A stretch of 64,000 nucleotides of DNA from contig JAGRPI010000023.1 of NCBI GenBank assembly GCA_019449635.1, forward strand, positions 1 through 64,000. Direction: 5' to 3'. Below, piece after piece: positions 1-64,000 of the stretch; position 1 is the stretch's first letter, and each line of letters opens with the position of its first letter. The position numbers and the translations under genes are program-made. The notes beneath the pieces are model-generated. The model did no database searches. It saw nothing but the letters and a program-made list of their open reading frames with translations, and was not told the DNA's origin. Source of the stretch: Candidatus Ferrigenium bremense. Lineage in GTDB: Bacteria > Pseudomonadota > Gammaproteobacteria > Burkholderiales > Gallionellaceae.

Positions 1-17
1 CAGAGCACGTAGCACGT

Positions 18-46
18 AGGGCGCAATAACCAACGGGCATTGCGCC
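18..46. repeat. Intergenic repeat of the GGGCGCAATAACC family
   Basis: The stretch reads AGGGCGCAATAACC followed by AACGGGCATTGCGCC. The reverse complement of nearly the same sequence occurs at 31327-31354, and shortened relatives lie near 53852-53920. The two halves of the full element form an inverted repeat; only one arm is seen here, 17 bases from the window edge. No gene lies in 1-70. Confidence 0.7.
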
Positions 47-70
47 GCATGTATTTGTCATCCTACCGCC

Positions 71-178
71 TTACGCATGCTGGAAGCGGTGCGCTCTGAG
101 GTGCCGCCAAAGATCACGTTCTGCGTCGATCATATTGCGGCACAGTTGTTTGGCGAAGGTGTGGAGTTTGCCACTCAT
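71..178 (-). pseudogene. Truncated DUF559 endonuclease-like remnant
   Basis: From the ATG at 178 the reading frame gives 35 residues beginning MSGKLHTFAKQLCRNM and continuing IDAERDLWRHLRAHRF before a TAA stop. This matches the opening of DUF559 proteins (very-short-patch-repair-like nuclease fold), whose members carry an R-x-N-M-T-x-A-E-x-x-LW-x-x-LR signature and normally run to about 110-120 residues. The nuclease core with its conserved acidic and lysine residues is missing, so the gene is a broken copy. It is bordered on the left by a GGGCGCAATAACC repeat and on the right by a nested palindromic repeat, which suggests deletion by recombination between repeats. Whether the remnant is transcribed cannot be seen. 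Confidence 0.6.
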
Positions 179-197
179 GAATACCCCATTTTCAAAT

Positions 198-316
198 GCG
201 CCCCCTCTCCCCCAGCCCCTGATGGAACTACTAGCCATTCGACTAAGCCCGCAAGCGGGCAAGTCGCTGGTTATCTCCCGCTAGCGGGAGAGGGTGGCCG
301 ATAGGCCGGGAGAGGG
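198..316. repeat. CCCTCTCC palindrome interrupted by a TAGCC-hairpin element
   Basis: The outer repeat is of the CCCTCTCCC...GGGAGAGGG family. At 221-274 it is interrupted by a 54-base TAGCC-hairpin unit that starts GATGGAACTACTAGCCATTC and ends CAAGTCGCTGGTTAT, with a GCCCGCAAGCGGGC stem in the middle. The join is CCCCT|unit|CTCCC. An uninterrupted copy of the outer repeat is visible inside leuS at 42124-42162. Confidence 0.8.
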
Positions 317-317
317 T

Positions 318-2288
318 TCATCCTTTATGCAGCCTTTCCTCCGCCTGCTGCAACGCTTCAGGCAGCCCCAGCAGCACCAGTACATCGCCTGCCTGCAGCA
401 GCATTTCCTCGCTCGGTTGCGCGCCGCGCATGCCGCGGCGGCGCACTGCGTTCACTTGGATGTTCAGGGTATCCAGACCGACTTCGCGCAATTGTTTGCC
501 CGCTGCACTGGAGTCTTCCTTGAGCAGCACGCTCAGAAAGCGCTGCTGCAGACGGTCGGTTGCCTCGCCGACCTCATATTGGGCGGTGCGCAAATAGCCG
601 CTGAACACCGCATAGCGGCGTGCGCGGCTTTCCTGGACGCGGCGGATCACGCGGTTGAGCGGCACACCCGCCATCAGCAAGGCTTGCGAGGCGAGCATCA
701 CGCTGCCCTCCAGCACTTCGGCAACTACTTCCGCCGCACCGGCTTCCTTCAACACTTCCACGTTCGTATCGTCGTTGGTGCGCACCACCACCGGCAGATC
801 CGGGCGCAGTTCCTTGACATGGCGCAGGATCGCCAGCGCGGAATGCTTGTCCTTGTAGGAGACGACCAAGGCCTTGGCGCGCATCAATCCGGCGGCCATC
901 AATACTTCGCGTTTGGCGGCATCGCCATATACCACGCTCTTCCTGGCGGCAATGGCTTCGCGCACGCGGCGTGAATCGAGATCCAGCGCGATGAAACGCA
1001 GGTTCTCCTCTTCGAGGAAGCTTGCCAGCGTATGCCCGCTGCGCCCATAGCCGCAAATGATGATGTGCCCGCTGCTGCCCATGCTTTGAATGGCGATCTG
1101 GTGCATCTGCATGGCGCGGCTGGTCCATTCGGCGGCCGAGAAACGCCGCGCGATCGCTTCGCCGTGCTGGATCAGGAAGGGTGCCGCCAGCATGGAAAGC
1201 AGCATCGCCGCCAGCGTGATCTGCATGGTTGCAGCGTCGAGCAGATGCGCGCCATCCGCCAGCGTCAGCAGCACGAAGCCGAATTCGCCAGCCTGCGCCA
1301 AGCCGATCGCACTGCGCAACGCCACGCCCCAATCCCCCTCGAAAGCGCGCGCCAGCGATGCCACGATCAATGCCTTGAACAGGATCAGCGCCAGCAATGC
1401 CAGCAGCACCCAGCCGAGATCCGCCGCCACGCTGCCCAAGTCGAGCTTCATGCCGATGGTGACGAAGAACAGGCCAAGCAGCACATCGCGGAACGGCTTG
1501 ATGTCCTCCTCCACCTGATAGCGGTATTCGGTTTCGGAAATCAGCATGCCCGCGACAAACGCGCCCAACGCCAGCGACAAGCCCGCCAGCTCGGTGAAAT
1601 AAGCCAGCCCCAGCGTGATGAGCAGCACGTTGAGCATGAACAATTCCGAGGACTTCTGCTGTGCCACGACGTGAAACCATGGCCGCATGACGTGCTGCCC
1701 GAACACCAGCAGCACCAGCAACACCGCTATCGCCTTGAGTGTCGCATAAGCCAGCGTGATGGGAAGATCATGGGGACTCGAGGCCAGCGCGGGAATGATG
1801 ATCAGCAGCGGGACCACGGCAAGATCCTGAAACAGCAGCACGCCCATCATCTGCTGGCCGTAGGGCAGATTCAGCTCGGCGCGCTCGACCAGCATCTTGC
1901 TGACAATCGCGGTGGAAGACATCGCCAGCACGCCGCCCAAAGCCAGGCCGGCGCGCCAATCCAGCCCGAACACGGCAGCGGCCGCCATGACCAGCAGCAT
2001 GGTCGCAACCACCTGCACGCCGCCCAAACCGAACACCGTGCGTTTCATCGCGGTCAGGCGCGTCAGGCTGAATTCCAGGCCGATGCTGAACATCAGGAAC
2101 ACCACGCCGAACTCGGCCAGATGCCGTGTTCCCGCCGCATCGGGTATCCACGCGAGGGCATACGGGCCGATCAGGATGCCGACCGCCAGATAACCCAGCA
2201 TCACCGGCAAATGCAGGATGCGGCACAGCACCACCACTATCACGGCAGTGGCAAGCAGGATAAGGACCAGTGAGAGGATGCTTTCCAT
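318..2288 (-). CDS. CPA2-family monovalent cation:proton antiporter with TrkA domains (KefB/KefC/YbaL type)
   Basis: This is a 656-residue inner-membrane antiporter expected to exchange K+ (or Na+) for protons. The first ~385 residues hold about a dozen hydrophobic segments, including the family segment EFGVVFLMFSIGLEFSL and FTELAGLSLALGAFVAGML. A TrkA-N (RCK) Rossmann domain follows, with IIICGYGRSGHTLA as its nucleotide-binding glycine motif, then a TrkA-C-like domain at the C terminus ending near LHKG. The start at 2288 (MESILSL) was chosen because it opens directly into the first membrane helix and has GGAG about 12 bases upstream; a longer frame reaches 2378 but would add a non-hydrophobic leader read from repeat-rich DNA. 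KefB, KefC and YbaL cannot be separated from sequence alone. It stands alone, with a repeat composite upstream. Confidence 0.9.
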   Translation of the reverse strand: MESILSLVLILLATAVIVVVLCRILHLPVMLGYLAVGILIGPYALAWIPDAAGTRHLAEFGVVFLMFSIGLEFSLTRLTAMKRTVFGLGGVQVVATMLLVMAAAAVFGLDWRAGLALGGVLAMSSTAIVSKMLVERAELNLPYGQQMMGVLLFQDLAVVPLLIIIPALASSPHDLPITLAYATLKAIAVLLVLLVFGQHVMRPWFHVVAQQKSSELFMLNVLLITLGLAYFTELAGLSLALGAFVAGMLISETEYRYQVEEDIKPFRDVLLGLFFVTIGMKLDLGSVAADLGWVLLALLALILFKALIVASLARAFEGDWGVALRSAIGLAQAGEFGFVLLTLADGAHLLDAATMQITLAAMLLSMLAAPFLIQHGEAIARRFSAAEWTSRAMQMHQIAIQSMGSSGHIIICGYGRSGHTLASFLEEENLRFIALDLDSRRVREAIAARKSVVYGDAAKREVLMAAGLMRAKALVVSYKDKHSALAILRHVKELRPDLPVVVRTNDDTNVEVLKEAGAAEVVAEVLEGSVMLASQALLMAGVPLNRVIRRVQESRARRYAVFSGYLRTAQYEVGEATDRLQQRFLSVLLKEDSSAAGKQLREVGLDTLNIQVNAVRRRGMRGAQPSEEMLLQAGDVLVLLGLPEALQQAEERLHKG

Positions 2289-2349
2289 CGACGGCTTCAA
2301 ACTCCAAATGCGAAATGGGCAGCAGCACGCTGCAGCAACCCGGATTATC

Positions 2350-2482
2350 CATCTATTGATCCGGCACTGTTTATCCAAGAATCCGTTCGCATTGAGCTTG
2401 TCGAAATGTGAATGGATTCTTGTGCTTCGACAAGCTCAGCACGAACGGCAACCGATTTCAATTCGTGCCGGATCAATAGATG
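2350..2482. repeat. Nested palindrome: 18-bp perfect inverted repeat around a TTCGACAAGCTCAG repeat pair
   Basis: CATCTATTGATCCGGCAC at 2350-2367 is matched perfectly in inverse orientation at 2465-2482. Between these arms lies an inverted pair of the widespread CGTTCG...CTGAGCTTGTCGAA repeat (2383-2408 and 2424-2448). The 133-bp unit has the shape of a tiny element with terminal inverted repeats. It fills much of the gap between the antiporter gene and the cytochrome terminator; nothing else is seen in 2289-2656. Confidence 0.8.
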
Positions 2483-2656
2483 CGGGCCGATTTTCCATCT
2501 GGCCGGCAAGCCAATCTCAACAACGCGGCGCGTAACGACAGATTCATTCGCCCATTTTCGCGCGGATGAGTCCGCACCTGCGACCGACTGATTGCTTGGC
2601 ACTGCGCCGGCCAATAAACAATCCGGAATAGACCAAAGACTATCAGAATACGCAAC

Positions 2657-2684
2657 AAAAAAGCCGGCTCACGCCGACTTTTTT
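2657..2684 (-). terminator. Rho-independent terminator of the first cytochrome gene
   Basis: The stem GCCGGC/GCCGAC around TCAC is flanked by six A on one side and six T on the other, so it can work in both directions. It lies 33 bases past the stop of the cytochrome gene at 2717-3034. Confidence 0.8.
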
Positions 2685-2716
2685 AAAGGCTGCTCCCTTG
2701 CCAGTTCAGGGCAAGC

Positions 2717-3034
2717 TTACTTCGCCAGACCCAGAACGAAGTTCGCCAGCATGCCCGCATCTGCTTCACTTAGCTTAGGGTTACCCGGCATGGGCATGGC
2801 TCCCCATACGCCGCCCCCGCCCTTCATGATCTTGGTGGTCAGTTTGGCCTTTGCGGTGGCATCGCCCTTGTACTTTTTGGCAACGTCCATCCATGCAGGA
2901 CCCACCACTTTTTTGTCGATTGCATGACAGGCGTTACAGCTGTTTTTCTTGGCAATGTCAGGCATGTCGGCCGCCATCGCGCTGCCCCCGACCATCAGGC
3001 TTGCTGCGATCATGCTTATCACAATAGATTTCAT
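2717..3034 (-). CDS. Small periplasmic class I cytochrome c (c551/c552-like)
   Basis: The 105-residue product has a Sec signal peptide of about 21 residues (MKSIVISMIAASLMVGGSAMA). The mature domain has one haem-binding CNACH and, towards the C terminus, a methionine-rich MPMPGNP segment that should supply the axial Met ligand. It is expected to be a soluble periplasmic electron carrier. The start at 3034 is supported by GGGAG seven bases upstream; a longer frame to 3145 lacks a signal peptide. It is one of three adjacent paralogues. The next gene shares long near-identical DNA around VVGPAWMDV, which indicates tandem duplication. The redox partner cannot be read from sequence; an oxidase or an iron-oxidation chain is possible. 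Confidence 0.88.
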   Translation of the reverse strand: MKSIVISMIAASLMVGGSAMAADMPDIAKKNSCNACHAIDKKVVGPAWMDVAKKYKGDATAKAKLTTKIMKGGGGVWGAMPMPGNPKLSEADAGMLANFVLGLAK

Positions 3035-3303
3035 GCTTTTCTCCCTTGTGCAGTTGATGCATTCAAATAAAGCAGGACGCGCCCTACTCTCGCCACCGGA
3101 AACAGCATAAACAATCCCGCCGCCCCCGCATGACCGTCCGACCAAGCCGCTGGCCCATCTAATCTTCCAAACCGCAAAGCATGATTAACTCTATCCATGG
3201 CGTTGACGGTTCGCTTGCGCGATGATACTCCATCCGGAGTATTCGAATTCTGGGTCATTTTTTTTGCCCCATCACATGCCGTCAGCGATATTATCCGATA
3301 ATA
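3035..3303. other. Intergenic region between cytochrome genes
   Basis: This 269-base stretch holds the ribosome-binding site and presumably the promoter of the downstream (minus-strand) cytochrome gene. I see no convincing coding frame and no clear sigma-70 box, and none of the repeat families found elsewhere in the window. Confidence 0.5.
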
Positions 3304-3330
3304 AAAAAAGCCGGCGCAAGCCGGCTTTTT
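3304..3330 (-). terminator. Rho-independent terminator of the second cytochrome gene
   Basis: A perfect GCCGGC stem closed by a GCAA tetraloop has an A tract on one side and a T tract on the other. It sits 19 bases past the stop codon at 3349. The stem resembles the terminator of the neighbouring paralogue, so the duplication included the terminator. Confidence 0.88.
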
Positions 3331-3348
3331 CGTGAATCATTCCAGAAC

Positions 3349-3669
3349 TTATTTTGCCAGGCCCAGAATAAAGTCTATCAGCGCCTTCCGGTCTGCATCG
3401 CTAACCTTGGTCATGGCCGGCATCGGGCTCGAACCCCATACGCCCTTACCGCCCTTGGAGATCACGCCGTCCAGATGGGCGGCAGCACCTGCATCACCCT
3501 TGTACTTCTTGGAAACGTCCATCCATGCAGGACCCACCACTTTTTTGTCAATTGCGTGACAAGCTGTGCAAGTACCCTTTTTGGCAACGTCGGGCATATC
3601 GACCGCCATCGCGCTGCCTGCGACCATCAGACCTGCTGCTGCAACCATGCTTACAATAATAGATTTCAT
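3349..3669 (-). CDS. Small periplasmic class I cytochrome c, tandem paralogue
   Basis: This 106-residue protein has a signal peptide (MKSIIVSMVAAAGLMVAGSA, cleavage after AMA), one haem motif CTACH and a candidate axial Met in SSPMPAM. GGAG lies just upstream of the start. It resembles the neighbouring 105-residue cytochrome along its whole length; the block VVGPAWMDVSKKYKGDA is almost identical in protein and DNA. Each gene has its own terminator and Shine-Dalgarno site, so the paralogues are probably transcribed separately. It is expected to carry electrons in the periplasm; the partner is unknown. Confidence 0.88.
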   Translation of the reverse strand: MKSIIVSMVAAAGLMVAGSAMAVDMPDVAKKGTCTACHAIDKKVVGPAWMDVSKKYKGDAGAAAHLDGVISKGGKGVWGSSPMPAMTKVSDADRKALIDFILGLAK

Positions 3670-3816
3670 GTTCTCTCCGTTTCGTGATTAAAACACCCTG
3701 AGTAATGCGAAGGCCTCACCTTCGCAGCCGATTCTAAACAACTCCACCCGCTTTGCCAACCAAAACCCTTCAGGCGGCAAGGCATTAACGCAAACCAGCT
3801 TCGCGGCGTTGACAGC

Positions 3817-4383
3817 TTATTTCAAAGACAGCACAAATCTCGCCAGGGTCTTGCGATCCGCCTCGCTGACCTGCGGGCTGGGCGGCATTATCATGACACC
3901 CCACACGCCGCTGCCGCCCTTGGCGATCTTGTCCATTATCCTGGCTTCAGCCCCGGCGTCACCGCGATATTTGGCAGCCACATCCTTCCACGCCGGCCCG
4001 ACCACCTTCTTGTCGATTGCATGGCAGGCAAGGCAGTTGCTTTTCTTTGCCAATTGCAAAGCATCCGCTTCGGATACTGCCGGCTCGGCCTTTGTCTCCG
4101 GTTTGGCCACAACTGCTGCCGGTTCGGTTTTTGCAGGCGGTGCGGCAGCTGCTGGCGCTGGAGCTATCTGTGCCGGTTTTTCGGCAGTCACGTGCACTGC
4201 CTGTTGAACCGGGGCGGATGCAGCCGCTCCACTCGCGACGGGCTGGGCAGCCTGCCCTGGTAGAGCCTGCGTAACAGGCGGCTGCATGGCAGCGGGTGAG
4301 GCAGGCTGTTGCGCAGGTACTTCGGGCTGGCAGCCATACAATGCCGCCAACAATGATGCCAGCAAGATATTTCGTGTACTCAT
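3817..4383 (-). CDS. Membrane-anchored lipoprotein cytochrome c, third paralogue
   Basis: The 188-residue product begins with a lipoprotein signal peptide; the lipobox LYGC puts the lipidated Cys at position 18. A proline/alanine-rich linker of about 90 residues follows. The C-terminal ~80 residues repeat the cytochrome fold of the two neighbours: haem motif CLACH, then AIDKKVVGPAW and a Met-rich MIMPPSP segment. It is therefore a tethered version of the same carrier, able to swing on a flexible stalk. Outer or inner membrane placement cannot be decided from the lipobox; Gln follows the Cys, with no Asp retention signal at +2. Together the three genes suggest a short electron-transfer chain of soluble and tethered forms. 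Confidence 0.85.
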   Translation of the reverse strand: MSTRNILLASLLAALYGCQPEVPAQQPASPAAMQPPVTQALPGQAAQPVASGAAASAPVQQAVHVTAEKPAQIAPAPAAAAPPAKTEPAAVVAKPETKAEPAVSEADALQLAKKSNCLACHAIDKKVVGPAWKDVAAKYRGDAGAEARIMDKIAKGGSGVWGVMIMPPSPQVSEADRKTLARFVLSLK

Positions 4384-4716
4384 GATTCTCCTTATTCAGG
4401 TTTCCTGATTTAAAAAATTATTGATGTTTTCATAATACGTGACACACCCCCCGTTCGGGCTGAGGTATCGAAACCCCAAGCTGTGAGCCGTTCTGCCCTT
4501 CGATACTTCAGGGCGAACGGGTGTAATGATTTATGGAACCCCCAATAGTAACTACTCGGATCTGTTTTGTACTGGACAAAAACCAGATCAAACCCAGTTT
4601 TCGCGCAAAGGCGCCAAGAAAGAATTAAAAATACCAGACTTCTGTTTTGCAGTTCTTTGCGGTCTTTGCGGCTTTGCGCGAGACACCTTGTTTTTCGACC
4701 TGAGTAGTTACAAAAA
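4384..4716. repeat. Repeat-filled intergenic region of 333 bases
   Basis: No gene is seen. At 4447-4522 there is an inverted pair of the CGTTCG...CTGAGGTATCGAA family. At 4598-4682 a second inverted repeat has arms TTTCGCGCAAAGGCGCCAAG and TTTGCGGCTTTGCGCG. It is enclosed by perfect 10-bp arms GTAACTACTC (4548-4557) and GAGTAGTTAC (4702-4711), so again one palindrome lies inside another. A short frame on the minus strand is an accident of the repeat. Confidence 0.75.
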
Positions 4717-5628
4717 CTACAACGATTCGGCACGGTATTCGACGATCAGGGTATGCCTGGTTCCTGCCGCGACATGCACTATATTGTCAATTGCATTGGC
4801 CGATTCCACGCACAGCATCTCGCGCCAGCCATCCGGCTGCCCCATGTCGCCCATCCTGTCAGCCTTTGCGGTCCACGGTGTCCATACCACGGTGGAAAGG
4901 CTGCCGGACTTGGCGACGTGGATGCGCCGCTTCAGCCTGTCATCTTCGATCACGCACCCTGCGGCGGTGTTGATGTATACGCGGTCGGTCTCGCCCGCAA
5001 ATTGAATTGCACCATCCTGCCTTTTGAGCGTCGAACCGCCCACCTTGTCCCAGTAATCGCAGCCTGCCAGACCGCTGACGCGCGCTGCGCCGATGTCGCC
5101 GATCTGAAAATAGGCATGCAGGGCTTCGCTGATCACGAAACCGGCTTCTCCGGTGTTTTCGGTGGACAACTCCATGCGCAGCGCCTCGCCGACGATCACG
5201 GTCAGATCGAGCGTGCAGGAAAACGGCCACTGTGCCCGGAGTTTTTCGCTTTCCACCAGGCGCAGTGTCAGGTGCGTCGCGCCGTTCGGCTCAACGCCGG
5301 ATTCAACCACTTGCCACGGTACGGTGCGTGCATAGCCATGCGCGGGGAAACCGGGCTCGGAGGCGTGCGCACCGAACCACGGCCAGCATACCGGCACGCC
5401 GCCGCGTATCGACTTGCCCGCCGCCAGTTTCGCGTCGCGCGACAGCCACACCACCGGCACGGATTGGTTCCTGGGTTGCCAGGTCATCAGGTGTGCGCCC
5501 TGCAAGCACAGCGATGCGGTCGCCTGCGGGTTGCTGATTTCCGCAATAACCAGCCCGCTGTCATGTTCGCGGAAGCCGAGTTGCCCGTCGATGCCGAATT
5601 GCGTGTTCAATTGCTGCGCAGTAGCCAT
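4717..5628 (-). CDS. D-hexose-6-phosphate mutarotase (YeaD-like aldose-1-epimerase family)
   Basis: The 303-residue cytoplasmic protein belongs to the galactose-mutarotase-like fold and should interconvert the alpha and beta anomers of glucose-6-phosphate. Family landmarks are LCLQGAHLMTWQP near the N terminus, IRGGVPVCWPWFG, GYART and the late VVWTPW segment. The start at 5628 (MATAQQL) has GGAA eight bases upstream; a TTG 18 bases earlier is less likely. The gene stands alone between repeat-rich gaps. A general aldose epimerase is possible, but the GGVPVCWPWFG motif fits the hexose-6-phosphate subgroup. Confidence 0.85.
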   Translation of the reverse strand: MATAQQLNTQFGIDGQLGFREHDSGLVIAEISNPQATASLCLQGAHLMTWQPRNQSVPVVWLSRDAKLAAGKSIRGGVPVCWPWFGAHASEPGFPAHGYARTVPWQVVESGVEPNGATHLTLRLVESEKLRAQWPFSCTLDLTVIVGEALRMELSTENTGEAGFVISEALHAYFQIGDIGAARVSGLAGCDYWDKVGGSTLKRQDGAIQFAGETDRVYINTAAGCVIEDDRLKRRIHVAKSGSLSTVVWTPWTAKADRMGDMGQPDGWREMLCVESANAIDNIVHVAAGTRHTLIVEYRAESL

Positions 5629-5682
5629 TTTTAATTCCAATATCAATCTATCCGATTTTGTCCGTGGCGCATAAAAACAATT

Positions 5683-5780
5683 TGTCCACGAAATACACGA
5701 AAGACACGAAGCTTATCCGGGCCATCGCTACTTTGACGGCATTTGCATTATTTTCGTGATTTTCGTGTATTTCGTGGACA
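5683..5780. repeat. Inverted repeat of the CCACGAAATACACGAAA family
   Basis: Arms TGTCCACGAAATACACGAAA (left, 5683-5710) and TTTCGTGTATTTCGTGGACA (right end of 5751-5780) are nearly perfect inverses around a 40-base loop. The element ends 13 bases before the ilvD stop codon, so it forms the 3' end of the ilvD transcript. Confidence 0.8.
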
Positions 5781-5792
5781 GTATTTCGAGGG

Positions 5793-7637
5793 CTATTCTA
5801 TTTGCGATACGTCGCGCACCGCGCCCTTGTCGGCGGAAGTCACCATCGCGGCGTAGGCGCGCAGCGCAGCGGATACGTGGCGTTCGCGGCTGGCTGGACG
5901 CCATGCCCTGCCGCCCTTTGCCTCCATCGCGGCGCGGCGGCGCTGCATTTCCGCATCGGGAATCACCAGCATGATACTGCGTTGCGGAATGTCGATTTCA
6001 ATAGTGTCGCCCTCTTCCACCAGGCCGATCGCGCCGCCCTGAGCGGCTTCCGGCGAGACATGGCCGATGCTCAAGCCGGAGGTACCGCCGGAAAAACGCC
6101 CGTCGGTAAGCAGCGCGCACACATTGCCCAGATCTTTCGATTTCAGGTAGCTGGTGGGATAGAGCATTTCCTGCATCCCCGGTCCGCCCTTTGGCCCTTC
6201 GTAGCGGATCACCACCACATCGCCGGCCACGACCCGCTCGGCAAGGATCGCCGCCACCGCGTCGTCCTGGCTTTCGAACACGCGCGCCCGCCCGGTGAAT
6301 TTCAGGATGCTTTCGTCCACTCCGGCGGTTTTCACGATGCAGCCATCCACGGCGATGTTGCCGTGCAACACCGCCAACCCGCCGTCCTGAGAATAGGCAT
6401 GTGCCATGTCGTGGATGCAGCCGTTGCTGCGGTCGGTATCCAGTTCCGGATAGTGCATGGATTGCGAAAAGGCGAGGGTGGTGACGACCCCGCCGGGCGC
6501 CGCACGGAAGAATTTCTTCACTGTTTCGTCATCAGTCTGCACGACGTCCCATTGCTTGAGCGCATCGCGCAGGGTCGGGCTGTGTATCGTTTTGGCGTCG
6601 GCGTGCAACAGCCCGGCGCGGTCCAGTTCGCCGAGGATCGCCGGGATGCCGCCGGCGCGATGCACGTCTTCCATATGGTATTCGGATGAGGGTGCGACCT
6701 TGCACAGGGTCGGCACGTGGCGCGACAGTCGGTCCATGTCCCGCATGGTGAAGTTCACTTCCGCCTCCCGTGCGATCGCCAGCAGATGCAGCACGGTATT
6801 GGTCGAGCCGCCCATCGAAATATCCAGCGTCATGGCGTTCTCGAACGCCTCGAAGGTGGCGATGGAGCGCGGCAGCACTCCGGCATCGTCCTGCTCGTAA
6901 TAGCGTTTGCACAACTCAACGATGGTGCGCCCGGCGCGCAGGAACAATTGCTTGCGCTCGGCATGGGTCGCCACCAGCGAACCGTTGCCGGGCAGCGCCA
7001 GCCCCATAGCCTCGGCCAGGCAGTTCATCGAATTGGCGGTGAACATGCCGGAGCAGGAGCCGCAGGTCGGGCAGGCAGAGCGCTCGATGGCCTCGCATTC
7101 TGCCGCGCTGACTTTGTCGTCCGCCGCCGCGACCATCGCATCCACCAGATCCAGCCCCTTGGTCTTTCCTTGCCAACTGACCTTGCCAGCCTCCATCGGC
7201 CCGCCGGAAACGAACACCACCGGGATATTCAGGCGCATCGCCGCCATCAGCATGCCCGGCGTGATCTTGTCGCAATTGGAGATGCACACCAGCGCATCGG
7301 CGCAATGCGCATTGGCCATGTATTCCACGCTGTCGGCGATCAATTCGCGGCTGGGCAGCGAATACAGCATGCCGGCATGCCCCATCGCAATGCCATCGTC
7401 CACCGCGATGGTGTTGAACTCCTTGGCGATGCCTCCCGCCTTTTCGATCTCGCGCGCCACCAGTTGACCCATGTCCTTGAGGTGCACGTGGCCGGGCACG
7501 AACTGGGTGAACGAGTTGGCGATGGCGATGATTGGCTTGCCGAAGTCGCCTTCGGTCATGCCGGTGGCGCGCCACAGGGCGCGTGCGCCGGCCATGTTGC
7601 GGCCATGCGTGGAAGTACGGGAGCGGTAAGCGGGCAT
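5793..7637 (-). CDS. ilvD: Dihydroxy-acid dehydratase
   Basis: IlvD removes water from 2,3-dihydroxy-3-methylbutanoate and 2,3-dihydroxy-3-methylpentanoate, the last but one step of valine and isoleucine synthesis. The 614-residue length matches the family. Cysteines expected to bind the iron-sulfur cluster are in [12 protein letters not shown] and in [39 protein letters not shown] marks the C-terminal domain. The start at 7637 ([19 protein letters not shown]) is the usual family start and has a GAGAG-type site; a frame reaching 7682 adds residues read from a repeat. No other branched-chain gene is nearby. It is divergent from lgt, with a repeat between them. Confidence 0.97.
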
Positions 7638-7685
7638 AATGTCTCTCTTTGAAAGTTGAAGCGTGCAACACCCATAAAACAACCA

Positions 7686-7822
7686 TTAGCCACGGATAGA
7701 CACGGATTGCCACAGATAAAACCCTGTGTTGCCGGAAATCCGCCTTTCATCAGAAAGATGTACCGGATGAGAAAGGCAACTCATTGATAATCCGTGTACA
7801 TCCGTGTTAATCCGTGGCTGAA
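7686..7822. repeat. Inverted repeat of the CCACGGATNNACACGGAT family
   Basis: Left arm TTAGCCACGGATAGACACGG and right arm ending TCCGTGTTAATCCGTGGCTG flank about 70 bases. It sits between the divergent ilvD and lgt start codons, where their promoters must lie. Relatives occur at 21574-21767, 34988-35090, 45645-45783 and 59968-60055. Confidence 0.85.
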
Positions 7823-7869
7823 CTGCTTTTTATAGGATAATTGAGCAATTCATTTTACCCGATTCATCC

Positions 7870-8652
7870 ATGCTCGTTCATCCACAATTCGACCCCGTCG
7901 CCGTGCAGCTCGGCCCGCTTGCCATCCACTGGTACGGGCTGATGTACCTTTCCGGGTTCATGACCTTCCTGTGGCTGGGGCGCAAGCGCATCGCCACGCT
8001 GAACCATCCGCAGATCGACGCCAGACTGCTCGACGATCTGTTGTTCTACGGCGTGCTCGGCGTGATTCTCGGCGGGCGGCTGGGTTATGTACTATTTTAC
8101 AAAGTTTCCTATTATTTCTCTCATCCGCTGGAGATTTTCGCGGTATGGCAAGGCGGCATGTCGTTCCACGGCGGCTTTCTCGGCGTGCTTGCGGCGATAG
8201 CGTGGCTAGCCCACAAACGGAAGTTGCGCTGGCTGCAACTGACCGACTTCATCGCTCCGCTGGTGCCGCCCGGGCTGGCCTTCGGGCGCCTCGGCAACTT
8301 CATCAACGGCGAATTGTGGGGGAGGCCGACCGATGTGCCGTGGGCAATGGTTTTCCCGCAAGCGGACAACCTGCCGCGCCACCCGTCGCAGCTTTACGAA
8401 TTCGCGCTGGAAGGGTTGTTGCTGTTCGTCCTCCTCTGGCTGTATGCGCGCCAGCCGCGTCCCGTCGGTGCGGTATCCGGAGTATTTCTGATCGGTTATG
8501 GCAGTTTCCGTTTCCTCGTCGAATTCACACGCGAACCGGATGATTTTCTCGGCCTGCTGTCATTCGGCATGAGCATGGGCCAATGGCTCAGCCTGCCGAT
8601 GGTGATCGCCGGCGCGCTGTTGATGCGTTACAGCACCCGGCACACCGCTTGA
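7870..8652 (+). CDS. lgt: Prolipoprotein diacylglyceryl transferase
   Basis: Lgt attaches diacylglycerol from phosphatidylglycerol to the lipobox cysteine of prolipoproteins in the inner membrane. The 260-residue protein has about seven hydrophobic segments, the [11 protein letters not shown] opening, the catalytic-region HGGFLG and the family signature [16 protein letters not shown]. Substrates in this window would be the lipoprotein cytochrome, LptE and the lipoprotein after rpe. The next gene follows after 56 bases. Confidence 0.97.
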
Positions 8653-8708
8653 CACCCGTACGCCTCTCGCCCACTATTCTCGCCGTCTAACATTACTGAA
8701 ACCTCACT

Positions 8709-9986
8709 TTGGACGACATCTCTTTAGGCGCGCTACTTGGCGTGTTGTTGTTGCTGATAATCTTCGGCGCATGGTTTTCTGCCGCTGAAACCTCGATGAT
8801 GGCGATCAACCGCTATCGCCTGAACAACCTGGTGCGCAAGGGAAACAAGAGCGCAAAACTGACCTCCCGGTTGCTCGCCAAGGTGGACAAGCTGCTCGGT
8901 TCGATCCTGTTCGGCAATACTTTGTTGAATGTGGCCGCCGCCGCAGTGACCAATGTGGTCATCATGCGGCTGTTCGGTGCCGGCGAGTTGACCCTGCTGC
9001 TGGGAACGCTGGCCATTACCTTCGTGCTGCTGGTGTTCAGCGAGATCATGCCGAAGATCCTGGCCGCCAGCCATCCGGAACGCATCGCCTTATCTTCCAG
9101 CTATCTGCTCGCACCGCTCATCACCCTGTTCCATCCGGTGGTTTCGGTTGCGACCGCCATTGTCAAAGGACTGCTGGGGGTATTCGGCATCAAGGTGCAG
9201 ACCGACCGGAGCCAGCCAAAAATGACGCTGGAAGAATTGCGCGGACTGGTACTGGATGCGGAGCATTTCCTGCCGCGCAAACACCAGAAGATGCTGCTGA
9301 ACCTGGTCGATCTGGAGCGTATCACCGTGAATGACGTGATGATTCCGCGCAACCAGATCGAGGCGCTGGACATCAATGCCGGTGCAGACGAATTGCGCCA
9401 GCAGATCATCACCTGCCACCATACGCTGTTGCCGGTTTATGCCGACACGCCCAGCAACATCATCGGTATCCTGCACATCAGGCGCGTACCGGTCCTGTTG
9501 CTGGAAGCGACACTGGATGTGGCTCAACTGCGTGAAATACTCAACGAACCCTACTTCATCCCCTCTGACACGCCGCTGCTCAAGCAATTGCAACAATTCC
9601 AGGAGCGCCACGCGCGGCTGGGTCTGGTGGTGGATGAGTACGGCGAGTTGCTCGGCCTGGTGACACTGGAAAATATCCTTGAGGAAATCGTCGGCGAATT
9701 CACCACCCAATCCCCGGCGCAAACCGGCAAGTTTTTGCGCCACGAGGATGGCAGCATCCTGCTGGAAGGCGGCAGCAGTTTGCGCGAGTTGAATCGCAAA
9801 CTGGGATTGCATCTGCCGCTGGACAGCGCGAAAACGCTGAACGGTCTGATACTCGAGCATCTCGAGGACATACCCGAGGCAGGCACCAGCCTGAAAATCG
9901 CGGGCTATCCGATAGAGATCATCCAGACCCATGACCGCATCGTGAAGGTGGCGCGTATTTTTCCGCCACAGGCGAGCAAGCAGTAG
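8709..9986 (+). CDS. HlyC/CorC (CNNM) family protein with DUF21, CBS and CorC_HlyC domains
   Basis: The 425-residue membrane protein has a DUF21/CNNM domain (about residues 1-180, with SAAETSMMAINRYRL as its signature), a pair of CBS domains and a C-terminal CorC_HlyC domain. Family members are linked to magnesium or cobalt efflux and resistance; the exact ion cannot be told. The start is a TTG at 8709, because the first ATG would remove the first membrane helix. No clear Shine-Dalgarno site precedes it, so translation may be weak or coupled to lgt. E. coli YfjD and CorB are the nearest described architecture. Confidence 0.88.
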   Translation: MDDISLGALLGVLLLLIIFGAWFSAAETSMMAINRYRLNNLVRKGNKSAKLTSRLLAKVDKLLGSILFGNTLLNVAAAAVTNVVIMRLFGAGELTLLLGTLAITFVLLVFSEIMPKILAASHPERIALSSSYLLAPLITLFHPVVSVATAIVKGLLGVFGIKVQTDRSQPKMTLEELRGLVLDAEHFLPRKHQKMLLNLVDLERITVNDVMIPRNQIEALDINAGADELRQQIITCHHTLLPVYADTPSNIIGILHIRRVPVLLLEATLDVAQLREILNEPYFIPSDTPLLKQLQQFQERHARLGLVVDEYGELLGLVTLENILEEIVGEFTTQSPAQTGKFLRHEDGSILLEGGSSLRELNRKLGLHLPLDSAKTLNGLILEHLEDIPEAGTSLKIAGYPIEIIQTHDRIVKVARIFPPQASKQ

Positions 9987-9990
9987 GAAA

Positions 9991-10071
9991 CAGGAAGTGG
10001 TGAGTAGTCAGTGGGAAGTGGGACGGATTTTTCCACTCCCTACTTCCCGCTCCCTACTCTCCACTTCAGCT
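9991..10071. repeat. Inverted repeat of the GGAGTGGGAAGTGG family
   Basis: A left arm rich in AGTGGGAAGTGGGA faces a right arm TCCACTCCCTACTTCCCGC. The same family occurs at 11366-11464 and 28580-28669. It is the only structure in the gap before pilC. Confidence 0.75.
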
Positions 10072-10136
10072 TTACAAGAGGCATAAAGCTCGGCATCATG
10101 CCCATCGACATTAGATAGTGACCCAAGGGAGACGCT

Positions 10137-11354
10137 ATGGCTGTTGCACCAAAAGCCGCGAAGGCAAAAGAATATTCCTATCTCTGGGAAGGCAAGGACA
10201 AGACCGGCAAGCGGGTCAAAGGAGAGATGCGCGCCCCCGGCGAGGCCTCCGTATCCGCCCATTTGCGCCGCCAGGGCATCAACGTCTCAAAGGTGAAACG
10301 GCTGCGCGCCAGCACCCAGAAAGTCACTGAAAAAGACATCTCGCTGTTCACGCGCCAGCTTGCCACCATGATGAAATCGGGCGTACCCCTGTTGCAGGCA
10401 TTCGACATCGTCGGCAAGGGTCACAGCAACCCATCCGTGGCAAAACTGTTGTTTGATATCAAGACCGACGTGGAAACCGGCAGCAGCCTGCAGCAGGCTT
10501 TCAAGAAATACCCGCTGTATTTCGACGAACTGTATTGCAACCTGATCGGTGCCGGCGAGGCGGCAGGTATCCTGGACAGCCTGCTGGACCGGCTGGCGAC
10601 CTACAAGGAAAAGATCCAGGCCATCAAAAGCAAGATCAAGTCCGCGCTGTTCTACCCGGTTTCCATCATCGTGGTGGCCTTCATCATCACCGCCGTGATC
10701 ATGATTTTCGTGATTCCCGCGTTCAAGGAATTGTTCTCGAGTTTTGGTGCTGATTTGCCCGCGCCGACCCTGATGGTGATGGCCATCTCCGAAATCTTTG
10801 TGACTTACTGGTGGCTGATTTTCGGCGGGATCGGCGGCGGTTTTTACACCTTTTTCTATTTCTGGAAGCGCAGCAAAAAGATGCAGGCTGTCATGGATAG
10901 ACTGATGCTGAAGCTGCCCATTTTCGGCGAGCTGATCCGCAAGGCCAGCATCGCGCGCTGGGCACGCACGCTTGCCACCATGTTCGCCGCCGGTGTGCCC
11001 CTGGTCGAAGCTTTCGATTCGGTGGCGGGCGCGGCGGGCAATGCGGTGTACTACGATGCCACGAAATATATCCAGCGCGAGGTCACCACCGGCAACAACC
11101 TGACCGTGGCCATGCAGAATACCGAAGTGTTCCCGAGCATGGTGCTGCAAATGGTGGCGATCGGCGAAGAAGCCGGCTCGCTGGATGCCATGCTGAGCAA
11201 GGTGGCCGATTTCTACGAAGGCGAAGTGGACGATGCGGTGGAGGCGCTGTCCAGCCTGATGGAACCGATCATCATGGTGGTGCTCGGCACGCTGATCGGC
11301 GGCATGGTGATTGCAATGTACCTGCCGATCTTCAAGATGGGTCAAGTGGTTTGA
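10137..11354 (+). CDS. pilC: Type IV pilus inner-membrane platform protein
   Basis: PilC is the polytopic platform that couples the PilB/PilT ATPases to pilin assembly. The 405-residue protein has two GspF domains. The first starts near ISLFTRQLATMMKSGVPLLQA and the second near IARWARTLATMFAAGVPLVEA, each followed by hydrophobic helices. A Shine-Dalgarno GGGAGA precedes the ATG at 10137. pilD follows after a 118-base gap filled by a repeat. pilB, which usually precedes pilC, is absent here. Confidence 0.95.
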   Translation: MAVAPKAAKAKEYSYLWEGKDKTGKRVKGEMRAPGEASVSAHLRRQGINVSKVKRLRASTQKVTEKDISLFTRQLATMMKSGVPLLQAFDIVGKGHSNPSVAKLLFDIKTDVETGSSLQQAFKKYPLYFDELYCNLIGAGEAAGILDSLLDRLATYKEKIQAIKSKIKSALFYPVSIIVVAFIITAVIMIFVIPAFKELFSSFGADLPAPTLMVMAISEIFVTYWWLIFGGIGGGFYTFFYFWKRSKKMQAVMDRLMLKLPIFGELIRKASIARWARTLATMFAAGVPLVEAFDSVAGAAGNAVYYDATKYIQREVTTGNNLTVAMQNTEVFPSMVLQMVAIGEEAGSLDAMLSKVADFYEGEVDDAVEALSSLMEPIIMVVLGTLIGGMVIAMYLPIFKMGQVV

Positions 11355-11365
11355 TGAGAACAGAT

Positions 11366-11464
11366 AGCAGGGAGTGGGAAGTGGGGAGTGGGGAAGCCAG
11401 AATCAACTTCACGACCTCTCACTGCGCTCCTCCCACTTCCTGCTTCCTACTTCCCACTTCCCAC
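11366..11464. repeat. Inverted repeat of the GGAGTGGGAAGTGG family
   Basis: Left arm GGGAGTGGGAAGTGGGGAGT and right arm CTCCCACTTCCTGCTTCC plus CACTTCCCACT can pair. The element ends nine bases before the pilD start codon, so it forms the leader of that gene and takes the place of a recognisable Shine-Dalgarno site. Confidence 0.8.
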
Positions 11465-11472
11465 TCAAGCCA

Positions 11473-12342
11473 ATGAGTTTTCTGGAAACCCTGCAAGCGG
11501 CTCCGTCCGCCTTCATCGGCGTGTGCCTGTTTCTCGGCCTGATGGTCGGTAGTTTTCTGAATGTGGTCATCCACCGCTTGCCGAAAATGCTGGAGCTGGG
11601 CTGGCAGCAACAATGCGCCGAACTGCGCGGCGAAGAACCGGTCGCCGCCCCCACCTACAATCTCATCACCCCGCGTTCCGCCTGTCCGCATTGCAATCAT
11701 GCCATCCGCGCATGGGAGAACATTCCTGTCGTCAGCTACCTGCTGTTGCGCGGCAAGTGCAAGGGTTGCGGTGCGGCCATCTCGCCGCGCTATCCGGTCA
11801 TTGAGGCGATCAGCGGCATATTGTGCGGATTTGCGGCCTGGCACTTCGGTTTCGGTTGGCCGGCAGCCGGCGCACTGCTGCTCATCTGGGCATTGCTGGC
11901 GCTGACGGCGATCGACTTCGACACTCAACTGTTGCCGGACGACATCACCCTGCCGCTGCTCTGGGCTGGCTTGCTGTTCAACCTGTCCGGCATCTTTACC
12001 GATTTGGCTAGCGCAGTGCTGGGCGCGGTATTCGGCTATCTCACGCTATGGTGCGTGTACTGGGCATTCAAGCTCGCCACCGGCAAGGAAGGCATGGGCT
12101 ACGGCGATTTCAAGCTACTCGCGGCACTGGGCGCCTGGCTAGGCTGGCAAATGCTGCCGCTCATTATTTTGTTATCCTCGCTGGTCGGTGCAGCGGTTGG
12201 CATCGTCCTGATGGTGGCGGCCAGGCATGGCCGCAACGTCCCCATTCCCTTCGGCCCGTATCTGGCGGGCGGCGGACTGATCGCCCTGTTCTGGGGGCAG
12301 ACTCTGACACAGAATTATCTGCAATTGCTCTCGGCTCCATGA
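11473..12342 (+). CDS. pilD: Prepilin leader peptidase / N-methyltransferase
   Basis: PilD cleaves the leader of type IV prepilins and pseudopilins and methylates the new N terminus. The 289-residue membrane protein has the N-terminal domain with paired zinc cysteines (CPHC and CKGC, about 24 residues apart). The two catalytic aspartates of the GxGD-type protease are in AIDFDTQLLPDD and GMGYGDFK. The start at 11473 (MSFLETL) matches the family; the longer frame upstream is repeat-derived. The stop overlaps the coaE start (ATGA), which fits the conserved pilC-pilD-coaE order. Confidence 0.96.
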   Translation: MSFLETLQAAPSAFIGVCLFLGLMVGSFLNVVIHRLPKMLELGWQQQCAELRGEEPVAAPTYNLITPRSACPHCNHAIRAWENIPVVSYLLLRGKCKGCGAAISPRYPVIEAISGILCGFAAWHFGFGWPAAGALLLIWALLALTAIDFDTQLLPDDITLPLLWAGLLFNLSGIFTDLASAVLGAVFGYLTLWCVYWAFKLATGKEGMGYGDFKLLAALGAWLGWQMLPLIILLSSLVGAAVGIVLMVAARHGRNVPIPFGPYLAGGGLIALFWGQTLTQNYLQLLSAP

Positions 12343-13118
12343 GCCCCTTCGATCCTTCGACCAAGCTCAGGACAGGCATGGCTGATGAAACAACTGGTGA
12401 AACAACTAGCCATCTGACTAACCCAGCAAAAGACGCTGGGCAAGTCATTGGTTATAGCCATTCGACTAGGCTGCCAAAAGACGACAGCCAAGTCGCTGGT
12501 TATCAGGACAGGCGGCTGACTATCGGACTCACGGGCGGGATCGGCAGCGGCAAAAGTACCGTTGCCGCGCTGTTTGCGGAACATGGCGCAGGCATCATCG
12601 ATACGGACGCCATCGCCCACAGCCTGACGCAAACCGGCGGCGCGGCCATTGCGGCGATCCGTGCCGCCTTCGGCAACGACTGCCTCACGGATGACGGCGC
12701 ACTGGATCGCGCAAAAATGCGCGGGCTGATTTTTTCGGATGCTGCCGCCAAGCAAAGGCTCGAGCTGATCCTGCACCCCATGATCTTCGAACAGGCCAAG
12801 GCGCAGCTGCGGCAATTACAGGCAAAACCCTACACCATCGTCGTCGTGCCGCTGCTGCCAGAAAGCCGTACCTTCCGGCAGCTGGTGCAGCGCGTGCTGG
12901 TGGTGGATTGCGATGAAAACACCCAGGTTGCGCGCGTCATCGGGCGCAGCCGCATGACGGAAGAAGAAGTACGCGTCATCATCTCCCGCCAATCCCCGCG
13001 CGCCGACCGGCTGCGTCTGGCCGACGACGTCATACGCAACGATGCCGGCCTGGACAGCCTGGCCGGGCAGGTCGCCGCTTTACATGAACGCTACTCTGAC
13101 GCGCAAAGCGGCGATTGA
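12339..13118 (+). CDS. coaE: Dephospho-CoA kinase with a repeat-encoded N-terminal extension
   Basis: CoaE phosphorylates dephospho-CoA in the last step of coenzyme A synthesis. The kinase core begins at about residue 60 (LTIGLTGGIGSGKST, the P-loop) and includes DTDAIAH and the late RQSPRADRLRLADDVI. The open frame gives 259 residues against about 205 in the family. The first ~58 residues are read from repeats: a CCTTCGACCAAGCTCAGGAC motif and then two TAGCC-hairpin units. The only in-frame ATGs before the core are at 12339 and 12378, so the extension is probably translated. TCAGGACAGGC flanks the inserted units as a direct repeat (12367-12377 and 12503-12513). Start overlaps pilD. Confidence 0.92.
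   Translation: MSPFDPSTKLRTGMADETTGETTSHLTNPAKDAGQVIGYSHSTRLPKDDSQVAGYQDRRLTIGLTGGIGSGKSTVAALFAEHGAGIIDTDAIAHSLTQTGGAAIAAIRAAFGNDCLTDDGALDRAKMRGLIFSDAAAKQRLELILHPMIFEQAKAQLRQLQAKPYTIVVVPLLPESRTFRQLVQRVLVVDCDENTQVARVIGRSRMTEEEVRVIISRQSPRADRLRLADDVIRNDAGLDSLAGQVAALHERYSDAQSGD
12384..12503. repeat. Tandem pair of TAGCC-hairpin units in the coaE 5' coding region
   Basis: Unit 1 (12384-12455) carries an ACCCAGC...GCTGGG stem; unit 2 (12456-12503) carries GGCTGCC...GACAGCC. Both end in TTGGTTAT or CTGGTTAT. Both are read in frame as the CoaE N terminus. Confidence 0.85.
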
Positions 13119-13358
13119 CAGCCCCAAAGGAAATGCATCGAATTAAGGCCTGTTTATGCCCTTAATCCATCTGATAGCCAGCAATGGAATAGGTAGACTG
13201 CAAATTGGGTTTTTTGAAACCTGAGAGACGGAAATTGCGTTTTTTGGCAGGTTTTATATTACTGTGCAGATAATGGACATTATAAAAGCCGGTGGTTATA
13301 AAACAGTACTGCAATTCCATCCACCCTTTGCAAATAAAATTTATCCGCCAATGCAATC

Positions 13359-14120
13359 GTGATCGACTACGAGTTTCCTCTCAATGAAAAAGTGCGCACT
13401 CTGCTGCGCCTCGAGGACTTGTTCACACGCGCGGCGCACTTCATCGAATACTCGTATGGCATGGATCACCATGCCGCATTGCTCACCCTGTTTGAAATTC
13501 TCGAGGTAGCCTGCCGCGCCGACTTGAAATCCGAGCTGCTGCAGGAACTGGAGCGCCAGAAACGTGCCCTTGCCACGCTGCACAACAATCCCGCAATCTC
13601 CGAAGACGCGCTGGATGCCATTCTCGCGGAGATTGACGGTGCCTCCACAGACATACTCGCCATGACCGGAAAGATCGGCCAGCACCTGCGCGAGAACGAA
13701 TGGCTGATGGGCATCAAGCAGCGCGCTGTCATGCCGGGCGGCACGTGCGAATTCGACCTGCCTTCCTATCATTACTGGCAGGAACAGGATGCCGGCTCGC
13801 GGCGTGAACTGCTGCGGGCGTGGCTGGCGCCGCTCCTGCCCTTGTACAACGGGCTGAAAATCGTGCTGCGCCTGTTGCGCGAAAACGGCAAGGTGTTCCA
13901 CTTCACCGCGCACCATGGCACCTTCCAGCAAATGCAGGGCGGTCGTATCGCGCAGATGCTGCGCGTCAGCCTGAGCAGCGACCTGGCGTGCATCCCCGAG
14001 GTCGGCGCCAACAAATATGCCATCAACATCCGCTTCATCGTTGCCAACTATGCCGCAAAGACCACCCTGTTCGAACAGGATGTGCCGTTCGACCTGACCT
14101 TCTGCAGCCTTCCTTCATAA
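13359..14120 (+). CDS. zapD: Cell division protein ZapD
   Basis: ZapD (DUF1342) cross-links and bundles FtsZ filaments at the division site. The 253-residue product matches the family in length, opens with [20 protein letters not shown] and ends with the VPFDLTFC segment common in this family. The start is a GTG at 13359; the ATG at 13351 is out of frame. The 240 bases before it contain two imperfect copies of AAATTGNGTTTTTTG (about 13201-13250) and no gene. The order coaE-zapD-yacG is conserved in proteobacteria. Confidence 0.93.
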
Positions 14121-14128
14121 TATCCATA

Positions 14129-14320
14129 ATGCCAGGCAAGACACCGCCGATAGTCACCTGCCCGCATTGCGGCAAGGAACATCAATGGGACACCAGCAAT
14201 CCCTTCCGCCCGTTTTGCAGCGAGCGCTGCAAGCTGATCGACCTGGGCAAATGGGCGAATGAGGAATATCGCGTCGAACAGCGCGAACCGGATTCAGGCA
14301 ATCAGGAAACCCAAGCTTGA
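14129..14320 (+). CDS. yacG: DNA gyrase inhibitor / zinc-binding protein YacG
   Basis: YacG is a small zinc protein that binds GyrB and inhibits DNA gyrase. The 63-residue product has the four zinc cysteines as CPHC and CSERC, and the [12 protein letters not shown] segment typical of the family. It follows zapD by eight bases. Its 3' end overlaps the end of the convergent Nudix-ThiE gene by 19 bases. Confidence 0.95.
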
Positions 14321-15291
14321 CGTAACAAAGCAAGGCCATGCGCGCCGTGCCGCCATGCGGTCTGCATATCGTCGCGCGTCAAACCGCCCAGCGCATACAC
14401 CGGAATGGATGAACCCGCCGCGATGGCGGTGAAATTCTCCCAGCCCAGATGCGGCGCACCGGGATGGGATAATGTCGGCAGCACCGGACTCAACAGCGCG
14501 AAGTCGCACCCCAACGTCTCGGCACGGCGCAGTTCCTCCGCGCTATGGCAGGAAGCGGCGCACCAGTCCACCGCAGGCCGCTCGTGCAATTCGGCGAGTT
14601 GCGTGGCCGTCAACTGCACGCCGTCCGCCCCCACCTCCTGTGCCAATCCGACATCGGCATTGAGCAGCAGCTTCGCGCCATGCGCGTGAGCCAGCGCCAT
14701 CACGCGCCGCGCCAGTTCGCGCAACTCGTCGCGCGACAGATGCTTCTCGCGCAACTGCACCAGCCGCAGCCCGCCCTGCAATGCGCGCTCCAGCCGCCGC
14801 AGGAATTCTTCCGCACCCAGCTCCGCGGCGTTGCTGATGGCATACAGCGGAGGCAACTCCAGTACGCGCAGGACGGGTGCGTTGGCGGGCAACATAGGGG
14901 ATACCGTTGCCGAATTCCCCCCGTTCGCCCTGAGGTATCGAAGGGCAGCAGGTGACTGCCAGGCAAACTCCTGCCCCTCATGAGGATGGAGCTCGCCACG
15001 CCACTCTGTCACGCGAAAGAAATTCAGCCGCACCGTCGCATGGGGATAGGCGAACACGCGCGTGATCCACGGATACGCGGTCTCGACCCCGATCCCTAGC
15101 TCCTCGTGCAATTCGCGGCTCAGCGCATGGTAAGGCGTCTCGCCGGGCTCGATCTTGCCGCCGGGGAATTCCCAGTAGCCGGCCCAGATTTTGTCGGGGG
15201 GGCGTTGGGCGAGGAGGAAAGAGCCGTCGGGGCGTTGCAGGACTGCGGCGGAGACCTCGATGATTTTTGTGTTTTCGGTTTGCGTGTTCAA
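14302..15291 (-). CDS. Nudix hydrolase fused to a thiamine-phosphate-synthase-like domain
   Basis: The 329-residue protein has a MutT-type Nudix domain (residues ~8-130) with an intact Nudix box, GGKIEPGET...RELHEELGI, which should hydrolyse oxidised or modified nucleoside triphosphates. A TMP-synthase/TenI-like barrel follows (~145-320). The barrel keeps LVQLREK and GADGVQL, but the usual LLIND is LLLNA and the GQxD segment is TATQ, so thiamine synthesis activity is doubtful. The two-domain fusion is common in betaproteobacteria. Between the domains, about 14 residues ([14 protein letters not shown]) are read from an in-frame CGTTCGCCCTGAGGTATCG repeat at 14920-14945. Confidence 0.9.
14920..14945. 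repeat. In-frame CGTTCGCCCTGAGGTATCG repeat in the Nudix-ThiE gene
   Basis: The core CCGTTCGCCCTGAGGTATCG plus AAGGG is the same as intergenic copies at 15308-15334 and 15360-15386. It adds about 14 codons to the interdomain linker without breaking the frame. Confidence 0.85.
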
Positions 15292-15307
15292 TGTGATCTT
15301 TCAAACA

Positions 15308-15540
15308 AGGCCGTTCGCCCTGAGGTGTCGAAGGGGGTAACGTGCGCTGGCTTAGTTAGGCCGTTCGTGGTGAGGTATCGAACCATGAATGGTAGCAATC
15401 AAAATCAAAATCAAAACTGCCGGGGGTAGCCCGGCGGTTTTGATTTGTTTTTGACGTTCATGCTTCGACAAGCTCAGCACGAACGGATTGATTAAGCTGG
15501 TACACACTACACCCTTCGATACCTCAGGGCGAACGGCTGA
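15308..15540. repeat. Cluster of CGTTCG...CTGAGGTATCGAA repeats around a terminator
   Basis: Copies lie at 15308-15334, 15360-15386, and as an inverted pair within 15459-15540. The terminator at 15410-15444 sits between them. The whole gap between argJ and the Nudix gene is made of these parts; no gene is seen. Confidence 0.8.
15410..15444 (-). terminator. Rho-independent terminator downstream of argJ
   Basis: ATCAAAACTGCCGGG pairs with CCCGGCGGTTTTGAT around a five-base loop. On the minus strand it is followed by a T-rich run (TTTTGATTTTGATT). Confidence 0.75.
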
Positions 15541-15550
15541 ATGAGGCAAG

Positions 15551-16780
15551 CTAACTCCGATAACTCGCGTTAATCTTCACATAATCGTAAGAGAAATCGC
15601 AGGTCCACAAGGTCGCAGCAGCAGCCCCACGACCCAACACCACCCGAATCGTGATATCGCTCTGCCCCATCACCCGCTGCCCATCCTCCTCGCGATAGCT
15701 GCCCGCACGTCCGCCATTCTCGGCGACCAGCACGTCGTCGAGATACAGCCTGAGTACATCGACATCCAGGTCGTCGACGCCGGCATAGCCGATCGCGGCG
15801 AGGATGCGCCCGAGGTTGGGGTCGGAGGCGAAGAAGGCGGTCTTGACCAGCGGCGAGCGCGCGATGGCGTAGCCGATCTGTTTGCATTCGGCCTCATCCT
15901 TGCCGCCTTCGACTTGCACGGTGATGAACTTGGTCGCGCCTTCGCCGTCGCGCACGATGGCTTGCGCCAGATAAATCGCGACTTCGGTGACGGCGGCCTG
16001 CAACGCGGCGAACTCCGCACTGCCCGCATCGCGGATTTCCGGCAGGGCGGCCTGGCCGGTGGCGATCAGCATCAGCGCGTCGTTGGTGGAGGTGTCGCCG
16101 TCCACGGTGATGCAGTTGAACGAGCGGTTGGCTGCCTCGGTGACCATGCGCTGCAGCAGCGGTTGCGCAATTCCCGCGTCGGTGGCGATGTAGCCGAGCA
16201 TGGTCGCCATGTTCGGGTGGATCATGCCGGAGCCCTTGGCGATGCCGGTGACGGTGACAGTCACGCCGCTGATCGTTACCTGTCTGGAAACCGCCTTGGC
16301 GACGATGTCGGTGGTCATGATCGCGTGCGCGGCGTCAAACCAGTTGTCGGCGCGCATGTTCGCCACGCAGCCGGGCAGGCCTGCGGCAATCCTGCCCACT
16401 GGCAGCGGCTCCATGATCACCCCGGTGGAGAACGGCAAAATCTGCGCTGCCTTGCAGCCCAGCAAGCCGGCCAATGCCGCGCAGGTGGTGCGGGCGTCCT
16501 GCATGCCCTGCTCGCCGGTTCCGGCATTGGCGTTGCCGGTGTTGACCACCAGCGCACGGATACCATCGGGTTGCGCGAGGTGTTCGCGCGCGACGATCAC
16601 CGGCGCCGCGCAAAAGTGGTTTCTGGTGAACACACCCGCGACGCGCGCGCCCTCGCTTAACTGCATCACCAGCAGGTCCTTGCGGTTTTCACGCTTGATG
16701 TTCGCTTCGGCAACGCCCAAAGAAACGCCCGCAACGGGCAACAGTTGTGCCGCGGCGGGCGGTGTCAGATTGACCGGCAT
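15551..16780 (-). CDS. argJ: Bifunctional ornithine acetyltransferase / N-acetylglutamate synthase
   Basis: ArgJ transfers the acetyl group from N-acetylornithine to glutamate in the cyclic arginine pathway. The 409-residue precursor has the autocleavage site in [20 protein letters not shown], where Thr becomes the nucleophile of the beta chain (the MATML motif). The C-terminal [10 protein letters not shown] is typical. AGGA lies about 10 bases before the ATG. The order argJ - cNMP protein - secA on one strand is conserved in related bacteria. Without an acetylglutamate synthase in view, one cannot say whether it is mono- or bifunctional. Confidence 0.96.
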
Positions 16781-16792
16781 GAAAACGGATTC

Positions 16793-17278
16793 CTAGTAGC
16801 GGCCGTGTGTGCGGTAGATGTAGTTACTGAGCTCTGTCGACTCGGTATTCATGCGCCGCACGATGCCGTGCATGTTACGCGCCAAACCACGCATCACCTT
16901 GTAGACGATCATCGGGTGTGAATTGATCAGTGATTCGAACCTGGCCCGCTCCAGGCTCAACACCTTGGTGTCTCCGACGGCATAGAGTATCGCACTGACC
17001 TGCGAAGCCGCCCCGCCGACGAAGGTGATCATGCCCGCCAAGTCGCCCGGCTTGAGGACGTGGATGGTGGATTTCCCTTCGGCGCTTTGGATTTTCACTT
17101 CAATATCGCCATGCGCCAGAATGTACAGGTTGTCCGGTTGAGTCTCGCCGGGCTGAACGATGGTTTCTCCAGACTTGTAATCCTGGACTTCGAACAGGCC
17201 CGAAAGAATTTCCACCTCTGCATTGCTCAATTCCTCGGTAATCGTTGAGGTGCGCAGCGTATCAATCACTAGTGACAT
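16793..17278 (-). CDS. Cyclic nucleotide-binding domain protein
   Basis: The 161-residue protein is almost entirely one cNMP-binding (CAP-like) domain: GETIVQPGETQPDNLYILAHG, then the PGDLAGMITFVGG phosphate-binding-cassette region. No helix-turn-helix or output domain is present, so it is not a complete CRP-type regulator. It may bind cAMP or c-di-GMP, or only keep the fold. The start at 17278 (MSLVIDTL) has GGGGGA just upstream. It lies between secA (29 bases) and argJ (12 bases), probably in the same transcript. Its role is unknown. Confidence 0.82.
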   Translation of the reverse strand: MSLVIDTLRTSTITEELSNAEVEILSGLFEVQDYKSGETIVQPGETQPDNLYILAHGDIEVKIQSAEGKSTIHVLKPGDLAGMITFVGGAASQVSAILYAVGDTKVLSLERARFESLINSHPMIVYKVMRGLARNMHGIVRRMNTESTELSNYIYRTHGRY

Positions 17279-17307
17279 GTATCCCCCGTTTTCGCGTGTT
17301 AATTCAT

Positions 17308-20052
17308 CTAATTCAATTTGCCATGGCACTGCTTGTATTTCCTGCCTGATCCGCATGGGCACGGATCGTTGCGCCCCACTTTCTGCCCGCTGCGCATAAA
17401 CGGTTTATGCTCTTCATCGGTTGACTGGACATCGGTTGGTTGCGCCAATGCCTCGTCATAATCGGCGTGATGATACTGCACATTTTCCAGCGCGGGGGGC
17501 GCTTCTGCCGACTCGACATCCGCCTCGCTGCGCACTTGCACGGTCATCAATATCTGCGTCACTTCGCGCTTGACCGCGTCCAGCATCAGGGAAAACAGCT
17601 CGAAAGCCTCGCGCTTGTATTCCTGCTTGGGGTTCTTTTGCGCATAACCGCGCAAATGGATGCCCTGGCGCAGATGATCCAGCGCGGCAAGATGTTCGCG
17701 CCAGTGCATATCCAGGCTTTGCAGCATGATGACGCGCTCGTAGTGGTGCATGACTTCCGCGCCCACCCCTTCGACCTTGGCCTGATATTGCTGCTGCGCA
17801 TGTTCGGCGACGCGGGCACGCAGCGCTGCCTCATTGAACTGCTTGTCTTCCTCCAGCCACCGCACCAACGGTAATTCCAGGCGGAATTCGGCGGCCAAGG
17901 CCTTTTCCAGCGAGTGCACATCCCATTGCTCTTCCATGCTGTGCGGCGGAATGTACTGGCTGATGGTATCTTCCAGCACCCCTTCGCGCATCGCCTGGAT
18001 GGTTTCGGAAATATCGGAGCTTTCCAGCAGCTCGCCGCGCTGCTGATAGATCACCTTGCGCTGGTCGTTGGCGACATCGTCATATTCGAGGATCTGTTTG
18101 CGCATGTCGAAGTTGCGCGCCTCGACCTTGCGCTGCGCATTCTCGATGGCGCGCGTTACCCAGCTATGCTCGATGGCTTCGCCCTCCGGCAGCTTGAATC
18201 GGCTCATGATCGCCGCGACACGGTCGGAGGCGAAGATGCGCAACAGCGGGTCTTCCAGCGACAGGTAAAAGCGGCTGGAGCCGGGGTCGCCCTGGCGCCC
18301 GGAACGGCCGCGCAACTGGTTATCCACGCGGCGCGACTCGTGCCGTTCGGTGCCGATGATGTGCAGCCCGCCGCTGGCCAGCACCTGCTGGTGCAACTGC
18401 TGCCATTCGGATTTCAACTTTGCGATGCGCGGCTCCCTGCCAATATCATCCGGGGCGGCCTTATCCAGGCTTGCGTCGGCGTTGATGTGTTCGACCTGCT
18501 TCTCGACATTGCCGCCCAGCACGATATCCGTGCCGCGCCCGGCCATGTTGGTGGCGATGGTGACCATCCTGGGCCGTCCGGCCTGAGCGACGATCTCCGC
18601 CTCACGCGCATGCTGCTTGGCGTTCAACACCTGATGCGGCAGGTTCTCCTTTTCCAGCAGATGCGACAGCAATTCGGAATTCTCGATCGAGGTTGTGCCC
18701 ACCAGTACCGGCTGGCCGCGTTCATAGCAGTCCTTGATGTCATTGATCACCGCCTGGTGTTTCTCCCTGGCGGTGAGGTATATTTTGTCCATCATATCCT
18801 TGCGGATGGTCGGACGATTCGGCGGAATGATTACGGTTTCCAGGCCATAGATCTGCTGGAACTCATAGGCCTCGGTGTCCGCCGTACCGGTCATGCCGGC
18901 CAGCTTGTGGTACATGCGGAAATAATTCTGGAAGGTGATCGAGGCCAGCGTCTGGTTTTCCTTCTGGATCGCCACACCCTCTTTCGCCTCCACCGCCTGG
19001 TGCAGCCCGTCCGACCAGCGCCGCCCGGCCATCAAACGCCCGGTGAATTCGTCCACGATGACGACTTCGCCGTCCTGCACGACATATTGCTGGTCGCGGT
19101 GATACAGGTTATGCGCGCGCAACGCCGCATACAGATGGTGGATCAGGGTGATGTTGGCGGGATCGTACAGGCTGCCGCCGGCCGGCAGCAGGCCGGCTTC
19201 GGCAAGCAGCGCTTCAGCGCGCTCGTGGCCGGGTTCGGTGAGCAGTATCTGGTGGTTTTTTTCATCCACGCTGAAATCACCCGGCCCGTTTTCATCTTCT
19301 GCGGCCTGCCGCTGCAGCTGCGGGGCCAGCTTGTCCATGCGCAGATAGATATCGACATTGTCTTCGGCCTGGCCGGAGATGATCAGCGGCGTGCGCGCCT
19401 CGTCGATCAGGATCGAGTCCACCTCGTCCACGATGGCGTAGTTGAGCGGGCGCTGAAAACGTTCGCCGATCTGCGTCGCCATGTTGTCGCGCAGGTAGTC
19501 GAAACCGAATTCGTTGTTGGTGCCGTAAGTGACATCGGCGGCGTAAGCGGCCTGCTTGTCGTCCGACGGCATCTGCGACAGGATCACCCCCACCGACAGG
19601 CCGAGGAAGCGATACAGCTTGCCCATCCACTCGGCATCACGGCTTGCCAGGTAATCGTTCACCGTCACGACATGCACGCCCTTGCCGGAAATCGCATTCA
19701 GGTAGACCGGCAAGGTGGCCATCAGGGTTTTGCCTTCGCCGGTGCGCATTTCGGCGATCTTGCCGTAATGCAAAACCATCCCGCCGATCAGCTGCACATC
19801 GTAATGGCGCATCCCCAATGCCCGGGTGCCTGCTTCGCGTACCACGGCAAACGCTTCCGGCAACAGCGCGTCGAGGGTTTCGCCCTGCGCAAAACGCTGC
19901 CTGAAGCTATCGGTTTTCTGGCGCAGTTCCTCATCACTCAATTTGGCGATATCGGCTTCCAGTTTATTGATGGATTGAACGGTAGCGCGGTACTGCTTGA
20001 GCAGGCGATCATTGCGGCTACCAAAGACACTTTTCAGCATACTGGAAATCAT
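17308..20052 (-). CDS. secA: Preprotein translocase ATPase SecA
   Basis: SecA drives export of unfolded preproteins through SecYEG. The 914-residue length is normal for proteobacteria. Walker A is [14 protein letters not shown] near residue 100, the DEAD-like box is [20 protein letters not shown], and the helicase-C region has [15 protein letters not shown]. The C-terminal zinc motif [14 protein letters not shown] (SecB and lipid binding) is complete. GGAA precedes the start [11 protein letters not shown]. Confidence 0.98.
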
Positions 20053-20091
20053 GTTTTTCCAAACGACAAAATAATCAAAACTCTCAACTGC

Positions 20092-20127
20092 AAATAATAA
20101 AGGGTGAGGCTAACCATCACCTCACCC
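20092..20127 (-). terminator. Rho-independent terminator of the M23 peptidase gene
   Basis: GGGTGAGG pairs with CCTCACCC around 10 bases. On the minus strand the stem is followed by TTTATTATTT. It separates the peptidase transcript from secA. Confidence 0.75.
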
Positions 20128-20148
20128 TCACCAATATCTATCACCCTG

Positions 20149-21069
20149 TTAACTGGCGGCTTTTTGCAAGAAACGCACGGGATTCTGGGCGGTGCCTTTA
20201 TAGCGGACTTCGAAGTGCAAGTGATTGCCGGTGGAACGCCCGGTGCTGCCGACTTCGGCAATCTTCTCGCCGCGCCGCACCACCTGACCGACCTTCACCA
20301 GCAATCGCGAGGCATGCGCATAACGCGTCACGATGTCATTGCCATGATCGATTTCGACCATATTACCATACTGTGGGTGCTGGTCAGAATAGGCGACCAC
20401 ACCGCCTGCCGAGGCGCGAATTGCCGTCCCCGCCTGAACCATATAATCGACGCCCTCATGCATGGCATTTGCGCCGGTAAAAGGATCCAGGCGCCAGCCA
20501 AAATTCGACGAATAGAACCCCTCGCTGATCGGCGCTATCGACGGCAGCAACCTGCGGCTCAATTGGTTCTGCAACAGCATGGTTTCCAGGGCTTGCAGCT
20601 TGTCGCTGCGATCATTGACCGTCTGGGCCAATCTATTCAATTGCTGCTCCAGGCTGCTCACCGACATTTTCTGAGCAGGCAAAGCCACCAGCGGCCCGCC
20701 CTGCGCGGGTGGCTGGTCAAACCTGAATTCCTCCGGCTTCATGCCGGTCAACTTGGTCAGGCGCGCGCCAAGCGCATCCAGACGCTGCATCTGTGCCTGC
20801 ATCTGGCCAACCCTGGCCGCCATGGCGTCCAGGCTGTTATGCATATAAAACTCTTGTTTTTGCTGCTCTTCACTCTGTATCTTGGACAGGAGGGTGCGCA
20901 CCCCGTCGTTCAGGCCTTCCGGCGCGAAGCGCACCAGCGCATACTGCAACGTGAATGTCGCAGCCCACACCATCACGGACATCAGCAGCAGCAGAAACAG
21001 CACCTGCCAGCCGCCCAGCGTAATACTGCGGGTTTTTGCCAGGCGATTGGAAACTAGAATAACATTCAT
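20149..21069 (-). CDS. M23 family metallopeptidase, membrane anchored
   Basis: The 306-residue protein has one N-terminal transmembrane helix (about residues 20-42), a periplasmic coiled-coil-like stalk and a C-terminal LytM/M23 domain. The zinc-ligand pattern is visible as HEGVDY...GNHLHFEVR. It should cut peptidoglycan cross-links, or act as a regulator of amidases if inactive. The start at 21069 (MNVILVSN) has a strong GGGGGAGG site. It is often found next to secA and DUF721 in betaproteobacteria. Its start codon overlaps that of the divergent DUF721 gene. Confidence 0.93.
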   Translation of the reverse strand: MNVILVSNRLAKTRSITLGGWQVLFLLLLMSVMVWAATFTLQYALVRFAPEGLNDGVRTLLSKIQSEEQQKQEFYMHNSLDAMAARVGQMQAQMQRLDALGARLTKLTGMKPEEFRFDQPPAQGGPLVALPAQKMSVSSLEQQLNRLAQTVNDRSDKLQALETMLLQNQLSRRLLPSIAPISEGFYSSNFGWRLDPFTGANAMHEGVDYMVQAGTAIRASAGGVVAYSDQHPQYGNMVEIDHGNDIVTRYAHASRLLVKVGQVVRRGEKIAEVGSTGRSTGNHLHFEVRYKGTAQNPVRFLQKAAS

Positions 21070-21523
21070 GCCTCCCCCTTCTCGTATAATCGTGGAACCT
21101 GTGGCGCAACGATTCAAATCATTATTTAGCGGCGATCAGGAATTGCGTCCGCTACTGGCCAAGGCACAAGCCTTGTCGGCCTTGCATCGCCATTTCATCA
21201 GTGTCGCACCACCCTATCTAGCGCAAACCAGCCAGATACTGGGCCTGCAATCCGGCACGCTCAGTGTCGCCGTCGCCAACGCCGCCATCGCCGCAAAATT
21301 GCGCCAACTTGCGCCGGAACTTGTGGTTATGTTGCAAAACAGGGGGTGCGAGGTTAGCGGAATCCGCGTCAAGGTGCAAGTTTCCTTCCAGCGCAGTCAA
21401 CCCGCAGCCATCCCCCGCAAACTCGGCAAAACGGCCAAGGACGCGCTGAATGAGCTCAGTCAGACCCTGGACGATTCGCCGCTCAAGCTCGCACTGAAAA
21501 AGATGGCCGAAACCAAAAATTAG
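21068..21523 (+). CDS. DUF721 (DciA-like) protein
   Basis: The product (151 residues from the ATG at 21068) carries the DUF721 fold linked to DciA, the ancestral DnaB-helicase loader. The conserved helices run from RFKSLFSGDQELRPLLAKAQ, followed by IAAKLRQLAPELVVML. The start is uncertain: the ATG at 21068 shares CATG with the divergent peptidase start, but TATAAT at 21085-21090 looks like a -10 box, so a GTG at 21092 or 21101 with a short or missing leader is as likely. Some proteobacterial DUF721 proteins have no proven role in helicase loading. Confidence 0.78.
   Translation: MPPPSRIIVEPVAQRFKSLFSGDQELRPLLAKAQALSALHRHFISVAPPYLAQTSQILGLQSGTLSVAVANAAIAAKLRQLAPELVVMLQNRGCEVSGIRVKVQVSFQRSQPAAIPRKLGKTAKDALNELSQTLDDSPLKLALKKMAETKN
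21085..21090 (+). promoter_or_regulatory. Possible -10 box TATAAT
   Basis: A perfect TATAAT lies within the annotated 5' end of the DUF721 gene; no good -35 is seen 17 bases upstream. If real, the DUF721 start moves downstream. Confidence 0.4.
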
Positions 21524-21573
21524 GGGTGCGCGTGCCCATCCAAAGCTTTTTATGTTGATTCTGGAAAACGCAA

Positions 21574-21767
21574 TTGAGCCACGGATGGACACGGATTGAC
21601 ACAGATGAACAGCGGGCCGCGACTACTGCACATTTAACTTTCCCCCATACCGTTTGGGTGAAATACCAAACCCTCACCTCAATCCCCTCTGCGGGAGAGG
21701 ATGCAACCATTCTTCCACTTCTGTGGGCTTCATCCGTGTTTATCCGTGTAAATCTGTGGCTAATTGA
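21574..21767. repeat. CCACGGAT inverted repeat enclosing a CCCTCACC/GCGGGAGAGG repeat
   Basis: Outer arms TTGAGCCACGGATGGACACG and the region TCCGTGTAAATCTGTGGCTA pair. In the loop at about 21670-21702 lies AACCCTCACCTCAATCCCCT followed by CTGCGGGAGAGG, a member of a different repeat family. This is another nested arrangement. It lies between the convergent ends of DUF721 and ubiC; no gene is present. Confidence 0.8.
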
Positions 21768-21772
21768 GGTTT

Positions 21773-22324
21773 TCAGGTTGATTTGGCAAGACACAGGATT
21801 CCCGGCAAAAAAACTTCCGTCACCAGCAGCGGCGCGTCGTGCAGATAAAACAGCGAGCGGCGCGCCCATAACCTGTCCGGCGGATCGCTCAGTACCGCGG
21901 CAGCGCGCTGGTACAGCGGGTGTGCGCTACGCAACGCCTTGTAATGCAGCGGTTTGCGCTCCACCAGCGGATGCGCGAACAGCAATGCGCCAAGCGGCCT
22001 GCTGGCCAAGCTGCGCACGGCGTACCATGCGCCGCACAGGTGCTGCCGGGCACATGCGCTGTGCGCGAACACCACGGGCCGCCCGTCGGCATACAGGAAC
22101 ACTTCGCGCGACCAGGCTAGATGCGGCGGCGCGACCCCCAGCAGGGCGGCCTCATCCAGCGCGATGCGCGCCAGCCCGCTGCGCACGCCATGCACCGCAA
22201 AGCGGGCGCAGCGTTGCTGGATGCGCTGCGTCAGCGACCCACGATCGCGCAGCCACGGCGCAAGCCCGGTTTCACAGCCAAAAGCCGCGCCGTGCCAAAA
22301 TAAATCAGTTTTGTGAATATTCAT
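21773..22324 (-). CDS. ubiC: Chorismate lyase (chorismate pyruvate-lyase)
   Basis: UbiC cuts chorismate to 4-hydroxybenzoate and pyruvate, the first committed step of ubiquinone synthesis. The 183-residue product has the family segments WLRDRGSLTQRI, VRSGLARIALDEAALLG and, near the end, VTEVFLPGIL, with the conserved Glu. GGGAG sits directly before the ATG. ubiA, a frequent partner, is not adjacent. The protein is diverged but length and landmarks fit. Confidence 0.87.
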   Translation of the reverse strand: MNIHKTDLFWHGAAFGCETGLAPWLRDRGSLTQRIQQRCARFAVHGVRSGLARIALDEAALLGVAPPHLAWSREVFLYADGRPVVFAHSACARQHLCGAWYAVRSLASRPLGALLFAHPLVERKPLHYKALRSAHPLYQRAAAVLSDPPDRLWARRSLFYLHDAPLLVTEVFLPGILCLAKST

Positions 22325-22362
22325 TTCTCCCGTTCAAATACAGCGCTGTGGAACGAGTGCGA

Positions 22363-22480
22363 ACCCCCCTCTAACTCCCCCTCGCCAGGGGGAGAACAAA
22401 ACTGCACCTCCCCTGAAGTGGGGCAAGCAGGCAATCCGCGAAGCGGATGCTCGCACAAGGGGAGGATGGGAGGGGTTCTA
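22363..22480. repeat. Composite palindromic repeat between ubiC and recG
   Basis: The outer arms AACCCCCCTCTAACTCCCCC and AAGGGGAGGATGGGAGGGGT are inverses. Inside are two smaller hairpins, CCCCCTCGCCAGGGGG and TCCGCGAAGCGGA. The element reaches the recG stop codon. Confidence 0.75.
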
Positions 22481-24613
22481 GGCGTGCAGGTAGTCATGTC
22501 TGTTTGCCATCCAGCGCTGCAAATGCCCTCGTGCCGCCTCGGGAAAATCGCGCAGCAAGTCATCGACGGCTTGCCGCGCCTGATTCAACAAATCCTCATC
22601 CGCGCTGATGTCGGCGAAGCGCAGCATCGCCACGCCGCTTTGCCGCGCGCCGAGCAATTCGCCCGGCCCGCGCAATCGCATATCCTGTTGCGCGATGGCG
22701 AAGCCGTCATTGCTCTCGAAAACGACTTTCAGGCGCGCCCGTGCCAACTCGGAAAGCGGTTGCTGGTACAGCAGGATGCACAGGCTTTGCACCGCGCCCC
22801 GCCCCACCCGTCCGCGCAACTGGTGCAGTTGCGCCAGCCCCATGCGCTCGGCATGATCGATCACCATCAGACTGGCGTTCGGCACATCCACGCCGACTTC
22901 GATGACGGTCGTGGCGACCAGCAGCTGCAATTCGCCCGCCTTGAATGCCGCCATCACGCGCGCCTTCTCGGCATTATCCAATTTGCCATGCACCAGGCCG
23001 ATACGCAGTTCCGGGAAAGTCTGGGTGAGCAACTGGAAGGTCTCCAGCACGGTCTGCAACTGCAATGCTTCGGATTCGTCGATCAGCGGGCACACCCAGT
23101 AGGCTTGCCGCCCTTCCAGACATGAGGTACGCACCCTGGCGAACACCTCATCGCGGCGCGTATCGCTGACCAGCTTGGTGACCACCGGCGTGCGCCCCGG
23201 CGGCAATTCGTCGATCACCGACACATCCAGGTCGGCGTAATAGCTCATCGCCAGCGTGCGCGGGATCGGCGTCGCGCTCATCATCAGTTGATGTGGTTCG
23301 TGAACATTAATTGGCCGTTCGCCCTGAGCTTGTCGAAGGGCATCATCCTGAGGAAGTTGTGGTTCGACAGGCTCACCACGAACGGATTGGGAGGATTTAC
23401 CCTTGTTGCGCAACGCGAGGCGCTGCTGCACGCCGAACTTGTGCTGCTCGTCCACGATCGCCAGGCCGAGCCTGTGAAAACTGACCTGCTCCTGAAACAG
23501 CGCGTGCGTGCCGATGGCCAGCAGCGTCTCGCCGCTGGCGATGCGCTCGGCGGCGGCCTGCTTCTCCTTTTTCTTCAAACTGCCGGACAGCCACACCGGC
23601 GCAATGCCCAGCGGCGCGAACCAGTCGCGCAGCTTGAGGAAATGCTGCTCGGCGAGGATCTCGGTCGGCGCCATGAGAGCGGCCTGGTAGCCGCTCTCGA
23701 TGGCCTGCAACGCGGCAAGCGCCGCGACAACGGTCTTGCCGCTGCCGACATCGCCGAGCAGCAGGCGCTGCATCGGGTGCGGCTGCGCGAGATCGCGGCT
23801 GATCTCGGCATACACCTTTTGTTGCGCGTTGGTCAGTGCGAACGGCAAATCCTTCATCAACTGCGCAGTAAGCCGGTGCTGCGGTGCCAGTTTGGGCGCG
23901 GTACGCTTGCTGCGTTCGCGGTGATGCACGCGCATCGACAGTTGCTGCGCCAGCAGTTCGTCGAATTTGATGCGCCGCCACGCCGCATGGCTGCGCTGTT
24001 CGAGGCTGGCCACCGAAATGTCCGGCGGCGGGTTGTGCAGCAGCCGGACGCTGTCGGCGAAGGCGGCCAGCTTCATTCTTCGCAGCAGCGCATCCGGCAG
24101 GGTGTCGTCCAGCGGCAGCGTGTCCAGCGCGTTGGCGATCAGCTTGCGCAACACCGCCTGCGACAGCCCGGCAGTGGTCGGATAAACTGGCGTAAGGCTT
24201 TGCCGCAGCGGCGTGTCATCATCCACCGCACGGCACTTCGGGTGCACCATCTCCAGACCGTAATAGCCCATGCGAACCTCGCCGACGGCGCGTATCTGCC
24301 TGCCTTCGGCAAGCTGCTTCTGCTGGCTGGGATAGAAGTTCAGGAAGCGCAGGTAAAGTTCGCCGCCACCGTCCTGCAAGCGGCAAACCAGCGTGCGGCG
24401 CGGACGGAAAACAACTTCTCTGTGCGCGATGACACCCTGTACCTGCACGTTCATGCCGGGCTGCACCGTGGCAATCGGCGCGAGATGGGTCTCGTCCTCA
24501 TAACGCAACGGCAGGTGCAGCAGCAGATCGGTGCGATGATGGATGCCGAGTTTGGCAAGCTTGCTGAGGGTGACAGGCGAAATTCTGGTCGGTTGCACGG
24601 CCTGGCGATACAC
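22478..24613 (-). CDS. recG: ATP-dependent DNA helicase RecG with in-frame repeat insertion
   Basis: RecG remodels stalled replication forks and branch-migrates Holliday junctions. The wedge/OB domain is N-terminal. Helicase motifs are intact: Walker A GDVGSGKTVVAA (about 287-298), DEQH (388-391), SATPIPRTLAM (from 446), TTVIEVGVDVPNA and the late QLRGRVGRG. The product is 711 residues; about 33 of them (406-438, KSSQSVRGEPVEP...GERPINVH) are read from a repeat at 23300-23398 placed between motifs II and III. Without it the protein has about 678 residues, normal for the family. The GTG start directly abuts the ridA stop, so translation is probably coupled. Confidence 0.95.
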   Translation of the reverse strand: MYRQAVQPTRISPVTLSKLAKLGIHHRTDLLLHLPLRYEDETHLAPIATVQPGMNVQVQGVIAHREVVFRPRRTLVCRLQDGGGELYLRFLNFYPSQQKQLAEGRQIRAVGEVRMGYYGLEMVHPKCRAVDDDTPLRQSLTPVYPTTAGLSQAVLRKLIANALDTLPLDDTLPDALLRRMKLAAFADSVRLLHNPPPDISVASLEQRSHAAWRRIKFDELLAQQLSMRVHHRERSKRTAPKLAPQHRLTAQLMKDLPFALTNAQQKVYAEISRDLAQPHPMQRLLLGDVGSGKTVVAALAALQAIESGYQAALMAPTEILAEQHFLKLRDWFAPLGIAPVWLSGSLKKKEKQAAAERIASGETLLAIGTHALFQEQVSFHRLGLAIVDEQHKFGVQQRLALRNKGKSSQSVRGEPVEPQLPQDDALRQAQGERPINVHEPHQLMMSATPIPRTLAMSYYADLDVSVIDELPPGRTPVVTKLVSDTRRDEVFARVRTSCLEGRQAYWVCPLIDESEALQLQTVLETFQLLTQTFPELRIGLVHGKLDNAEKARVMAAFKAGELQLLVATTVIEVGVDVPNASLMVIDHAERMGLAQLHQLRGRVGRGAVQSLCILLYQQPLSELARARLKVVFESNDGFAIAQQDMRLRGPGELLGARQSGVAMLRFADISADEDLLNQARQAVDDLLRDFPEAARGHLQRWMANRHDYLHA
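23300..23398. repeat. In-frame TTCGCCCTGAGCTTGTCGAA repeat pair inside recG
   Basis: An inverted pair of the family (GTTCGCCCTGAGCTTGTCGA and GACAGGCTCACCACGAACGG) encodes the VRGEPVEP...LRQAQGER peptide, a known signature of this repeat translated by chance. The length keeps the frame. Confidence 0.88.
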
Positions 24614-25000
24614 CTAATCCTGGACGACCAGCACGCCATCCATCTCCACCAAAGCGGCGCGCGGCAACGCCGCCACGCCCACCGCGGCGCGCGCCGGATA
24701 CGGCTGGCGGAAATAGCTCGCCATGATTTCGTTGACCTTGGCGAAATGTTTGAGGTCGGTAAGATACACATTCAGCTTGACCAGATCGTCGAAGCTGCTA
24801 TCGGCGGCACTCGCCACCGCGCGCAGATTCTGGAACACGCGATGGACTTGCGCATCGATGCCCTCCACCATCTGCATGGTGGTCGGATCGAGGCCGATCT
24901 GCCCGGACAGGTATACCGTGCTGCCGACGCGGATCGCCTGCGAATAAGTGCCGATCGCCGCCGGCGCGTCGGGGGTCTGGATGAATTGTTTGTTTGCCAT
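24614..25000 (-). CDS. ridA: RidA family reactive enamine/imine deaminase
   Basis: RidA hydrolyses reactive 2-aminoacrylate and related enamines made by PLP enzymes. The 128-residue protein shows the family pattern: [20 protein letters not shown], the central [10 protein letters not shown], and the C-terminal catalytic Arg/Glu region [22 protein letters not shown] precedes the start at 25000. It lies directly upstream of recG. Confidence 0.93.
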
Positions 25001-25039
25001 GATTTGCTCCGTCAAGAATCAAAACGCAATTATAGCCGC

Positions 25040-26872
<1,833 letters not shown>

Positions 26873-26992
26873 TTACCACCGGAACGCCCCGACATTACTG
26901 GCGTAACAGCGCAACATGCCCTGCCGGTTCCCCCAAAATCCCCGATTCCTGCAATAATCGCAAACATAACGATTTGAAAGAGAGTATTCGGC

Positions 26993-27655
26993 ATGATGAG
27001 CCAGGACGATTTGAAGCGCGCGGTTGCGCAGGCCGCCGTCGGATATGTGCCGATCGACAGCATCGTCGGCGTGGGCACCGGATCCACCGCCAATTTCTTC
27101 ATCGATGAGTTGGCCAAGATCAAGCACAGGATACGCGGCGCGGTCGCCAGTTCGGAGGCTTCGGCGCAGCGCTTGCGGGGGCATGGCATCGAGGTGCTGT
27201 CGCTGAATGACGCGGGCAGCCTGCCGGTGTACGTGGACGGCGCGGACGAGATCACCCGCCACCTGCACATGATCAAGGGCGGCGGCGGCGCATTGACGCG
27301 CGAGAAGATCGTCGCGGCGGCAAGCAAGAAATTCATCTGCGTGTGCGATGCCAGCAAGCTGGTGGACGTGCTGGGCAAGTTCCCGCTGCCCATCGAGGTG
27401 ATCCCGATAGCGCGCAGTTCCGTGGCGCGCCAGCTGGTCGCACTGGGCGGGCAGCCGAAGTTGCGCGAGGGCTTCACCACCGACAACGGCAACGCGATTC
27501 TCGATGTGCACGGGCTGCAGATCATGAATCCGGTGGAGCTGGAATCCACGCTGGACCACATCGCCGGCGTGGTCACCAACGGCCTGTTTGCGCGCCGCGC
27601 GGCCGATGTGCTGCTGCTCGGCACGACGGAAGGCGTGAAGACGATGACGGCATGA
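26993..27655 (+). CDS. rpiA: Ribose-5-phosphate isomerase A
   Basis: RpiA interconverts ribose-5-phosphate and ribulose-5-phosphate, needed by the pentose phosphate pathway and to regenerate ribulose-5-phosphate for phosphoribulokinase. The 220-residue product shows [24 protein letters not shown], the [14 protein letters not shown] active-site segment and the VVTNGLFA...LLGT end. A GAGAG site precedes two in-frame ATGs. It works in the same pathway as rpe and prk in this window. Confidence 0.97.
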
Positions 27656-27663
27656 ATATTATG

Positions 27664-27800
27664 CTGTCCTTCCCCAAAGGGAAGGGACGCTTGCTTCCTC
27701 TCCCGCAAGCGGGAGATAACCAACGACTAGGCTGCCGTCTTTTGGCAGACTAGTCGGATGGCTGGTGGTTATATCAGGATTGGGGTGAGGGGTGGTGCCA
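27664..27800. repeat. CCTCTCCC palindrome interrupted by a TAGCC-hairpin element
   Basis: The outer repeat reads CCTCTCCCGCAAGCGGGAG, then the inserted unit at 27716-27775 (ATAACCAACGACTAGGCTGC ... GTTATATC), then AGGATTGGGGTGAGGGG. The join GGGAG|unit|AGG is the same internal position at which the copy at 221-274 interrupts its host repeat, in the same relative orientation. Confidence 0.82.
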
Positions 27801-27833
27801 ATGTCATCTTTCCTTCACATTTGCCGCTTACAC
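27801..27833 (+). promoter_or_regulatory. Candidate Pho box upstream of phoU
   Basis: Three 11-base units, ATGTCATCTTT, CCTTCACATTT and GCCGCTTACAC, resemble the direct-repeat PhoB site (CTGTCAT-N4-CTGTCAC pattern) and lie about 32 bases before the phoU start. The match is partial; PhoB control of phoU-ppx would fit the gene functions. Confidence 0.4.
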
Positions 27834-27864
27834 TACACGGTCAATTATTTCGAGGAATGACAGC

Positions 27865-28572
27865 ATGGGCCATGGTTATCATATTTCCCGCCAGTTCGAT
27901 GCCGAGCTTGAGGCTATCCGCGCCAACGTACTGCAAATGGGCGGCCTGGTGGAAAGCCAGGTCAAGGACGCGGTGGAATCGCTGCTGGGCGGCGACGTAG
28001 CATTGATGACCCGGGTGATCGATGACGATCATCGCGTCAACGCCATGGAAGTGAAGATCGATGAAAGCTGCAGCCAGGTGATTGCGCGCCGCCAGCCAAC
28101 GGCGGGCGATCTGCGCCTGGTGATGGCCGTGGTCAAGACCATCACCGACCTGGAGCGCATCGGCGACGAAGCCGAGAAGATCGCGCGCATGGCCAAGCTG
28201 CTGTCGCAGAAAAGCACGCTCAACCTGCCGCGCTACCACGAGATCAAGCATGCCGCCGACCTGGCGCTGGACATGCTGCGCAAATCCCTCGATGCCTTTG
28301 CGCGGCTGGACGTGGCGATGGCCGCGCAGGTGGTGCGCCTCGACGAGCAGGTGGACGAAGAGTTCCGCGCCATCATGCGCTATCTCATCACCTTCATGAT
28401 GGAAGACCCGCGCACCATTTCCACTTCGCTGGAAATCCTGTTCGTCGCAAAAGCGATCGAACGCATCGGCGACCACGCCAAAAACATGTCCGAGTACGTC
28501 ATCTACATGGTCAAGGGACGCGATGTGCGCCACGTGACCGTAGACGAGATCGACCGCGAAATCCAACAGTAA
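27865..28572 (+). CDS. phoU: Phosphate signalling protein PhoU
   Basis: PhoU links the Pst transporter to the PhoR sensor and damps phosphate uptake. The 235-residue protein has two PhoU three-helix repeats; the metal-binding acidic motifs are visible as TDLERIGDEAEKIA and KAIERIGDHAKNMSEYV. GAGGAA precedes the ATG. pst genes and phoB/phoR are not adjacent; ppx follows. Confidence 0.96.
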   Translation: MGHGYHISRQFDAELEAIRANVLQMGGLVESQVKDAVESLLGGDVALMTRVIDDDHRVNAMEVKIDESCSQVIARRQPTAGDLRLVMAVVKTITDLERIGDEAEKIARMAKLLSQKSTLNLPRYHEIKHAADLALDMLRKSLDAFARLDVAMAAQVVRLDEQVDEEFRAIMRYLITFMMEDPRTISTSLEILFVAKAIERIGDHAKNMSEYVIYMVKGRDVRHVTVDEIDREIQQ

Positions 28573-28579
28573 AGGCTAT

Positions 28580-28669
28580 GGGAGAGTGGGGAGTGGATCG
28601 GCGCGTTGCGCCTGAGTAGTAAGTGGGAAAACCCACTACCCACTACCTACTCCCTACTCCCCACTCTCC
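28580..28669. repeat. Inverted repeat of the GGAGTGGGGAGTGG family
   Basis: Left arm GGGAGAGTGGGGAGTGG and right arm CTCCCTACTCCCCACTCTCC pair. It ends eight bases before the ppx ATG, so it occupies the leader and leaves no Shine-Dalgarno site. Confidence 0.8.
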
Positions 28670-28676
28670 CGCCCTT

Positions 28677-30152
28677 ATGCAGCACCAGCCCATCCTCGCA
28701 GCAGTAGACCTCGGTTCGAACAGTTTCCGGCTGCAGGTTGCGCGAGTCGAGGGCGACCAGCTCTATATGCTGGATGAACTGCGCGAACCGGTACGTCTCG
28801 CCGCCGGACTCACTCCCGACAAATATCTCGATACCGAAGCACAACAGCGCGCACTCGCCGCACTGGGAAAATTCGCCGAACGTTTGCGCGACCTGCCGCG
28901 CGAAGCGGTGCGCGCGGTGGGCACCAACTCGCTGCGCGTGGCAAAGAACGCTGCCGATTTCATTCCGCAAGCCGAGCATACCCTGGGGTTCCCGATCGAG
29001 GTCATCGCCGGGCACGAGGAAGCGCGCCTGATCTATCTCGGCGTAGCGCAGGGCCTGCCTCAATCGGAAGGCAACCGGCTGGTGATGGACATCGGCGGCG
29101 GCTCCACCGAATTCATCATCGGCAACGGGCTCACGCCGCTCAAGCTGGAAAGCCTGTACATGGGGTGCGTCAGCTACAGCCAGCGTTTCTTCCCCGACGG
29201 AAAAATCACCAAGCAGAACCTTAAGCAGGCGGAACTGGCCGCACGCATCGAAGTGCAAACCATTGCCGCCGATTACCGGGGGCTATGGGAACATGCGCTC
29301 GGCTCATCCGGCACGGCAAAGGCCGTCAGCGAAATACTGGAGTTGAACGGCTACAGCAAAGGCGGTATTTCCCGCACGGGGCTCGACAAGCTACGCACCC
29401 ATCTGCTCAAGACCGGCGACGTGCAAAAACTCGACCTTCAAGGCTTGCGCCCGGACCGCATACCCGCCCTGGCAGGTGGCTTCGCCATCATGTATGCCGC
29501 TTTTTGCGAGCTGGAAATCGAACAGATGCAGCCCGCACTCGGCGCGTTGCGCGAAGGCGTGCTGTATGACTTGCTGGGGCGCTTTCACAACAACGACATG
29601 CGCGACGTCACGGTGCGGCAATTCATGCAGCGTTACCGCATCGACGCCAGACAGGCCGAACGCGTGGACAGGCTGGCACACCTGTTTGCGCAGCAATTCC
29701 TCGGCGACGAAGCCGGCGAGGCCGCGCTGCACATGCTCGACTGGACGGCCAAGCTGCACGAGATCGGCATCAGCGTCGCACACAGCGGATATCACAAACA
29801 CACCGCCTACATCCTCGCCAACGCCGACATGCCCGGCTTCTCAAAAAAGGAACAGGCGCGCCTCAGCCTGCTGACGCTAGCGCAGCGCGGCAACCTGGAC
29901 AAGCTGCAGGGGCAACTGAAAAATACCGTGGACTGCGTGCTGGCGATGAGCCTGCGCCTTGCGGTGCTGTTCTACCGCAACCGCAGCGACAACGGCCTGC
30001 CCGCGTTGCGCGGGCGTTTCAGCGGCACCAAATTCCACCTCTCGATAGACGCCGGCTGGCTGGCGGAAAACCCACTGACCGAAACCGCGTTGCGGGAAGA
30101 AGTGAAACAGTGGAAGATGCTGGGGGTGGGCATGCAGGTGGTGGCGGAATAA
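28677..30152 (+). CDS. ppx: Exopolyphosphatase (Ppx/GppA family)
   Basis: Ppx releases orthophosphate from polyphosphate chains. The 491-residue product has the actin-like ATPase core (LAAVDLGSNSFRLQVA at the start, VMDIGGGSTEFIIGNG as the phosphate-2 motif) and a C-terminal HD-like helical domain, which separates Ppx from shorter GppA forms, though GppA activity cannot be excluded. The start at 28677 is fixed by the family MxxxxILAAVDLGSNSF opening; the upstream frame is repeat-derived. Together with phoU it forms a phosphate-storage pair. Confidence 0.94.
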   Translation: MQHQPILAAVDLGSNSFRLQVARVEGDQLYMLDELREPVRLAAGLTPDKYLDTEAQQRALAALGKFAERLRDLPREAVRAVGTNSLRVAKNAADFIPQAEHTLGFPIEVIAGHEEARLIYLGVAQGLPQSEGNRLVMDIGGGSTEFIIGNGLTPLKLESLYMGCVSYSQRFFPDGKITKQNLKQAELAARIEVQTIAADYRGLWEHALGSSGTAKAVSEILELNGYSKGGISRTGLDKLRTHLLKTGDVQKLDLQGLRPDRIPALAGGFAIMYAAFCELEIEQMQPALGALREGVLYDLLGRFHNNDMRDVTVRQFMQRYRIDARQAERVDRLAHLFAQQFLGDEAGEAALHMLDWTAKLHEIGISVAHSGYHKHTAYILANADMPGFSKKEQARLSLLTLAQRGNLDKLQGQLKNTVDCVLAMSLRLAVLFYRNRSDNGLPALRGRFSGTKFHLSIDAGWLAENPLTETALREEVKQWKMLGVGMQVVAE

Positions 30153-30156
30153 GGTC

Positions 30157-31254
30157 CTATTCCCCGTAGGCGATCCGATAAATTGCGCCTGCCTTATCGT
30201 CCGACACCAGCAGCGCGCCGTCCGGCATCACCTGCACATCCACCGGACGGCCCCACGCGCTGATGCCCTGCAACCAGCCTTCCGCAAACACCTCATAGCT
30301 TGCAGCCTGCCCGTTGCGCAGCCGCACCAACGTGATGCGGTAGCCGATCGGCGGGATGCGGTTCCACGAGCCGTGTTCGGCGATGAATACCTGCTTGCGG
30401 TAACTTCCCGGGAACATCCTGCCGGCGTAGAAGCGCATCCCCAGCGATGCCACATGCGGGCCGAGCTCCAGCGCGGCCGGGGTGAATTCGCCGCAGGAAT
30501 GCTTGCCGCCGAATTCGTCGTCGCTGATCGCCCGCCCGTGGCAATACGGATAGCCGAAATGCATGCCCGGGCGCGGCGCATGGTTCAATTCATCCGGTGG
30601 CGCGTTGTTGCCCAGCCAGTCGCGCCCGTTGTCGGTAAACCACAGCTCGCCGGTGTCGGGATGCCAATCGAAGCCCACCGTATTGCGCACGCCGCGCGCA
30701 TATTGCTCGAGTGCAGTGCCGTCCGGCCTCATGCGGAAGATCGCGGCATAGCGCGCCGGATCCGGCTCGCAGATGTTGCACGGTGCCCCCACCGGCACAT
30801 ACAGCAGCCCGTCCGGGCCGAAGCGAATGAATTTCCAGCCGTGGTGCGCATCACTCGAAAAGCTACTGTTCACCACCGCCGGCTTGGGCGGATTACGCAG
30901 GCGCGCCTCAATGCCGTCGAAGCGCAGGATGCGGTTCACCTCCGCCACATACAGCGCGCCGTCGCGGAACGCCACGCCGTTGGGCGTATCGAGACCGGCG
31001 GCGAGCACGATCACCTCGTCCGCCCGCTTGCCAAGGCTGCGGTTGGGCAGCGCATAGACCCTGGAGCCGCGCGTGCCGACGAACAGCGTGCCGTCCGGGC
31101 TCAGCGCCATCGAGCGAGCGCCCGGCACGTCGTCGGCATAAAGGCTGATGGTGAAACCGGGCGGCAGCTTGATCGTATGCAGCGGCAGGTCGCGGGCGCC
31201 AGCGAACAGGCTGGCGATCAAAAGCAGGATGAAGACAGCGGCTCTCTGAATCAT
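30157..31254 (-). CDS. PQQ-dependent sugar (sorbosone/glucose) dehydrogenase-like protein
   Basis: The 365-residue secreted protein has a signal peptide (MIQRAAVFILLLIASLFAGA) and a six-bladed beta-propeller of the glucose/sorbosone dehydrogenase type. Blades are marked by repeated DGTLFVGT, DGALYVAE, DGLLYVP and GELWFTDNGRD motifs. The family oxidises sugars with PQQ in the periplasm, but substrates of the many environmental members are unknown. A CNIC pair could form a disulfide; it is not a haem site. It stands alone on the minus strand, convergent with ppx. Confidence 0.82.
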   Translation of the reverse strand: MIQRAAVFILLLIASLFAGARDLPLHTIKLPPGFTISLYADDVPGARSMALSPDGTLFVGTRGSRVYALPNRSLGKRADEVIVLAAGLDTPNGVAFRDGALYVAEVNRILRFDGIEARLRNPPKPAVVNSSFSSDAHHGWKFIRFGPDGLLYVPVGAPCNICEPDPARYAAIFRMRPDGTALEQYARGVRNTVGFDWHPDTGELWFTDNGRDWLGNNAPPDELNHAPRPGMHFGYPYCHGRAISDDEFGGKHSCGEFTPAALELGPHVASLGMRFYAGRMFPGSYRKQVFIAEHGSWNRIPPIGYRITLVRLRNGQAASYEVFAEGWLQGISAWGRPVDVQVMPDGALLVSDDKAGAIYRIAYGE

Positions 31255-31279
31255 GCTGTACCCTTTATAATCAAGACAT

Positions 31280-31354
31280 AGGGCGCCAATAAGTGAAGCG
31301 CATTGCGCCGGATGGCAGATACATAAGGCGCAATGCCCGTTGGTTATTGCGCCC
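31280..31354. repeat. Inverted repeat of the GGGCGCAATAACC family
   Basis: Left arm AGGGCGCCAATAAG...GCATTGCGCC (31280-31309) and right arm GGCGCAATGCCCGTTGGTTA through GCCCT (31327-31354) are inverses. The element separates polA from the upstream end of the dehydrogenase gene. Confidence 0.8.
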
Positions 31355-31394
31355 TACGTGAACTCATTGGCAAATTAGTGCTTTCATACAGAAA

Positions 31395-34208
31395 TCAATG
31401 CGCTTCATCCCAATTCTTCCCATCACCCAATTCAACCAATAAAGGTACTTTCAATTCGGCGACGCCGCACATCAGCTTGGGCAGCATTTCTTTAATGTGT
31501 GGCAATTCATCCTCTGGCACTTCCAGCACCAGTTCGTCGTGCACCTGCATGATGAGCCGCGTCTGCAGCTTTTCTTTCTCTATCCATTTCTGCACCGCGA
31601 TCATCGCCAGCTTGATCAGGTCTGCGGCGGTGCCCTGCATCGGCGCGTTGATCGCGGCGCGTTCGGCGCCCTGGCGCTTCATGCCGTTGCTGGCGTTGAT
31701 GTCGGGCAGCCACAGGCGGCGGCCAAATACGGTCTCGACATAGCCCTGCTGTTTGGCCTGCTCGCGGGTGCGCTGCATGTAGCCGGCGACGCCGGGATAG
31801 CGCGCGAAGTAACGGTCGATATAGGCCTGCGCGGCGCCGCGTTCGATGCCGAGCTGTTTGGCGAGGCCGAACGAGGACATGCCGTAGATCAGGCCGAAGT
31901 TGATGACCTTGGCGTAGCGGCGCTGCTCGCTGTCCACGTCGGCGAGCGCGACCATGAATATCTCCGCGGCGGTGGCACGATGGATGTCCTCGTTGTTGGC
32001 GAAGGCCTGCAGCAAGCCGGCGTCGCCGGACAGGTGCGCCATGATGCGCAGTTCGATCTGCGAATAATCGGCGGACACGATGCGGCTGCCTGTGTGTGCC
32101 ACGAACGCCTCGCGGATGCGGCGGCCTTCGGCGGTGCGCACCGGGATGTTCTGCAGGTTGGGGTCGCTGGAAGCTAATCTTCCTGTCACCGCGACCGCCT
32201 GCGAATAGTTGGTATGCACACGCCCGGTAAGACGATCCACCATCTGCGGCAGCTTGTCGGTGTAGGTGGACTTGAGTTTCGCCATGCCGCGGTAGTCGAG
32301 CAGTATCTTCGGCAGCGGGTAATCGAGCGCCAGTTCCTGCAGCACTTCTTCGTCGGTGGATGGATCGCCGCTCGGCGTCTTTTTCTTGACCGGCAGACCC
32401 AGTTTGTCGAACAGTATTTCTCTGAGTTGCTTGGGCGAATTCAAATTGAACGGCTGCCCGGCGGCCTCATGTGCGCGCGCCTCCAGCGCGATCAGCTTCT
32501 CGCCCAGTTCGCGGCTCTGTATCTTCAGCAGATCGCAGTCGAGCAGCACGCCGTTGCGTTCCATCGTGTACAGCACCTGCATACTCGGCAATTCGATGTC
32601 GCGATACACATGCTGCAGCCCGCTTTGCACCGCGATCTGCGGCGCAAGCGCATGGTGCAGTTGCAGCGTGATGTCGGCGTCCTCGGCGGCATAGCGTGTG
32701 GCGGTGTCGAGATCGACCTGGTCGAAACAGATCTGTTTCGCGCCCTTGCCGACTACCTCGGCGTAGCTGATGGTCTTCACGTTGAGATGGCGCAATGCAA
32801 GGTTATCCATGTCGTGCGGCTTGTGGCTCTCCAGCACGTAGGATTGCAGCAGCGTGTCGTCGTGGATGCCCGCGAGCGCGATGCCGTGGTTGGCAAAAAT
32901 ATGCAGGTCGTATTTGAGGTTCTGCCCGAGCTTCTTGTGCCGCGCGCTTTCCAGCCATGGTTGGAGTTTGCGCAATGCGTGGTCGCGCCCGAGCTGATCC
33001 GGCGCGCCGGGGTAGCGGTGCGCCAGCGGCAGGTAGGCGGCGTGGTGCGGTTGGATGGCGAACGAGATGCCGACCAGTTGCGCGTTCATCACGTCGAGGC
33101 CGGTAGTCTCGGTGTCCACGCACACCAGTTCGGCGGCAAGCAGTTTTTCCAGCCAGGCATCGAGCTGGGCGTCGGTGAGGATGGCTTCGTAATGCGCGTC
33201 GTCGGTGCGGGTGGGGGTATCGCTGAATAAATCCTGATGCGTTCCGCCACCCCCTCTCCCTTGCAGGGAGGGGGCTGGGGTGAGGGTAGACTTTTCGCGG
33301 GTTCTACCCCCTCCCCCACCCTCTCCCTGCAAGGGTGAGGGAGCTTCTTGTTGCGGCGTGTTCAACTCGCGCAGCCAATTCTTGAACCCGAAGCGCTCAT
33401 ACAGGCTGCGCAGTTGTTCCGTATCCGGCGGGGGCGGGGCCAGTTCGCTGTAGGGCTGCGGCAGTTCCACGTCGCATTTCACGGTGAGCAGGCGGCGCGC
33501 CTGCGGCAGCCAGTCCATAGCCTTGCGCAGATTCTCGCCGACCACGCCGCCGATCTCAGCGGCATGCTGCATCAGGTTGTCCAGCGTGCCGTACTGGGCG
33601 AGCCACTTCGCCGCGGTCTTGGGGCCGACTTTCTCCACGCCCGGCACGTTGTCCACCGCGTCGCCGGTCAGCGTCAGATAATCGAGGATGCGCTCCGGCG
33701 GCACGCCGAATTTGGCATTCACGCCCGGCACGTCCAGCTTCTCGTTGTTCATCGTGTTGACCAGCGTCACATGCTCGTTCACCAGTTGCGCGAGATCCTT
33801 GTCGCCGGTAGCGACGATGCAGCGCACACCGTCCCGGGTTGCCTGTTGGGCCAGCGTGCCGATCACATCGTCCGCCTCCACGCCTTCCTGCATCAGCAGG
33901 TTCCAGCCGGACGCGGCGATGGCCTGGTGCAGCGGTTCGACCTGGCGCGCAAGGTCGTCCGGCATCACCGGACGATGCGCCTTGTATTCGGGATACCAGT
34001 CGTCGCGGAAAGTTTTGCCTTTTGCGTCAAATACGCACAGGCTATAATCCGCCGGGTAATCGTGGCGCAACTTGCGCAGCATGTTGAGCACGCCGTAGAT
34101 CGCGCCGGTCGGAAAGCCTTCGCGGTTGCGCAGATCCGGCATCGCATGAAACGCGCGGTACAGGAAGGACGATCCGTCCACCAGGAGCAATGTTCTACCG
34201 GAACTCAC
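31395..34208 (-). CDS. polA: DNA polymerase I with an in-frame linker insertion
   Basis: PolA fills repair gaps and removes RNA primers. The 5'-3' exonuclease domain is residues ~1-285. The 3'-5' exonuclease begins with VDTETTGLD, so the metal-binding D-x-E is kept and proofreading is expected. Polymerase motifs are SADYSQIELRIMAHLSGD (A), KVINFGLIYGMSSFG (B) and QVHDELVLEVP (C). The product has 937 residues; about 36 (289-324, EAPSPLQGEGGGGG...RGGGGTH) come from CCCTCTCC repeats at 33237-33344, exactly in the interdomain linker. The start is GTG at 34208, 33 bases from the divergent LOG gene. Confidence 0.97.
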   Translation of the reverse strand: MSSGRTLLLVDGSSFLYRAFHAMPDLRNREGFPTGAIYGVLNMLRKLRHDYPADYSLCVFDAKGKTFRDDWYPEYKAHRPVMPDDLARQVEPLHQAIAASGWNLLMQEGVEADDVIGTLAQQATRDGVRCIVATGDKDLAQLVNEHVTLVNTMNNEKLDVPGVNAKFGVPPERILDYLTLTGDAVDNVPGVEKVGPKTAAKWLAQYGTLDNLMQHAAEIGGVVGENLRKAMDWLPQARRLLTVKCDVELPQPYSELAPPPPDTEQLRSLYERFGFKNWLRELNTPQQEAPSPLQGEGGGGGRTREKSTLTPAPSLQGRGGGGTHQDLFSDTPTRTDDAHYEAILTDAQLDAWLEKLLAAELVCVDTETTGLDVMNAQLVGISFAIQPHHAAYLPLAHRYPGAPDQLGRDHALRKLQPWLESARHKKLGQNLKYDLHIFANHGIALAGIHDDTLLQSYVLESHKPHDMDNLALRHLNVKTISYAEVVGKGAKQICFDQVDLDTATRYAAEDADITLQLHHALAPQIAVQSGLQHVYRDIELPSMQVLYTMERNGVLLDCDLLKIQSRELGEKLIALEARAHEAAGQPFNLNSPKQLREILFDKLGLPVKKKTPSGDPSTDEEVLQELALDYPLPKILLDYRGMAKLKSTYTDKLPQMVDRLTGRVHTNYSQAVAVTGRLASSDPNLQNIPVRTAEGRRIREAFVAHTGSRIVSADYSQIELRIMAHLSGDAGLLQAFANNEDIHRATAAEIFMVALADVDSEQRRYAKVINFGLIYGMSSFGLAKQLGIERGAAQAYIDRYFARYPGVAGYMQRTREQAKQQGYVETVFGRRLWLPDINASNGMKRQGAERAAINAPMQGTAADLIKLAMIAVQKWIEKEKLQTRLIMQVHDELVLEVPEDELPHIKEMLPKLMCGVAELKVPLLVELGDGKNWDEAH
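33237..33344. repeat. In-frame CCCTCTCC repeat pair inside polA
   Basis: Two facing copies (CCCCCTCTCCCTTGCAGGGA and CACCCTCTCCCTGCAAGGGT) encode a Gly/Pro-rich linker. The same family occurs in uvrD, leuS and dsbD and between genes. Confidence 0.85.
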
Positions 34209-34241
34209 TATTGTTCGCTTTCATTTTCTAAGGGTAATCAC

Positions 34242-34958
34242 ATGAACATACCGTCCAAACTGCCCACCTCCGCACTGCCGGAATCATGGAACTCCAAGGA
34301 GGCCTGGCGCGTGTTCGGCATTATGTCAGAGTTCGTCTCCGCCACCGAACGGCTTAACCGCATCCATCCCGCGGTCAGCATCTTCGGCAGCGCGCGCACC
34401 AAGCCCGGCCAGCCCTATTACAAGCTCACCGAAGAAATCTCGCGGCTGCTTTCCGATGCCGGTTTCTCGGTCATCTCCGGCGGCGGCCCCGGCATCATGG
34501 AAGCCGCCAACAAGGGCGCGTTCTACGGCAAATCGCCCAGCGTCGGACTGAACATCCAGTTGCCGCACGAACAGGTCGGCAACCTCTACCAGAACATCAG
34601 CCAGACCTTCCAGCATTTCTTCGCGCGCAAGGTGATGTTCGTGAAATTCGCCAGTGCCTATGTGGTGATGCCCGGCGGCTTCGGCACGCTGGATGAACTG
34701 ATGGAAGCGTTGACGCTGGTGCAGACCGGCAAGACGCGCAGGATGCCGATCATCCTGGTCGGCAGCCAGTTCTGGGGCGGCCTAATCGAATGGTTCAAGA
34801 CCGCGCTGCTGGAAGAGAAAGTCATCAGCCCGGAAGACCTGGATTTGATTCAAGTAACGGATGACCCGGAAGACGTGGTCAGCGCGATCTTCAAGCACTA
34901 CGAAACACGCGGTTTCGAGCCTTCGGAAGCGGAACGCGAGCGCCAGCTTTATCTGTAA
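34242..34958 (+). CDS. TIGR00730/LOG family Rossmann-fold protein (nucleoside monophosphate phosphoribohydrolase-like)
   Basis: The 238-residue protein carries the lysine-decarboxylase-like fold now assigned to LOG-type enzymes, which cut the ribose-5-phosphate from (cytokinin) nucleoside monophosphates. The hallmark PGGFGTLDE and the upstream SGGGPGIMEAANKGA are intact. Related bacterial PpnN/LOG proteins act on purine or pyrimidine nucleotides, so the natural substrate is open. An AAGG site precedes the ATG. Confidence 0.88.
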   Translation: MNIPSKLPTSALPESWNSKEAWRVFGIMSEFVSATERLNRIHPAVSIFGSARTKPGQPYYKLTEEISRLLSDAGFSVISGGGPGIMEAANKGAFYGKSPSVGLNIQLPHEQVGNLYQNISQTFQHFFARKVMFVKFASAYVVMPGGFGTLDELMEALTLVQTGKTRRMPIILVGSQFWGGLIEWFKTALLEEKVISPEDLDLIQVTDDPEDVVSAIFKHYETRGFEPSEAERERQLYL

Positions 34959-34987
34959 AGGGTCTCAGACGAATTATTCAGAAGTTA

Positions 34988-35090
34988 TTTGGCCGCGGAT
35001 ATACACGGATAAGCACGGATAAACCTTACATCCGAAAAAGGCAGAATCAACCCATCCGTGTAAATCCGTGTTCATCCGTGGCTCAATCGC
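34988..35090. repeat. CCACGGAT-family inverted repeat
   Basis: Left arm TTGGCCGCGGATATACACGG and right arm CCGTGTTCATCCGTGGCTCA flank about 40 bases. It ends 13 bases before the glycosylase start codon. Confidence 0.83.
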
Positions 35091-35102
35091 GTTTCCCGGT
35101 TT

Positions 35103-35606
35103 ATGCAATACGTAGAAAGTTTCCCGCCCATCGAGAGGGCAGACGCCCGCATCCTCATCCTGGGCAGCATGCCCGGCGAGGCTTCGCTCCGGGCCGGCCA
35201 GTACTATGCGCATCCCCGCAACCTGTTCTGGCGCATCATGGGCGAACTGCTCGATATCGACCCGGCCGCGCCTTACAAGCAAAGGGTAGAGGCGCTGAAG
35301 TCGGCCAGGATCGCGCTGTGGGACGTGCTCCGCTCATGCCGCCGCAAGGGCAGCCTGGATTCCAGTATCGACGACGAATCGCTCGTCCCGAACGACTTGG
35401 CGTCGTTCTTCCGGCATCATCCAAAAATCATCCATGTGTTCTTCAACGGCGCCAAGGCCGAGGCGTGCTACCGCAAACATGTGCGGCCTGCCGCCGGTAT
35501 CGAAACCATCGAGTACCTGCGCCTGCCGTCCACCAGCCCGGCGAACGCATCCATTTCCTACGAGCGCAAGCTTGAGGTGTGGCGGGTTATAACGAGATGC
35601 ACCTGA
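35103..35606 (+). CDS. DNA-deoxyinosine (hypoxanthine) glycosylase, UDG superfamily family 6
   Basis: The 167-residue protein fits the HDG family, which removes hypoxanthine from deaminated DNA. Family marks are ILILGSMPGEASLRAGQYYA, HPRNLFWRIMG, ALWDVLRSCRRKGSLDSSI and the C-terminal RLPSTSPANA loop (the S/T-SPA motif of UDGs). A repeat, not a Shine-Dalgarno site, lies directly upstream. Together with polA and uvrD it adds to the repair genes in this stretch, though they are not one operon. Confidence 0.88.
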   Translation: MQYVESFPPIERADARILILGSMPGEASLRAGQYYAHPRNLFWRIMGELLDIDPAAPYKQRVEALKSARIALWDVLRSCRRKGSLDSSIDDESLVPNDLASFFRHHPKIIHVFFNGAKAEACYRKHVRPAAGIETIEYLRLPSTSPANASISYERKLEVWRVITRCT

Positions 35607-35686
35607 CCGCGTGCTTGCACATGCCCGCACAGCCCCTCCCTACATCGGCTAAAATGCGCCCATTCCAATTCATCGAGGTTACTGCG

Positions 35687-36025
35687 ATGCGCTTCCTATC
35701 CTTTTTGCTGCTGAGCTGTTTCTCCCTCACCGCCTTCGCCCAGAAACCGGTTCCCGGCAACCTCGAGCCGCTGCCTCCGCCGCCCGCCTTCGACGCCGCG
35801 CCGGATGCCGCTCCAGGCAGCGAGCCGGAAGTGACCATCACCAAGGAGACCGAACAGACCGTCGAGGAATATCGCGTGGGCGGCAAACTGTACATGATCA
35901 AGATCACGCCCAAGCATGGCGTGCCCTACTATCTGGTGGACGACCGCGGCGACGGCAAGTTCGTGCGGCAGGAGAGCCTCGATTCCGGCCTGCGCGTGCC
36001 GCGCTGGATCATTCACAAGTTCTAA
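35687..36025 (+). CDS. DUF2782 periplasmic protein
   Basis: The 112-residue protein has a signal peptide (MRFLSFLLLSCFSLTAFA), a proline-rich stretch and the DUF2782 core EEYRVGGKLYMIKITPKHGVPYYLVDDRGDG. Function is unknown. GAGG lies eight bases before the ATG. In many betaproteobacteria it directly precedes the ThrB-type kinase, as here (one base between stop and start), and polA is often near. Confidence 0.85.
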   Translation: MRFLSFLLLSCFSLTAFAQKPVPGNLEPLPPPPAFDAAPDAAPGSEPEVTITKETEQTVEEYRVGGKLYMIKITPKHGVPYYLVDDRGDGKFVRQESLDSGLRVPRWIIHKF

Positions 36026-36026
36026 A

Positions 36027-36968
36027 ATGGCCGTTTTTACCAGCGTCTCGGAAGCAGAGCTGACCGGTTGGCTGGGCGATTATTCCCTGGGCCAATTGCT
36101 GGAATTGCAGGCCATCGCATCCGGCATCGAGAACACCAATTACTTCGTGACCACCAGCAATGGCCGTTTTGTACTCACGCTGTTCGAGAAACTCACCGCC
36201 GACGAGCTGCCGTTCTATCTGAACCTGATGGCGCACCTGGCGCGCCACGGCATTCCCTGCCCCAGCCCGGTAGCGAACCGGCGTAACCAGTTTCTCGGCA
36301 TGCTCAACGGCAAACCCGCCTGCATCGTCAGCCGCCTCTCCGGCAAGTCCACCTCCACGCCGAACGGCGCACAGTGCGCCGCCATCGGCGCGATGCTCGG
36401 ACAGATGCATATCGCCGGGCAGAGCTTCAGCCAGATCATGCCCAACCCGCGAGGCACGGCATGGCGCGCGGCGACTGCGCCGCGGGTGCGCCCGTTCCTC
36501 GATGCGCGGCAGGCCGCGCTGCTGGACAGCGAGGTTACGCTGCACGCGCAGCAGAACTGGGCAGCGCTGCCGCAGGGCGTGATCCACGCCGACCTGTTCC
36601 GCGACAATGTGCTGCTGGAAGACAACCGCGTCGGCGGGCTGATCGATTTTTATTTCGCGTGCAGCGACGCGCTGCTGTATGACGTGGCGATCACCGTGAA
36701 CGACTGGTGCATGAATGCCGACGGTACGCTGGACGCAACCCGCGCACAGGGATTTTTGCGCGCCTACCACGCGGTGCGCCCGCTGCTGGACAGCGAACGC
36801 GATGCATGGCCGCTGATGCTGCGCATGGCTGCATTGCGTTTCTGGCTGTCGCGCCTGTTCGACCTGCACCTGCCGCGCGACGGCGAACTGATCCATGCGC
36901 ACGATCCGCACCACTTCGAGCGCATCCTGAAAAACCACATCGCAACGGCTTCGCCCATCTGGCTATAG
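36027..36968 (+). CDS. thrB: Homoserine kinase (ThrB, APH-fold type)
   Basis: This 313-residue enzyme phosphorylates homoserine for threonine synthesis; it belongs to the aminoglycoside-phosphotransferase-like type found in pseudomonads and betaproteobacteria rather than the GHMP kinase. Marks are GIENTNYFV near residue 33, the catalytic VIHADLFRDNVL (Brenner motif) and the Mg-binding IDFYFACSDALLYDVAI. It is translationally adjacent to DUF2782 and followed by the BPSS1780 gene. Confidence 0.95.
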   Translation: MAVFTSVSEAELTGWLGDYSLGQLLELQAIASGIENTNYFVTTSNGRFVLTLFEKLTADELPFYLNLMAHLARHGIPCPSPVANRRNQFLGMLNGKPACIVSRLSGKSTSTPNGAQCAAIGAMLGQMHIAGQSFSQIMPNPRGTAWRAATAPRVRPFLDARQAALLDSEVTLHAQQNWAALPQGVIHADLFRDNVLLEDNRVGGLIDFYFACSDALLYDVAITVNDWCMNADGTLDATRAQGFLRAYHAVRPLLDSERDAWPLMLRMAALRFWLSRLFDLHLPRDGELIHAHDPHHFERILKNHIATASPIWL

Positions 36969-36978
36969 GGAGAACGAT

Positions 36979-37752
36979 ATGGAACCAAAACGCTTGCAGG
37001 CGGGACAAGGCTGGCAATGGGTCAAGCAGGGCTACGCGCTGTTCATGAAAGCCCCGCTGCTGTGGATCGTGTTGCTGTTGATCTGTTTCATCGCGATGGT
37101 GGCATTGTCCAAAGTGCCGGTGGTGGGCGAGCCGCTCACCAGTCTGCTGATGCCGGCGGTGCTGGTCGGCCTGATGGTCGGTTGCCGCGCGCTGGAACAC
37201 GGCGAAGAACTGGAACTGGCGCACCTGTTCAGCGGCTTCCGGCAGCGCACCGCGCAGCTTGTCACGCTGGGTGGTATCGCGCTGGTCGGGCAATTCCTGA
37301 TCTTCGGCGTGATGATGATGGTCGGCGGAGCCACGCTGGTCGGCATCCTGATGAGCGGACAGCCCGTGGAAGATCCTGAAATCGTCAGGCAGGCCATCTC
37401 GGGGGCGGGCATTGCCGTCCTGCTCGGCCTCACGCTGTTCAGCGTGCTGCTGATGGCCATGCAATTCGCGCCGATGCTGGTTTACTTCAACAACGCCACA
37501 CCGCTGGAAGCGATGAAGCTCAGCCTGCGCGCCTTCGTCAACAATATCGGCGCCATGTCGGTATATGGCGTGACATTCATTCTGCTGGCGATCCTGGCGA
37601 GCATCCCGATGATGCTCGGCTGGCTGGTGCTGCTGCCCATCGTGTTCACTTCGCTGTATGTCTGTTACTGCGACATTTTTCCCGCCGCGAAGGAGAATCA
37701 ACCGATTCCCAATGGGGGCGATGCCTTCACGCCGGACAAGGGCATGTTCTGA
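36979..37752 (+). CDS. BPSS1780 family integral membrane protein
   Basis: The 257-residue protein has about six hydrophobic helices and the family opening GQGWQWVKQGYALFMKAPLLW. Function is unknown; the gene follows thrB in many betaproteobacteria, with a spacing of 10 bases here. GGGAG precedes the ATG. Its end faces uvrD. Confidence 0.85.
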   Translation: MEPKRLQAGQGWQWVKQGYALFMKAPLLWIVLLLICFIAMVALSKVPVVGEPLTSLLMPAVLVGLMVGCRALEHGEELELAHLFSGFRQRTAQLVTLGGIALVGQFLIFGVMMMVGGATLVGILMSGQPVEDPEIVRQAISGAGIAVLLGLTLFSVLLMAMQFAPMLVYFNNATPLEAMKLSLRAFVNNIGAMSVYGVTFILLAILASIPMMLGWLVLLPIVFTSLYVCYCDIFPAAKENQPIPNGGDAFTPDKGMF

Positions 37753-37791
37753 TTCGCAGGAAAGCGCTTTGCCGGGACGGGTTCACGCCCC

Positions 37792-40140
37792 CTACACCGC
37801 CGTCAGTTTCGCGTACTCCAGCGCCAGCCATTTGCTGCCCGCGTGCTTGAAGTTGACCTGCACGCGCGCATCCGCGCCGCTGTCCTCCACGCCGGTAATG
37901 GTTCCCTCGCCGAACTTCTGGTGGAACACGCGCTGGCCGATGCGCCATAACCCCTCCCGGCTTCCCCTTGTCAGGGGAGGAGGATTTGCTTCCCCCCTGA
38001 CAAGGGGGGATTGAGGGGGGTTGAGGGTTGGATAGTCAGCAGTAAACGACTTGCGTGCCGCGAACCTCGGCGTCAGCCAATGCACTAACCCCTCCGGCAA
38101 CTCGCGCAGGAAACACGACGCCATGCCGTAATTCACCTGCCCGTGCAGCATGCGGCTCTGCGCGAAGCTCAGGTACAGCCTGCGCCGTGCGCGGGTGATC
38201 GCCACGTACATCAGGCGGCGTTCCTCATCCAGACCGCCGTCCACGTTCTGGCTGTTCTGGTGCGGGAACAAACCCTCCTCCAGCCCGGTGATGAACACGG
38301 TGTGGAACTCCAGCCCCTTCGCCGCATGTACCGTCATCAGGTGCAGCGCATCGTCCTGGTCGCCCGCCTGATGCTCACCCGCCTCCAGTGAGGCGTGTGT
38401 GAGGAAGGAGGTCAGGCTGTCGTCCTCGTTCTCGTGCACGAACAGCGTCGCGGCGTTGACCAGTTCGTTGAGGTTCTCCAGGCGTTCCTCGGCCTCGCGC
38501 CTCTTCGCGGCGGAAGCCTTCTCGCTTTCATAATGCGCGACCAGGCCGCTGTGCTCCAGCACATGGTCGATGATCTCGGGGAGCGGGAGGGTGGAGCCGG
38601 AGGCTCCGGGCACACCCCGGCCTGCCCCTTGCGGGTGGAGCGGCAGTTCGCGCGTCGCGCTGCGCAGCGATTCAATTAGCGCGACGAATGCGGAAACCTT
38701 GCCGCCCGCGCGCGCCGCCGCATCCCACAGCGTCGTCGAATTCATCTTCGCCGCCTCCTGCAACTGCTCGATGCTGCGCGCGCCGATGCCGCGCGTCGGG
38801 AAATTGATGATGCGCAACAGCGCGTTGTCGTCGTCGGTGTTTTCCATCAGGCGCAGGTAGGCCAGCGCGTGCTTGACCTCCTGCCGCTCGAAGAAGCGCA
38901 GCCCGCCGTATACGCGATAAGATAATCCGGCTGAGACCAGCGCATGTTCCAGCACCCGCGACTGCGCGTTGGAGCGGTACAGCAGCGCGATCTCCTTGAG
39001 ATTGATCCCCTCGGATTTCAACTGCCGGATCTCGTCAATGATAAACCCAGCCTCGTCCACATCCGTCGCCGCCTCGTACACGCGCAGTTGCTCCCCGCCG
39101 TTCTCTGCCGTCCACAGGTTCTTGCCGAGGCGGCTGCGGTTATGCTGGATCAGCGCGTTGGCCGCGTCGAGGATGTTGGCGTGCGAACGGTAGTTCTGTT
39201 CCAGCTTGATGACATTCCCGATGTGGAAGTCGCGCAGCAGCTCCTGCATGTTGCCGACGTTCGCGCCGCGGAACGCATAAATCGACTGGTCGTCGTCCCC
39301 TACGGCAAAGAGCGCCGCAGGCGCGATATCATCGCGCAGCGATGCGTTCGCGCCCTCTCCCCCAGCCTCTCCCCCGCGAAGGGGGGAGGGGTGCAGTGGG
39401 AGAGGGTTGGGGAGAGGGCGTTTTTCGCCAACCCCCGCCAGCAGTTTCAGCCAGCGGTATTGCAGCGGGTTGGTATCCTGGAACTCGTCCACCAGGATGT
39501 GTTTGAAGCGCTCCTGGTAATGCTCGCGCAGTTGCGCATTGCGCGACAGCAGCTCGTAGCAGCGCAGCAGCAGCTCGGAAAAATCCACCACGCCCTCGCG
39601 CTGGCATTGCGCATCGTACTCGGCGAAGATCTCCACCTTGCGCCGCGCGTATGGATCGTAGGCCTCGACCTCGTGCGCGCGCAGCCCCTGCTCCTTGCTG
39701 GAGCTGATGAAATTCTGCACCTCGCGCGGCGGATATTTTTCGTCGTCGACATTCATCGTCTTCATCAGCCGCTTGATCGCCGACAACTGGTCGCCTGAGT
39801 CGAGGATCTGGAAGGTCTGCGGCAGGTTCGCCTCGCGGTGATGCGCGCGCAACATGCGGTTGCACAGCCCGTGGAACGTGCCGATCCACATGCCGCGCGT
39901 ATTGATGGGGAGCATCGCGGACAGGCGCGTCACCATCTCCTTCGCCGCCTTGTTGGTGAACGTCACCGCGAGAATGCCGTGCGGGCTGGCCGCCCCCGTG
40001 CTGATGAGATACGCGATGCGCGTGGTCAGCACGCGCGTCTTGCCGCTGCCCGCCCCGGCGAGGATCAGCGCGGACTGGTGCGGCAGGGTGACGGCTAGTC
40101 GTTGTTCGGGATTGAGGCCGGAAAGCAGTGAGGAATTCAT
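37792..40140 (-). CDS. uvrD: DNA helicase II (UvrD) with three in-frame repeat insertions
   Basis: UvrD is the SF1 helicase of nucleotide-excision and mismatch repair. Motifs: AGAGSGKT (29-36), FTNKAAKEM, DEFQDTN (218-224), VGDDDQSIYAFRG (280-292), LEQNYRS, TVHAAKGLEF and VAITRARRRL. The open frame has 782 residues against about 720 in relatives. Extra segments: ~240-272 (PLPNPLPLHPSPLRGGEAGG..., 39330-39426), ~497-519 (38580-38650) and ~706-729 (LNPPQSPLVRGEANPPPLTR, 37954-38025). All fall between motifs or in the C-terminal tail before the Tudor-like end. The start at 40140 (MNSSLLSGLNPEQ) matches the family. Confidence 0.96.
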   Translation of the reverse strand: MNSSLLSGLNPEQRLAVTLPHQSALILAGAGSGKTRVLTTRIAYLISTGAASPHGILAVTFTNKAAKEMVTRLSAMLPINTRGMWIGTFHGLCNRMLRAHHREANLPQTFQILDSGDQLSAIKRLMKTMNVDDEKYPPREVQNFISSSKEQGLRAHEVEAYDPYARRKVEIFAEYDAQCQREGVVDFSELLLRCYELLSRNAQLREHYQERFKHILVDEFQDTNPLQYRWLKLLAGVGEKRPLPNPLPLHPSPLRGGEAGGEGANASLRDDIAPAALFAVGDDDQSIYAFRGANVGNMQELLRDFHIGNVIKLEQNYRSHANILDAANALIQHNRSRLGKNLWTAENGGEQLRVYEAATDVDEAGFIIDEIRQLKSEGINLKEIALLYRSNAQSRVLEHALVSAGLSYRVYGGLRFFERQEVKHALAYLRLMENTDDDNALLRIINFPTRGIGARSIEQLQEAAKMNSTTLWDAAARAGGKVSAFVALIESLRSATRELPLHPQGAGRGVPGASGSTLPLPEIIDHVLEHSGLVAHYESEKASAAKRREAEERLENLNELVNAATLFVHENEDDSLTSFLTHASLEAGEHQAGDQDDALHLMTVHAAKGLEFHTVFITGLEEGLFPHQNSQNVDGGLDEERRLMYVAITRARRRLYLSFAQSRMLHGQVNYGMASCFLRELPEGLVHWLTPRFAARKSFTADYPTLNPPQSPLVRGEANPPPLTRGSREGLWRIGQRVFHQKFGEGTITGVEDSGADARVQVNFKHAGSKWLALEYAKLTAV
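37954..38025. repeat. In-frame repeat 3 in uvrD (C-terminal tail)
   Basis: Facing copies CCCCTTGTCAGGGGAGGA and CCCCCTGACAAGGGGGGA form a strong palindrome read as LNPPQSPLVRGEANPPPLTR. Confidence 0.82.
38580..38650. repeat. In-frame repeat 2 in uvrD
   Basis: GGAGCCGGAGGCTCC forms a hairpin, followed by a CCCCTTGCGGGTGGAG stretch. About 22 residues appear between SLRSATREL and PEIIDHVL, where relatives have few. Confidence 0.65.
39330..39426. repeat. In-frame repeat 1 in uvrD (between motifs II and III)
   Basis: CCCTCTCCCCCAGCCTCTCC, CCGCGAAGGGGGGAGGGG and GGGAGAGGGTTGGGGAGAGG make a double palindrome. It lies between DEFQDTN and VGDDDQ, so the two conserved motifs are pushed about 33 residues apart. 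Confidence 0.82.
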
Positions 40141-40247
40141 GGCGCAATTATCCCACAGGATAGCCGCCGGACGCGCCGCTGATCTCATCGCAATCGATCG
40201 GCTGCCGGCTTGAGGCGGCTTGCGCCATTGCAATGTACCGGCCAAAT

Positions 40248-40281
40248 GAAAACGGGGAACCGGTTCAATCCGGTTCCCCGT
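40248..40281 (-). terminator. Rho-independent terminator of the phosphoribulokinase gene
   Basis: ACGGGGAACCGG pairs perfectly with CCGGTTCCCCGT around TTCAAT. On the minus strand TTTTCATTT follows. It lies 20 bases past the stop. Confidence 0.85.
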
Positions 40282-40301
40282 CGTTGCCGTCGCTTATGGC
40301 C

Positions 40302-41204
40302 TTATTTTTTCTTGCTCTCAATCAGTTCGTGCAGGATCGGCGTCAGGATGAGTTCCATCGCGAAGCTCATCTTGCCGCCGGGCACCACCAGGGTGTTGGG
40401 GCGCGACATGAAGGAATCATGGATCATATTGAGATAGTAGCGAAGATCGATGTAGTCGGATTGGAGCAGATACTTATTGAAACGGATCACCACAAAACTT
40501 TCGTCCAGCGTGGGGATGTCGCGTGAGACGAACGGGTTGGAGGTATCCACCGTCGCGACGCGCTGGAAGTTGATGTGGGTGCGCGAGAACTGCGGCGTGA
40601 CGTATTTGACGTAGTCCGGCATGCGGCGCAAGATGGTGTCCACCGTCGCCTCTGCCGAATAACCGCGCTCTTCCTTGTCGCGATGGATCTTCTGAATCCA
40701 TTCCAGATTAACCACCGGCACCACGCCGATGCCCAGATCCACGTGTTTGCCCGCATCGATGTCGCCATGAGCTGCCAGGCCGTGCAGGCCTTCGTAGAAC
40801 AGCAGGTCGGAATCCGCTTCGATGTCTTCCCACGGGGTGAATTGGCCCGGCTTCAGGTCGGTCAGATCGAAGTGCTTGTTGTGCAACACGGCTTCATCCT
40901 CGCTGTGCACATAGTAACGGCGTCGGCACATGCCGGATTCGCCGTATTGCTTGAAGGTTTCCTCGATCTTGTCGAAGTGGTTCGCTTCCGGGCCGAAGTG
41001 GCTGAACGAATAGTTGCCCGCCTTGGCGGCTTCGGCTACAGCGGCACGGAACGCCATGCGGTCCAGGCTGTGCAGGCTGTCTCCTTCGACTATGGCGGCA
41101 GCAATCTTCTCGCGGCGGAAAATGTTTTCGAAGGCGCGTTTGACGGTAGAAGTGCCCGCGCCGGACGAACCGGTCACGGCAATCACGGGGTGTTTGCGGG
41201 ACAT
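40302..41204 (-). CDS. prkB: Phosphoribulokinase
   Basis: The enzyme phosphorylates ribulose-5-phosphate to ribulose-1,5-bisphosphate, the substrate of RubisCO in the Calvin cycle. The 300-residue product is of the proteobacterial class I type: P-loop GSSGAGTSTV, then VEGDSLHSLDR, SHFGPEANHFDKIE, YEGLHGLA and SRTHINFQRVATVDTSNPF. The start at 41204 (MSRKHPVIAVTG) fits the family; a GTG 24 bases earlier is possible. It is not next to rbcL/rbcS. The PrkB of some heterotrophs is similar, so autotrophy is an inference, strengthened by cbbY and rpe in the same window. Confidence 0.92.
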   Translation of the reverse strand: MSRKHPVIAVTGSSGAGTSTVKRAFENIFRREKIAAAIVEGDSLHSLDRMAFRAAVAEAAKAGNYSFSHFGPEANHFDKIEETFKQYGESGMCRRRYYVHSEDEAVLHNKHFDLTDLKPGQFTPWEDIEADSDLLFYEGLHGLAAHGDIDAGKHVDLGIGVVPVVNLEWIQKIHRDKEERGYSAEATVDTILRRMPDYVKYVTPQFSRTHINFQRVATVDTSNPFVSRDIPTLDESFVVIRFNKYLLQSDYIDLRYYLNMIHDSFMSRPNTLVVPGGKMSFAMELILTPILHELIESKKK

Positions 41205-41255
41205 AAGTTGGCTTTCTTGGAAGGACACAATAAAAATTTCGGACGGTAATTTTAA

Positions 41256-44117
<2,862 letters not shown>

Positions 44118-44126
44118 GAGAACAAG

Positions 44127-44627
44127 ATGCGCCCAGTATTGCGGATGATCGCCCTGTTATTGACCGCCCTGGCGCTGACCGCCTGCGGCTTCCATCTGCG
44201 CGGCCAGGCGGGGATGCCGTTCGACAAGCTGTACCTGGATGCGGCCAACCCCGGCACGCCTTTCATCGCCGAGCTGCGCCGCAACCTGGAAGCCAACAGG
44301 GTGAAGCTGGTGAACACTGCCGAGGAGGCCGATGTGGTGCTCAACATCGTCTTCGAGATCCCCGAGAAGCAGATCCTCACGCTGGGCGGCAGCGGGCGCG
44401 TGAACGAGTTCCAGTTGCGCTACCGCGTTTCGTTGCGCGCCTATGACCTCAAGCTGCAGGACTGGATATCCGCCGAGGAGATCGTGATGCGCCGCGATTA
44501 TTTCCATGACGACACCCAGATCCTCGCCAAGGAAGCCGAGGAGGCCCTGCTCTACCAGAGCATGCGCTCCGACATGGTGCAGCAGATCGTGCGCCGCCTG
44601 AGCCGCGCCAAACCGCAGCCGCAATAA
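44127..44627 (+). CDS. lptE: LPS-assembly lipoprotein LptE
   Basis: LptE is the outer-membrane lipoprotein plug of the LptD/E complex that inserts lipopolysaccharide. The 166-residue product has a lipobox LTACGFHLRG (the CGFxLRG start of mature LptE), then the beta-sandwich with QLRYRVSLRAYD. GGAG precedes the ATG. The order leuS-lptE-holA is conserved and tightly spaced here (9 and 5 bases). Confidence 0.95.
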   Translation: MRPVLRMIALLLTALALTACGFHLRGQAGMPFDKLYLDAANPGTPFIAELRRNLEANRVKLVNTAEEADVVLNIVFEIPEKQILTLGGSGRVNEFQLRYRVSLRAYDLKLQDWISAEEIVMRRDYFHDDTQILAKEAEEALLYQSMRSDMVQQIVRRLSRAKPQPQ

Positions 44628-44632
44628 TCCCC

Positions 44633-45634
44633 ATGCCGATCACCAGCGAAGAACTGCCGCGCCACCTCGCCTCCGGCCTCAAGCCGCTGTATGTGGTGTA
44701 CGGCGACGCGCTGCTGCTGGCGGTCGAGGCGGCGGACAGCATCCGCGCGGCGGCGCGCGCGGCCGGCTACAGCGAGCGCGAGACCTTTGTCGCCGAACAG
44801 CATTTCAAATGGGGCGAGCTGCGCAACAGCGCGCAAAGCCTGTCGCTGTTCGCCGAGCGCAAGATCATCGACCTGCGCATCCCGTCCGGCAAGCCCGGCA
44901 CGGAAGGCGGGCAGGCATTACAGGACTATGTCGCCAACCTGAGCCCGGACATCCTGACGCTGATCTCCCTGCCCAAGATGGACTGGACCGCGCAGAAGAG
45001 CCAGTGGTTCGGCGCGCTGGAACGGCACGGCGTGATGGTTTCCGCCGACGATATCCCGCGCAACGCGCTGCCGCGCTGGATCACCGCCCGCCTGAAGCGG
45101 CAGGAGCAGAGCGCCGACGAGGCCACGCTGGAATTCCTCGCCGACCGTTGCGAAGGCAACCTGCTCGCGGCGTTTCAGGAGATCCAGAAGCTCGCGCTGC
45201 TGTTCCCCGCCGGGCAACTGTCCTTCGAACAGGTCAAGGATGCGGTGATGGACGTGGCACGCTACGACATCTTCAAGCTCTCCGAAGCCATGCTGAGCGG
45301 CGACACGGCACGTTTTGCGCGCATCCTCGACGGCCTGCGTGCCGAAGGGACCGCCACCGTGCTGGTACTGTGGGCGGTCAGCGAAGATATCCGCACGCTG
45401 GGCAAGGTGCTGCAAGTGGCACAACGCGGCGGCAACCTCGGTACCGCCCTGCGCGACCTGCGGGTGCGCAAAGACCGACAGGGATTGATCGAGCATGCGG
45501 CGCGCCGGCTGAAGTTCCCGCATATCGAACGCGCCCTGCTTCAGGCCGCGCGGCTGGACAAGACCATCAAGGGCCTGCGCCAGGGCGATGTTTGGGATGA
45601 ATTGCTGCAACTGGGATTGCGCTTCGCGAAATAA
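44633..45634 (+). CDS. holA: DNA polymerase III delta subunit
   Basis: HolA opens the beta clamp within the clamp loader. The 333-residue product shows the AAA+-like N domain (LYVVYGDALLLAVEAADSIR), the YDIFKLSEAMLSGD segment and the C-terminal collar helices. It follows lptE by five bases and ends the operon before a repeat. Confidence 0.95.
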   Translation: MPITSEELPRHLASGLKPLYVVYGDALLLAVEAADSIRAAARAAGYSERETFVAEQHFKWGELRNSAQSLSLFAERKIIDLRIPSGKPGTEGGQALQDYVANLSPDILTLISLPKMDWTAQKSQWFGALERHGVMVSADDIPRNALPRWITARLKRQEQSADEATLEFLADRCEGNLLAAFQEIQKLALLFPAGQLSFEQVKDAVMDVARYDIFKLSEAMLSGDTARFARILDGLRAEGTATVLVLWAVSEDIRTLGKVLQVAQRGGNLGTALRDLRVRKDRQGLIEHAARRLKFPHIERALLQAARLDKTIKGLRQGDVWDELLQLGLRFAK

Positions 45635-45644
45635 ACATGCAATT

Positions 45645-45783
45645 TAGCCACGGATTTACACGGATGAACACGGATTATCAATGGACCGATTCGTTATCTA
45701 CCCTTGCATCCGGGCGAATGGCGGATTCTTCCACAATATTTTGTTTTATCGGTGGCAATCCGTGTATATCCGTGGCTAATCGC
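45645..45783. repeat. CCACGGAT-family inverted repeat
   Basis: Arms TTAGCCACGGATTTACACGG (left) and CCGTGTATATCCGTGGCTAA (right) pair around about 90 bases. It ends 14 bases before the cutA ATG, where no Shine-Dalgarno site is visible. Confidence 0.85.
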
Positions 45784-45796
45784 CGCTTTTAATATT

Positions 45797-46126
45797 ATGT
45801 ACGACGTTTTACTTGTCATCACCAACCTGCCGGATGCGCAAGCCGCCGGACAACTGGCGCAGCGGCTGATCGAGGAACGGGTGGCGGCCTGCGTGAACCA
45901 GCTCGCACCCTGCACCTCGACTTACCGCTGGCAGGGCGGCATCGAAACCGCTGCCGAAGTGCCGCTGCTGATCAAGACCACACGTGCCGCCTATCCGCGC
46001 CTCGAGCAACTGATCCTCGCGGCTCATCCCTACGAACTTCCCGAAATCATCGCTGTCCCTGTAACGACTGGTCTGCCTGCCTATCTGGACTGGGTAGCCC
46101 AGGAAACCAACACCCTCAAGGAATAA
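45797..46126 (+). CDS. cutA: Divalent-cation tolerance protein CutA
   Basis: CutA is a small trimeric ferredoxin-fold protein linked to copper tolerance; its direct role is unsettled. The 109-residue product shows VAACVNQLAPCTSTYRWQG, the LIKTT strand and the HPYELPEIIAVPV motif. It is followed after three bases by dsbD, a pairing conserved in proteobacteria. Confidence 0.94.
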   Translation: MYDVLLVITNLPDAQAAGQLAQRLIEERVAACVNQLAPCTSTYRWQGGIETAAEVPLLIKTTRAAYPRLEQLILAAHPYELPEIIAVPVTTGLPAYLDWVAQETNTLKE

Positions 46127-46129
46127 CCC

Positions 46130-48103
46130 ATGCGTTTTGTACTAACGGCCATGGCAAATTGGCCACCCCTGATAATGAAACTCGCCATGCTGGTTTCCCT
46201 CCCCCCAACCCTCGCCCGCAAGCGGGCGAGGGTGCGTACGAATCGCTACGCGAATTTTGCATTAATGCTGCTGTCATGTTTCATGGCTCCCGCCGCAAAT
46301 GCGGGAGGTTTGCTGGATCGCCTGCCCGGCCTGAGCGGCAGCAAGCAGCCCAATTTTCTCCCGCCGGACCAGGCTTTCGGCCTGCAAGTCACCGTGCGCG
46401 ACGCGCATACCCTGCTGGCCAGTTTGAACGTGACGCCGGGCTACTATCTATACCGCGACAAGATCAAATTCGAGATCAAGGACGGTACGGCCAGGATCCA
46501 GGCAGTGAATCTGCCGAGGGGCGAGATGAAACAGGATCCCTCTTTCGGCAAGACCGAAGTATTCCATCGCTCGATCCAGGTCGAGATCGCGCTGAACCGT
46601 CCGGGCGGAGCAGCCAACGGCATCACGCTGGACGCTGTCTATATGGGTTGCAGCGAGGAGGGGCTATGCTACCCGCCCATCAAGAAGTCGGTACAGCTTG
46701 ACCTGCCGGATGCCAGGACCGGCCAGCGCACCCCGGCGATGACCGAAGCGCCGCCCCCATCGGTTATCAAGCCCCTGCCAGCCGCGCCCGCCACTGAAAA
46801 CACCCGGATCGCGCAGCTCTTCAAGGGCGGCAGTTTCTGGCTGATTATTTCCTTTTTCTTCGGCGCTGGGCTGCTGCTCGCCCTGACTCCCTGCGTATTC
46901 CCGATGATCCCCATCCTGTCCGGCATCATCGTCGGGCGCGGCCACAAGATCACCAGGATGCACGCCTTCGTCCTGTCGCTGGCTTACGTGCTGGGCATGG
47001 CGATCACTTATGCCGCCGCCGGGGTGGCGGCGGGATTTTCCGGCAGCCTGATCTCCAACGCGCTGCAAACGCCCTGGGTGCTCGGCAGTTTCTCCGCGCT
47101 GTTCGTGCTGCTGTCGCTGTCCATGTTCGGGTTTTACGAGTTTCAGTTGCCGACCGCGTTGCAAAGCAAGCTGACCGACACCAGCAACCGCCTGCACGGC
47201 GGACACCTGTCCGGCGTGTTCGCGATGGGCGCCCTGTCCGCCATCATCATGGGGCCGTGCGTGGCCGCACCGCTGGCCGGCGCGCTGCTCTATATCGGCC
47301 AGACGCATGATGCCGTGCTGGGCGGAATCGCCCTGTTCGCGCTGGCACTGGGCATGGGCGCACCGCTGCTGCTGATCGGCACCTCGGCCGGCGTATTGCT
47401 GCCCAGGGCCGGCGCATGGATGGACTCGGTCAAGAAATTCTTTGGTGTGATGCTGCTGGCGCTGGCGATCTGGATCGTCCAGCCGCTGCTGCCGGTCGGC
47501 GTGCAGATGCTGCTGTGGGCGGCGTTGCTGATCTTCTCCGGGATTTACCTGCGCGCGCTGGATACCCTGCCGCATAATGCCAGCGGCTGGCACAGGCTGT
47601 TCAAGGGCATCGGCCTGATCGCCCTGCTGCTCGGCGTGGCTTATCTGATCGGCGCCCTATCCGGGGCGCGCGACCTGCTGCGCCCGCTCGGCAACATCGG
47701 CCGCGCCGAAGTGCAGGCTCCCGCCACGCTGCAATTCTCCCGTGTCAGTGACGTCGCGGAGCTCGATCGGCGCATCGCCCAGGCGCGCGGTCAGGCCAAC
47801 GGACGCGGACAAATGGTGATGCTGGATTTCTACGCCGAGTGGTGCGTCTCCTGCAAGGAAATGGAACGCTTCACCTTTGCCGATGCCGCCGTGCAAGCCA
47901 GACTCGAACCGGTGCTGCTGCTGCAGGCGGACGTCACCGCCAACAGCGAGGCCGACCAAGCATTGCTCAGGCGCTACGGCCTGTACGGCCCACCCGCCAT
48001 CCTGTTTTTTGATGCGCAAGGCAGGGAATTGGGCGATTTTCGCGTGACGGGCTATCAGGACGCCGCGCGCTTCCTGAAATCGCTGCAAGCTGCGGGAATC
48101 TAA
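46130..48103 (+). CDS. dsbD: Thiol:disulfide interchange protein DsbD
   Basis: DsbD moves electrons from cytoplasmic thioredoxin across the inner membrane to DsbC and the cytochrome-maturation thioredoxins. The 657-residue protein has the periplasmic alpha domain (GCSEEGLCYPP), eight helices with ALTPCVFPMIP and GPCVAAPLAGALLYIG, and a C-terminal thioredoxin domain with WCVSCK. The signal peptide is odd: a repeat (46195-46240, CCCTCGCCCGCAAGCGGGCG) supplies LPPTLARKRARVRTNR just before the hydrophobic core FALMLLSCFMAPAANA, so the positive n-region is repeat-encoded. The true start could be 46130, 46151 or 46175. Confidence 0.94.
   Translation: MRFVLTAMANWPPLIMKLAMLVSLPPTLARKRARVRTNRYANFALMLLSCFMAPAANAGGLLDRLPGLSGSKQPNFLPPDQAFGLQVTVRDAHTLLASLNVTPGYYLYRDKIKFEIKDGTARIQAVNLPRGEMKQDPSFGKTEVFHRSIQVEIALNRPGGAANGITLDAVYMGCSEEGLCYPPIKKSVQLDLPDARTGQRTPAMTEAPPPSVIKPLPAAPATENTRIAQLFKGGSFWLIISFFFGAGLLLALTPCVFPMIPILSGIIVGRGHKITRMHAFVLSLAYVLGMAITYAAAGVAAGFSGSLISNALQTPWVLGSFSALFVLLSLSMFGFYEFQLPTALQSKLTDTSNRLHGGHLSGVFAMGALSAIIMGPCVAAPLAGALLYIGQTHDAVLGGIALFALALGMGAPLLLIGTSAGVLLPRAGAWMDSVKKFFGVMLLALAIWIVQPLLPVGVQMLLWAALLIFSGIYLRALDTLPHNASGWHRLFKGIGLIALLLGVAYLIGALSGARDLLRPLGNIGRAEVQAPATLQFSRVSDVAELDRRIAQARGQANGRGQMVMLDFYAEWCVSCKEMERFTFADAAVQARLEPVLLLQADVTANSEADQALLRRYGLYGPPAILFFDAQGRELGDFRVTGYQDAARFLKSLQAAGI
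46195..46240. repeat. In-frame CCCTCGCCCGC repeat in the dsbD signal peptide
   Basis: CCCTCGCCCGCAAGCGGGCG plus AGGG is a compact palindrome of the CCCTCTCC family. Its translation carries six basic residues placed ahead of the membrane-spanning signal core. Confidence 0.8.
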
Positions 48104-48167
48104 GGTTTTTTACCTATCTTCGTCAAAATACTAGACAACTAGCCCCAATTTACGGCAAACTGCGCAC

Positions 48168-48638
48168 ATGAAAACCAGCACTGCCAACAAGGCGAACTGC
48201 GCCAAAAACATCTTGGTGCTGCACGGACCCAACCTGAACCTGCTCGGCAGCCGCGAGCCGGACGTGTATGGATGCGTCACGTTAGACGAAATTAATGCAC
48301 GTTTAATGACATTAGCCGGCAAGAATGGCGCAAACCTGTTTTGCTTCCAGAGCAACTCGGAAACCGCGCTGGTTGAACGGGTGCAGCAGGCGCGCAGCGA
48401 CGGCACGGACTTCATCGTCATCAATCCGGCGGCATTCACCCATACCAGCGTGGCCCTGCGTGACGCGCTGGCGGCAGTGGGCATCCCGTTCATCGAGGTA
48501 CATCTTTCCAACGTGTTCGCGCGTGAAGCATTCCGCAAGGAATCGTTCTTCTCCGACCTCGCCATTGGAGTAATCAGCGGCCTGGGCGCGGCGGGTTATG
48601 AACTTGCAGTGCAATATGCGCTGAAACATAAAAACTAG
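48168..48638 (+). CDS. aroQ: Type II 3-dehydroquinate dehydratase
   Basis: AroQ dehydrates 3-dehydroquinate in the shikimate pathway. The 156-residue product has [19 protein letters not shown] (active-site Tyr in the lid), [23 protein letters not shown] and the [15 protein letters not shown] segment with catalytic His. It sits between dsbD and accB, the usual betaproteobacterial order. Confidence 0.96.
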
Positions 48639-48655
48639 AACTCAAGGAGGGCATC

Positions 48656-49102
48656 ATGGATTTACGCAAGCTCAAGACACTGATCGAGCTGGTGGAAGGC
48701 TCCGGCATTGCCGAACTGGAAATCAGCGAAGGCGAAGAACGCGTACGCATCACGCGCACCGTGACCGCCGCGCCGCAACCAGTCTATGCGCCGGCCCCGC
48801 AGCCCGTAGCTGCCGCACAGCAACCCGCCGCTGCTGCAGCGGAACCCGCCAAACCCGCCGCACCCGAAGGCCATGTGGTGAAATCGCCGATGGTCGGCAC
48901 CTTCTACCGCTCCGCCTCGCCGGGTTCCAAGCCCTTCGCGGATGTCGGCCAAAGCGTGAACAGCGGCGATACCCTGTGCATCATCGAGGCGATGAAGCTG
49001 CTGAACGAGATCGACGCCGACCAGACCGGGGTCATCAAGGCTATCCTCGTAGAGAATGGGCAGCCGGTCGAGTTCGGGCAGCCGTTATTTGTCATTGGCT
49101 AA
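48656..49102 (+). CDS. accB: Biotin carboxyl carrier protein of acetyl-CoA carboxylase
   Basis: AccB carries biotin for acetyl-CoA carboxylase, the first step of fatty-acid synthesis. The 148-residue product has the N-terminal [20 protein letters not shown] segment, an Ala/Pro-rich swinging linker and the biotin-lysine motif [16 protein letters not shown] precedes the ATG. accC follows after a repeat. Confidence 0.97.
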
Positions 49103-49105
49103 GAC

Positions 49106-49240
49106 GTGAAAAGTGAAACGTGAAAAGTGAAACGTGAAAAGTGAAACGTGAAAAGTGAAACGTAACCCTCCCGGCAGGGAGGGTCGCGCCAGAGGCGCGG
49201 GGTGGGCATCACCTTTCACGTTTCACCTTTCACGCATAAG
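49106..49240. repeat. Tandem GTGAAAAGTGAAAC array with inverted right arm
   Basis: The 14-base unit GTGAAAAGTGAAAC is repeated about four times, then a CCCTCCCGGCAGGGAGGG hairpin follows, then CACCTTTCACGTTTCACC on the right. The whole can fold into one long hairpin between accB and accC and ends nine bases before the accC ATG. Units are contiguous, so it is not a CRISPR. Confidence 0.82.
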
Positions 49241-49248
49241 GTGAAACA

Positions 49249-50601
49249 ATGTTCGAGAAAATCCTGATTGCCAATCGTGGGGAGATCGCTCTCCGCATCC
49301 AGCGCGCCTGCCGCGAACTGGGCATTAAAACCGTCGTGGTGCATTCCGAAGCGGACGCCGAGGCCAAGTATGTGAGGCTGGCCGATGAATCGGTGTGCAT
49401 CGGCCCCGCGCCGTCCAATCTGAGCTACCTGAACATCCCCGCCATCATCAGTGCGGCGGAAGTCACCGATGCGCAGGCCATCCATCCCGGCTATGGCTTC
49501 CTGTCGGAAAATGCCGATTTTTCCGAACGCGTCGAAAAATGCGGCTTCGTGTTCATCGGGCCGCGCGCCGAAACCATCCGCCTGATGGGTGACAAGGTTT
49601 CCGCCAAGGCGGCGATGAAGAAGGCCGGCGTACCCTGCGTGCCGGGCGTGGACGGCGCATTGCCGGACAATCCCGCCGAGATCATCAAGATAGCGCGCAG
49701 CATCGGCTACCCGGTCATCATCAAGGCATCCGGCGGCGGCGGCGGGCGCGGGATGCGCGTCGTGCATACCGAGGCGGCGCTGCTGAATGCGGTGACCATG
49801 ACCAAGACCGAGGCGCAGGCCGCCTTCAACAACCCCATGGTGTACATGGAGAAATTCCTGGAGAACCCGCGCCATATCGAATTCCAGATACTGGCCGACC
49901 AGCACGGCAACGCGGTTTACCTGGGCGAGCGCGACTGTTCGATGCAGCGCCGCCACCAGAAGATCATCGAGGAGGCGCCTGCCCCGTCGCTCAACCTGCG
50001 CCTGCGCAACAAGATCGGCGAACGCTGCGCCGAGGCGTGCCGCAAGATCGGCTACCGCGGCGCGGGAACGTTCGAGTTCCTGTACGAGAACGGCGAATTC
50101 TTCTTCATCGAAATGAACACCCGCGTGCAGGTGGAGCATCCCGTCACCGAGATGATCACCGGCATCGATATCGTGCAGCAGCAGATCCGCATCGCCGCAG
50201 GGGAAAAGCTGCCGTTCAAGCAGCGCGATATCGAATTCAGGGGGCATGCCATCGAATGCCGGATCAACGCCGAGCACCCCTACAAATTCACCCCTTCGCC
50301 CGGACGCATCACCTCGTATCATGCCCCGGGCGGCCCCGGCATCCGCGTGGATTCGCATGTCTACAACAACTACTTCGTGCCCCCGCACTATGATTCGATG
50401 ATCGGCAAGATCATTGCCTACGGCGACACACGCGAACAGGCCATGGCAAGGATGCGCACCGCATTGTCCGAAATGTGGGTGGAAGGCATCGACACCAATC
50501 TCGCGCTGCATCGCGAACTGCTGCAGGACGCCGCCTTCATGCGCGGCGCCACCAGCATTCATTACCTGGAAGAGCGCCTCGCCGAACGCACCAAGGGTTA
50601 G
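49249..50601 (+). CDS. accC: Biotin carboxylase subunit of acetyl-CoA carboxylase
   Basis: AccC carboxylates the biotin on AccB with ATP and bicarbonate. The 450-residue length is normal. Visible are [16 protein letters not shown], the ATP-grasp loop [12 protein letters not shown] and the catalytic [17 protein letters not shown]. Unlike several neighbours it carries no repeat insertion. Confidence 0.98.
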
Positions 50602-50603
50602 AA

Positions 50604-51524
50604 ATGCCGTGGCTGACCCTCACCGTTGACACCGATGCGCAACACGCCGAAGCCCTGAGCGAAGCGCTGCTGGAGCTCGGCGCGCTGTCGGTCGACCTGC
50701 TGGACGCCGATGCCGGCACGCCGGACGAGCAGGCGATCTTCGGCGAGCCCGGCGAAGCGCCGCCCGGCGTGTGGCAGCACAACCGCGTCAGCGCCTTGTT
50801 CGACGCCGACCGCGATGTGCCGGCAATCCTGCGCAAAGCCGCCGGCAGCATCGGCCTCGAACAACTCCCCGAACACCGCATCGAAACGCTGGCCGACAAC
50901 GACTGGGTGCGCCTCACCCAAGCGCAGTTCGAGCCGATCCGCATCTCTGCGCGGCTGTGGATTGTGCCGACCTGGCATGTTCCCAGCGACCCGGAAGCCG
51001 TCAACATCGTGCTCGACCCCGGCCTCGCGTTCGGCACCGGCAGCCACCCCACCACGCGGCTGTGCCTGCGCTGGCTGGACGACCACCTCAGGAGCGGCGA
51101 GTCGGTGCTGGACTACGGCTGCGGCTCCGGCATCCTCGCCATCGCCGCGCTCAAGCTGGGGGCTGCACGCGCCGTCGGCGTTGATGTAGACTCGCAGGCA
51201 GTGACCGCCAGCCGCGACAATGCCATTGCGAACCAGGTCGGCAACGTGCAGTTCTGCCAGCCAGACAATGCGCCGCAGGACAGTTCCGAAAAACTTTTGG
51301 CCGGGCACCCGTATGATCTGGTGGTGGCAAACATTTTGACCAACCCGTTGCGCATGCTCGCCCCGTTGCTGGCGAATGCGACACGGCAAGGCGGACAGAT
51401 CGTGCTGTCCGGCATCCTCGAAGAACAGGCGCAAGACGTGATGGATATCTACCGGCAATGGTTCGACCTGAACGCCCCGATTTTCGAGGATGGCTGGGCA
51501 TGCCTGTCGGGACGGAAGCGTTGA
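50604..51524 (+). CDS. prmA: Ribosomal protein L11 methyltransferase
   Basis: PrmA trimethylates ribosomal protein L11. The 306-residue product has an N-terminal substrate-binding domain, the LDPGLAFGTGSHPTTRLCL motif and the SAM-binding LDYGCGSGILAIAALKLGA. The start at 50604 is two bases after the accC stop. Confidence 0.95.
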   Translation: MPWLTLTVDTDAQHAEALSEALLELGALSVDLLDADAGTPDEQAIFGEPGEAPPGVWQHNRVSALFDADRDVPAILRKAAGSIGLEQLPEHRIETLADNDWVRLTQAQFEPIRISARLWIVPTWHVPSDPEAVNIVLDPGLAFGTGSHPTTRLCLRWLDDHLRSGESVLDYGCGSGILAIAALKLGAARAVGVDVDSQAVTASRDNAIANQVGNVQFCQPDNAPQDSSEKLLAGHPYDLVVANILTNPLRMLAPLLANATRQGGQIVLSGILEEQAQDVMDIYRQWFDLNAPIFEDGWACLSGRKR

Positions 51525-51525
51525 C

Positions 51526-52464
51526 ATGAGCGGAACGACCCTCTGCCCGCACTGCAATACACGCTTCAAAATTGATGCTGAGCAATTGGAGGCACATCAC
51601 GGCATGGTGCGCTGCGGGCATTGCCTGCAAGCCTTCGACGCTCGTCCAGGCTATATCCCCGACCAGCCAAACCCGCAGCTTGAATTACTGATACTGAATG
51701 AGCCGGCCGAAGCCGCTGCAGAAGCCGCGGCCGCCGAGGAAACCACCTCTGCTGAAGGAACCGGGTTGGGAGAAGCGATCCCGCCCGCGGACGAGGCAGC
51801 CGCGCAAGCCGGGCTGCCGGAAACACCGCGCAACGACCTGCCGGATTTCGACCAGCCTGCCGCCGTTGAACCGGAGAATGAGGCCCCACAGGCCGCCGGA
51901 ACTGTTGCGAAACCCCTGACGCTGGCCGAGCAAGTCGCCATCGTGCAGGACGAGGATGAAGGCATCCCTCCCTCCGCACCCGCCTACCGCCGGTGGCCCT
52001 GGGCGGTCGCCGCGTTCCTGTTGCTGCTGGTGCTGCTCGCGCAGGCTGCCTATTTCTTCCGCGTCGACCTCGCCGCGCGCCTGCCCGGCCTGAAGCCCGC
52101 CTTGACCGGTTACTGCAAGCTGCTGGGATGCAGCGTGCCACTGCCGCAAAGAACCGACCTGATGAGCATCGAATCCTCCGACCTCGAAGCCGACCCAGCG
52201 CACGAAAACCAGATCAACCTGAACGCCCTGCTGCGCAACCGCGCGTCATACCCGCAGGCCTTCCCCAATCTGGAACTCACGCTCAACGATACCCAGGACA
52301 AACCGCTGGCGCGCCGTATCTTCAAACCGAAAGATTACTTGCCGCCGCACGAAAACGAACCAACCGGCCTGCTGCCCAATCACGAACTCGTCGTCAAGCT
52401 GCACCTCAACACCAACGACCTCAGGCCGACCGGTTATCGCCTGGTACTGTTTTATCAGCAGTAA
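51526..52464 (+). CDS. DUF3426 zinc-ribbon membrane protein
   Basis: The 312-residue protein begins with a zinc ribbon (CPHC...CGHC, MJ0042 type), then an acidic Ala/Glu/Pro-rich stretch (~60-155), one transmembrane helix (WAVAAFLLLLVLLAQAAYFF) and a DUF3426 domain (~190-310). Function is unknown. It overlaps or abuts prmA, as in many betaproteobacteria. Confidence 0.88.
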   Translation: MSGTTLCPHCNTRFKIDAEQLEAHHGMVRCGHCLQAFDARPGYIPDQPNPQLELLILNEPAEAAAEAAAAEETTSAEGTGLGEAIPPADEAAAQAGLPETPRNDLPDFDQPAAVEPENEAPQAAGTVAKPLTLAEQVAIVQDEDEGIPPSAPAYRRWPWAVAAFLLLLVLLAQAAYFFRVDLAARLPGLKPALTGYCKLLGCSVPLPQRTDLMSIESSDLEADPAHENQINLNALLRNRASYPQAFPNLELTLNDTQDKPLARRIFKPKDYLPPHENEPTGLLPNHELVVKLHLNTNDLRPTGYRLVLFYQQ

Positions 52465-52466
52465 CT

Positions 52467-52675
52467 CAGAAGCTGCCTTGAAAATTCGCGAGGAGGGATG
52501 GATGCAAGGCGCACGGAGCGCAGCAACCGGAATGTACACACAAGTACATGAGGATTGCGAGTACCGCGCAACGCCGCATAACCAGCCACTTGGCTGCTAT
52601 ATTTTGGCAGCCTAGTGGAATGGCTAGTAGTTCCATCAGACGCCCTCCGCAGCAATTTTTAAGGCAGCTTCTCAG
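52467..52675. repeat. AGAAGCTGCC inverted repeat interrupted by a TAGCC-hairpin element
   Basis: Outer arms AGAAGCTGCCTTGAAAATT (left) and AATTTTTAAGGCAGCTTCT (right) are inverses. Inside lies the TAGCC-hairpin unit at 52578-52637 (ATAACCAGCCACTTGGCTGC ... TAGTAGTTCCATC). The flanks ...ACGCCGC and AGACGCCC suggest an original ACGCCGCATCAGACG site. A short open frame here is an artefact. Confidence 0.82.
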
Positions 52676-53271
52676 CGCTTGCCGATGCGCGGCTCTTTCC
52701 CCGCCAGCAGGTTGCGGATATTCTTCTTGTGCCGCCAGACCAGCAGCGCCAACAAGATGCCGGTTGCCAGCACCCACTCACGCGGCAGGCCCAGCACCAG
52801 CGCGTAGATCGGTGCGCCGGCGGCAGCGGTCAACGCGGCCAGCGACGAGAAGCGGAACAGCACTGCCATCAGCAGCCAGGTCGCCAGCGCGCCCAACCCC
52901 AGCCAGACATTCAGCGCCAGCAGCACGCCCAGCGCCGTCGCCACCCCCTTGCCGCCCTGGAAGCGCAGGAACACCGGAAACACGTGTCCGAGGAACACCA
53001 CGAGCGCCACGAGCGCGACCGTCACCTGGTAATTCCCGTCTTGCGGCGCGAACTGGATCGCCGCAAACACCGCCAGCCAGCCCTTCGCCGCGTCGCCCAG
53101 CAGCGTCAGTACCGCAGCCGCCTTCTTTCCGCTGCGCAGCACGTTGGTCGCGCCGGGATTACCGGAGCCATAGCTGCGCGGATCGGGCAGGCCGAACGCC
53201 TTGCTCATCAGCACCGCGAACGAAATGGAGCCCAGCAGGTAGGCGGCGATTACAAAAATCAGGTTCGTCAT
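52672..53271 (-). CDS. plsY: Glycerol-3-phosphate acyltransferase
   Basis: PlsY transfers an acyl group from acyl-phosphate to glycerol-3-phosphate, starting phospholipid synthesis. The 199-residue membrane protein shows [32 protein letters not shown] and a basic C-terminal end. The start at 53271 (MTNLIF) places the first helix correctly. It is divergent from folB; the gap is filled by CTGAGGTATCGAA repeats (53358-53384, 53411-53440). Confidence 0.95.
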
Positions 53272-53357
53272 CTGAAATACCTTAAAATGCGAGCGGCGGA
53301 TTTTACTCGAATGCTCCACAGCCGCCACAACAAACTAGCGAACTCACCCCCATTCAC

Positions 53358-53440
53358 CCTTCGATACCTCAGGGCGAACGGATGCCCACTGAGCGGGCTA
53401 TATGAATTTACCGTTCGTGCTGAGGTATCGAAGCATGAAC
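53358..53440. repeat. Facing pair of CTGAGGTATCGAA repeats upstream of folB
   Basis: CCCTTCGATACCTCAGGGCG at 53358 and CCGTTCGTGCTGAGGTATCG at 53411 face each other. The right copy ends about 19 bases before the folB ATG. Confidence 0.8.
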
Positions 53441-53458
53441 GGCGCAACGGACTATTTC

Positions 53459-53815
53459 ATGGACATCATCTTTCTGCGCGAACTCAAGGTCACAACGCTC
53501 ATCGGCGTCTACGAATGGGAAAAGCGCGTGCCGCAGACCCTGCAGATCGACCTCGACATCGCGCTGCCCGACAGCCGCGCCTGCCAGACCGACGACATCA
53601 AGGACGCGCTCGACTACTCGAAAGTCGCACAACACCTCCAGACCGTACTGAGCGACGGGCATTTCTCCCTGCTGGAAACCCTCGCCGAACATATCGCACA
53701 GATCATCCTCAAGGACTTCAACGCCCCGTGGGTCAAGGTCAGCGTCGCCAAGCTGCAGGCGATACGCAATTGCAGGATGGTGGGGGTTTGTATTGAGCGG
53801 GGGCAGGTGAAGTAG
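53459..53815 (+). CDS. folB: Dihydroneopterin aldolase
   Basis: FolB converts 7,8-dihydroneopterin to 6-hydroxymethyl-dihydropterin in folate synthesis. The 118-residue product opens MDIIFLRELKVTTLIGVYEWE, has DYSKVAQHLQTVLSDGHFSLLETLAE, with the catalytic-region Glu, and ends with VCIERG. The start at 53459 fits the family; no Shine-Dalgarno site is visible. Confidence 0.94.
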   Translation: MDIIFLRELKVTTLIGVYEWEKRVPQTLQIDLDIALPDSRACQTDDIKDALDYSKVAQHLQTVLSDGHFSLLETLAEHIAQIILKDFNAPWVKVSVAKLQAIRNCRMVGVCIERGQVK

Positions 53816-53827
53816 CTCGTCATTCCG

Positions 53828-53946
53828 GCGCAGGCCGGAATCCAGTAAGCGTAGGGCGCATTAGGCGAAAGCCGTAATGCGCCGGATGTTTCCAGTTTTT
53901 CTGCGGCGCAATGCGCTTCGCCCTTCGACTACGCTCAGGACAGGCT
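53828..53946. repeat. Mixed repeats between folB and xerD
   Basis: In order: ATTCCGGCGCAGGCCGGAAT, GTAGGGCGCATTAGGCG...AATGCGCCGGATG, and CCCTTCGACTACGCTCAGGA. Three families stand side by side between two convergent genes. Confidence 0.75.
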
Positions 53947-53956
53947 TATTGACGTC

Positions 53957-54850
<894 letters not shown>

Positions 54851-54857
54851 AGACCAG

Positions 54858-54929
54858 CCGTTCGCCCTGAGGTATCGAAGGGTGAACGTATATCTCCACC
54901 GTCGTGGTTCGATACCTCACCACGAACGG
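54858..54929. repeat. Facing pair of CTGAGGTATCGAA repeats upstream of xerD
   Basis: CCGTTCGCCCTGAGGTATCG and GTTCGATACCTCACCACGAA face each other between ogt and xerD, eight bases before the xerD start. Confidence 0.8.
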
Positions 54930-54932
54930 ATT

Positions 54933-55397
54933 TCATGACACTCCCTCGTGCGCCAGCAGCCAACGCTTGATGTCCATATGAGCGCCGCTCGTGTGACGGG
55001 CAAAGCCGCCCAGGCCGGTCTTGCCCACTACGCGGTGGCAGGGAACGATGACGGGGATCGGGTTCGCGCCGCAGGCCTGGCCGACGGCCTGTGCGCAGGA
55101 TTTCAGCTCGGCGGCGATTTCGCCGTAGCTGCGCGTCTGCCCGCGCGGGATGGCCTGCATGGCCTGCCAGACTTTTTGCTGGTGCGGAGTACCTTTCAAT
55201 TCGAGCGGCACGGAGAACCGTGCGTCAGGGTCTTCCAGATAATGCAGCAATTGTTCGCACACGGTTTGGGCGAATGCGCTGGTCGCGCGTTGCGGTTTTT
55301 CGCCTGCCGGCAAAAAGTCGATGCCGGTCAGCGCATCGCCGGTGCAACAGATGCCGAGCACGCCGAACGGAACGGATAGTTTTGCCTGATAGTCCAT
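54933..55397 (-). CDS. ogt: Methylated-DNA--protein-cysteine methyltransferase
   Basis: The suicide enzyme removes O6-methylguanine lesions. The 154-residue product has the active-site IPVIVPCHRVVG, the helix-turn-helix RGQTRSYGEIA and the final GGFARH...KRWLLAHE. The start at 55397 (MDYQAKL) was preferred over a frame to 55442 that runs into a repeat. Ada-type regulatory domains are absent. Confidence 0.93.
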   Translation of the reverse strand: MDYQAKLSVPFGVLGICCTGDALTGIDFLPAGEKPQRATSAFAQTVCEQLLHYLEDPDARFSVPLELKGTPHQQKVWQAMQAIPRGQTRSYGEIAAELKSCAQAVGQACGANPIPVIVPCHRVVGKTGLGGFARHTSGAHMDIKRWLLAHEGVS

Positions 55398-55665
55398 GAG
55401 ATGTTCCAAAATCAACCGGGATAATACACGCGCTATAAGCAAAAATCCCCCACCATTCCGGCGCAGGCCGGAATCCAGTCATACATAAATACTCCGCAAC
55501 GCGGGACAACCCCAAAGGCATTATGGATAGAAGCGCTGAATTCCGGCCTGCGCCGGAATGACAAACGAAATGATTTTTTTATGTAGGAGCGGGCCATGCC
55601 CGCGAGCTTTGTTGTAAAGCGATTCGAGTGCATGGCCCGCTCCTGAAAATGATACAGCAGGCAAT
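55398..55665. repeat. Repeat-filled gap between ogt and rplS
   Basis: A first inverted repeat has arms ATTCCGGCGCAGGCCGGAAT (from 55454) and TTCCGGCCTGCGCCGGAATG (55541-55560). A second has arms TAGGAGCGGGCCATG (55584-55598) and CATGGCCCGCTCCT (55631-55644); its GTAGGAGCGGGC core resembles Pseudomonas REP sequences. No gene is seen. Confidence 0.75.
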
Positions 55666-55692
55666 AAAAACGGGAGCCTGGCTCCCGTTTTT
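55666..55692 (-). terminator. Rho-independent terminator of the rpsP-rimM-trmD-rplS operon
   Basis: AAAAACGGGAGC pairs with GCTCCCGTTTTT around a short CTG loop, 24 bases past the rplS stop. Confidence 0.88.
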
Positions 55693-55716
55693 ATCATGCA
55701 AAAAACCTGCTGACGA

Positions 55717-56079
55717 TCAGCCGCGGATTGCGAGTTTTTCTTTGATACGTGCCGACTTGCCGGAGCGGTCGCGCAGGAAGTAGAGCTTGGCGCGGCGCAC
55801 CGCACCGCGACGCTTCACCTCGATGCTGGCGATGGCCGGCGAGTAAGTCTGGAAGGTGCGTTCCACGCCTTCGCCGGCAGATATCTTGCGCACGATAAAG
55901 GCGGAATTCAGTCCGCGATTGCGCTTGGCGACCACGATACCTTCGAAAGCCTGAACGCGCTTGCGTTCGCCTTCGACCACGTTCACGCTGACTACGACGG
56001 TGTCGCCGGGCGCGAAGACGGGGATCTTCTTGCCCAAGCGGGCGATTTCTTCTTGTTCCAATGTTTCGATCAAGTTCAC
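55717..56079 (-). CDS. rplS: 50S ribosomal protein L19
   Basis: L19 lies at the 30S-50S interface. The 120-residue product opens [19 protein letters not shown] and has the [15 protein letters not shown] core. The start is a GTG at 56079, eight bases after a strong AAGGAG; family proteins begin at this residue. Last gene of its operon. Confidence 0.97.
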
Positions 56080-56084
56080 TTTTG

Positions 56085-56855
56085 CTACTCCTTTTTTTGT
56101 AAGTCTTGTTCCTTCTGGAACGCTGCCAGAAGCCGAGACTCCTCTTTTGTCAAATCGCGTTTCGCCAATAACTCCGGCCTGCGCAACCACGTCCTGCCCA
56201 ACGACTGCTGAAGCCGCCAGCGCTGTATCTCGGCATGATTGCCGGACAACAGCACCGGGGGCACGGCTTCACCATTAAACACTTCCGGGCGGGTGTAGTG
56301 CGGGCAATCCAGCAGGCCCTGCACGAACGAATCCTGCTCGGCAGACTCGGCATCGCCCAGCACGCCGGGCAGTTGCCGCACCAGACTATCCATCAACACC
56401 ATCGCCGCCAACTCGCCACCGGACAACACATAGTCGCCGATGGATATCTCTGCATCCACATGCCGGCGGATCAGGCGCTCATCCACGCCTTCGTAACGCC
56501 CCGCCAGCAGGATCAAACCTTCATCCGGCTGCGCCACCAGTTCCTTGACCACCGCATGGGTCAGCAACCTGCCCTGCGGCGACAGATACACCACGCGGCT
56601 CTTCTGCACGCCGCTGGCTGCCTGCCGCTGCCTGGCCGCGTTGATCGCGCCCGCCAGCGGCTCCGCCAGCATCACCATCCCGGGGCCGCCGCCGTAGGGG
56701 CGGTCGTCGATGGTGCGGTAATTATCGGTGGTGAAATCGCGCGGATTCCACGTCTTTAATACATAGTTTCCCTGTTCTGCCGCGCGCCGCGTGATACCGT
56801 ATTGCGTCAGCGCATCGAACATCTGCGGGAACAAGGTGATTACATCAAAAATCAT
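56085..56855 (-). CDS. trmD: tRNA (guanine-37-N1) methyltransferase
   Basis: TrmD methylates G37 next to the anticodon and prevents +1 frameshifts. The 256-residue product opens [13 protein letters not shown], with [27 protein letters not shown] and the SPOUT-knot segment [17 protein letters not shown]. The start overlaps the rimM stop (ATGA), showing coupled translation. Confidence 0.97.
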
Positions 56856-57382
56856 TTGAGGTAATCCGCCGACCAATCCACCCGGATGGTCCTGTTTTCC
56901 AGATCCACCTGCTTGATGGCCGAGGCCACGAACGGGATCAGGATCTCGCCGCTGTCGCCCTGCACGCTCAACACCTCGTTCGCGCCGGTTTCCAGCAGGT
57001 TTGTTACCGTGCCCAATCGCGCGCCCGCTTCGTTGACCACCGCGAGCCCGATCAGATCCGACCAGTAGTATTCGCCTTCATCCTGCTCCGGCAAACTGCT
57101 GTGCGGCACGGCGATCAGCAAACCCTTCAGTTTCTCGGCTGCGGTGCGATCCGCGCAGTCCGGCAATTGCGCAACCAGCGTCTTGCCATGCACCTCACAC
57201 TGCCCGACTTTCACCTCGCGCCACGGCCCTTGTTCACGGCCGATCCACCACGTCGGGTAATCCAGCAGGCTATCGAGATATTCGGTGAACGGCTGGATCT
57301 TGACCAGACCGCGAATGCCGTGTGCGGCTGCGATGCGCCCCATGATGACCATGGAGCCGGCTTCATCAGGCTTGGGCGGCAC
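56852..57382 (-). CDS. rimM: 16S rRNA processing protein RimM
   Basis: RimM binds S19 and matures the 30S head. The 176-residue product has the N-terminal [21 protein letters not shown] and the PRC-barrel [13 protein letters not shown]...[15 protein letters not shown] at 57382 and an ATG at 57352 are both possible starts; the GTG lies eight bases past the rpsP stop. Third from the end of the operon. Confidence 0.95.
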
Positions 57383-57390
57383 TCTTTAAA

Positions 57391-57642
57391 TCAGGCTGCC
57401 GCAGCTCCGGCACGCTTGACCAGCTTGGCAACGGCCTCGCTCAATTGCGCGCCCTTGCTTTGCCAGTGGCTCACGCGCTCCAGTTGCAGGCGCAGCGCTT
57501 CCTGGCCTTCCGCCACGAGCGGATTGTAGAAACCGACGCGCTCGATGAAACGGCCGTCGCGACGGTTGCGTGAATCCGCCACCACTACATTGTAAAACGG
57601 ACGGTTCTTGGAGCCGCCACGGGAAAGACGAATAATGACCAT
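57391..57642 (-). CDS. rpsP: 30S ribosomal protein S16
   Basis: The 83-residue product [20 protein letters not shown] with the later [13 protein letters not shown] segment is a standard S16. First gene of the rpsP-rimM-trmD-rplS operon; a sigma-70-like promoter lies 42 bases upstream. Confidence 0.98.
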
Positions 57643-57683
57643 ATAAAACCTATTTAAGTTATTAGCCCAGCAAAAGGGCGCGA

Positions 57684-57713
57684 ATTCTACGACATTTGGG
57701 GCACTTCTTGCAA
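57684..57713 (-). promoter_or_regulatory. Sigma-70-like promoter of the rpsP operon
   Basis: On the minus strand TTGCAA (57713-57708) and TAGAAT (57689-57684) are separated by 18 bases, 42-71 bases before the rpsP ATG. Confidence 0.55.
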
Positions 57714-57735
57714 CCCAAAGAAAATCAACGGGTTT

Positions 57736-58548
57736 TCATCGGTGTAGCAGCACTTCCAGGACGAACTTGGTGCCCAGGTAAGCCAGCAGCAAAAACACGA
57801 AACCGCTCACCGTCCAGCGCACCGCGGTACGGCCCCGCCAGCCATAGGAATAATGCCCCCACAGCAGCACGGCGAACACCCCCCAGGACACAAAACCGAA
57901 CAGCGCCTTGTGGTTGAACTGCCAGGCCTTGCCGAATATCTCCTCGGAAAACACCACGCCGGAGGCCAGCGTCAGCGTCAGCAGCACGAAGCCGATGGCG
58001 ATCATGCGGAACAGCAGGGTCTCCATGGTCAGCAGCGGCGGCAGACTTTGCAGGACGCGCGGCAAGGTCGCGTGATGCAGGCGTTTTTCCACCTGCGAGA
58101 TCAGCACCGCGTGCAGCATGGCGATGGTGAACAGGCTGTAGGCGAGCATCGCGGCGGCGATATGCGCCTTGAAGGCGAACAGGTCGGTATTTTCCAGTTG
58201 GTGCGCCGACGGAAAAAGCTCCGGCAACAGCACGGCCACCGCCGCCAAAGGCAATACCAGCGCCTGCAACCCGCCGATGGGGTAAAAGAAGCGCGCCAGC
58301 CAATACACCAGCAAGGTCAGCCAGACGATCAGCGACAGCGCGTTCAGCAGACTCAGATTGAATCCGCCGTTGGCGAACACATCCTGCGCGAGCAGGTAAC
58401 CGTGCAAAACCAGCGGGATCAACACCAGATGCCCCGCCGCCCCGCGGCTCATCACATCCCCCTCGCCGCGCGCCTGCGCCCGCCAGAAATAGGCTGCCAG
58501 CACGCCATAGGCAGCAGAAGCGATCAATGAAAGGAGAATGTTAGGCAT
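57736..58548 (-). CDS. CcsA-family inner membrane protein (YpjD-like)
   Basis: The 270-residue protein has about eight transmembrane helices and the cytochrome-c-assembly (CcsA/CcmC-like) domain. Histidines are in FAFKAHIAAAMLAYS and QFNHKALFGFVSWG, but the WGSFWxWD haem motif of true CcmC/CcsA is not present. E. coli YpjD, next to ffh, is the closest described protein; its role is unclear. It is divergent from ffh. A haem-handling role is possible but unproven. Confidence 0.85.
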   Translation of the reverse strand: MPNILLSLIASAAYGVLAAYFWRAQARGEGDVMSRGAAGHLVLIPLVLHGYLLAQDVFANGGFNLSLLNALSLIVWLTLLVYWLARFFYPIGGLQALVLPLAAVAVLLPELFPSAHQLENTDLFAFKAHIAAAMLAYSLFTIAMLHAVLISQVEKRLHHATLPRVLQSLPPLLTMETLLFRMIAIGFVLLTLTLASGVVFSEEIFGKAWQFNHKALFGFVSWGVFAVLLWGHYSYGWRGRTAVRWTVSGFVFLLLAYLGTKFVLEVLLHR

Positions 58549-58606
58549 TTTTGTCAGGATGTTTTAGACTTCGCGAATTCTACACCATACGCAGTAACAT
58601 ACCCAC

Positions 58607-59962
58607 ATGCTGGACAATCTGACAAGCCGCCTCTCCGGCGTCATCAAAACGCTGCGCGGGCAAGCGCGCCTCACCGAAAGCAACATCCAGGACTCCCTGC
58701 GCGAAGTGCGCATGGCGCTGCTCGAAGCCGACGTTGCTCTGCCGGTCGTCAAGGATTTCATCGCCCAGGTCAAACAGGCCGCGCTCGGACAGGAAGTCAT
58801 CGGCAACCTGAATCCGGGGCAGGCGCTGATCGGCGTGGTGCACCGCGAGCTCACCAGGCTGATGGGCGAGCACAACGACGCGCTCAACCTCGCCACCACC
58901 CCGCCCGCCGTGATCCTGATGGCCGGCCTGCAGGGCGCGGGCAAGACCACCACCAGCGGCAAGCTCGCCAAACTGCTGCGCGACCAGCAAAGGAAAAAGG
59001 TGCTGCTGGTCAGTTGCGACGTGTACCGCCCTGCGGCGATCGAGCAATTGCGCACGCTGGCTCAGCAGTTGGAGATCGATTTCTTCGCCTCCGACATCGG
59101 CCAGAAACCGCAGGACATCGCACTGGCCGCACTGGACTATGCGCGCAGGCATTATCACGACGTGCTGATCGTCGATACCGCCGGACGATTGGCTATCGAT
59201 GCCGCGATGATGGAGGAGATCCAGCAATTGCACGCCGCGCTCAAGCCGATCGAAACCTTGTTCGTGGTCGATGCGATGACCGGGCAGGACGCGGTCAACA
59301 CCGCCAAGGCGTTCGGCGACGCACTGCCGCTGACCGGCGTGATCCTCACCAAGCTGGACGGCGATGCGCGCGGCGGCGCGGCGCTGTCGGTGCGCCACAT
59401 CACCGGCAAGCCGATCAAGTTCGTCGGCGTGAGCGAGAAGCCCACCGGCCTCGAAGCCTTCTATCCCGAACGCATGGCCTCGCGCGTGCTCGGCATGGGC
59501 GATGTGCTGTCGCTGATCGAAGAGGCGCGGCGCGGCGTCGATCAAGCCGAAGCCGAGAAACTCGCACAAAAGGTCAAGAAAGGCGAGAGCTTCGACCTCA
59601 ACGATTTCAAGATGCAGATCGTGCAGATGCGCAAGATGGGCGGCATGGCCGCGCTGATGGACAAACTGCCCGCGCAACTCAGCCAGGCAGCAGCCGGCTC
59701 CAAGGTGGATGACAAATCCATCAATCGCCTGGAAGGCATCATCAACTCGATGACGCAGCTGGAGCGCAGCAAACCGGAACTCATCAAGGCCTCGCGCAAA
59801 CGGCGCATCGCTGCCGGGGCGGGCGTGCAGGTGATGCATGTCAACCAGTTGCTCAACCAGTTCGAGCAGACCCAGAAGATGATGAAAATGCTCGGCAAGG
59901 GCGGCGGCATGGCCAAGATGATGCGCGGCATGGCGGGGAAGCTTCCGGGGTTGGGACGTTGA
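58607..59962 (+). CDS. ffh: Signal recognition particle protein Ffh
   Basis: Ffh with 4.5S RNA targets nascent membrane proteins to FtsY. The 451-residue product has the N domain, the GTPase G domain (GLQGAGKTTTSGKLA, DVYRPAAIEQL, DTAGRLAID, TKLDGDARGG) and the methionine-rich M domain (MRKMGGMAALMDKLP to the C terminus). No insertion is present. Confidence 0.97.
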   Translation: MLDNLTSRLSGVIKTLRGQARLTESNIQDSLREVRMALLEADVALPVVKDFIAQVKQAALGQEVIGNLNPGQALIGVVHRELTRLMGEHNDALNLATTPPAVILMAGLQGAGKTTTSGKLAKLLRDQQRKKVLLVSCDVYRPAAIEQLRTLAQQLEIDFFASDIGQKPQDIALAALDYARRHYHDVLIVDTAGRLAIDAAMMEEIQQLHAALKPIETLFVVDAMTGQDAVNTAKAFGDALPLTGVILTKLDGDARGGAALSVRHITGKPIKFVGVSEKPTGLEAFYPERMASRVLGMGDVLSLIEEARRGVDQAEAEKLAQKVKKGESFDLNDFKMQIVQMRKMGGMAALMDKLPAQLSQAAAGSKVDDKSINRLEGIINSMTQLERSKPELIKASRKRRIAAGAGVQVMHVNQLLNQFEQTQKMMKMLGKGGGMAKMMRGMAGKLPGLGR

Positions 59963-59967
59963 CAAGC

Positions 59968-60055
59968 CTCATTAGCCACGGATTGACACGGATGAAACAT
60001 GGATTAGTCCCTGCATTTATCCGTGACTATCTGTGTTAATCCGTGGCTGGTATTG
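59968..60055. repeat. CCACGGAT-family inverted repeat
   Basis: Left arm ATTAGCCACGGATTGACACG and right arm GTGTTAATCCGTGGCTGGTA pair. It separates ffh from the CbbY gene. Confidence 0.83.
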
Positions 60056-60085
60056 CCTTTACTCGCCAATCAAAACTTCTCAACC

Positions 60086-60799
60086 ATGACCATCCAGGCC
60101 ATCATCTTCGACGTGGACGGCACGCTCGCCGACACCGAGGACGGGCACCGCCAGTCGTTCAACAAGGCCTTCGCCGAAAAGGGACTCGACTGGAACTGGG
60201 ATGTGGCGCTGTACGACAAGCTGCTCAAGGTGACCGGCGGCAAGGAGCGCATCAGATACTTCGTGGAAAGTTTTTTGACCGGCTTTGCCAAGCCCGAAGA
60301 TTTCGAAGAGTTCGTCAGGCATCTGCACAAGGTAAAGACCGCGCACTACAACACCATGCTGCGCGAAGGCCGGATCCCGTTGCGCCCCGGCATCAGGCAG
60401 CTCCTGGATGATGCACGCAACGGCGGCATCCGCCTCGCCATCGCCACCACCACCTCGCCGGAGAATATCGCCACGCTGTTGCAGCAGGGTCTGGGTGCGG
60501 ACGGCGAAAGCTGGTTCGAAGTGATCGGCTGCGGCGACATCGTGCCGCACAAGAAACCCGCGCCGGATATTTATTTCTGGGTGCTGGAAAGATTGGGCCT
60601 GCCCGCCGCCGCCTGCATCGCGCTGGAAGATTCCGAAAACGGCCTGCGCGCCAGCCTTGCGGCAGGCATCCAGACTTTCGTCACCCGCAACCGCTACACG
60701 CACAGCCAGGATTTTTCGGGCGCTGCGGCGGTGTTCGATGAACTGGCCGACCTGGACAACTTCTACCGGATAACCGGATTACCGCTTCCCAAACGGTAG
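60086..60799 (+). CDS. cbbY: CbbY-type HAD phosphatase
   Basis: CbbY dephosphorylates xylulose-1,5-bisphosphate, an inhibitory misfire product of RubisCO. The 237-residue HAD protein has the motif [21 protein letters not shown] (whose DTEDxH resembles CbbY), the cap domain, [21 protein letters not shown] as motif [11 protein letters not shown] as motif III and LEDSENG as motif IV. It fits the presence of phosphoribulokinase. A general sugar-phosphate phosphatase remains possible. tRNA-Ala follows. Confidence 0.85.
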
Positions 60800-60825
60800 A
60801 TTTCTGTTTAGCATTTGGGCGCCGT

Positions 60826-60901
60826 GGGGGTGTAGCTCAGTTGGGAGAGCGTCTGGTTCGCAATCAGAAGGTCGTCAGTTCGATCCTGATCACCTCCACC
60901 A
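60826..60901 (+). tRNA. tRNA-Ala (anticodon CGC)
   Basis: A 76-base cloverleaf: acceptor GGGGGTG/CACCTCC with the G3-U70 wobble pair that marks alanine, D stem GCTC/GAGC, anticodon stem TCTGG/TCAGA, loop TTCGCAA with anticodon CGC at 60859-60861, and T stem GTCAG/CTGAT around TTCGATC. The CCA end is encoded. It reads GCG codons, which are frequent in this GC-rich genome. Confidence 0.95.
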
Positions 60902-61004
60902 CCTGACGTTTTGTAAAGTATTCGGCCACAAGAGCCTACTGGAACAGGCTCCGTATCGGATAGAATGCGCGCTTTGCATTTCGAACTTGATTGAAGGACA
61001 CGTT

Positions 61005-61685
61005 ATGTACCAGATCGCACCGAGCATTCTTTCCGCAAACTTCGCCAGGCTGGGGGAGGAAGTCGACAATGTTCTCGCCTCCGGCGCGGACATCGTGCAC
61101 TTCGACGTGATGGACAACCATTACGTCCCCAACCTGACCATCGGCCCGCTGGTCTGCGAGGCGCTACGCAAACATGGCGTGACCGCTCCGATCGACGTGC
61201 ACCTGATGGTCAAGCCGGTGGATCGCATCATTCCCGATTTCGCAAAGGCCGGCGCGACTTACATCACCTTCCACCCCGAGGCCTCCGAGCATATCGACCG
61301 CACCATCGGCCTGATCAAGGAAAGCGGCTGCAAAGCCGGGCTGGTGTTCAACCCGGCCACCCCGCTGGAAATCCTGGAATACACGCTACCGAAACTGGAC
61401 ATGGTGCTGCTGATGTCGGTGAACCCCGGCTTCGGCGGCCAGAAATTCATTCCGCATGTGCTGGACAAGGCACGCAAGGTGCGCAAGATGATAGACGCAG
61501 GCGGTTACAGCTGCCGCCTGGAGATCGACGGCGGCGTGGGGCCGGCGAACATCCGCGAAGTGGCCGCGGCGGGCGTGGATACCTTCGTCGCCGGTTCCGC
61601 CGTTTTCGGCGCGCGCAAAGACAGCGACCCGCACCGCTACGACAGCGTGATCGCCGCGCTGCGCGCCGAGCTTGCCAAGGTGTGA
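61005..61685 (+). CDS. rpe: Ribulose-phosphate 3-epimerase
   Basis: Rpe interconverts ribulose-5-phosphate and xylulose-5-phosphate in the pentose phosphate and Calvin cycles. The 226-residue barrel shows [52 protein letters not shown] and EIDGGVG. GAAGGA precedes the ATG. Start of the rpe-lipoprotein-gph-trpE run. Confidence 0.97.
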
Positions 61686-62158
61686 AAATCATGCGCGCCC
61701 GCCGATTCGTACTGCCGATAGCCGTCCTCATGCTGGTTGGTTGCGACCGGATTACTGGCGCGGGCCAGCAGAAGGCTCTCGATGCCGAGGCGATCGGATA
61801 TTCCTGCCGTATTTCGCTAAAGGCGCCCGAAGATTGCATTAAGGAAAACGACACGCTGAGCCCGACCTCCATATTGTTCGGCTGGAAGGAAGCCGACAGG
61901 GACATCAGGGAAAAGGCCATCGATCCCACTATGGGCAGACAACAGCCCTCGCCCCAAGCCCTGCAAAGCGTGCCACCTGCCACTGCAACCGAAAACAAGC
62001 CCGTTGCCGGCAAGGCTGCCGAGAGTGCCGCCGCAGCCAAGAGCGAAAAACCTGCTGCACCCGTGAGTGAAAAACCCGCTTCAGCCGTAAGTGAAAAACC
62101 AGCTGCGGCGACAGGCAAGCCTGACATGGGTGCCGCCGAAAAGAAGGCAGGCCACTAA
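61682..62158 (+). CDS. Hypothetical lipoprotein with EKPA repeats
   Basis: I do not recognise a family. The 158-residue product has a lipobox (LMLVGC, lipidated Cys near 21), a short region with two more cysteines ([13 protein letters not shown]) that may form a disulfide, and a disordered C-terminal tail containing three near-repeats of VSEKPA. The GTG at 61682 overlaps the rpe stop; an ATG nine bases on is also possible. It separates rpe from gph, which are usually adjacent. Confidence 0.75.
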
Positions 62159-62168
62159 CGGTACAGCC

Positions 62169-62873
62169 ATGCAACAAGCTGCAGCCATCCGAAGATTTCC
62201 CACGCCCGTCAGCGTGCGCGCCATCGTCGTCGACCTCGATGGCACGCTGCTGCACTCCGCACCGCAACTGGCGGAAGCGGCCAACCGCATGCTGCGCGAA
62301 ATGGACTATGCACCCGTGCCGCAGGAATTGCTGGCCAGCTACATCGGCAACGGCGTCGGCTGGCTGGTGAAGCGCGCCTTGACCGGCGAGATGCATGCCA
62401 CGCCGGATGCCGCACTGTACGAACATGCCATGCCGATCTTCGAAAAACATTACACCGGACTGTTGCTCGGCAGCAAGCCGTACGACGGCGTGATCGAAGG
62501 CCTGGAAGCGATGCGCGCGGCGGGTTTCCCGCTGGGCTGCATCACCAACAAGGCGGCGCGTTTCACCGGGCCGCTGCTGGAAGGCACCGGCCTCGCGAAG
62601 TATTTCGGGATCGTCGTATCCGGCGACACGCTGCCGGAAAAGAAACCGCATCCGTTGCCGCTGCAGCACGCCGCAGAATTTTTCGGGGTACCGCTCGGGC
62701 AGTTGCTGCTGATCGGCGATTCGCTGAACGACACCCTTGCGGCGCGCGCCGCCGGTTGCCCGGTGTTCTGCGTGCCTTACGGTTACAATCACGGCGAACC
62801 GGCGGAAACCCTGGACACGGACGCGGTGATCGCCGATCTGTCCGCCGCCCTGCCGCTCATAAGGCACGTTTGA
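62169..62873 (+). CDS. gph: Phosphoglycolate phosphatase
   Basis: Gph removes phosphate from 2-phosphoglycolate, the product of RubisCO oxygenase activity and of DNA end repair. The 234-residue HAD protein has VDLDGTLLHSAPQLAEAANR, GLLLGSKPYDGV, GCITNKAARF, GDTLPEKKPHPLPL and LIGDSLNDTLAARAAG. The next gene is trpE, and the order rpe-gph-trpE is widespread in proteobacteria. Confidence 0.94.
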   Translation: MQQAAAIRRFPTPVSVRAIVVDLDGTLLHSAPQLAEAANRMLREMDYAPVPQELLASYIGNGVGWLVKRALTGEMHATPDAALYEHAMPIFEKHYTGLLLGSKPYDGVIEGLEAMRAAGFPLGCITNKAARFTGPLLEGTGLAKYFGIVVSGDTLPEKKPHPLPLQHAAEFFGVPLGQLLLIGDSLNDTLAARAAGCPVFCVPYGYNHGEPAETLDTDAVIADLSAALPLIRHV

Positions 62874-62875
62874 AC

Positions 62876-62926
62876 ATGACACATCAACACCTCCATTTCT
62901 CGAAGACCCCCTGCTGGCGATGGTGA
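62876..62926 (+). CDS. Candidate trp leader peptide
   Basis: A 16-codon frame begins three bases after gph and encodes MTHQHLHFSKTPCWRW, with two Trp codons (62915-62917 and 62921-62923) just before the TGA. Hairpin GGTGAG/CTCACC (62922-62939) overlaps the last Trp codon, and GGACGC/GCGTCC (62940-62954) follows. TCGAAGAC (62900-62907) can instead pair with GTCTTCGA (62962-62969). This is the layout of an attenuation leader ahead of trpE. No U-run follows the hairpins, so control could be translational or Rho-mediated. Confidence 0.55.
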   Translation: MTHQHLHFSKTPCWRW

Positions 62927-62969
62927 GCGCTGCCTCACCGGACGCCTCGCGTCCACGCGTCGTCTTCGA
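62922..62969 (+). promoter_or_regulatory. Competing hairpins between the trp leader peptide and trpE
   Basis: Two perfect 6-bp stems (62922-62939, 62940-62954) and an 8-bp long-range pairing (62900-62907 with 62962-62969) cannot all form with a ribosome on the Trp codons. They end 20 bases before the trpE start. Confidence 0.5.
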
Positions 62970-62988
62970 AACAACACAGGAGGTTTTT

Positions 62989-64000
62989 ATGCTGCAACCC
63001 ATCACCGAACAAGAATTCAATACGCTTGCACAGCAAGGCTACAACCGCATCCCGCTGGTATGCGAAACCTTTGCCGACCTGGACACGCCGCTGTCGCTGT
63101 ACCTCAAGCTCGCCAACCAGCCTTATTCCTACCTGCTGGAATCGGTGCAGGGCGGCGAACGCTTCGGGCGTTATTCCTTCATCGGCCTGCCTGCCGATAC
63201 GCGCCTCACGGTGCGCGGCAAACAGGTCACGCTGACGCACCTCCATCAGGATGCCGTGGAATCCATAGAGACCACACACGAAGTCGAGAATCCGCTGGAT
63301 TTCATCCGCGAATACCAGACGCGTTTCAAGGTCGCCGCGCTGCCAGGCCTGCCGCGCTTCTGCGGCGGGCTGGCAGGCTATTTCGGCTACGACACGATCC
63401 GCTACATCGAGCCGCGCCTCGCCAAAACAAGAAAGCCAGACACAATAGGCACGCCCGATATCCTGCTGATGCTCACCGAGCAGTTGGCGGTGGTGGACAA
63501 CCTCACCGGCAAGCTCACCTTCATCGTCTATGCCAACCCGGAACAGGCCGACGCCTACACACTGGCCAAACAGCGCCTGCATGAACTGACGACGCGCCTG
63601 CGCCAGCCGGTGGACATCCCGCACGCGCCGCCGATGCATGGCGGTGAAGCGCGCTCGGAATTCGGCGAGGCCGCGTTCAAACAGGCAGTTGTAAAGGCCA
63701 AGCAATACATCTTCGACGGCGACATCATGCAGGTGGTGCTGGCGCAACGCATGGCGCAGCCGTTCCCCGCATCACCGCTGTCGCTGTACCGCGCGCTGCG
63801 CAGCGTCAATCCCTCGCCGTACATGTTCTATTACGACATGGGCGATCATCATGTGGTCGGCGCGTCGCCGGAGATCCTGGTGCGGTTGGAACATGATACC
63901 GTCACGGTGCGCCCGATCGCCGGGACGCGTCCGCGCGGCAAGACGCCGCAGCAGGACGTTGAACTCGCGCAGGAGCTGCTCGCCGACCCGAAGGAGCTCG
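62989..64000 (+). CDS. trpE: Anthranilate synthase component I (cut by the window edge)
   Basis: TrpE makes anthranilate from chorismate and ammonia or glutamine. The first 337 codons are present: QPITEQEFNTLAQQGYNRIP at the start, LLESVQGGERFGRYSFIG (the LLES feedback-inhibition motif), GGLAGYFGYDTIRYIEPRL, then the chorismate-binding part through GDIMQVVLAQRM, GASPEILVRL and PIAGTRPRG. AGGAGG lies six bases before the ATG. trpG and trpD probably follow outside the window. Confidence 0.97.
   Translation, partial: MLQPITEQEFNTLAQQGYNRIPLVCETFADLDTPLSLYLKLANQPYSYLLESVQGGERFGRYSFIGLPADTRLTVRGKQVTLTHLHQDAVESIETTHEVENPLDFIREYQTRFKVAALPGLPRFCGGLAGYFGYDTIRYIEPRLAKTRKPDTIGTPDILLMLTEQLAVVDNLTGKLTFIVYANPEQADAYTLAKQRLHELTTRLRQPVDIPHAPPMHGGEARSEFGEAAFKQAVVKAKQYIFDGDIMQVVLAQRMAQPFPASPLSLYRALRSVNPSPYMFYYDMGDHHVVGASPEILVRLEHDTVTVRPIAGTRPRGKTPQQDVELAQELLADPKEL

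Follow-up and report, generated by a model that had tools for sequence, protein, structure and literature searches.

The best-known cases of selfish palindromes within protein genes come from Rickettsia, a reduced intracellular parasite. The Rickettsia palindromic elements (RPEs) have been described as small in-frame palindromes in conserved genes, with several copies and a frame that stays open through the element (PMC10969869, PMC2229807). REPs within genes have also been described (PMC3733652), as have insertion sequences that use REPs as landing sites (PMC1525189). For RAYTs, a GTAG guide has been described, and the TnpA_REP cut sites given in the same source are CT for S. maltophilia and CT and CA for Marinomonas (PMC8266576). 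Here, we report a hairpin that has spread through freshwater iron-oxidising bacteria, mostly by insertion into other repeats and into itself; a search of mainly open-access literature on Gallionella and repetitive or palindromic elements yielded no description of it.

The window (the whole stretch of 64,000 nucleotides of Candidatus Ferrigenium bremense that was analysed) holds six related units, all lying where the original prediction had placed them and with the ends that it had given (Table 1). Each folds better than its own dinucleotide shuffles (z −2.9 to −5.6), with 2, 0, 0, 0, 0 and 0 of 200 shuffles per unit folding equally well, and an Rfam scan of the window found no family for the unit, the sole match being one tRNA. 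The element of about 55–60 bp first proposed does contain the hairpin but left out a leader of 11–12 nt on its 5′ side, and of the 282 copies with a parsed start, 221 have a full unit of 60 bp and 34 one of 54 bp. The leader (consensus G[A/G]TGRAAC.AC) is followed by the hairpin TAGCCATTCGACTA-stem-AAGTCGCTGGTTAT, in which a G.T pair is conserved and the bulge is uneven, and the unit ends in TTAT at its 3′ end, not in CT. The leader foot is.AC (CTAC, CAAC and others), and neither GTAG nor CGTC stands as a tag immediately 5′ of the palindrome; GTAG is present solely on the opposite strand, 3′ of the hairpin, in some copies. Two forward reading frames and one reverse frame of the unit are mostly stop-free.

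Table 1. Units, host repeats and carrier genes in the window
Feature	Position	Strand	Remarks
Unit 1	221..274	+	54-bp type, inner stem CCGCAAGCGG; CT before (219-220); intergenic; adjoins repeat CTCCCGCTAGCGGGAG
ORF with dephospho-CoA kinase domain (residues 158-335)	12048..13118	+	nested pair in frame just before P-loop; start codon uncertain
Outer unit of nested pair, 5′ part, 12 nt	12384..12395	+	CT before (12382-12383)
Inner unit of nested pair	12396..12455	+	60 bp; subfamily CATCTGACT..AGTCATTGG; placed 3′ of the outer unit's CT (12394-12395)
Outer unit of nested pair, 3′ part, 48 nt	12456..12503	+	
Phosphoglucomutase (PGM) gene	25040..26839	-	in-frame interruption between Pfam domain III and C-terminal domain
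PGM insert, 162 bp in frame	25478..25639	-	102-bp host repeat around 60-bp unit (34 + 20 codons)
Unit 3	25505..25564	+	60 bp; antisense to PGM gene, gives ORF 20 codons
Unit 4	27716..27775	-	60 bp; intergenic; within CCTCTCCCGCAAGCGGGAG repeat
Unfilled host repeat	39353..39391	+	CCCTCTCCCC..CCCGC type
Unit 5	52578..52637	-	60 bp; within larger palindromic insert, arms 52454-52497 and 52643-52686

The covarying central stem that had been predicted is real: 96.2% of cells are paired across 112 distinct sequences, both sides change in 11 of 18 pairs, and on five measures 0 of 500 shuffles scored as high on any, slid controls being far lower. Selection on the folded form, which had been read from this covariation, is one reading among others. 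Indeed, since both-side stem changes (154 cells) far exceed one-side changes (5 cells; cells are not independent events), they also fit a process in single-stranded DNA in which one stem arm serves to correct the other.

Copy number and taxonomic spread were demonstrated, the former with the covariance model that the original prediction had called for. In the 2.4-Mb genome to which the window belongs, at least 142 matches were obtained at E<=0.001 and at least 147 at E<=1, with 150 of 452 candidates scored. Within the bacterial family (Gallionellaceae, by named matches), 103 of 120 genomes carry the element, and it is present in 0 of the 24 other families of the order that were searched. The exact 15-mer core occurs 35 times in the same genome; with up to 3 mismatches it gave 168 occurrences, not higher than the 183 of a reversed control, so near-exact matches alone count. 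As had also been predicted, positions differ among relatives, units being present in some and absent in others at orthologous sites.

The target is defined as well. Of 246 copies, 228 have CT before the leader, 12 have TT and 6 have another dinucleotide, a count made without CT as a requirement (the model R1 includes CT, and a separate search pattern does not). This dinucleotide belongs to the target because empty orthologues retain it, namely those of PGM in G073 and G079 (CACGTTACT/GG) and that of coaE in G083 (AGGCT/CAG; the slash marks the insertion point). At both of these sites, where an empty orthologue was read, the insertion is precise in length and target duplication is absent. Before unit 3, the dinucleotide is CC in the window and CT in the G083 copy.

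The original prediction, which had the element mobilised in trans, named a shared TnpA-REP-like Y1 transposase gene as support. In the strongest rival to our own interpretation, the unit would be an ordinary REP, degenerate and without its own tag, mobilised by a resident RAYT. A Y1 match in 35 of the 41 genomes of the genus agrees with this, as do the small size, bulged hairpin and high copy number of the unit and the CT at which known RAYTs, as far as described, cut. However, the RAYT loci whose surroundings were examined for repeats, seven in number, all have different GTAG-hairpin REPs of their own, six of seven long Y1 genes (about 245 aa) have other inverted ends, units near Y1 genes (2 of 34 loci) are no more frequent than chance, and the high-copy genome G022 (83% complete) has 87 unit matches and zero Y1 matches. 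A RAYT as cognate partner is rejected for the loci checked, the shared Y1 enzyme as first proposed finds no support in these data, and we regard the resident-RAYT explanation as unlikely. The 54 partly overlapping Y1 loci examined (214,878 bases) include 5 full-type unit matches, again no more than chance would give, and no Y1 gene flanked by the unit as its own REP; no unit was found at the IS200-like Y1 loci L055-L066, hence no full-length relative there with tnpA and the unit's ends, and no recurring transposase-like neighbour family among the 25 largest clusters, the large neighbour-gene clusters being joined by repeat-encoded peptides and housekeeping genes. Two full-type units near RAYTs, at L078 and L081, were rejected as an association, since these genes are accompanied by inverted GTAGGGTGGATAAGCG REPs of their own and two such units are within chance. 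A unit lies inside RAYT REPs at L330, and a variant unit likewise at L328.

Nesting in other repeats and inside genes, as the original prediction had it, was borne out by orthologues without and with the unit and by ORF analysis, the exception being the pair at 12384-12503: taken for a tandem, it consists instead of an inner 60-mer within an outer 60-mer, an arrangement that recurs elsewhere in the same genome. In G073, the PGM, 27716 and 52578 sites are empty with both flanks aligned; neither repeat nor unit occupies the place of unit 4, and the larger palindromic insert of unit 5 is missing. Near coaE, G073 does have a unit, but with flanks that differ from those of the window, and at about the place corresponding to the unfilled host repeat it has a like repeat filled with a unit (L341:14174-14230). 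The left flank of the 221 site did not align with G073.

The joined flanks match another, unfilled repeat stretch elsewhere at 68 of 93 unit sites versus 38 of 600 control CT sites, in a comparison that used 457 kb of the genome's 2.41 Mb. Since recurrent repeats thus contain most units, and the inner stem of the 54-bp type (CCCGCAAGCGGG) recurs unchanged as the hairpin of a common host repeat, it could be argued that the unit itself is immobile and that host repeats spread as composites, the unit being copied along by inter-repeat recombination. We consider this improbable, since the host repeats with units at CT are several and unrelated to each other, the unit is also a host to itself, 25 of the 93 sites have no repeat match, and in three genes the same host insertion occurs both unfilled and with a unit in it. 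In these genes, the orthologues demonstrate the order: the gene is first empty, then holds a host repeat, then a unit within that repeat and last a unit within a unit. For exonuclease III, 26 of 30 loci were readable: 21 are empty, 2 have one host repeat, 1 has two, 1 has a host repeat plus a unit, and the genome's own copy has a second unit inside the first, every unit step being 20 codons. For TsaD (30 loci), 24 are empty, 3 have the host repeat alone and 3 have host repeat and unit; for PGM (30 loci), the numbers are 26, 2 and 2, respectively. Hairpin-tip targeting as such is weak, base pairs spanning the junction at 54 of 93 sites versus 813 of 1500 controls (p 0.52), despite the lower folding energy of insertion points compared with controls (p 0.003).

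In-frame presence in conserved genes was also demonstrated, the unit adding about 20 amino acids and leaving the reading frame intact. Among 40 tested ORFs, it lies within or between Pfam domains in 22 and at the edge of a Pfam domain, where the match breaks off, in 3 further; the carrier proteins are presumably still functional. Unit 5 as coding sequence is doubtful, because the ORF that traverses it is without a Pfam match. The idea that such repeats are not parasites but are retained for a function at the RNA or DNA level (as terminators, mRNA stabilisers or nucleoid sites) would suit the covarying stem and the part of the copies that is intergenic, but appears the least probable of all, given that, of 144 copies whose location was established, 69 fall within ORFs that stay open on either side, positions vary between relatives, and one-side stem intermediates are nearly absent among the non-independent cells.

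We therefore favour, as the probable explanation, a very small non-autonomous mobile element which travels as a DNA hairpin and is joined 3′ of CT, usually into palindromic repeats; the CT preference, the retained dinucleotide, the repeat-matching flanks, the stepwise nesting, the Pfam placement and the CT cut sites of the TnpA_REP enzymes cited above all speak for it. One strand (leader plus hairpin) would be excised and joined 3′ of CT (sometimes TT), yielding an exact 60- or 54-bp insertion and no target duplication. The element would usually land in palindromic repeats of other types within these genomes or in units like itself, in the latter case using the CT at the hairpin foot, and copies would persist in conserved genes as about 20 additional codons because host repeats are already in genes, 54 and 60 are divisible by three, and three frames are mostly stop-free. 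The moving form is presumably single-stranded DNA, and the mobiliser may be an endonuclease of the Y1/HUH class (IS200/IS605 or RAYT type) that works in trans. Against this mechanism stand the enzyme not found at the Y1 loci checked, the TTAT 3′ end, a leader foot unlike the GTAG guide of RAYTs as described, the weak hairpin-tip targeting and an uneven lagging-strand bias across genomes. Replication strand bias was looked at because lagging-strand insertion would predict it: the ratios were 18:4 in G064, 19:13 in G027 and 27:24 in G007 (three together 64:41, p 0.03), and 43:40 in the genome of the window. The bias is marked in G064 and not repeated in other genomes. More tentatively, these units may represent a hyperparasitic class of 60-bp single-stranded-DNA hairpins specialised on palindromic repeats and on themselves, with an enzyme of unrecognised kind, their 54/60 lengths and stop-poor frames being kept so that genes become a safe harbour, and core enzymes being stacks of successive in-frame insertions.

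Our findings show gene-borne palindromes like those of Rickettsia in a group that is free-living and of environmental importance, and the order of events can be read from them. They provide a natural series for testing how enzymes tolerate inserts of 20, 40 or 50 residues, and the rule for the target (within repeats, on the 3′ side of CT) gives a handle for finding the enzyme. Annotators should note that repeats of about 20 residues in Gallionellaceae proteins can be mobile DNA.

Compared with known systems, the unit resembles MITEs in being small, non-autonomous and many-copied, with in-frame fusion possible, but differs by the absence of target duplication at the sites read and of terminal inverted repeats apart from the single hairpin. 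Like IS200/IS605-type (Y1) elements, it inserts on the 3′ side of a short fixed motif and produces no duplication, whereas no tnpA relative with its ends occurs at L055-L066; like the REP-targeting insertion sequences described, it uses repeats as landing sites, although the incomer here is a non-coding 60-bp hairpin and not an IS. With REPtrons (GTAG/CGTC REP plus RAYT), it shares a short, bulged, imperfect hairpin, high copy number and a position at CT, the cut site of the TnpA_REP enzymes whose studies we cite, but it lacks the GTAG/CGTC tag 5′ of the palindrome, and no RAYT is flanked by it among the loci checked. It is thus not a member of the GTAG/CGTC REPs. Finally, like the RPEs as described, it lies in frame in conserved protein genes and is missing from orthologues, yet it measures 54–60 bp against about 105–150 bp, belongs to free-living Gallionellaceae, is nested in repeats and in itself, and has a defined CT target. 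By analogy, the unit behaves like a cross between a REP and a Rickettsia palindromic element.

Unit copies move, as shown by filled and empty sites at orthologous places of the window and of a relative, G073. Indeed, when the window is compared with its syntenic counterpart in G073, three of its five unit sites prove empty there, with alignment on either side (the 221 site was unaligned, and the coaE region has a unit nearby in flanks other than those of the window), and conversely, about window 39353-39391, the window host repeat (another palindromic repeat that receives the unit) is unfilled and that of G073 is filled. Unit presence therefore differs between relatives, in line with the mobility put forward in the original prediction. 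At phosphoglucomutase, 26 of 30 loci are empty, G073 and G079 have a 102-bp host repeat without unit (with a run of N in G079), and G000 and G083 have host repeat plus unit, 20 codons longer. Among the 26 readable exonuclease III loci (of 30), 21 are empty, two have one host repeat (33 codons), one has two, G079 has host repeat plus unit (20 codons), and our own gene carries one unit nested in another, for 20 codons more. For TsaD, 24 of 30 loci are empty, three have only a CCCTCTCCCC-type host repeat and three have the unit in that repeat. The coaE site is empty in G083 (AGGCT joined to CAG); the own genome and loci L231, L233 and L234 have units in frame ahead of the P-loop. A second repeat family of ~99-102 bp, inserted in frame in genes and host of the unit (L202, phosphoglucomutase; L441/L442, exonuclease III), apparently has short duplications of flanking codons at insertion.

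The six window units were confirmed in coordinates and sequence features, and each folds better than shuffled sequences; the supposed tandem at 12384-12503 is instead explained by nesting of a unit inside a unit. The many copies anticipated were found by covariance-model search (R1) of the own genome and relatives, with 147 own matches at E<=1 and 142 at E<=0.001, possibly lower bounds because 150 of 452 candidates were scored; some of these matches are fragments, copies of the 48-bp sister form, or matches on contig ends that are nearly identical (C9, C11, C29). With the model, the unit occurs in 34 of 36 same-genus relatives, in none of 24 genomes that belong to the order's other families and, family-wide (E<=1e-6), in 103 of 120 genomes and 14 of 15 genera, copy number varying from none to dozens (per-genome counts near 45 mean at least that many). 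An exact 23-base pattern matched at least 116 stretches among one-per-species genomes; titles among the matches listed were mostly Gallionella, Sideroxydans, Gallionellaceae, Gallionellales or Nitrosomonadales MAGs, some being labelled Sulfuricella, Thiobacillus, Sideroxyarcus, Ferrigenium or Proteobacteria only.

Locations, junction sequences and carriers of the repeats
Feature	Location	Sequence or content
Six units	window 221-274; 12384-12503 (nested pair); 25505-25564; 27716-27775; 52578-52637	
48-bp sister form	own genome C30:4099; C37:166386; C23:20454-20560; C42:137883; C19:4627-4782	GCATGGCC..GGTCAACG
48-bp sister form	L328:8072; 8373	
Palindromic repeat family, several copies	window 15310-15537; 53353-53442; 54855-54932	CCGTTCGYSSTGAGGTATCGAA
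Repeat family, facing pairs common (~100-160 bp between)	window 7676-7831; 21563-21763; 34989-35097; 45634-45789; 60019-60049	ATCCGTGT..ATCCGTGGCT
Tandem array of 14-bp unit	window 49104-49173	ACGTGAAAAGTGAA
248-nt direct copies, identity 75%	window 2760-3007; 3392-3639	
Recurring host repeat		CCCTCTCCCCAACCCTCT (junction) CCCGCAAGCGGG
Recurring host repeat		TTCGACAGGCT (junction) CAGGGCGAACGG
Recurring host repeat		TTCGCCCTGAGCCT (junction) GTCGAAGGGC
Recurring host repeat		CTCCCCT (junction) GACAAGGGGAG
Recurring host repeat		CACGTTACT (junction) GGCG
Unit within/between domains	domain content	ValS, SucA, KdsB, AroA-Cmk, Mfd, TilS, LpxK, Def
Unit within/between domains	domain content	MgtC/DUF4010, RluA-type synthase, metallophosphatase, GlnD, HD/GAF protein
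Unit within/between domains	domain content	MurD, CobB/CbiA, TsaD, exonuclease III, APH-type kinase
Unit within/between domains	domain content	AcrB-type, RecJ, LysA, AMP-binding enzyme

Among 93 own sites that lie outside other units, 68 have flanks which, once joined, match an unfilled stretch elsewhere, versus 38 of 600 random CT sites (457 kb of own genome); nine further sites lie inside another unit by a scripted rule. Genes are also entered, 69 of 144 located matches being inside ORFs (>=120 codons, >=30 codons either side of the unit). Among 40 of these ORFs, picked by length and run against Pfam, the unit lies inside a domain, or between domains or stretches of one protein, in 22 (where a domain has two stretches the better one is reported, and 'between' is presumptive), the domain match stops at the unit in three (ApbE, NTP transferase and CptA-like, the last near cut-off), the unit is outside the domain in six, and nine gave no Pfam match; carrier names going beyond Pfam labels are our own assignments. 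The 29 copies in those 25 ORFs and phosphoglucomutase (22 of 60 bp, four of 54 bp, three unparsed) are read mainly in the first forward (20) or first reverse (6) frame, and among 255 copies of 54/60 bp, forward 0 is open in 225, forward 1 in 212 and reverse 0 in 181.

We parsed 314 copies, of which 135 belong to the 144 located matches of the own genome and 179 come from other loci; of the 282 with parsed start, 221 measure 60 bp, 34 measure 54 bp and 27 differ. Note that this parser demanded YT before the unit; recounted without that demand, the dinucleotide before the 11-nt leader is CT in 228 of 246, TT in 12 and other in six. CT precedes five of the six window units, and the phosphoglucomutase unit follows CC in the own copy and CT in the G083 orthologue. 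Eleven of 18 stem pairs covary, with 154 changed cells on both sides versus five on one side and 76 unpaired, the cells not being independent events. Slow RNA coevolution usually leaves one-side (G-U) states, and their rarity fits it poorly; in single-stranded DNA, using one hairpin arm as the template to correct its partner would give few of them.

Such a unit may be moved by a Y1 enzyme, because in other bacteria CT is the cleavage site of TnpA_REP enzymes (PMC8266576). The own genome has five Y1 genes. A shared TnpA-REP-like Y1 gene, expected as support, was not supported as the unit's mobiliser: Y1 matches occur in 35 of 41 genus genomes, yet all seven RAYT loci examined for repeats carry GTAG hairpins (REPs) of their own. 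The replication-strand test was mixed, full-length units being biased by replichore 18:4 in G064 (single contig, 2.57 Mb) versus 43:40 in the own genome; over the whole test, 105 of 112 matches and 83 of 102 junctions were assignable. The unit feeds on REPs, since it lies inside a REP of a RAYT at locus L330 and the sister form inside such REPs at L328. This sister hairpin, present in several genomes, has ends unlike those of the unit.

We found no description of a unit of this kind in open-access literature on Gallionella palindromes. Earlier papers describe Rickettsia RPEs as in-frame palindromes in genes (PMC10969869, PMC2229807), REPs inside genes in several species (PMC3733652) and REPs as landing sites of ISs (PMC1525189). 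The guide tetranucleotide of TnpA_REP does not fit the unit. At six of seven long Y1 genes the inverted ends are unlike the unit, and they resemble the GGGGWSAS ends of the TIR-flanked Y1 genes reported in PMC3733652.
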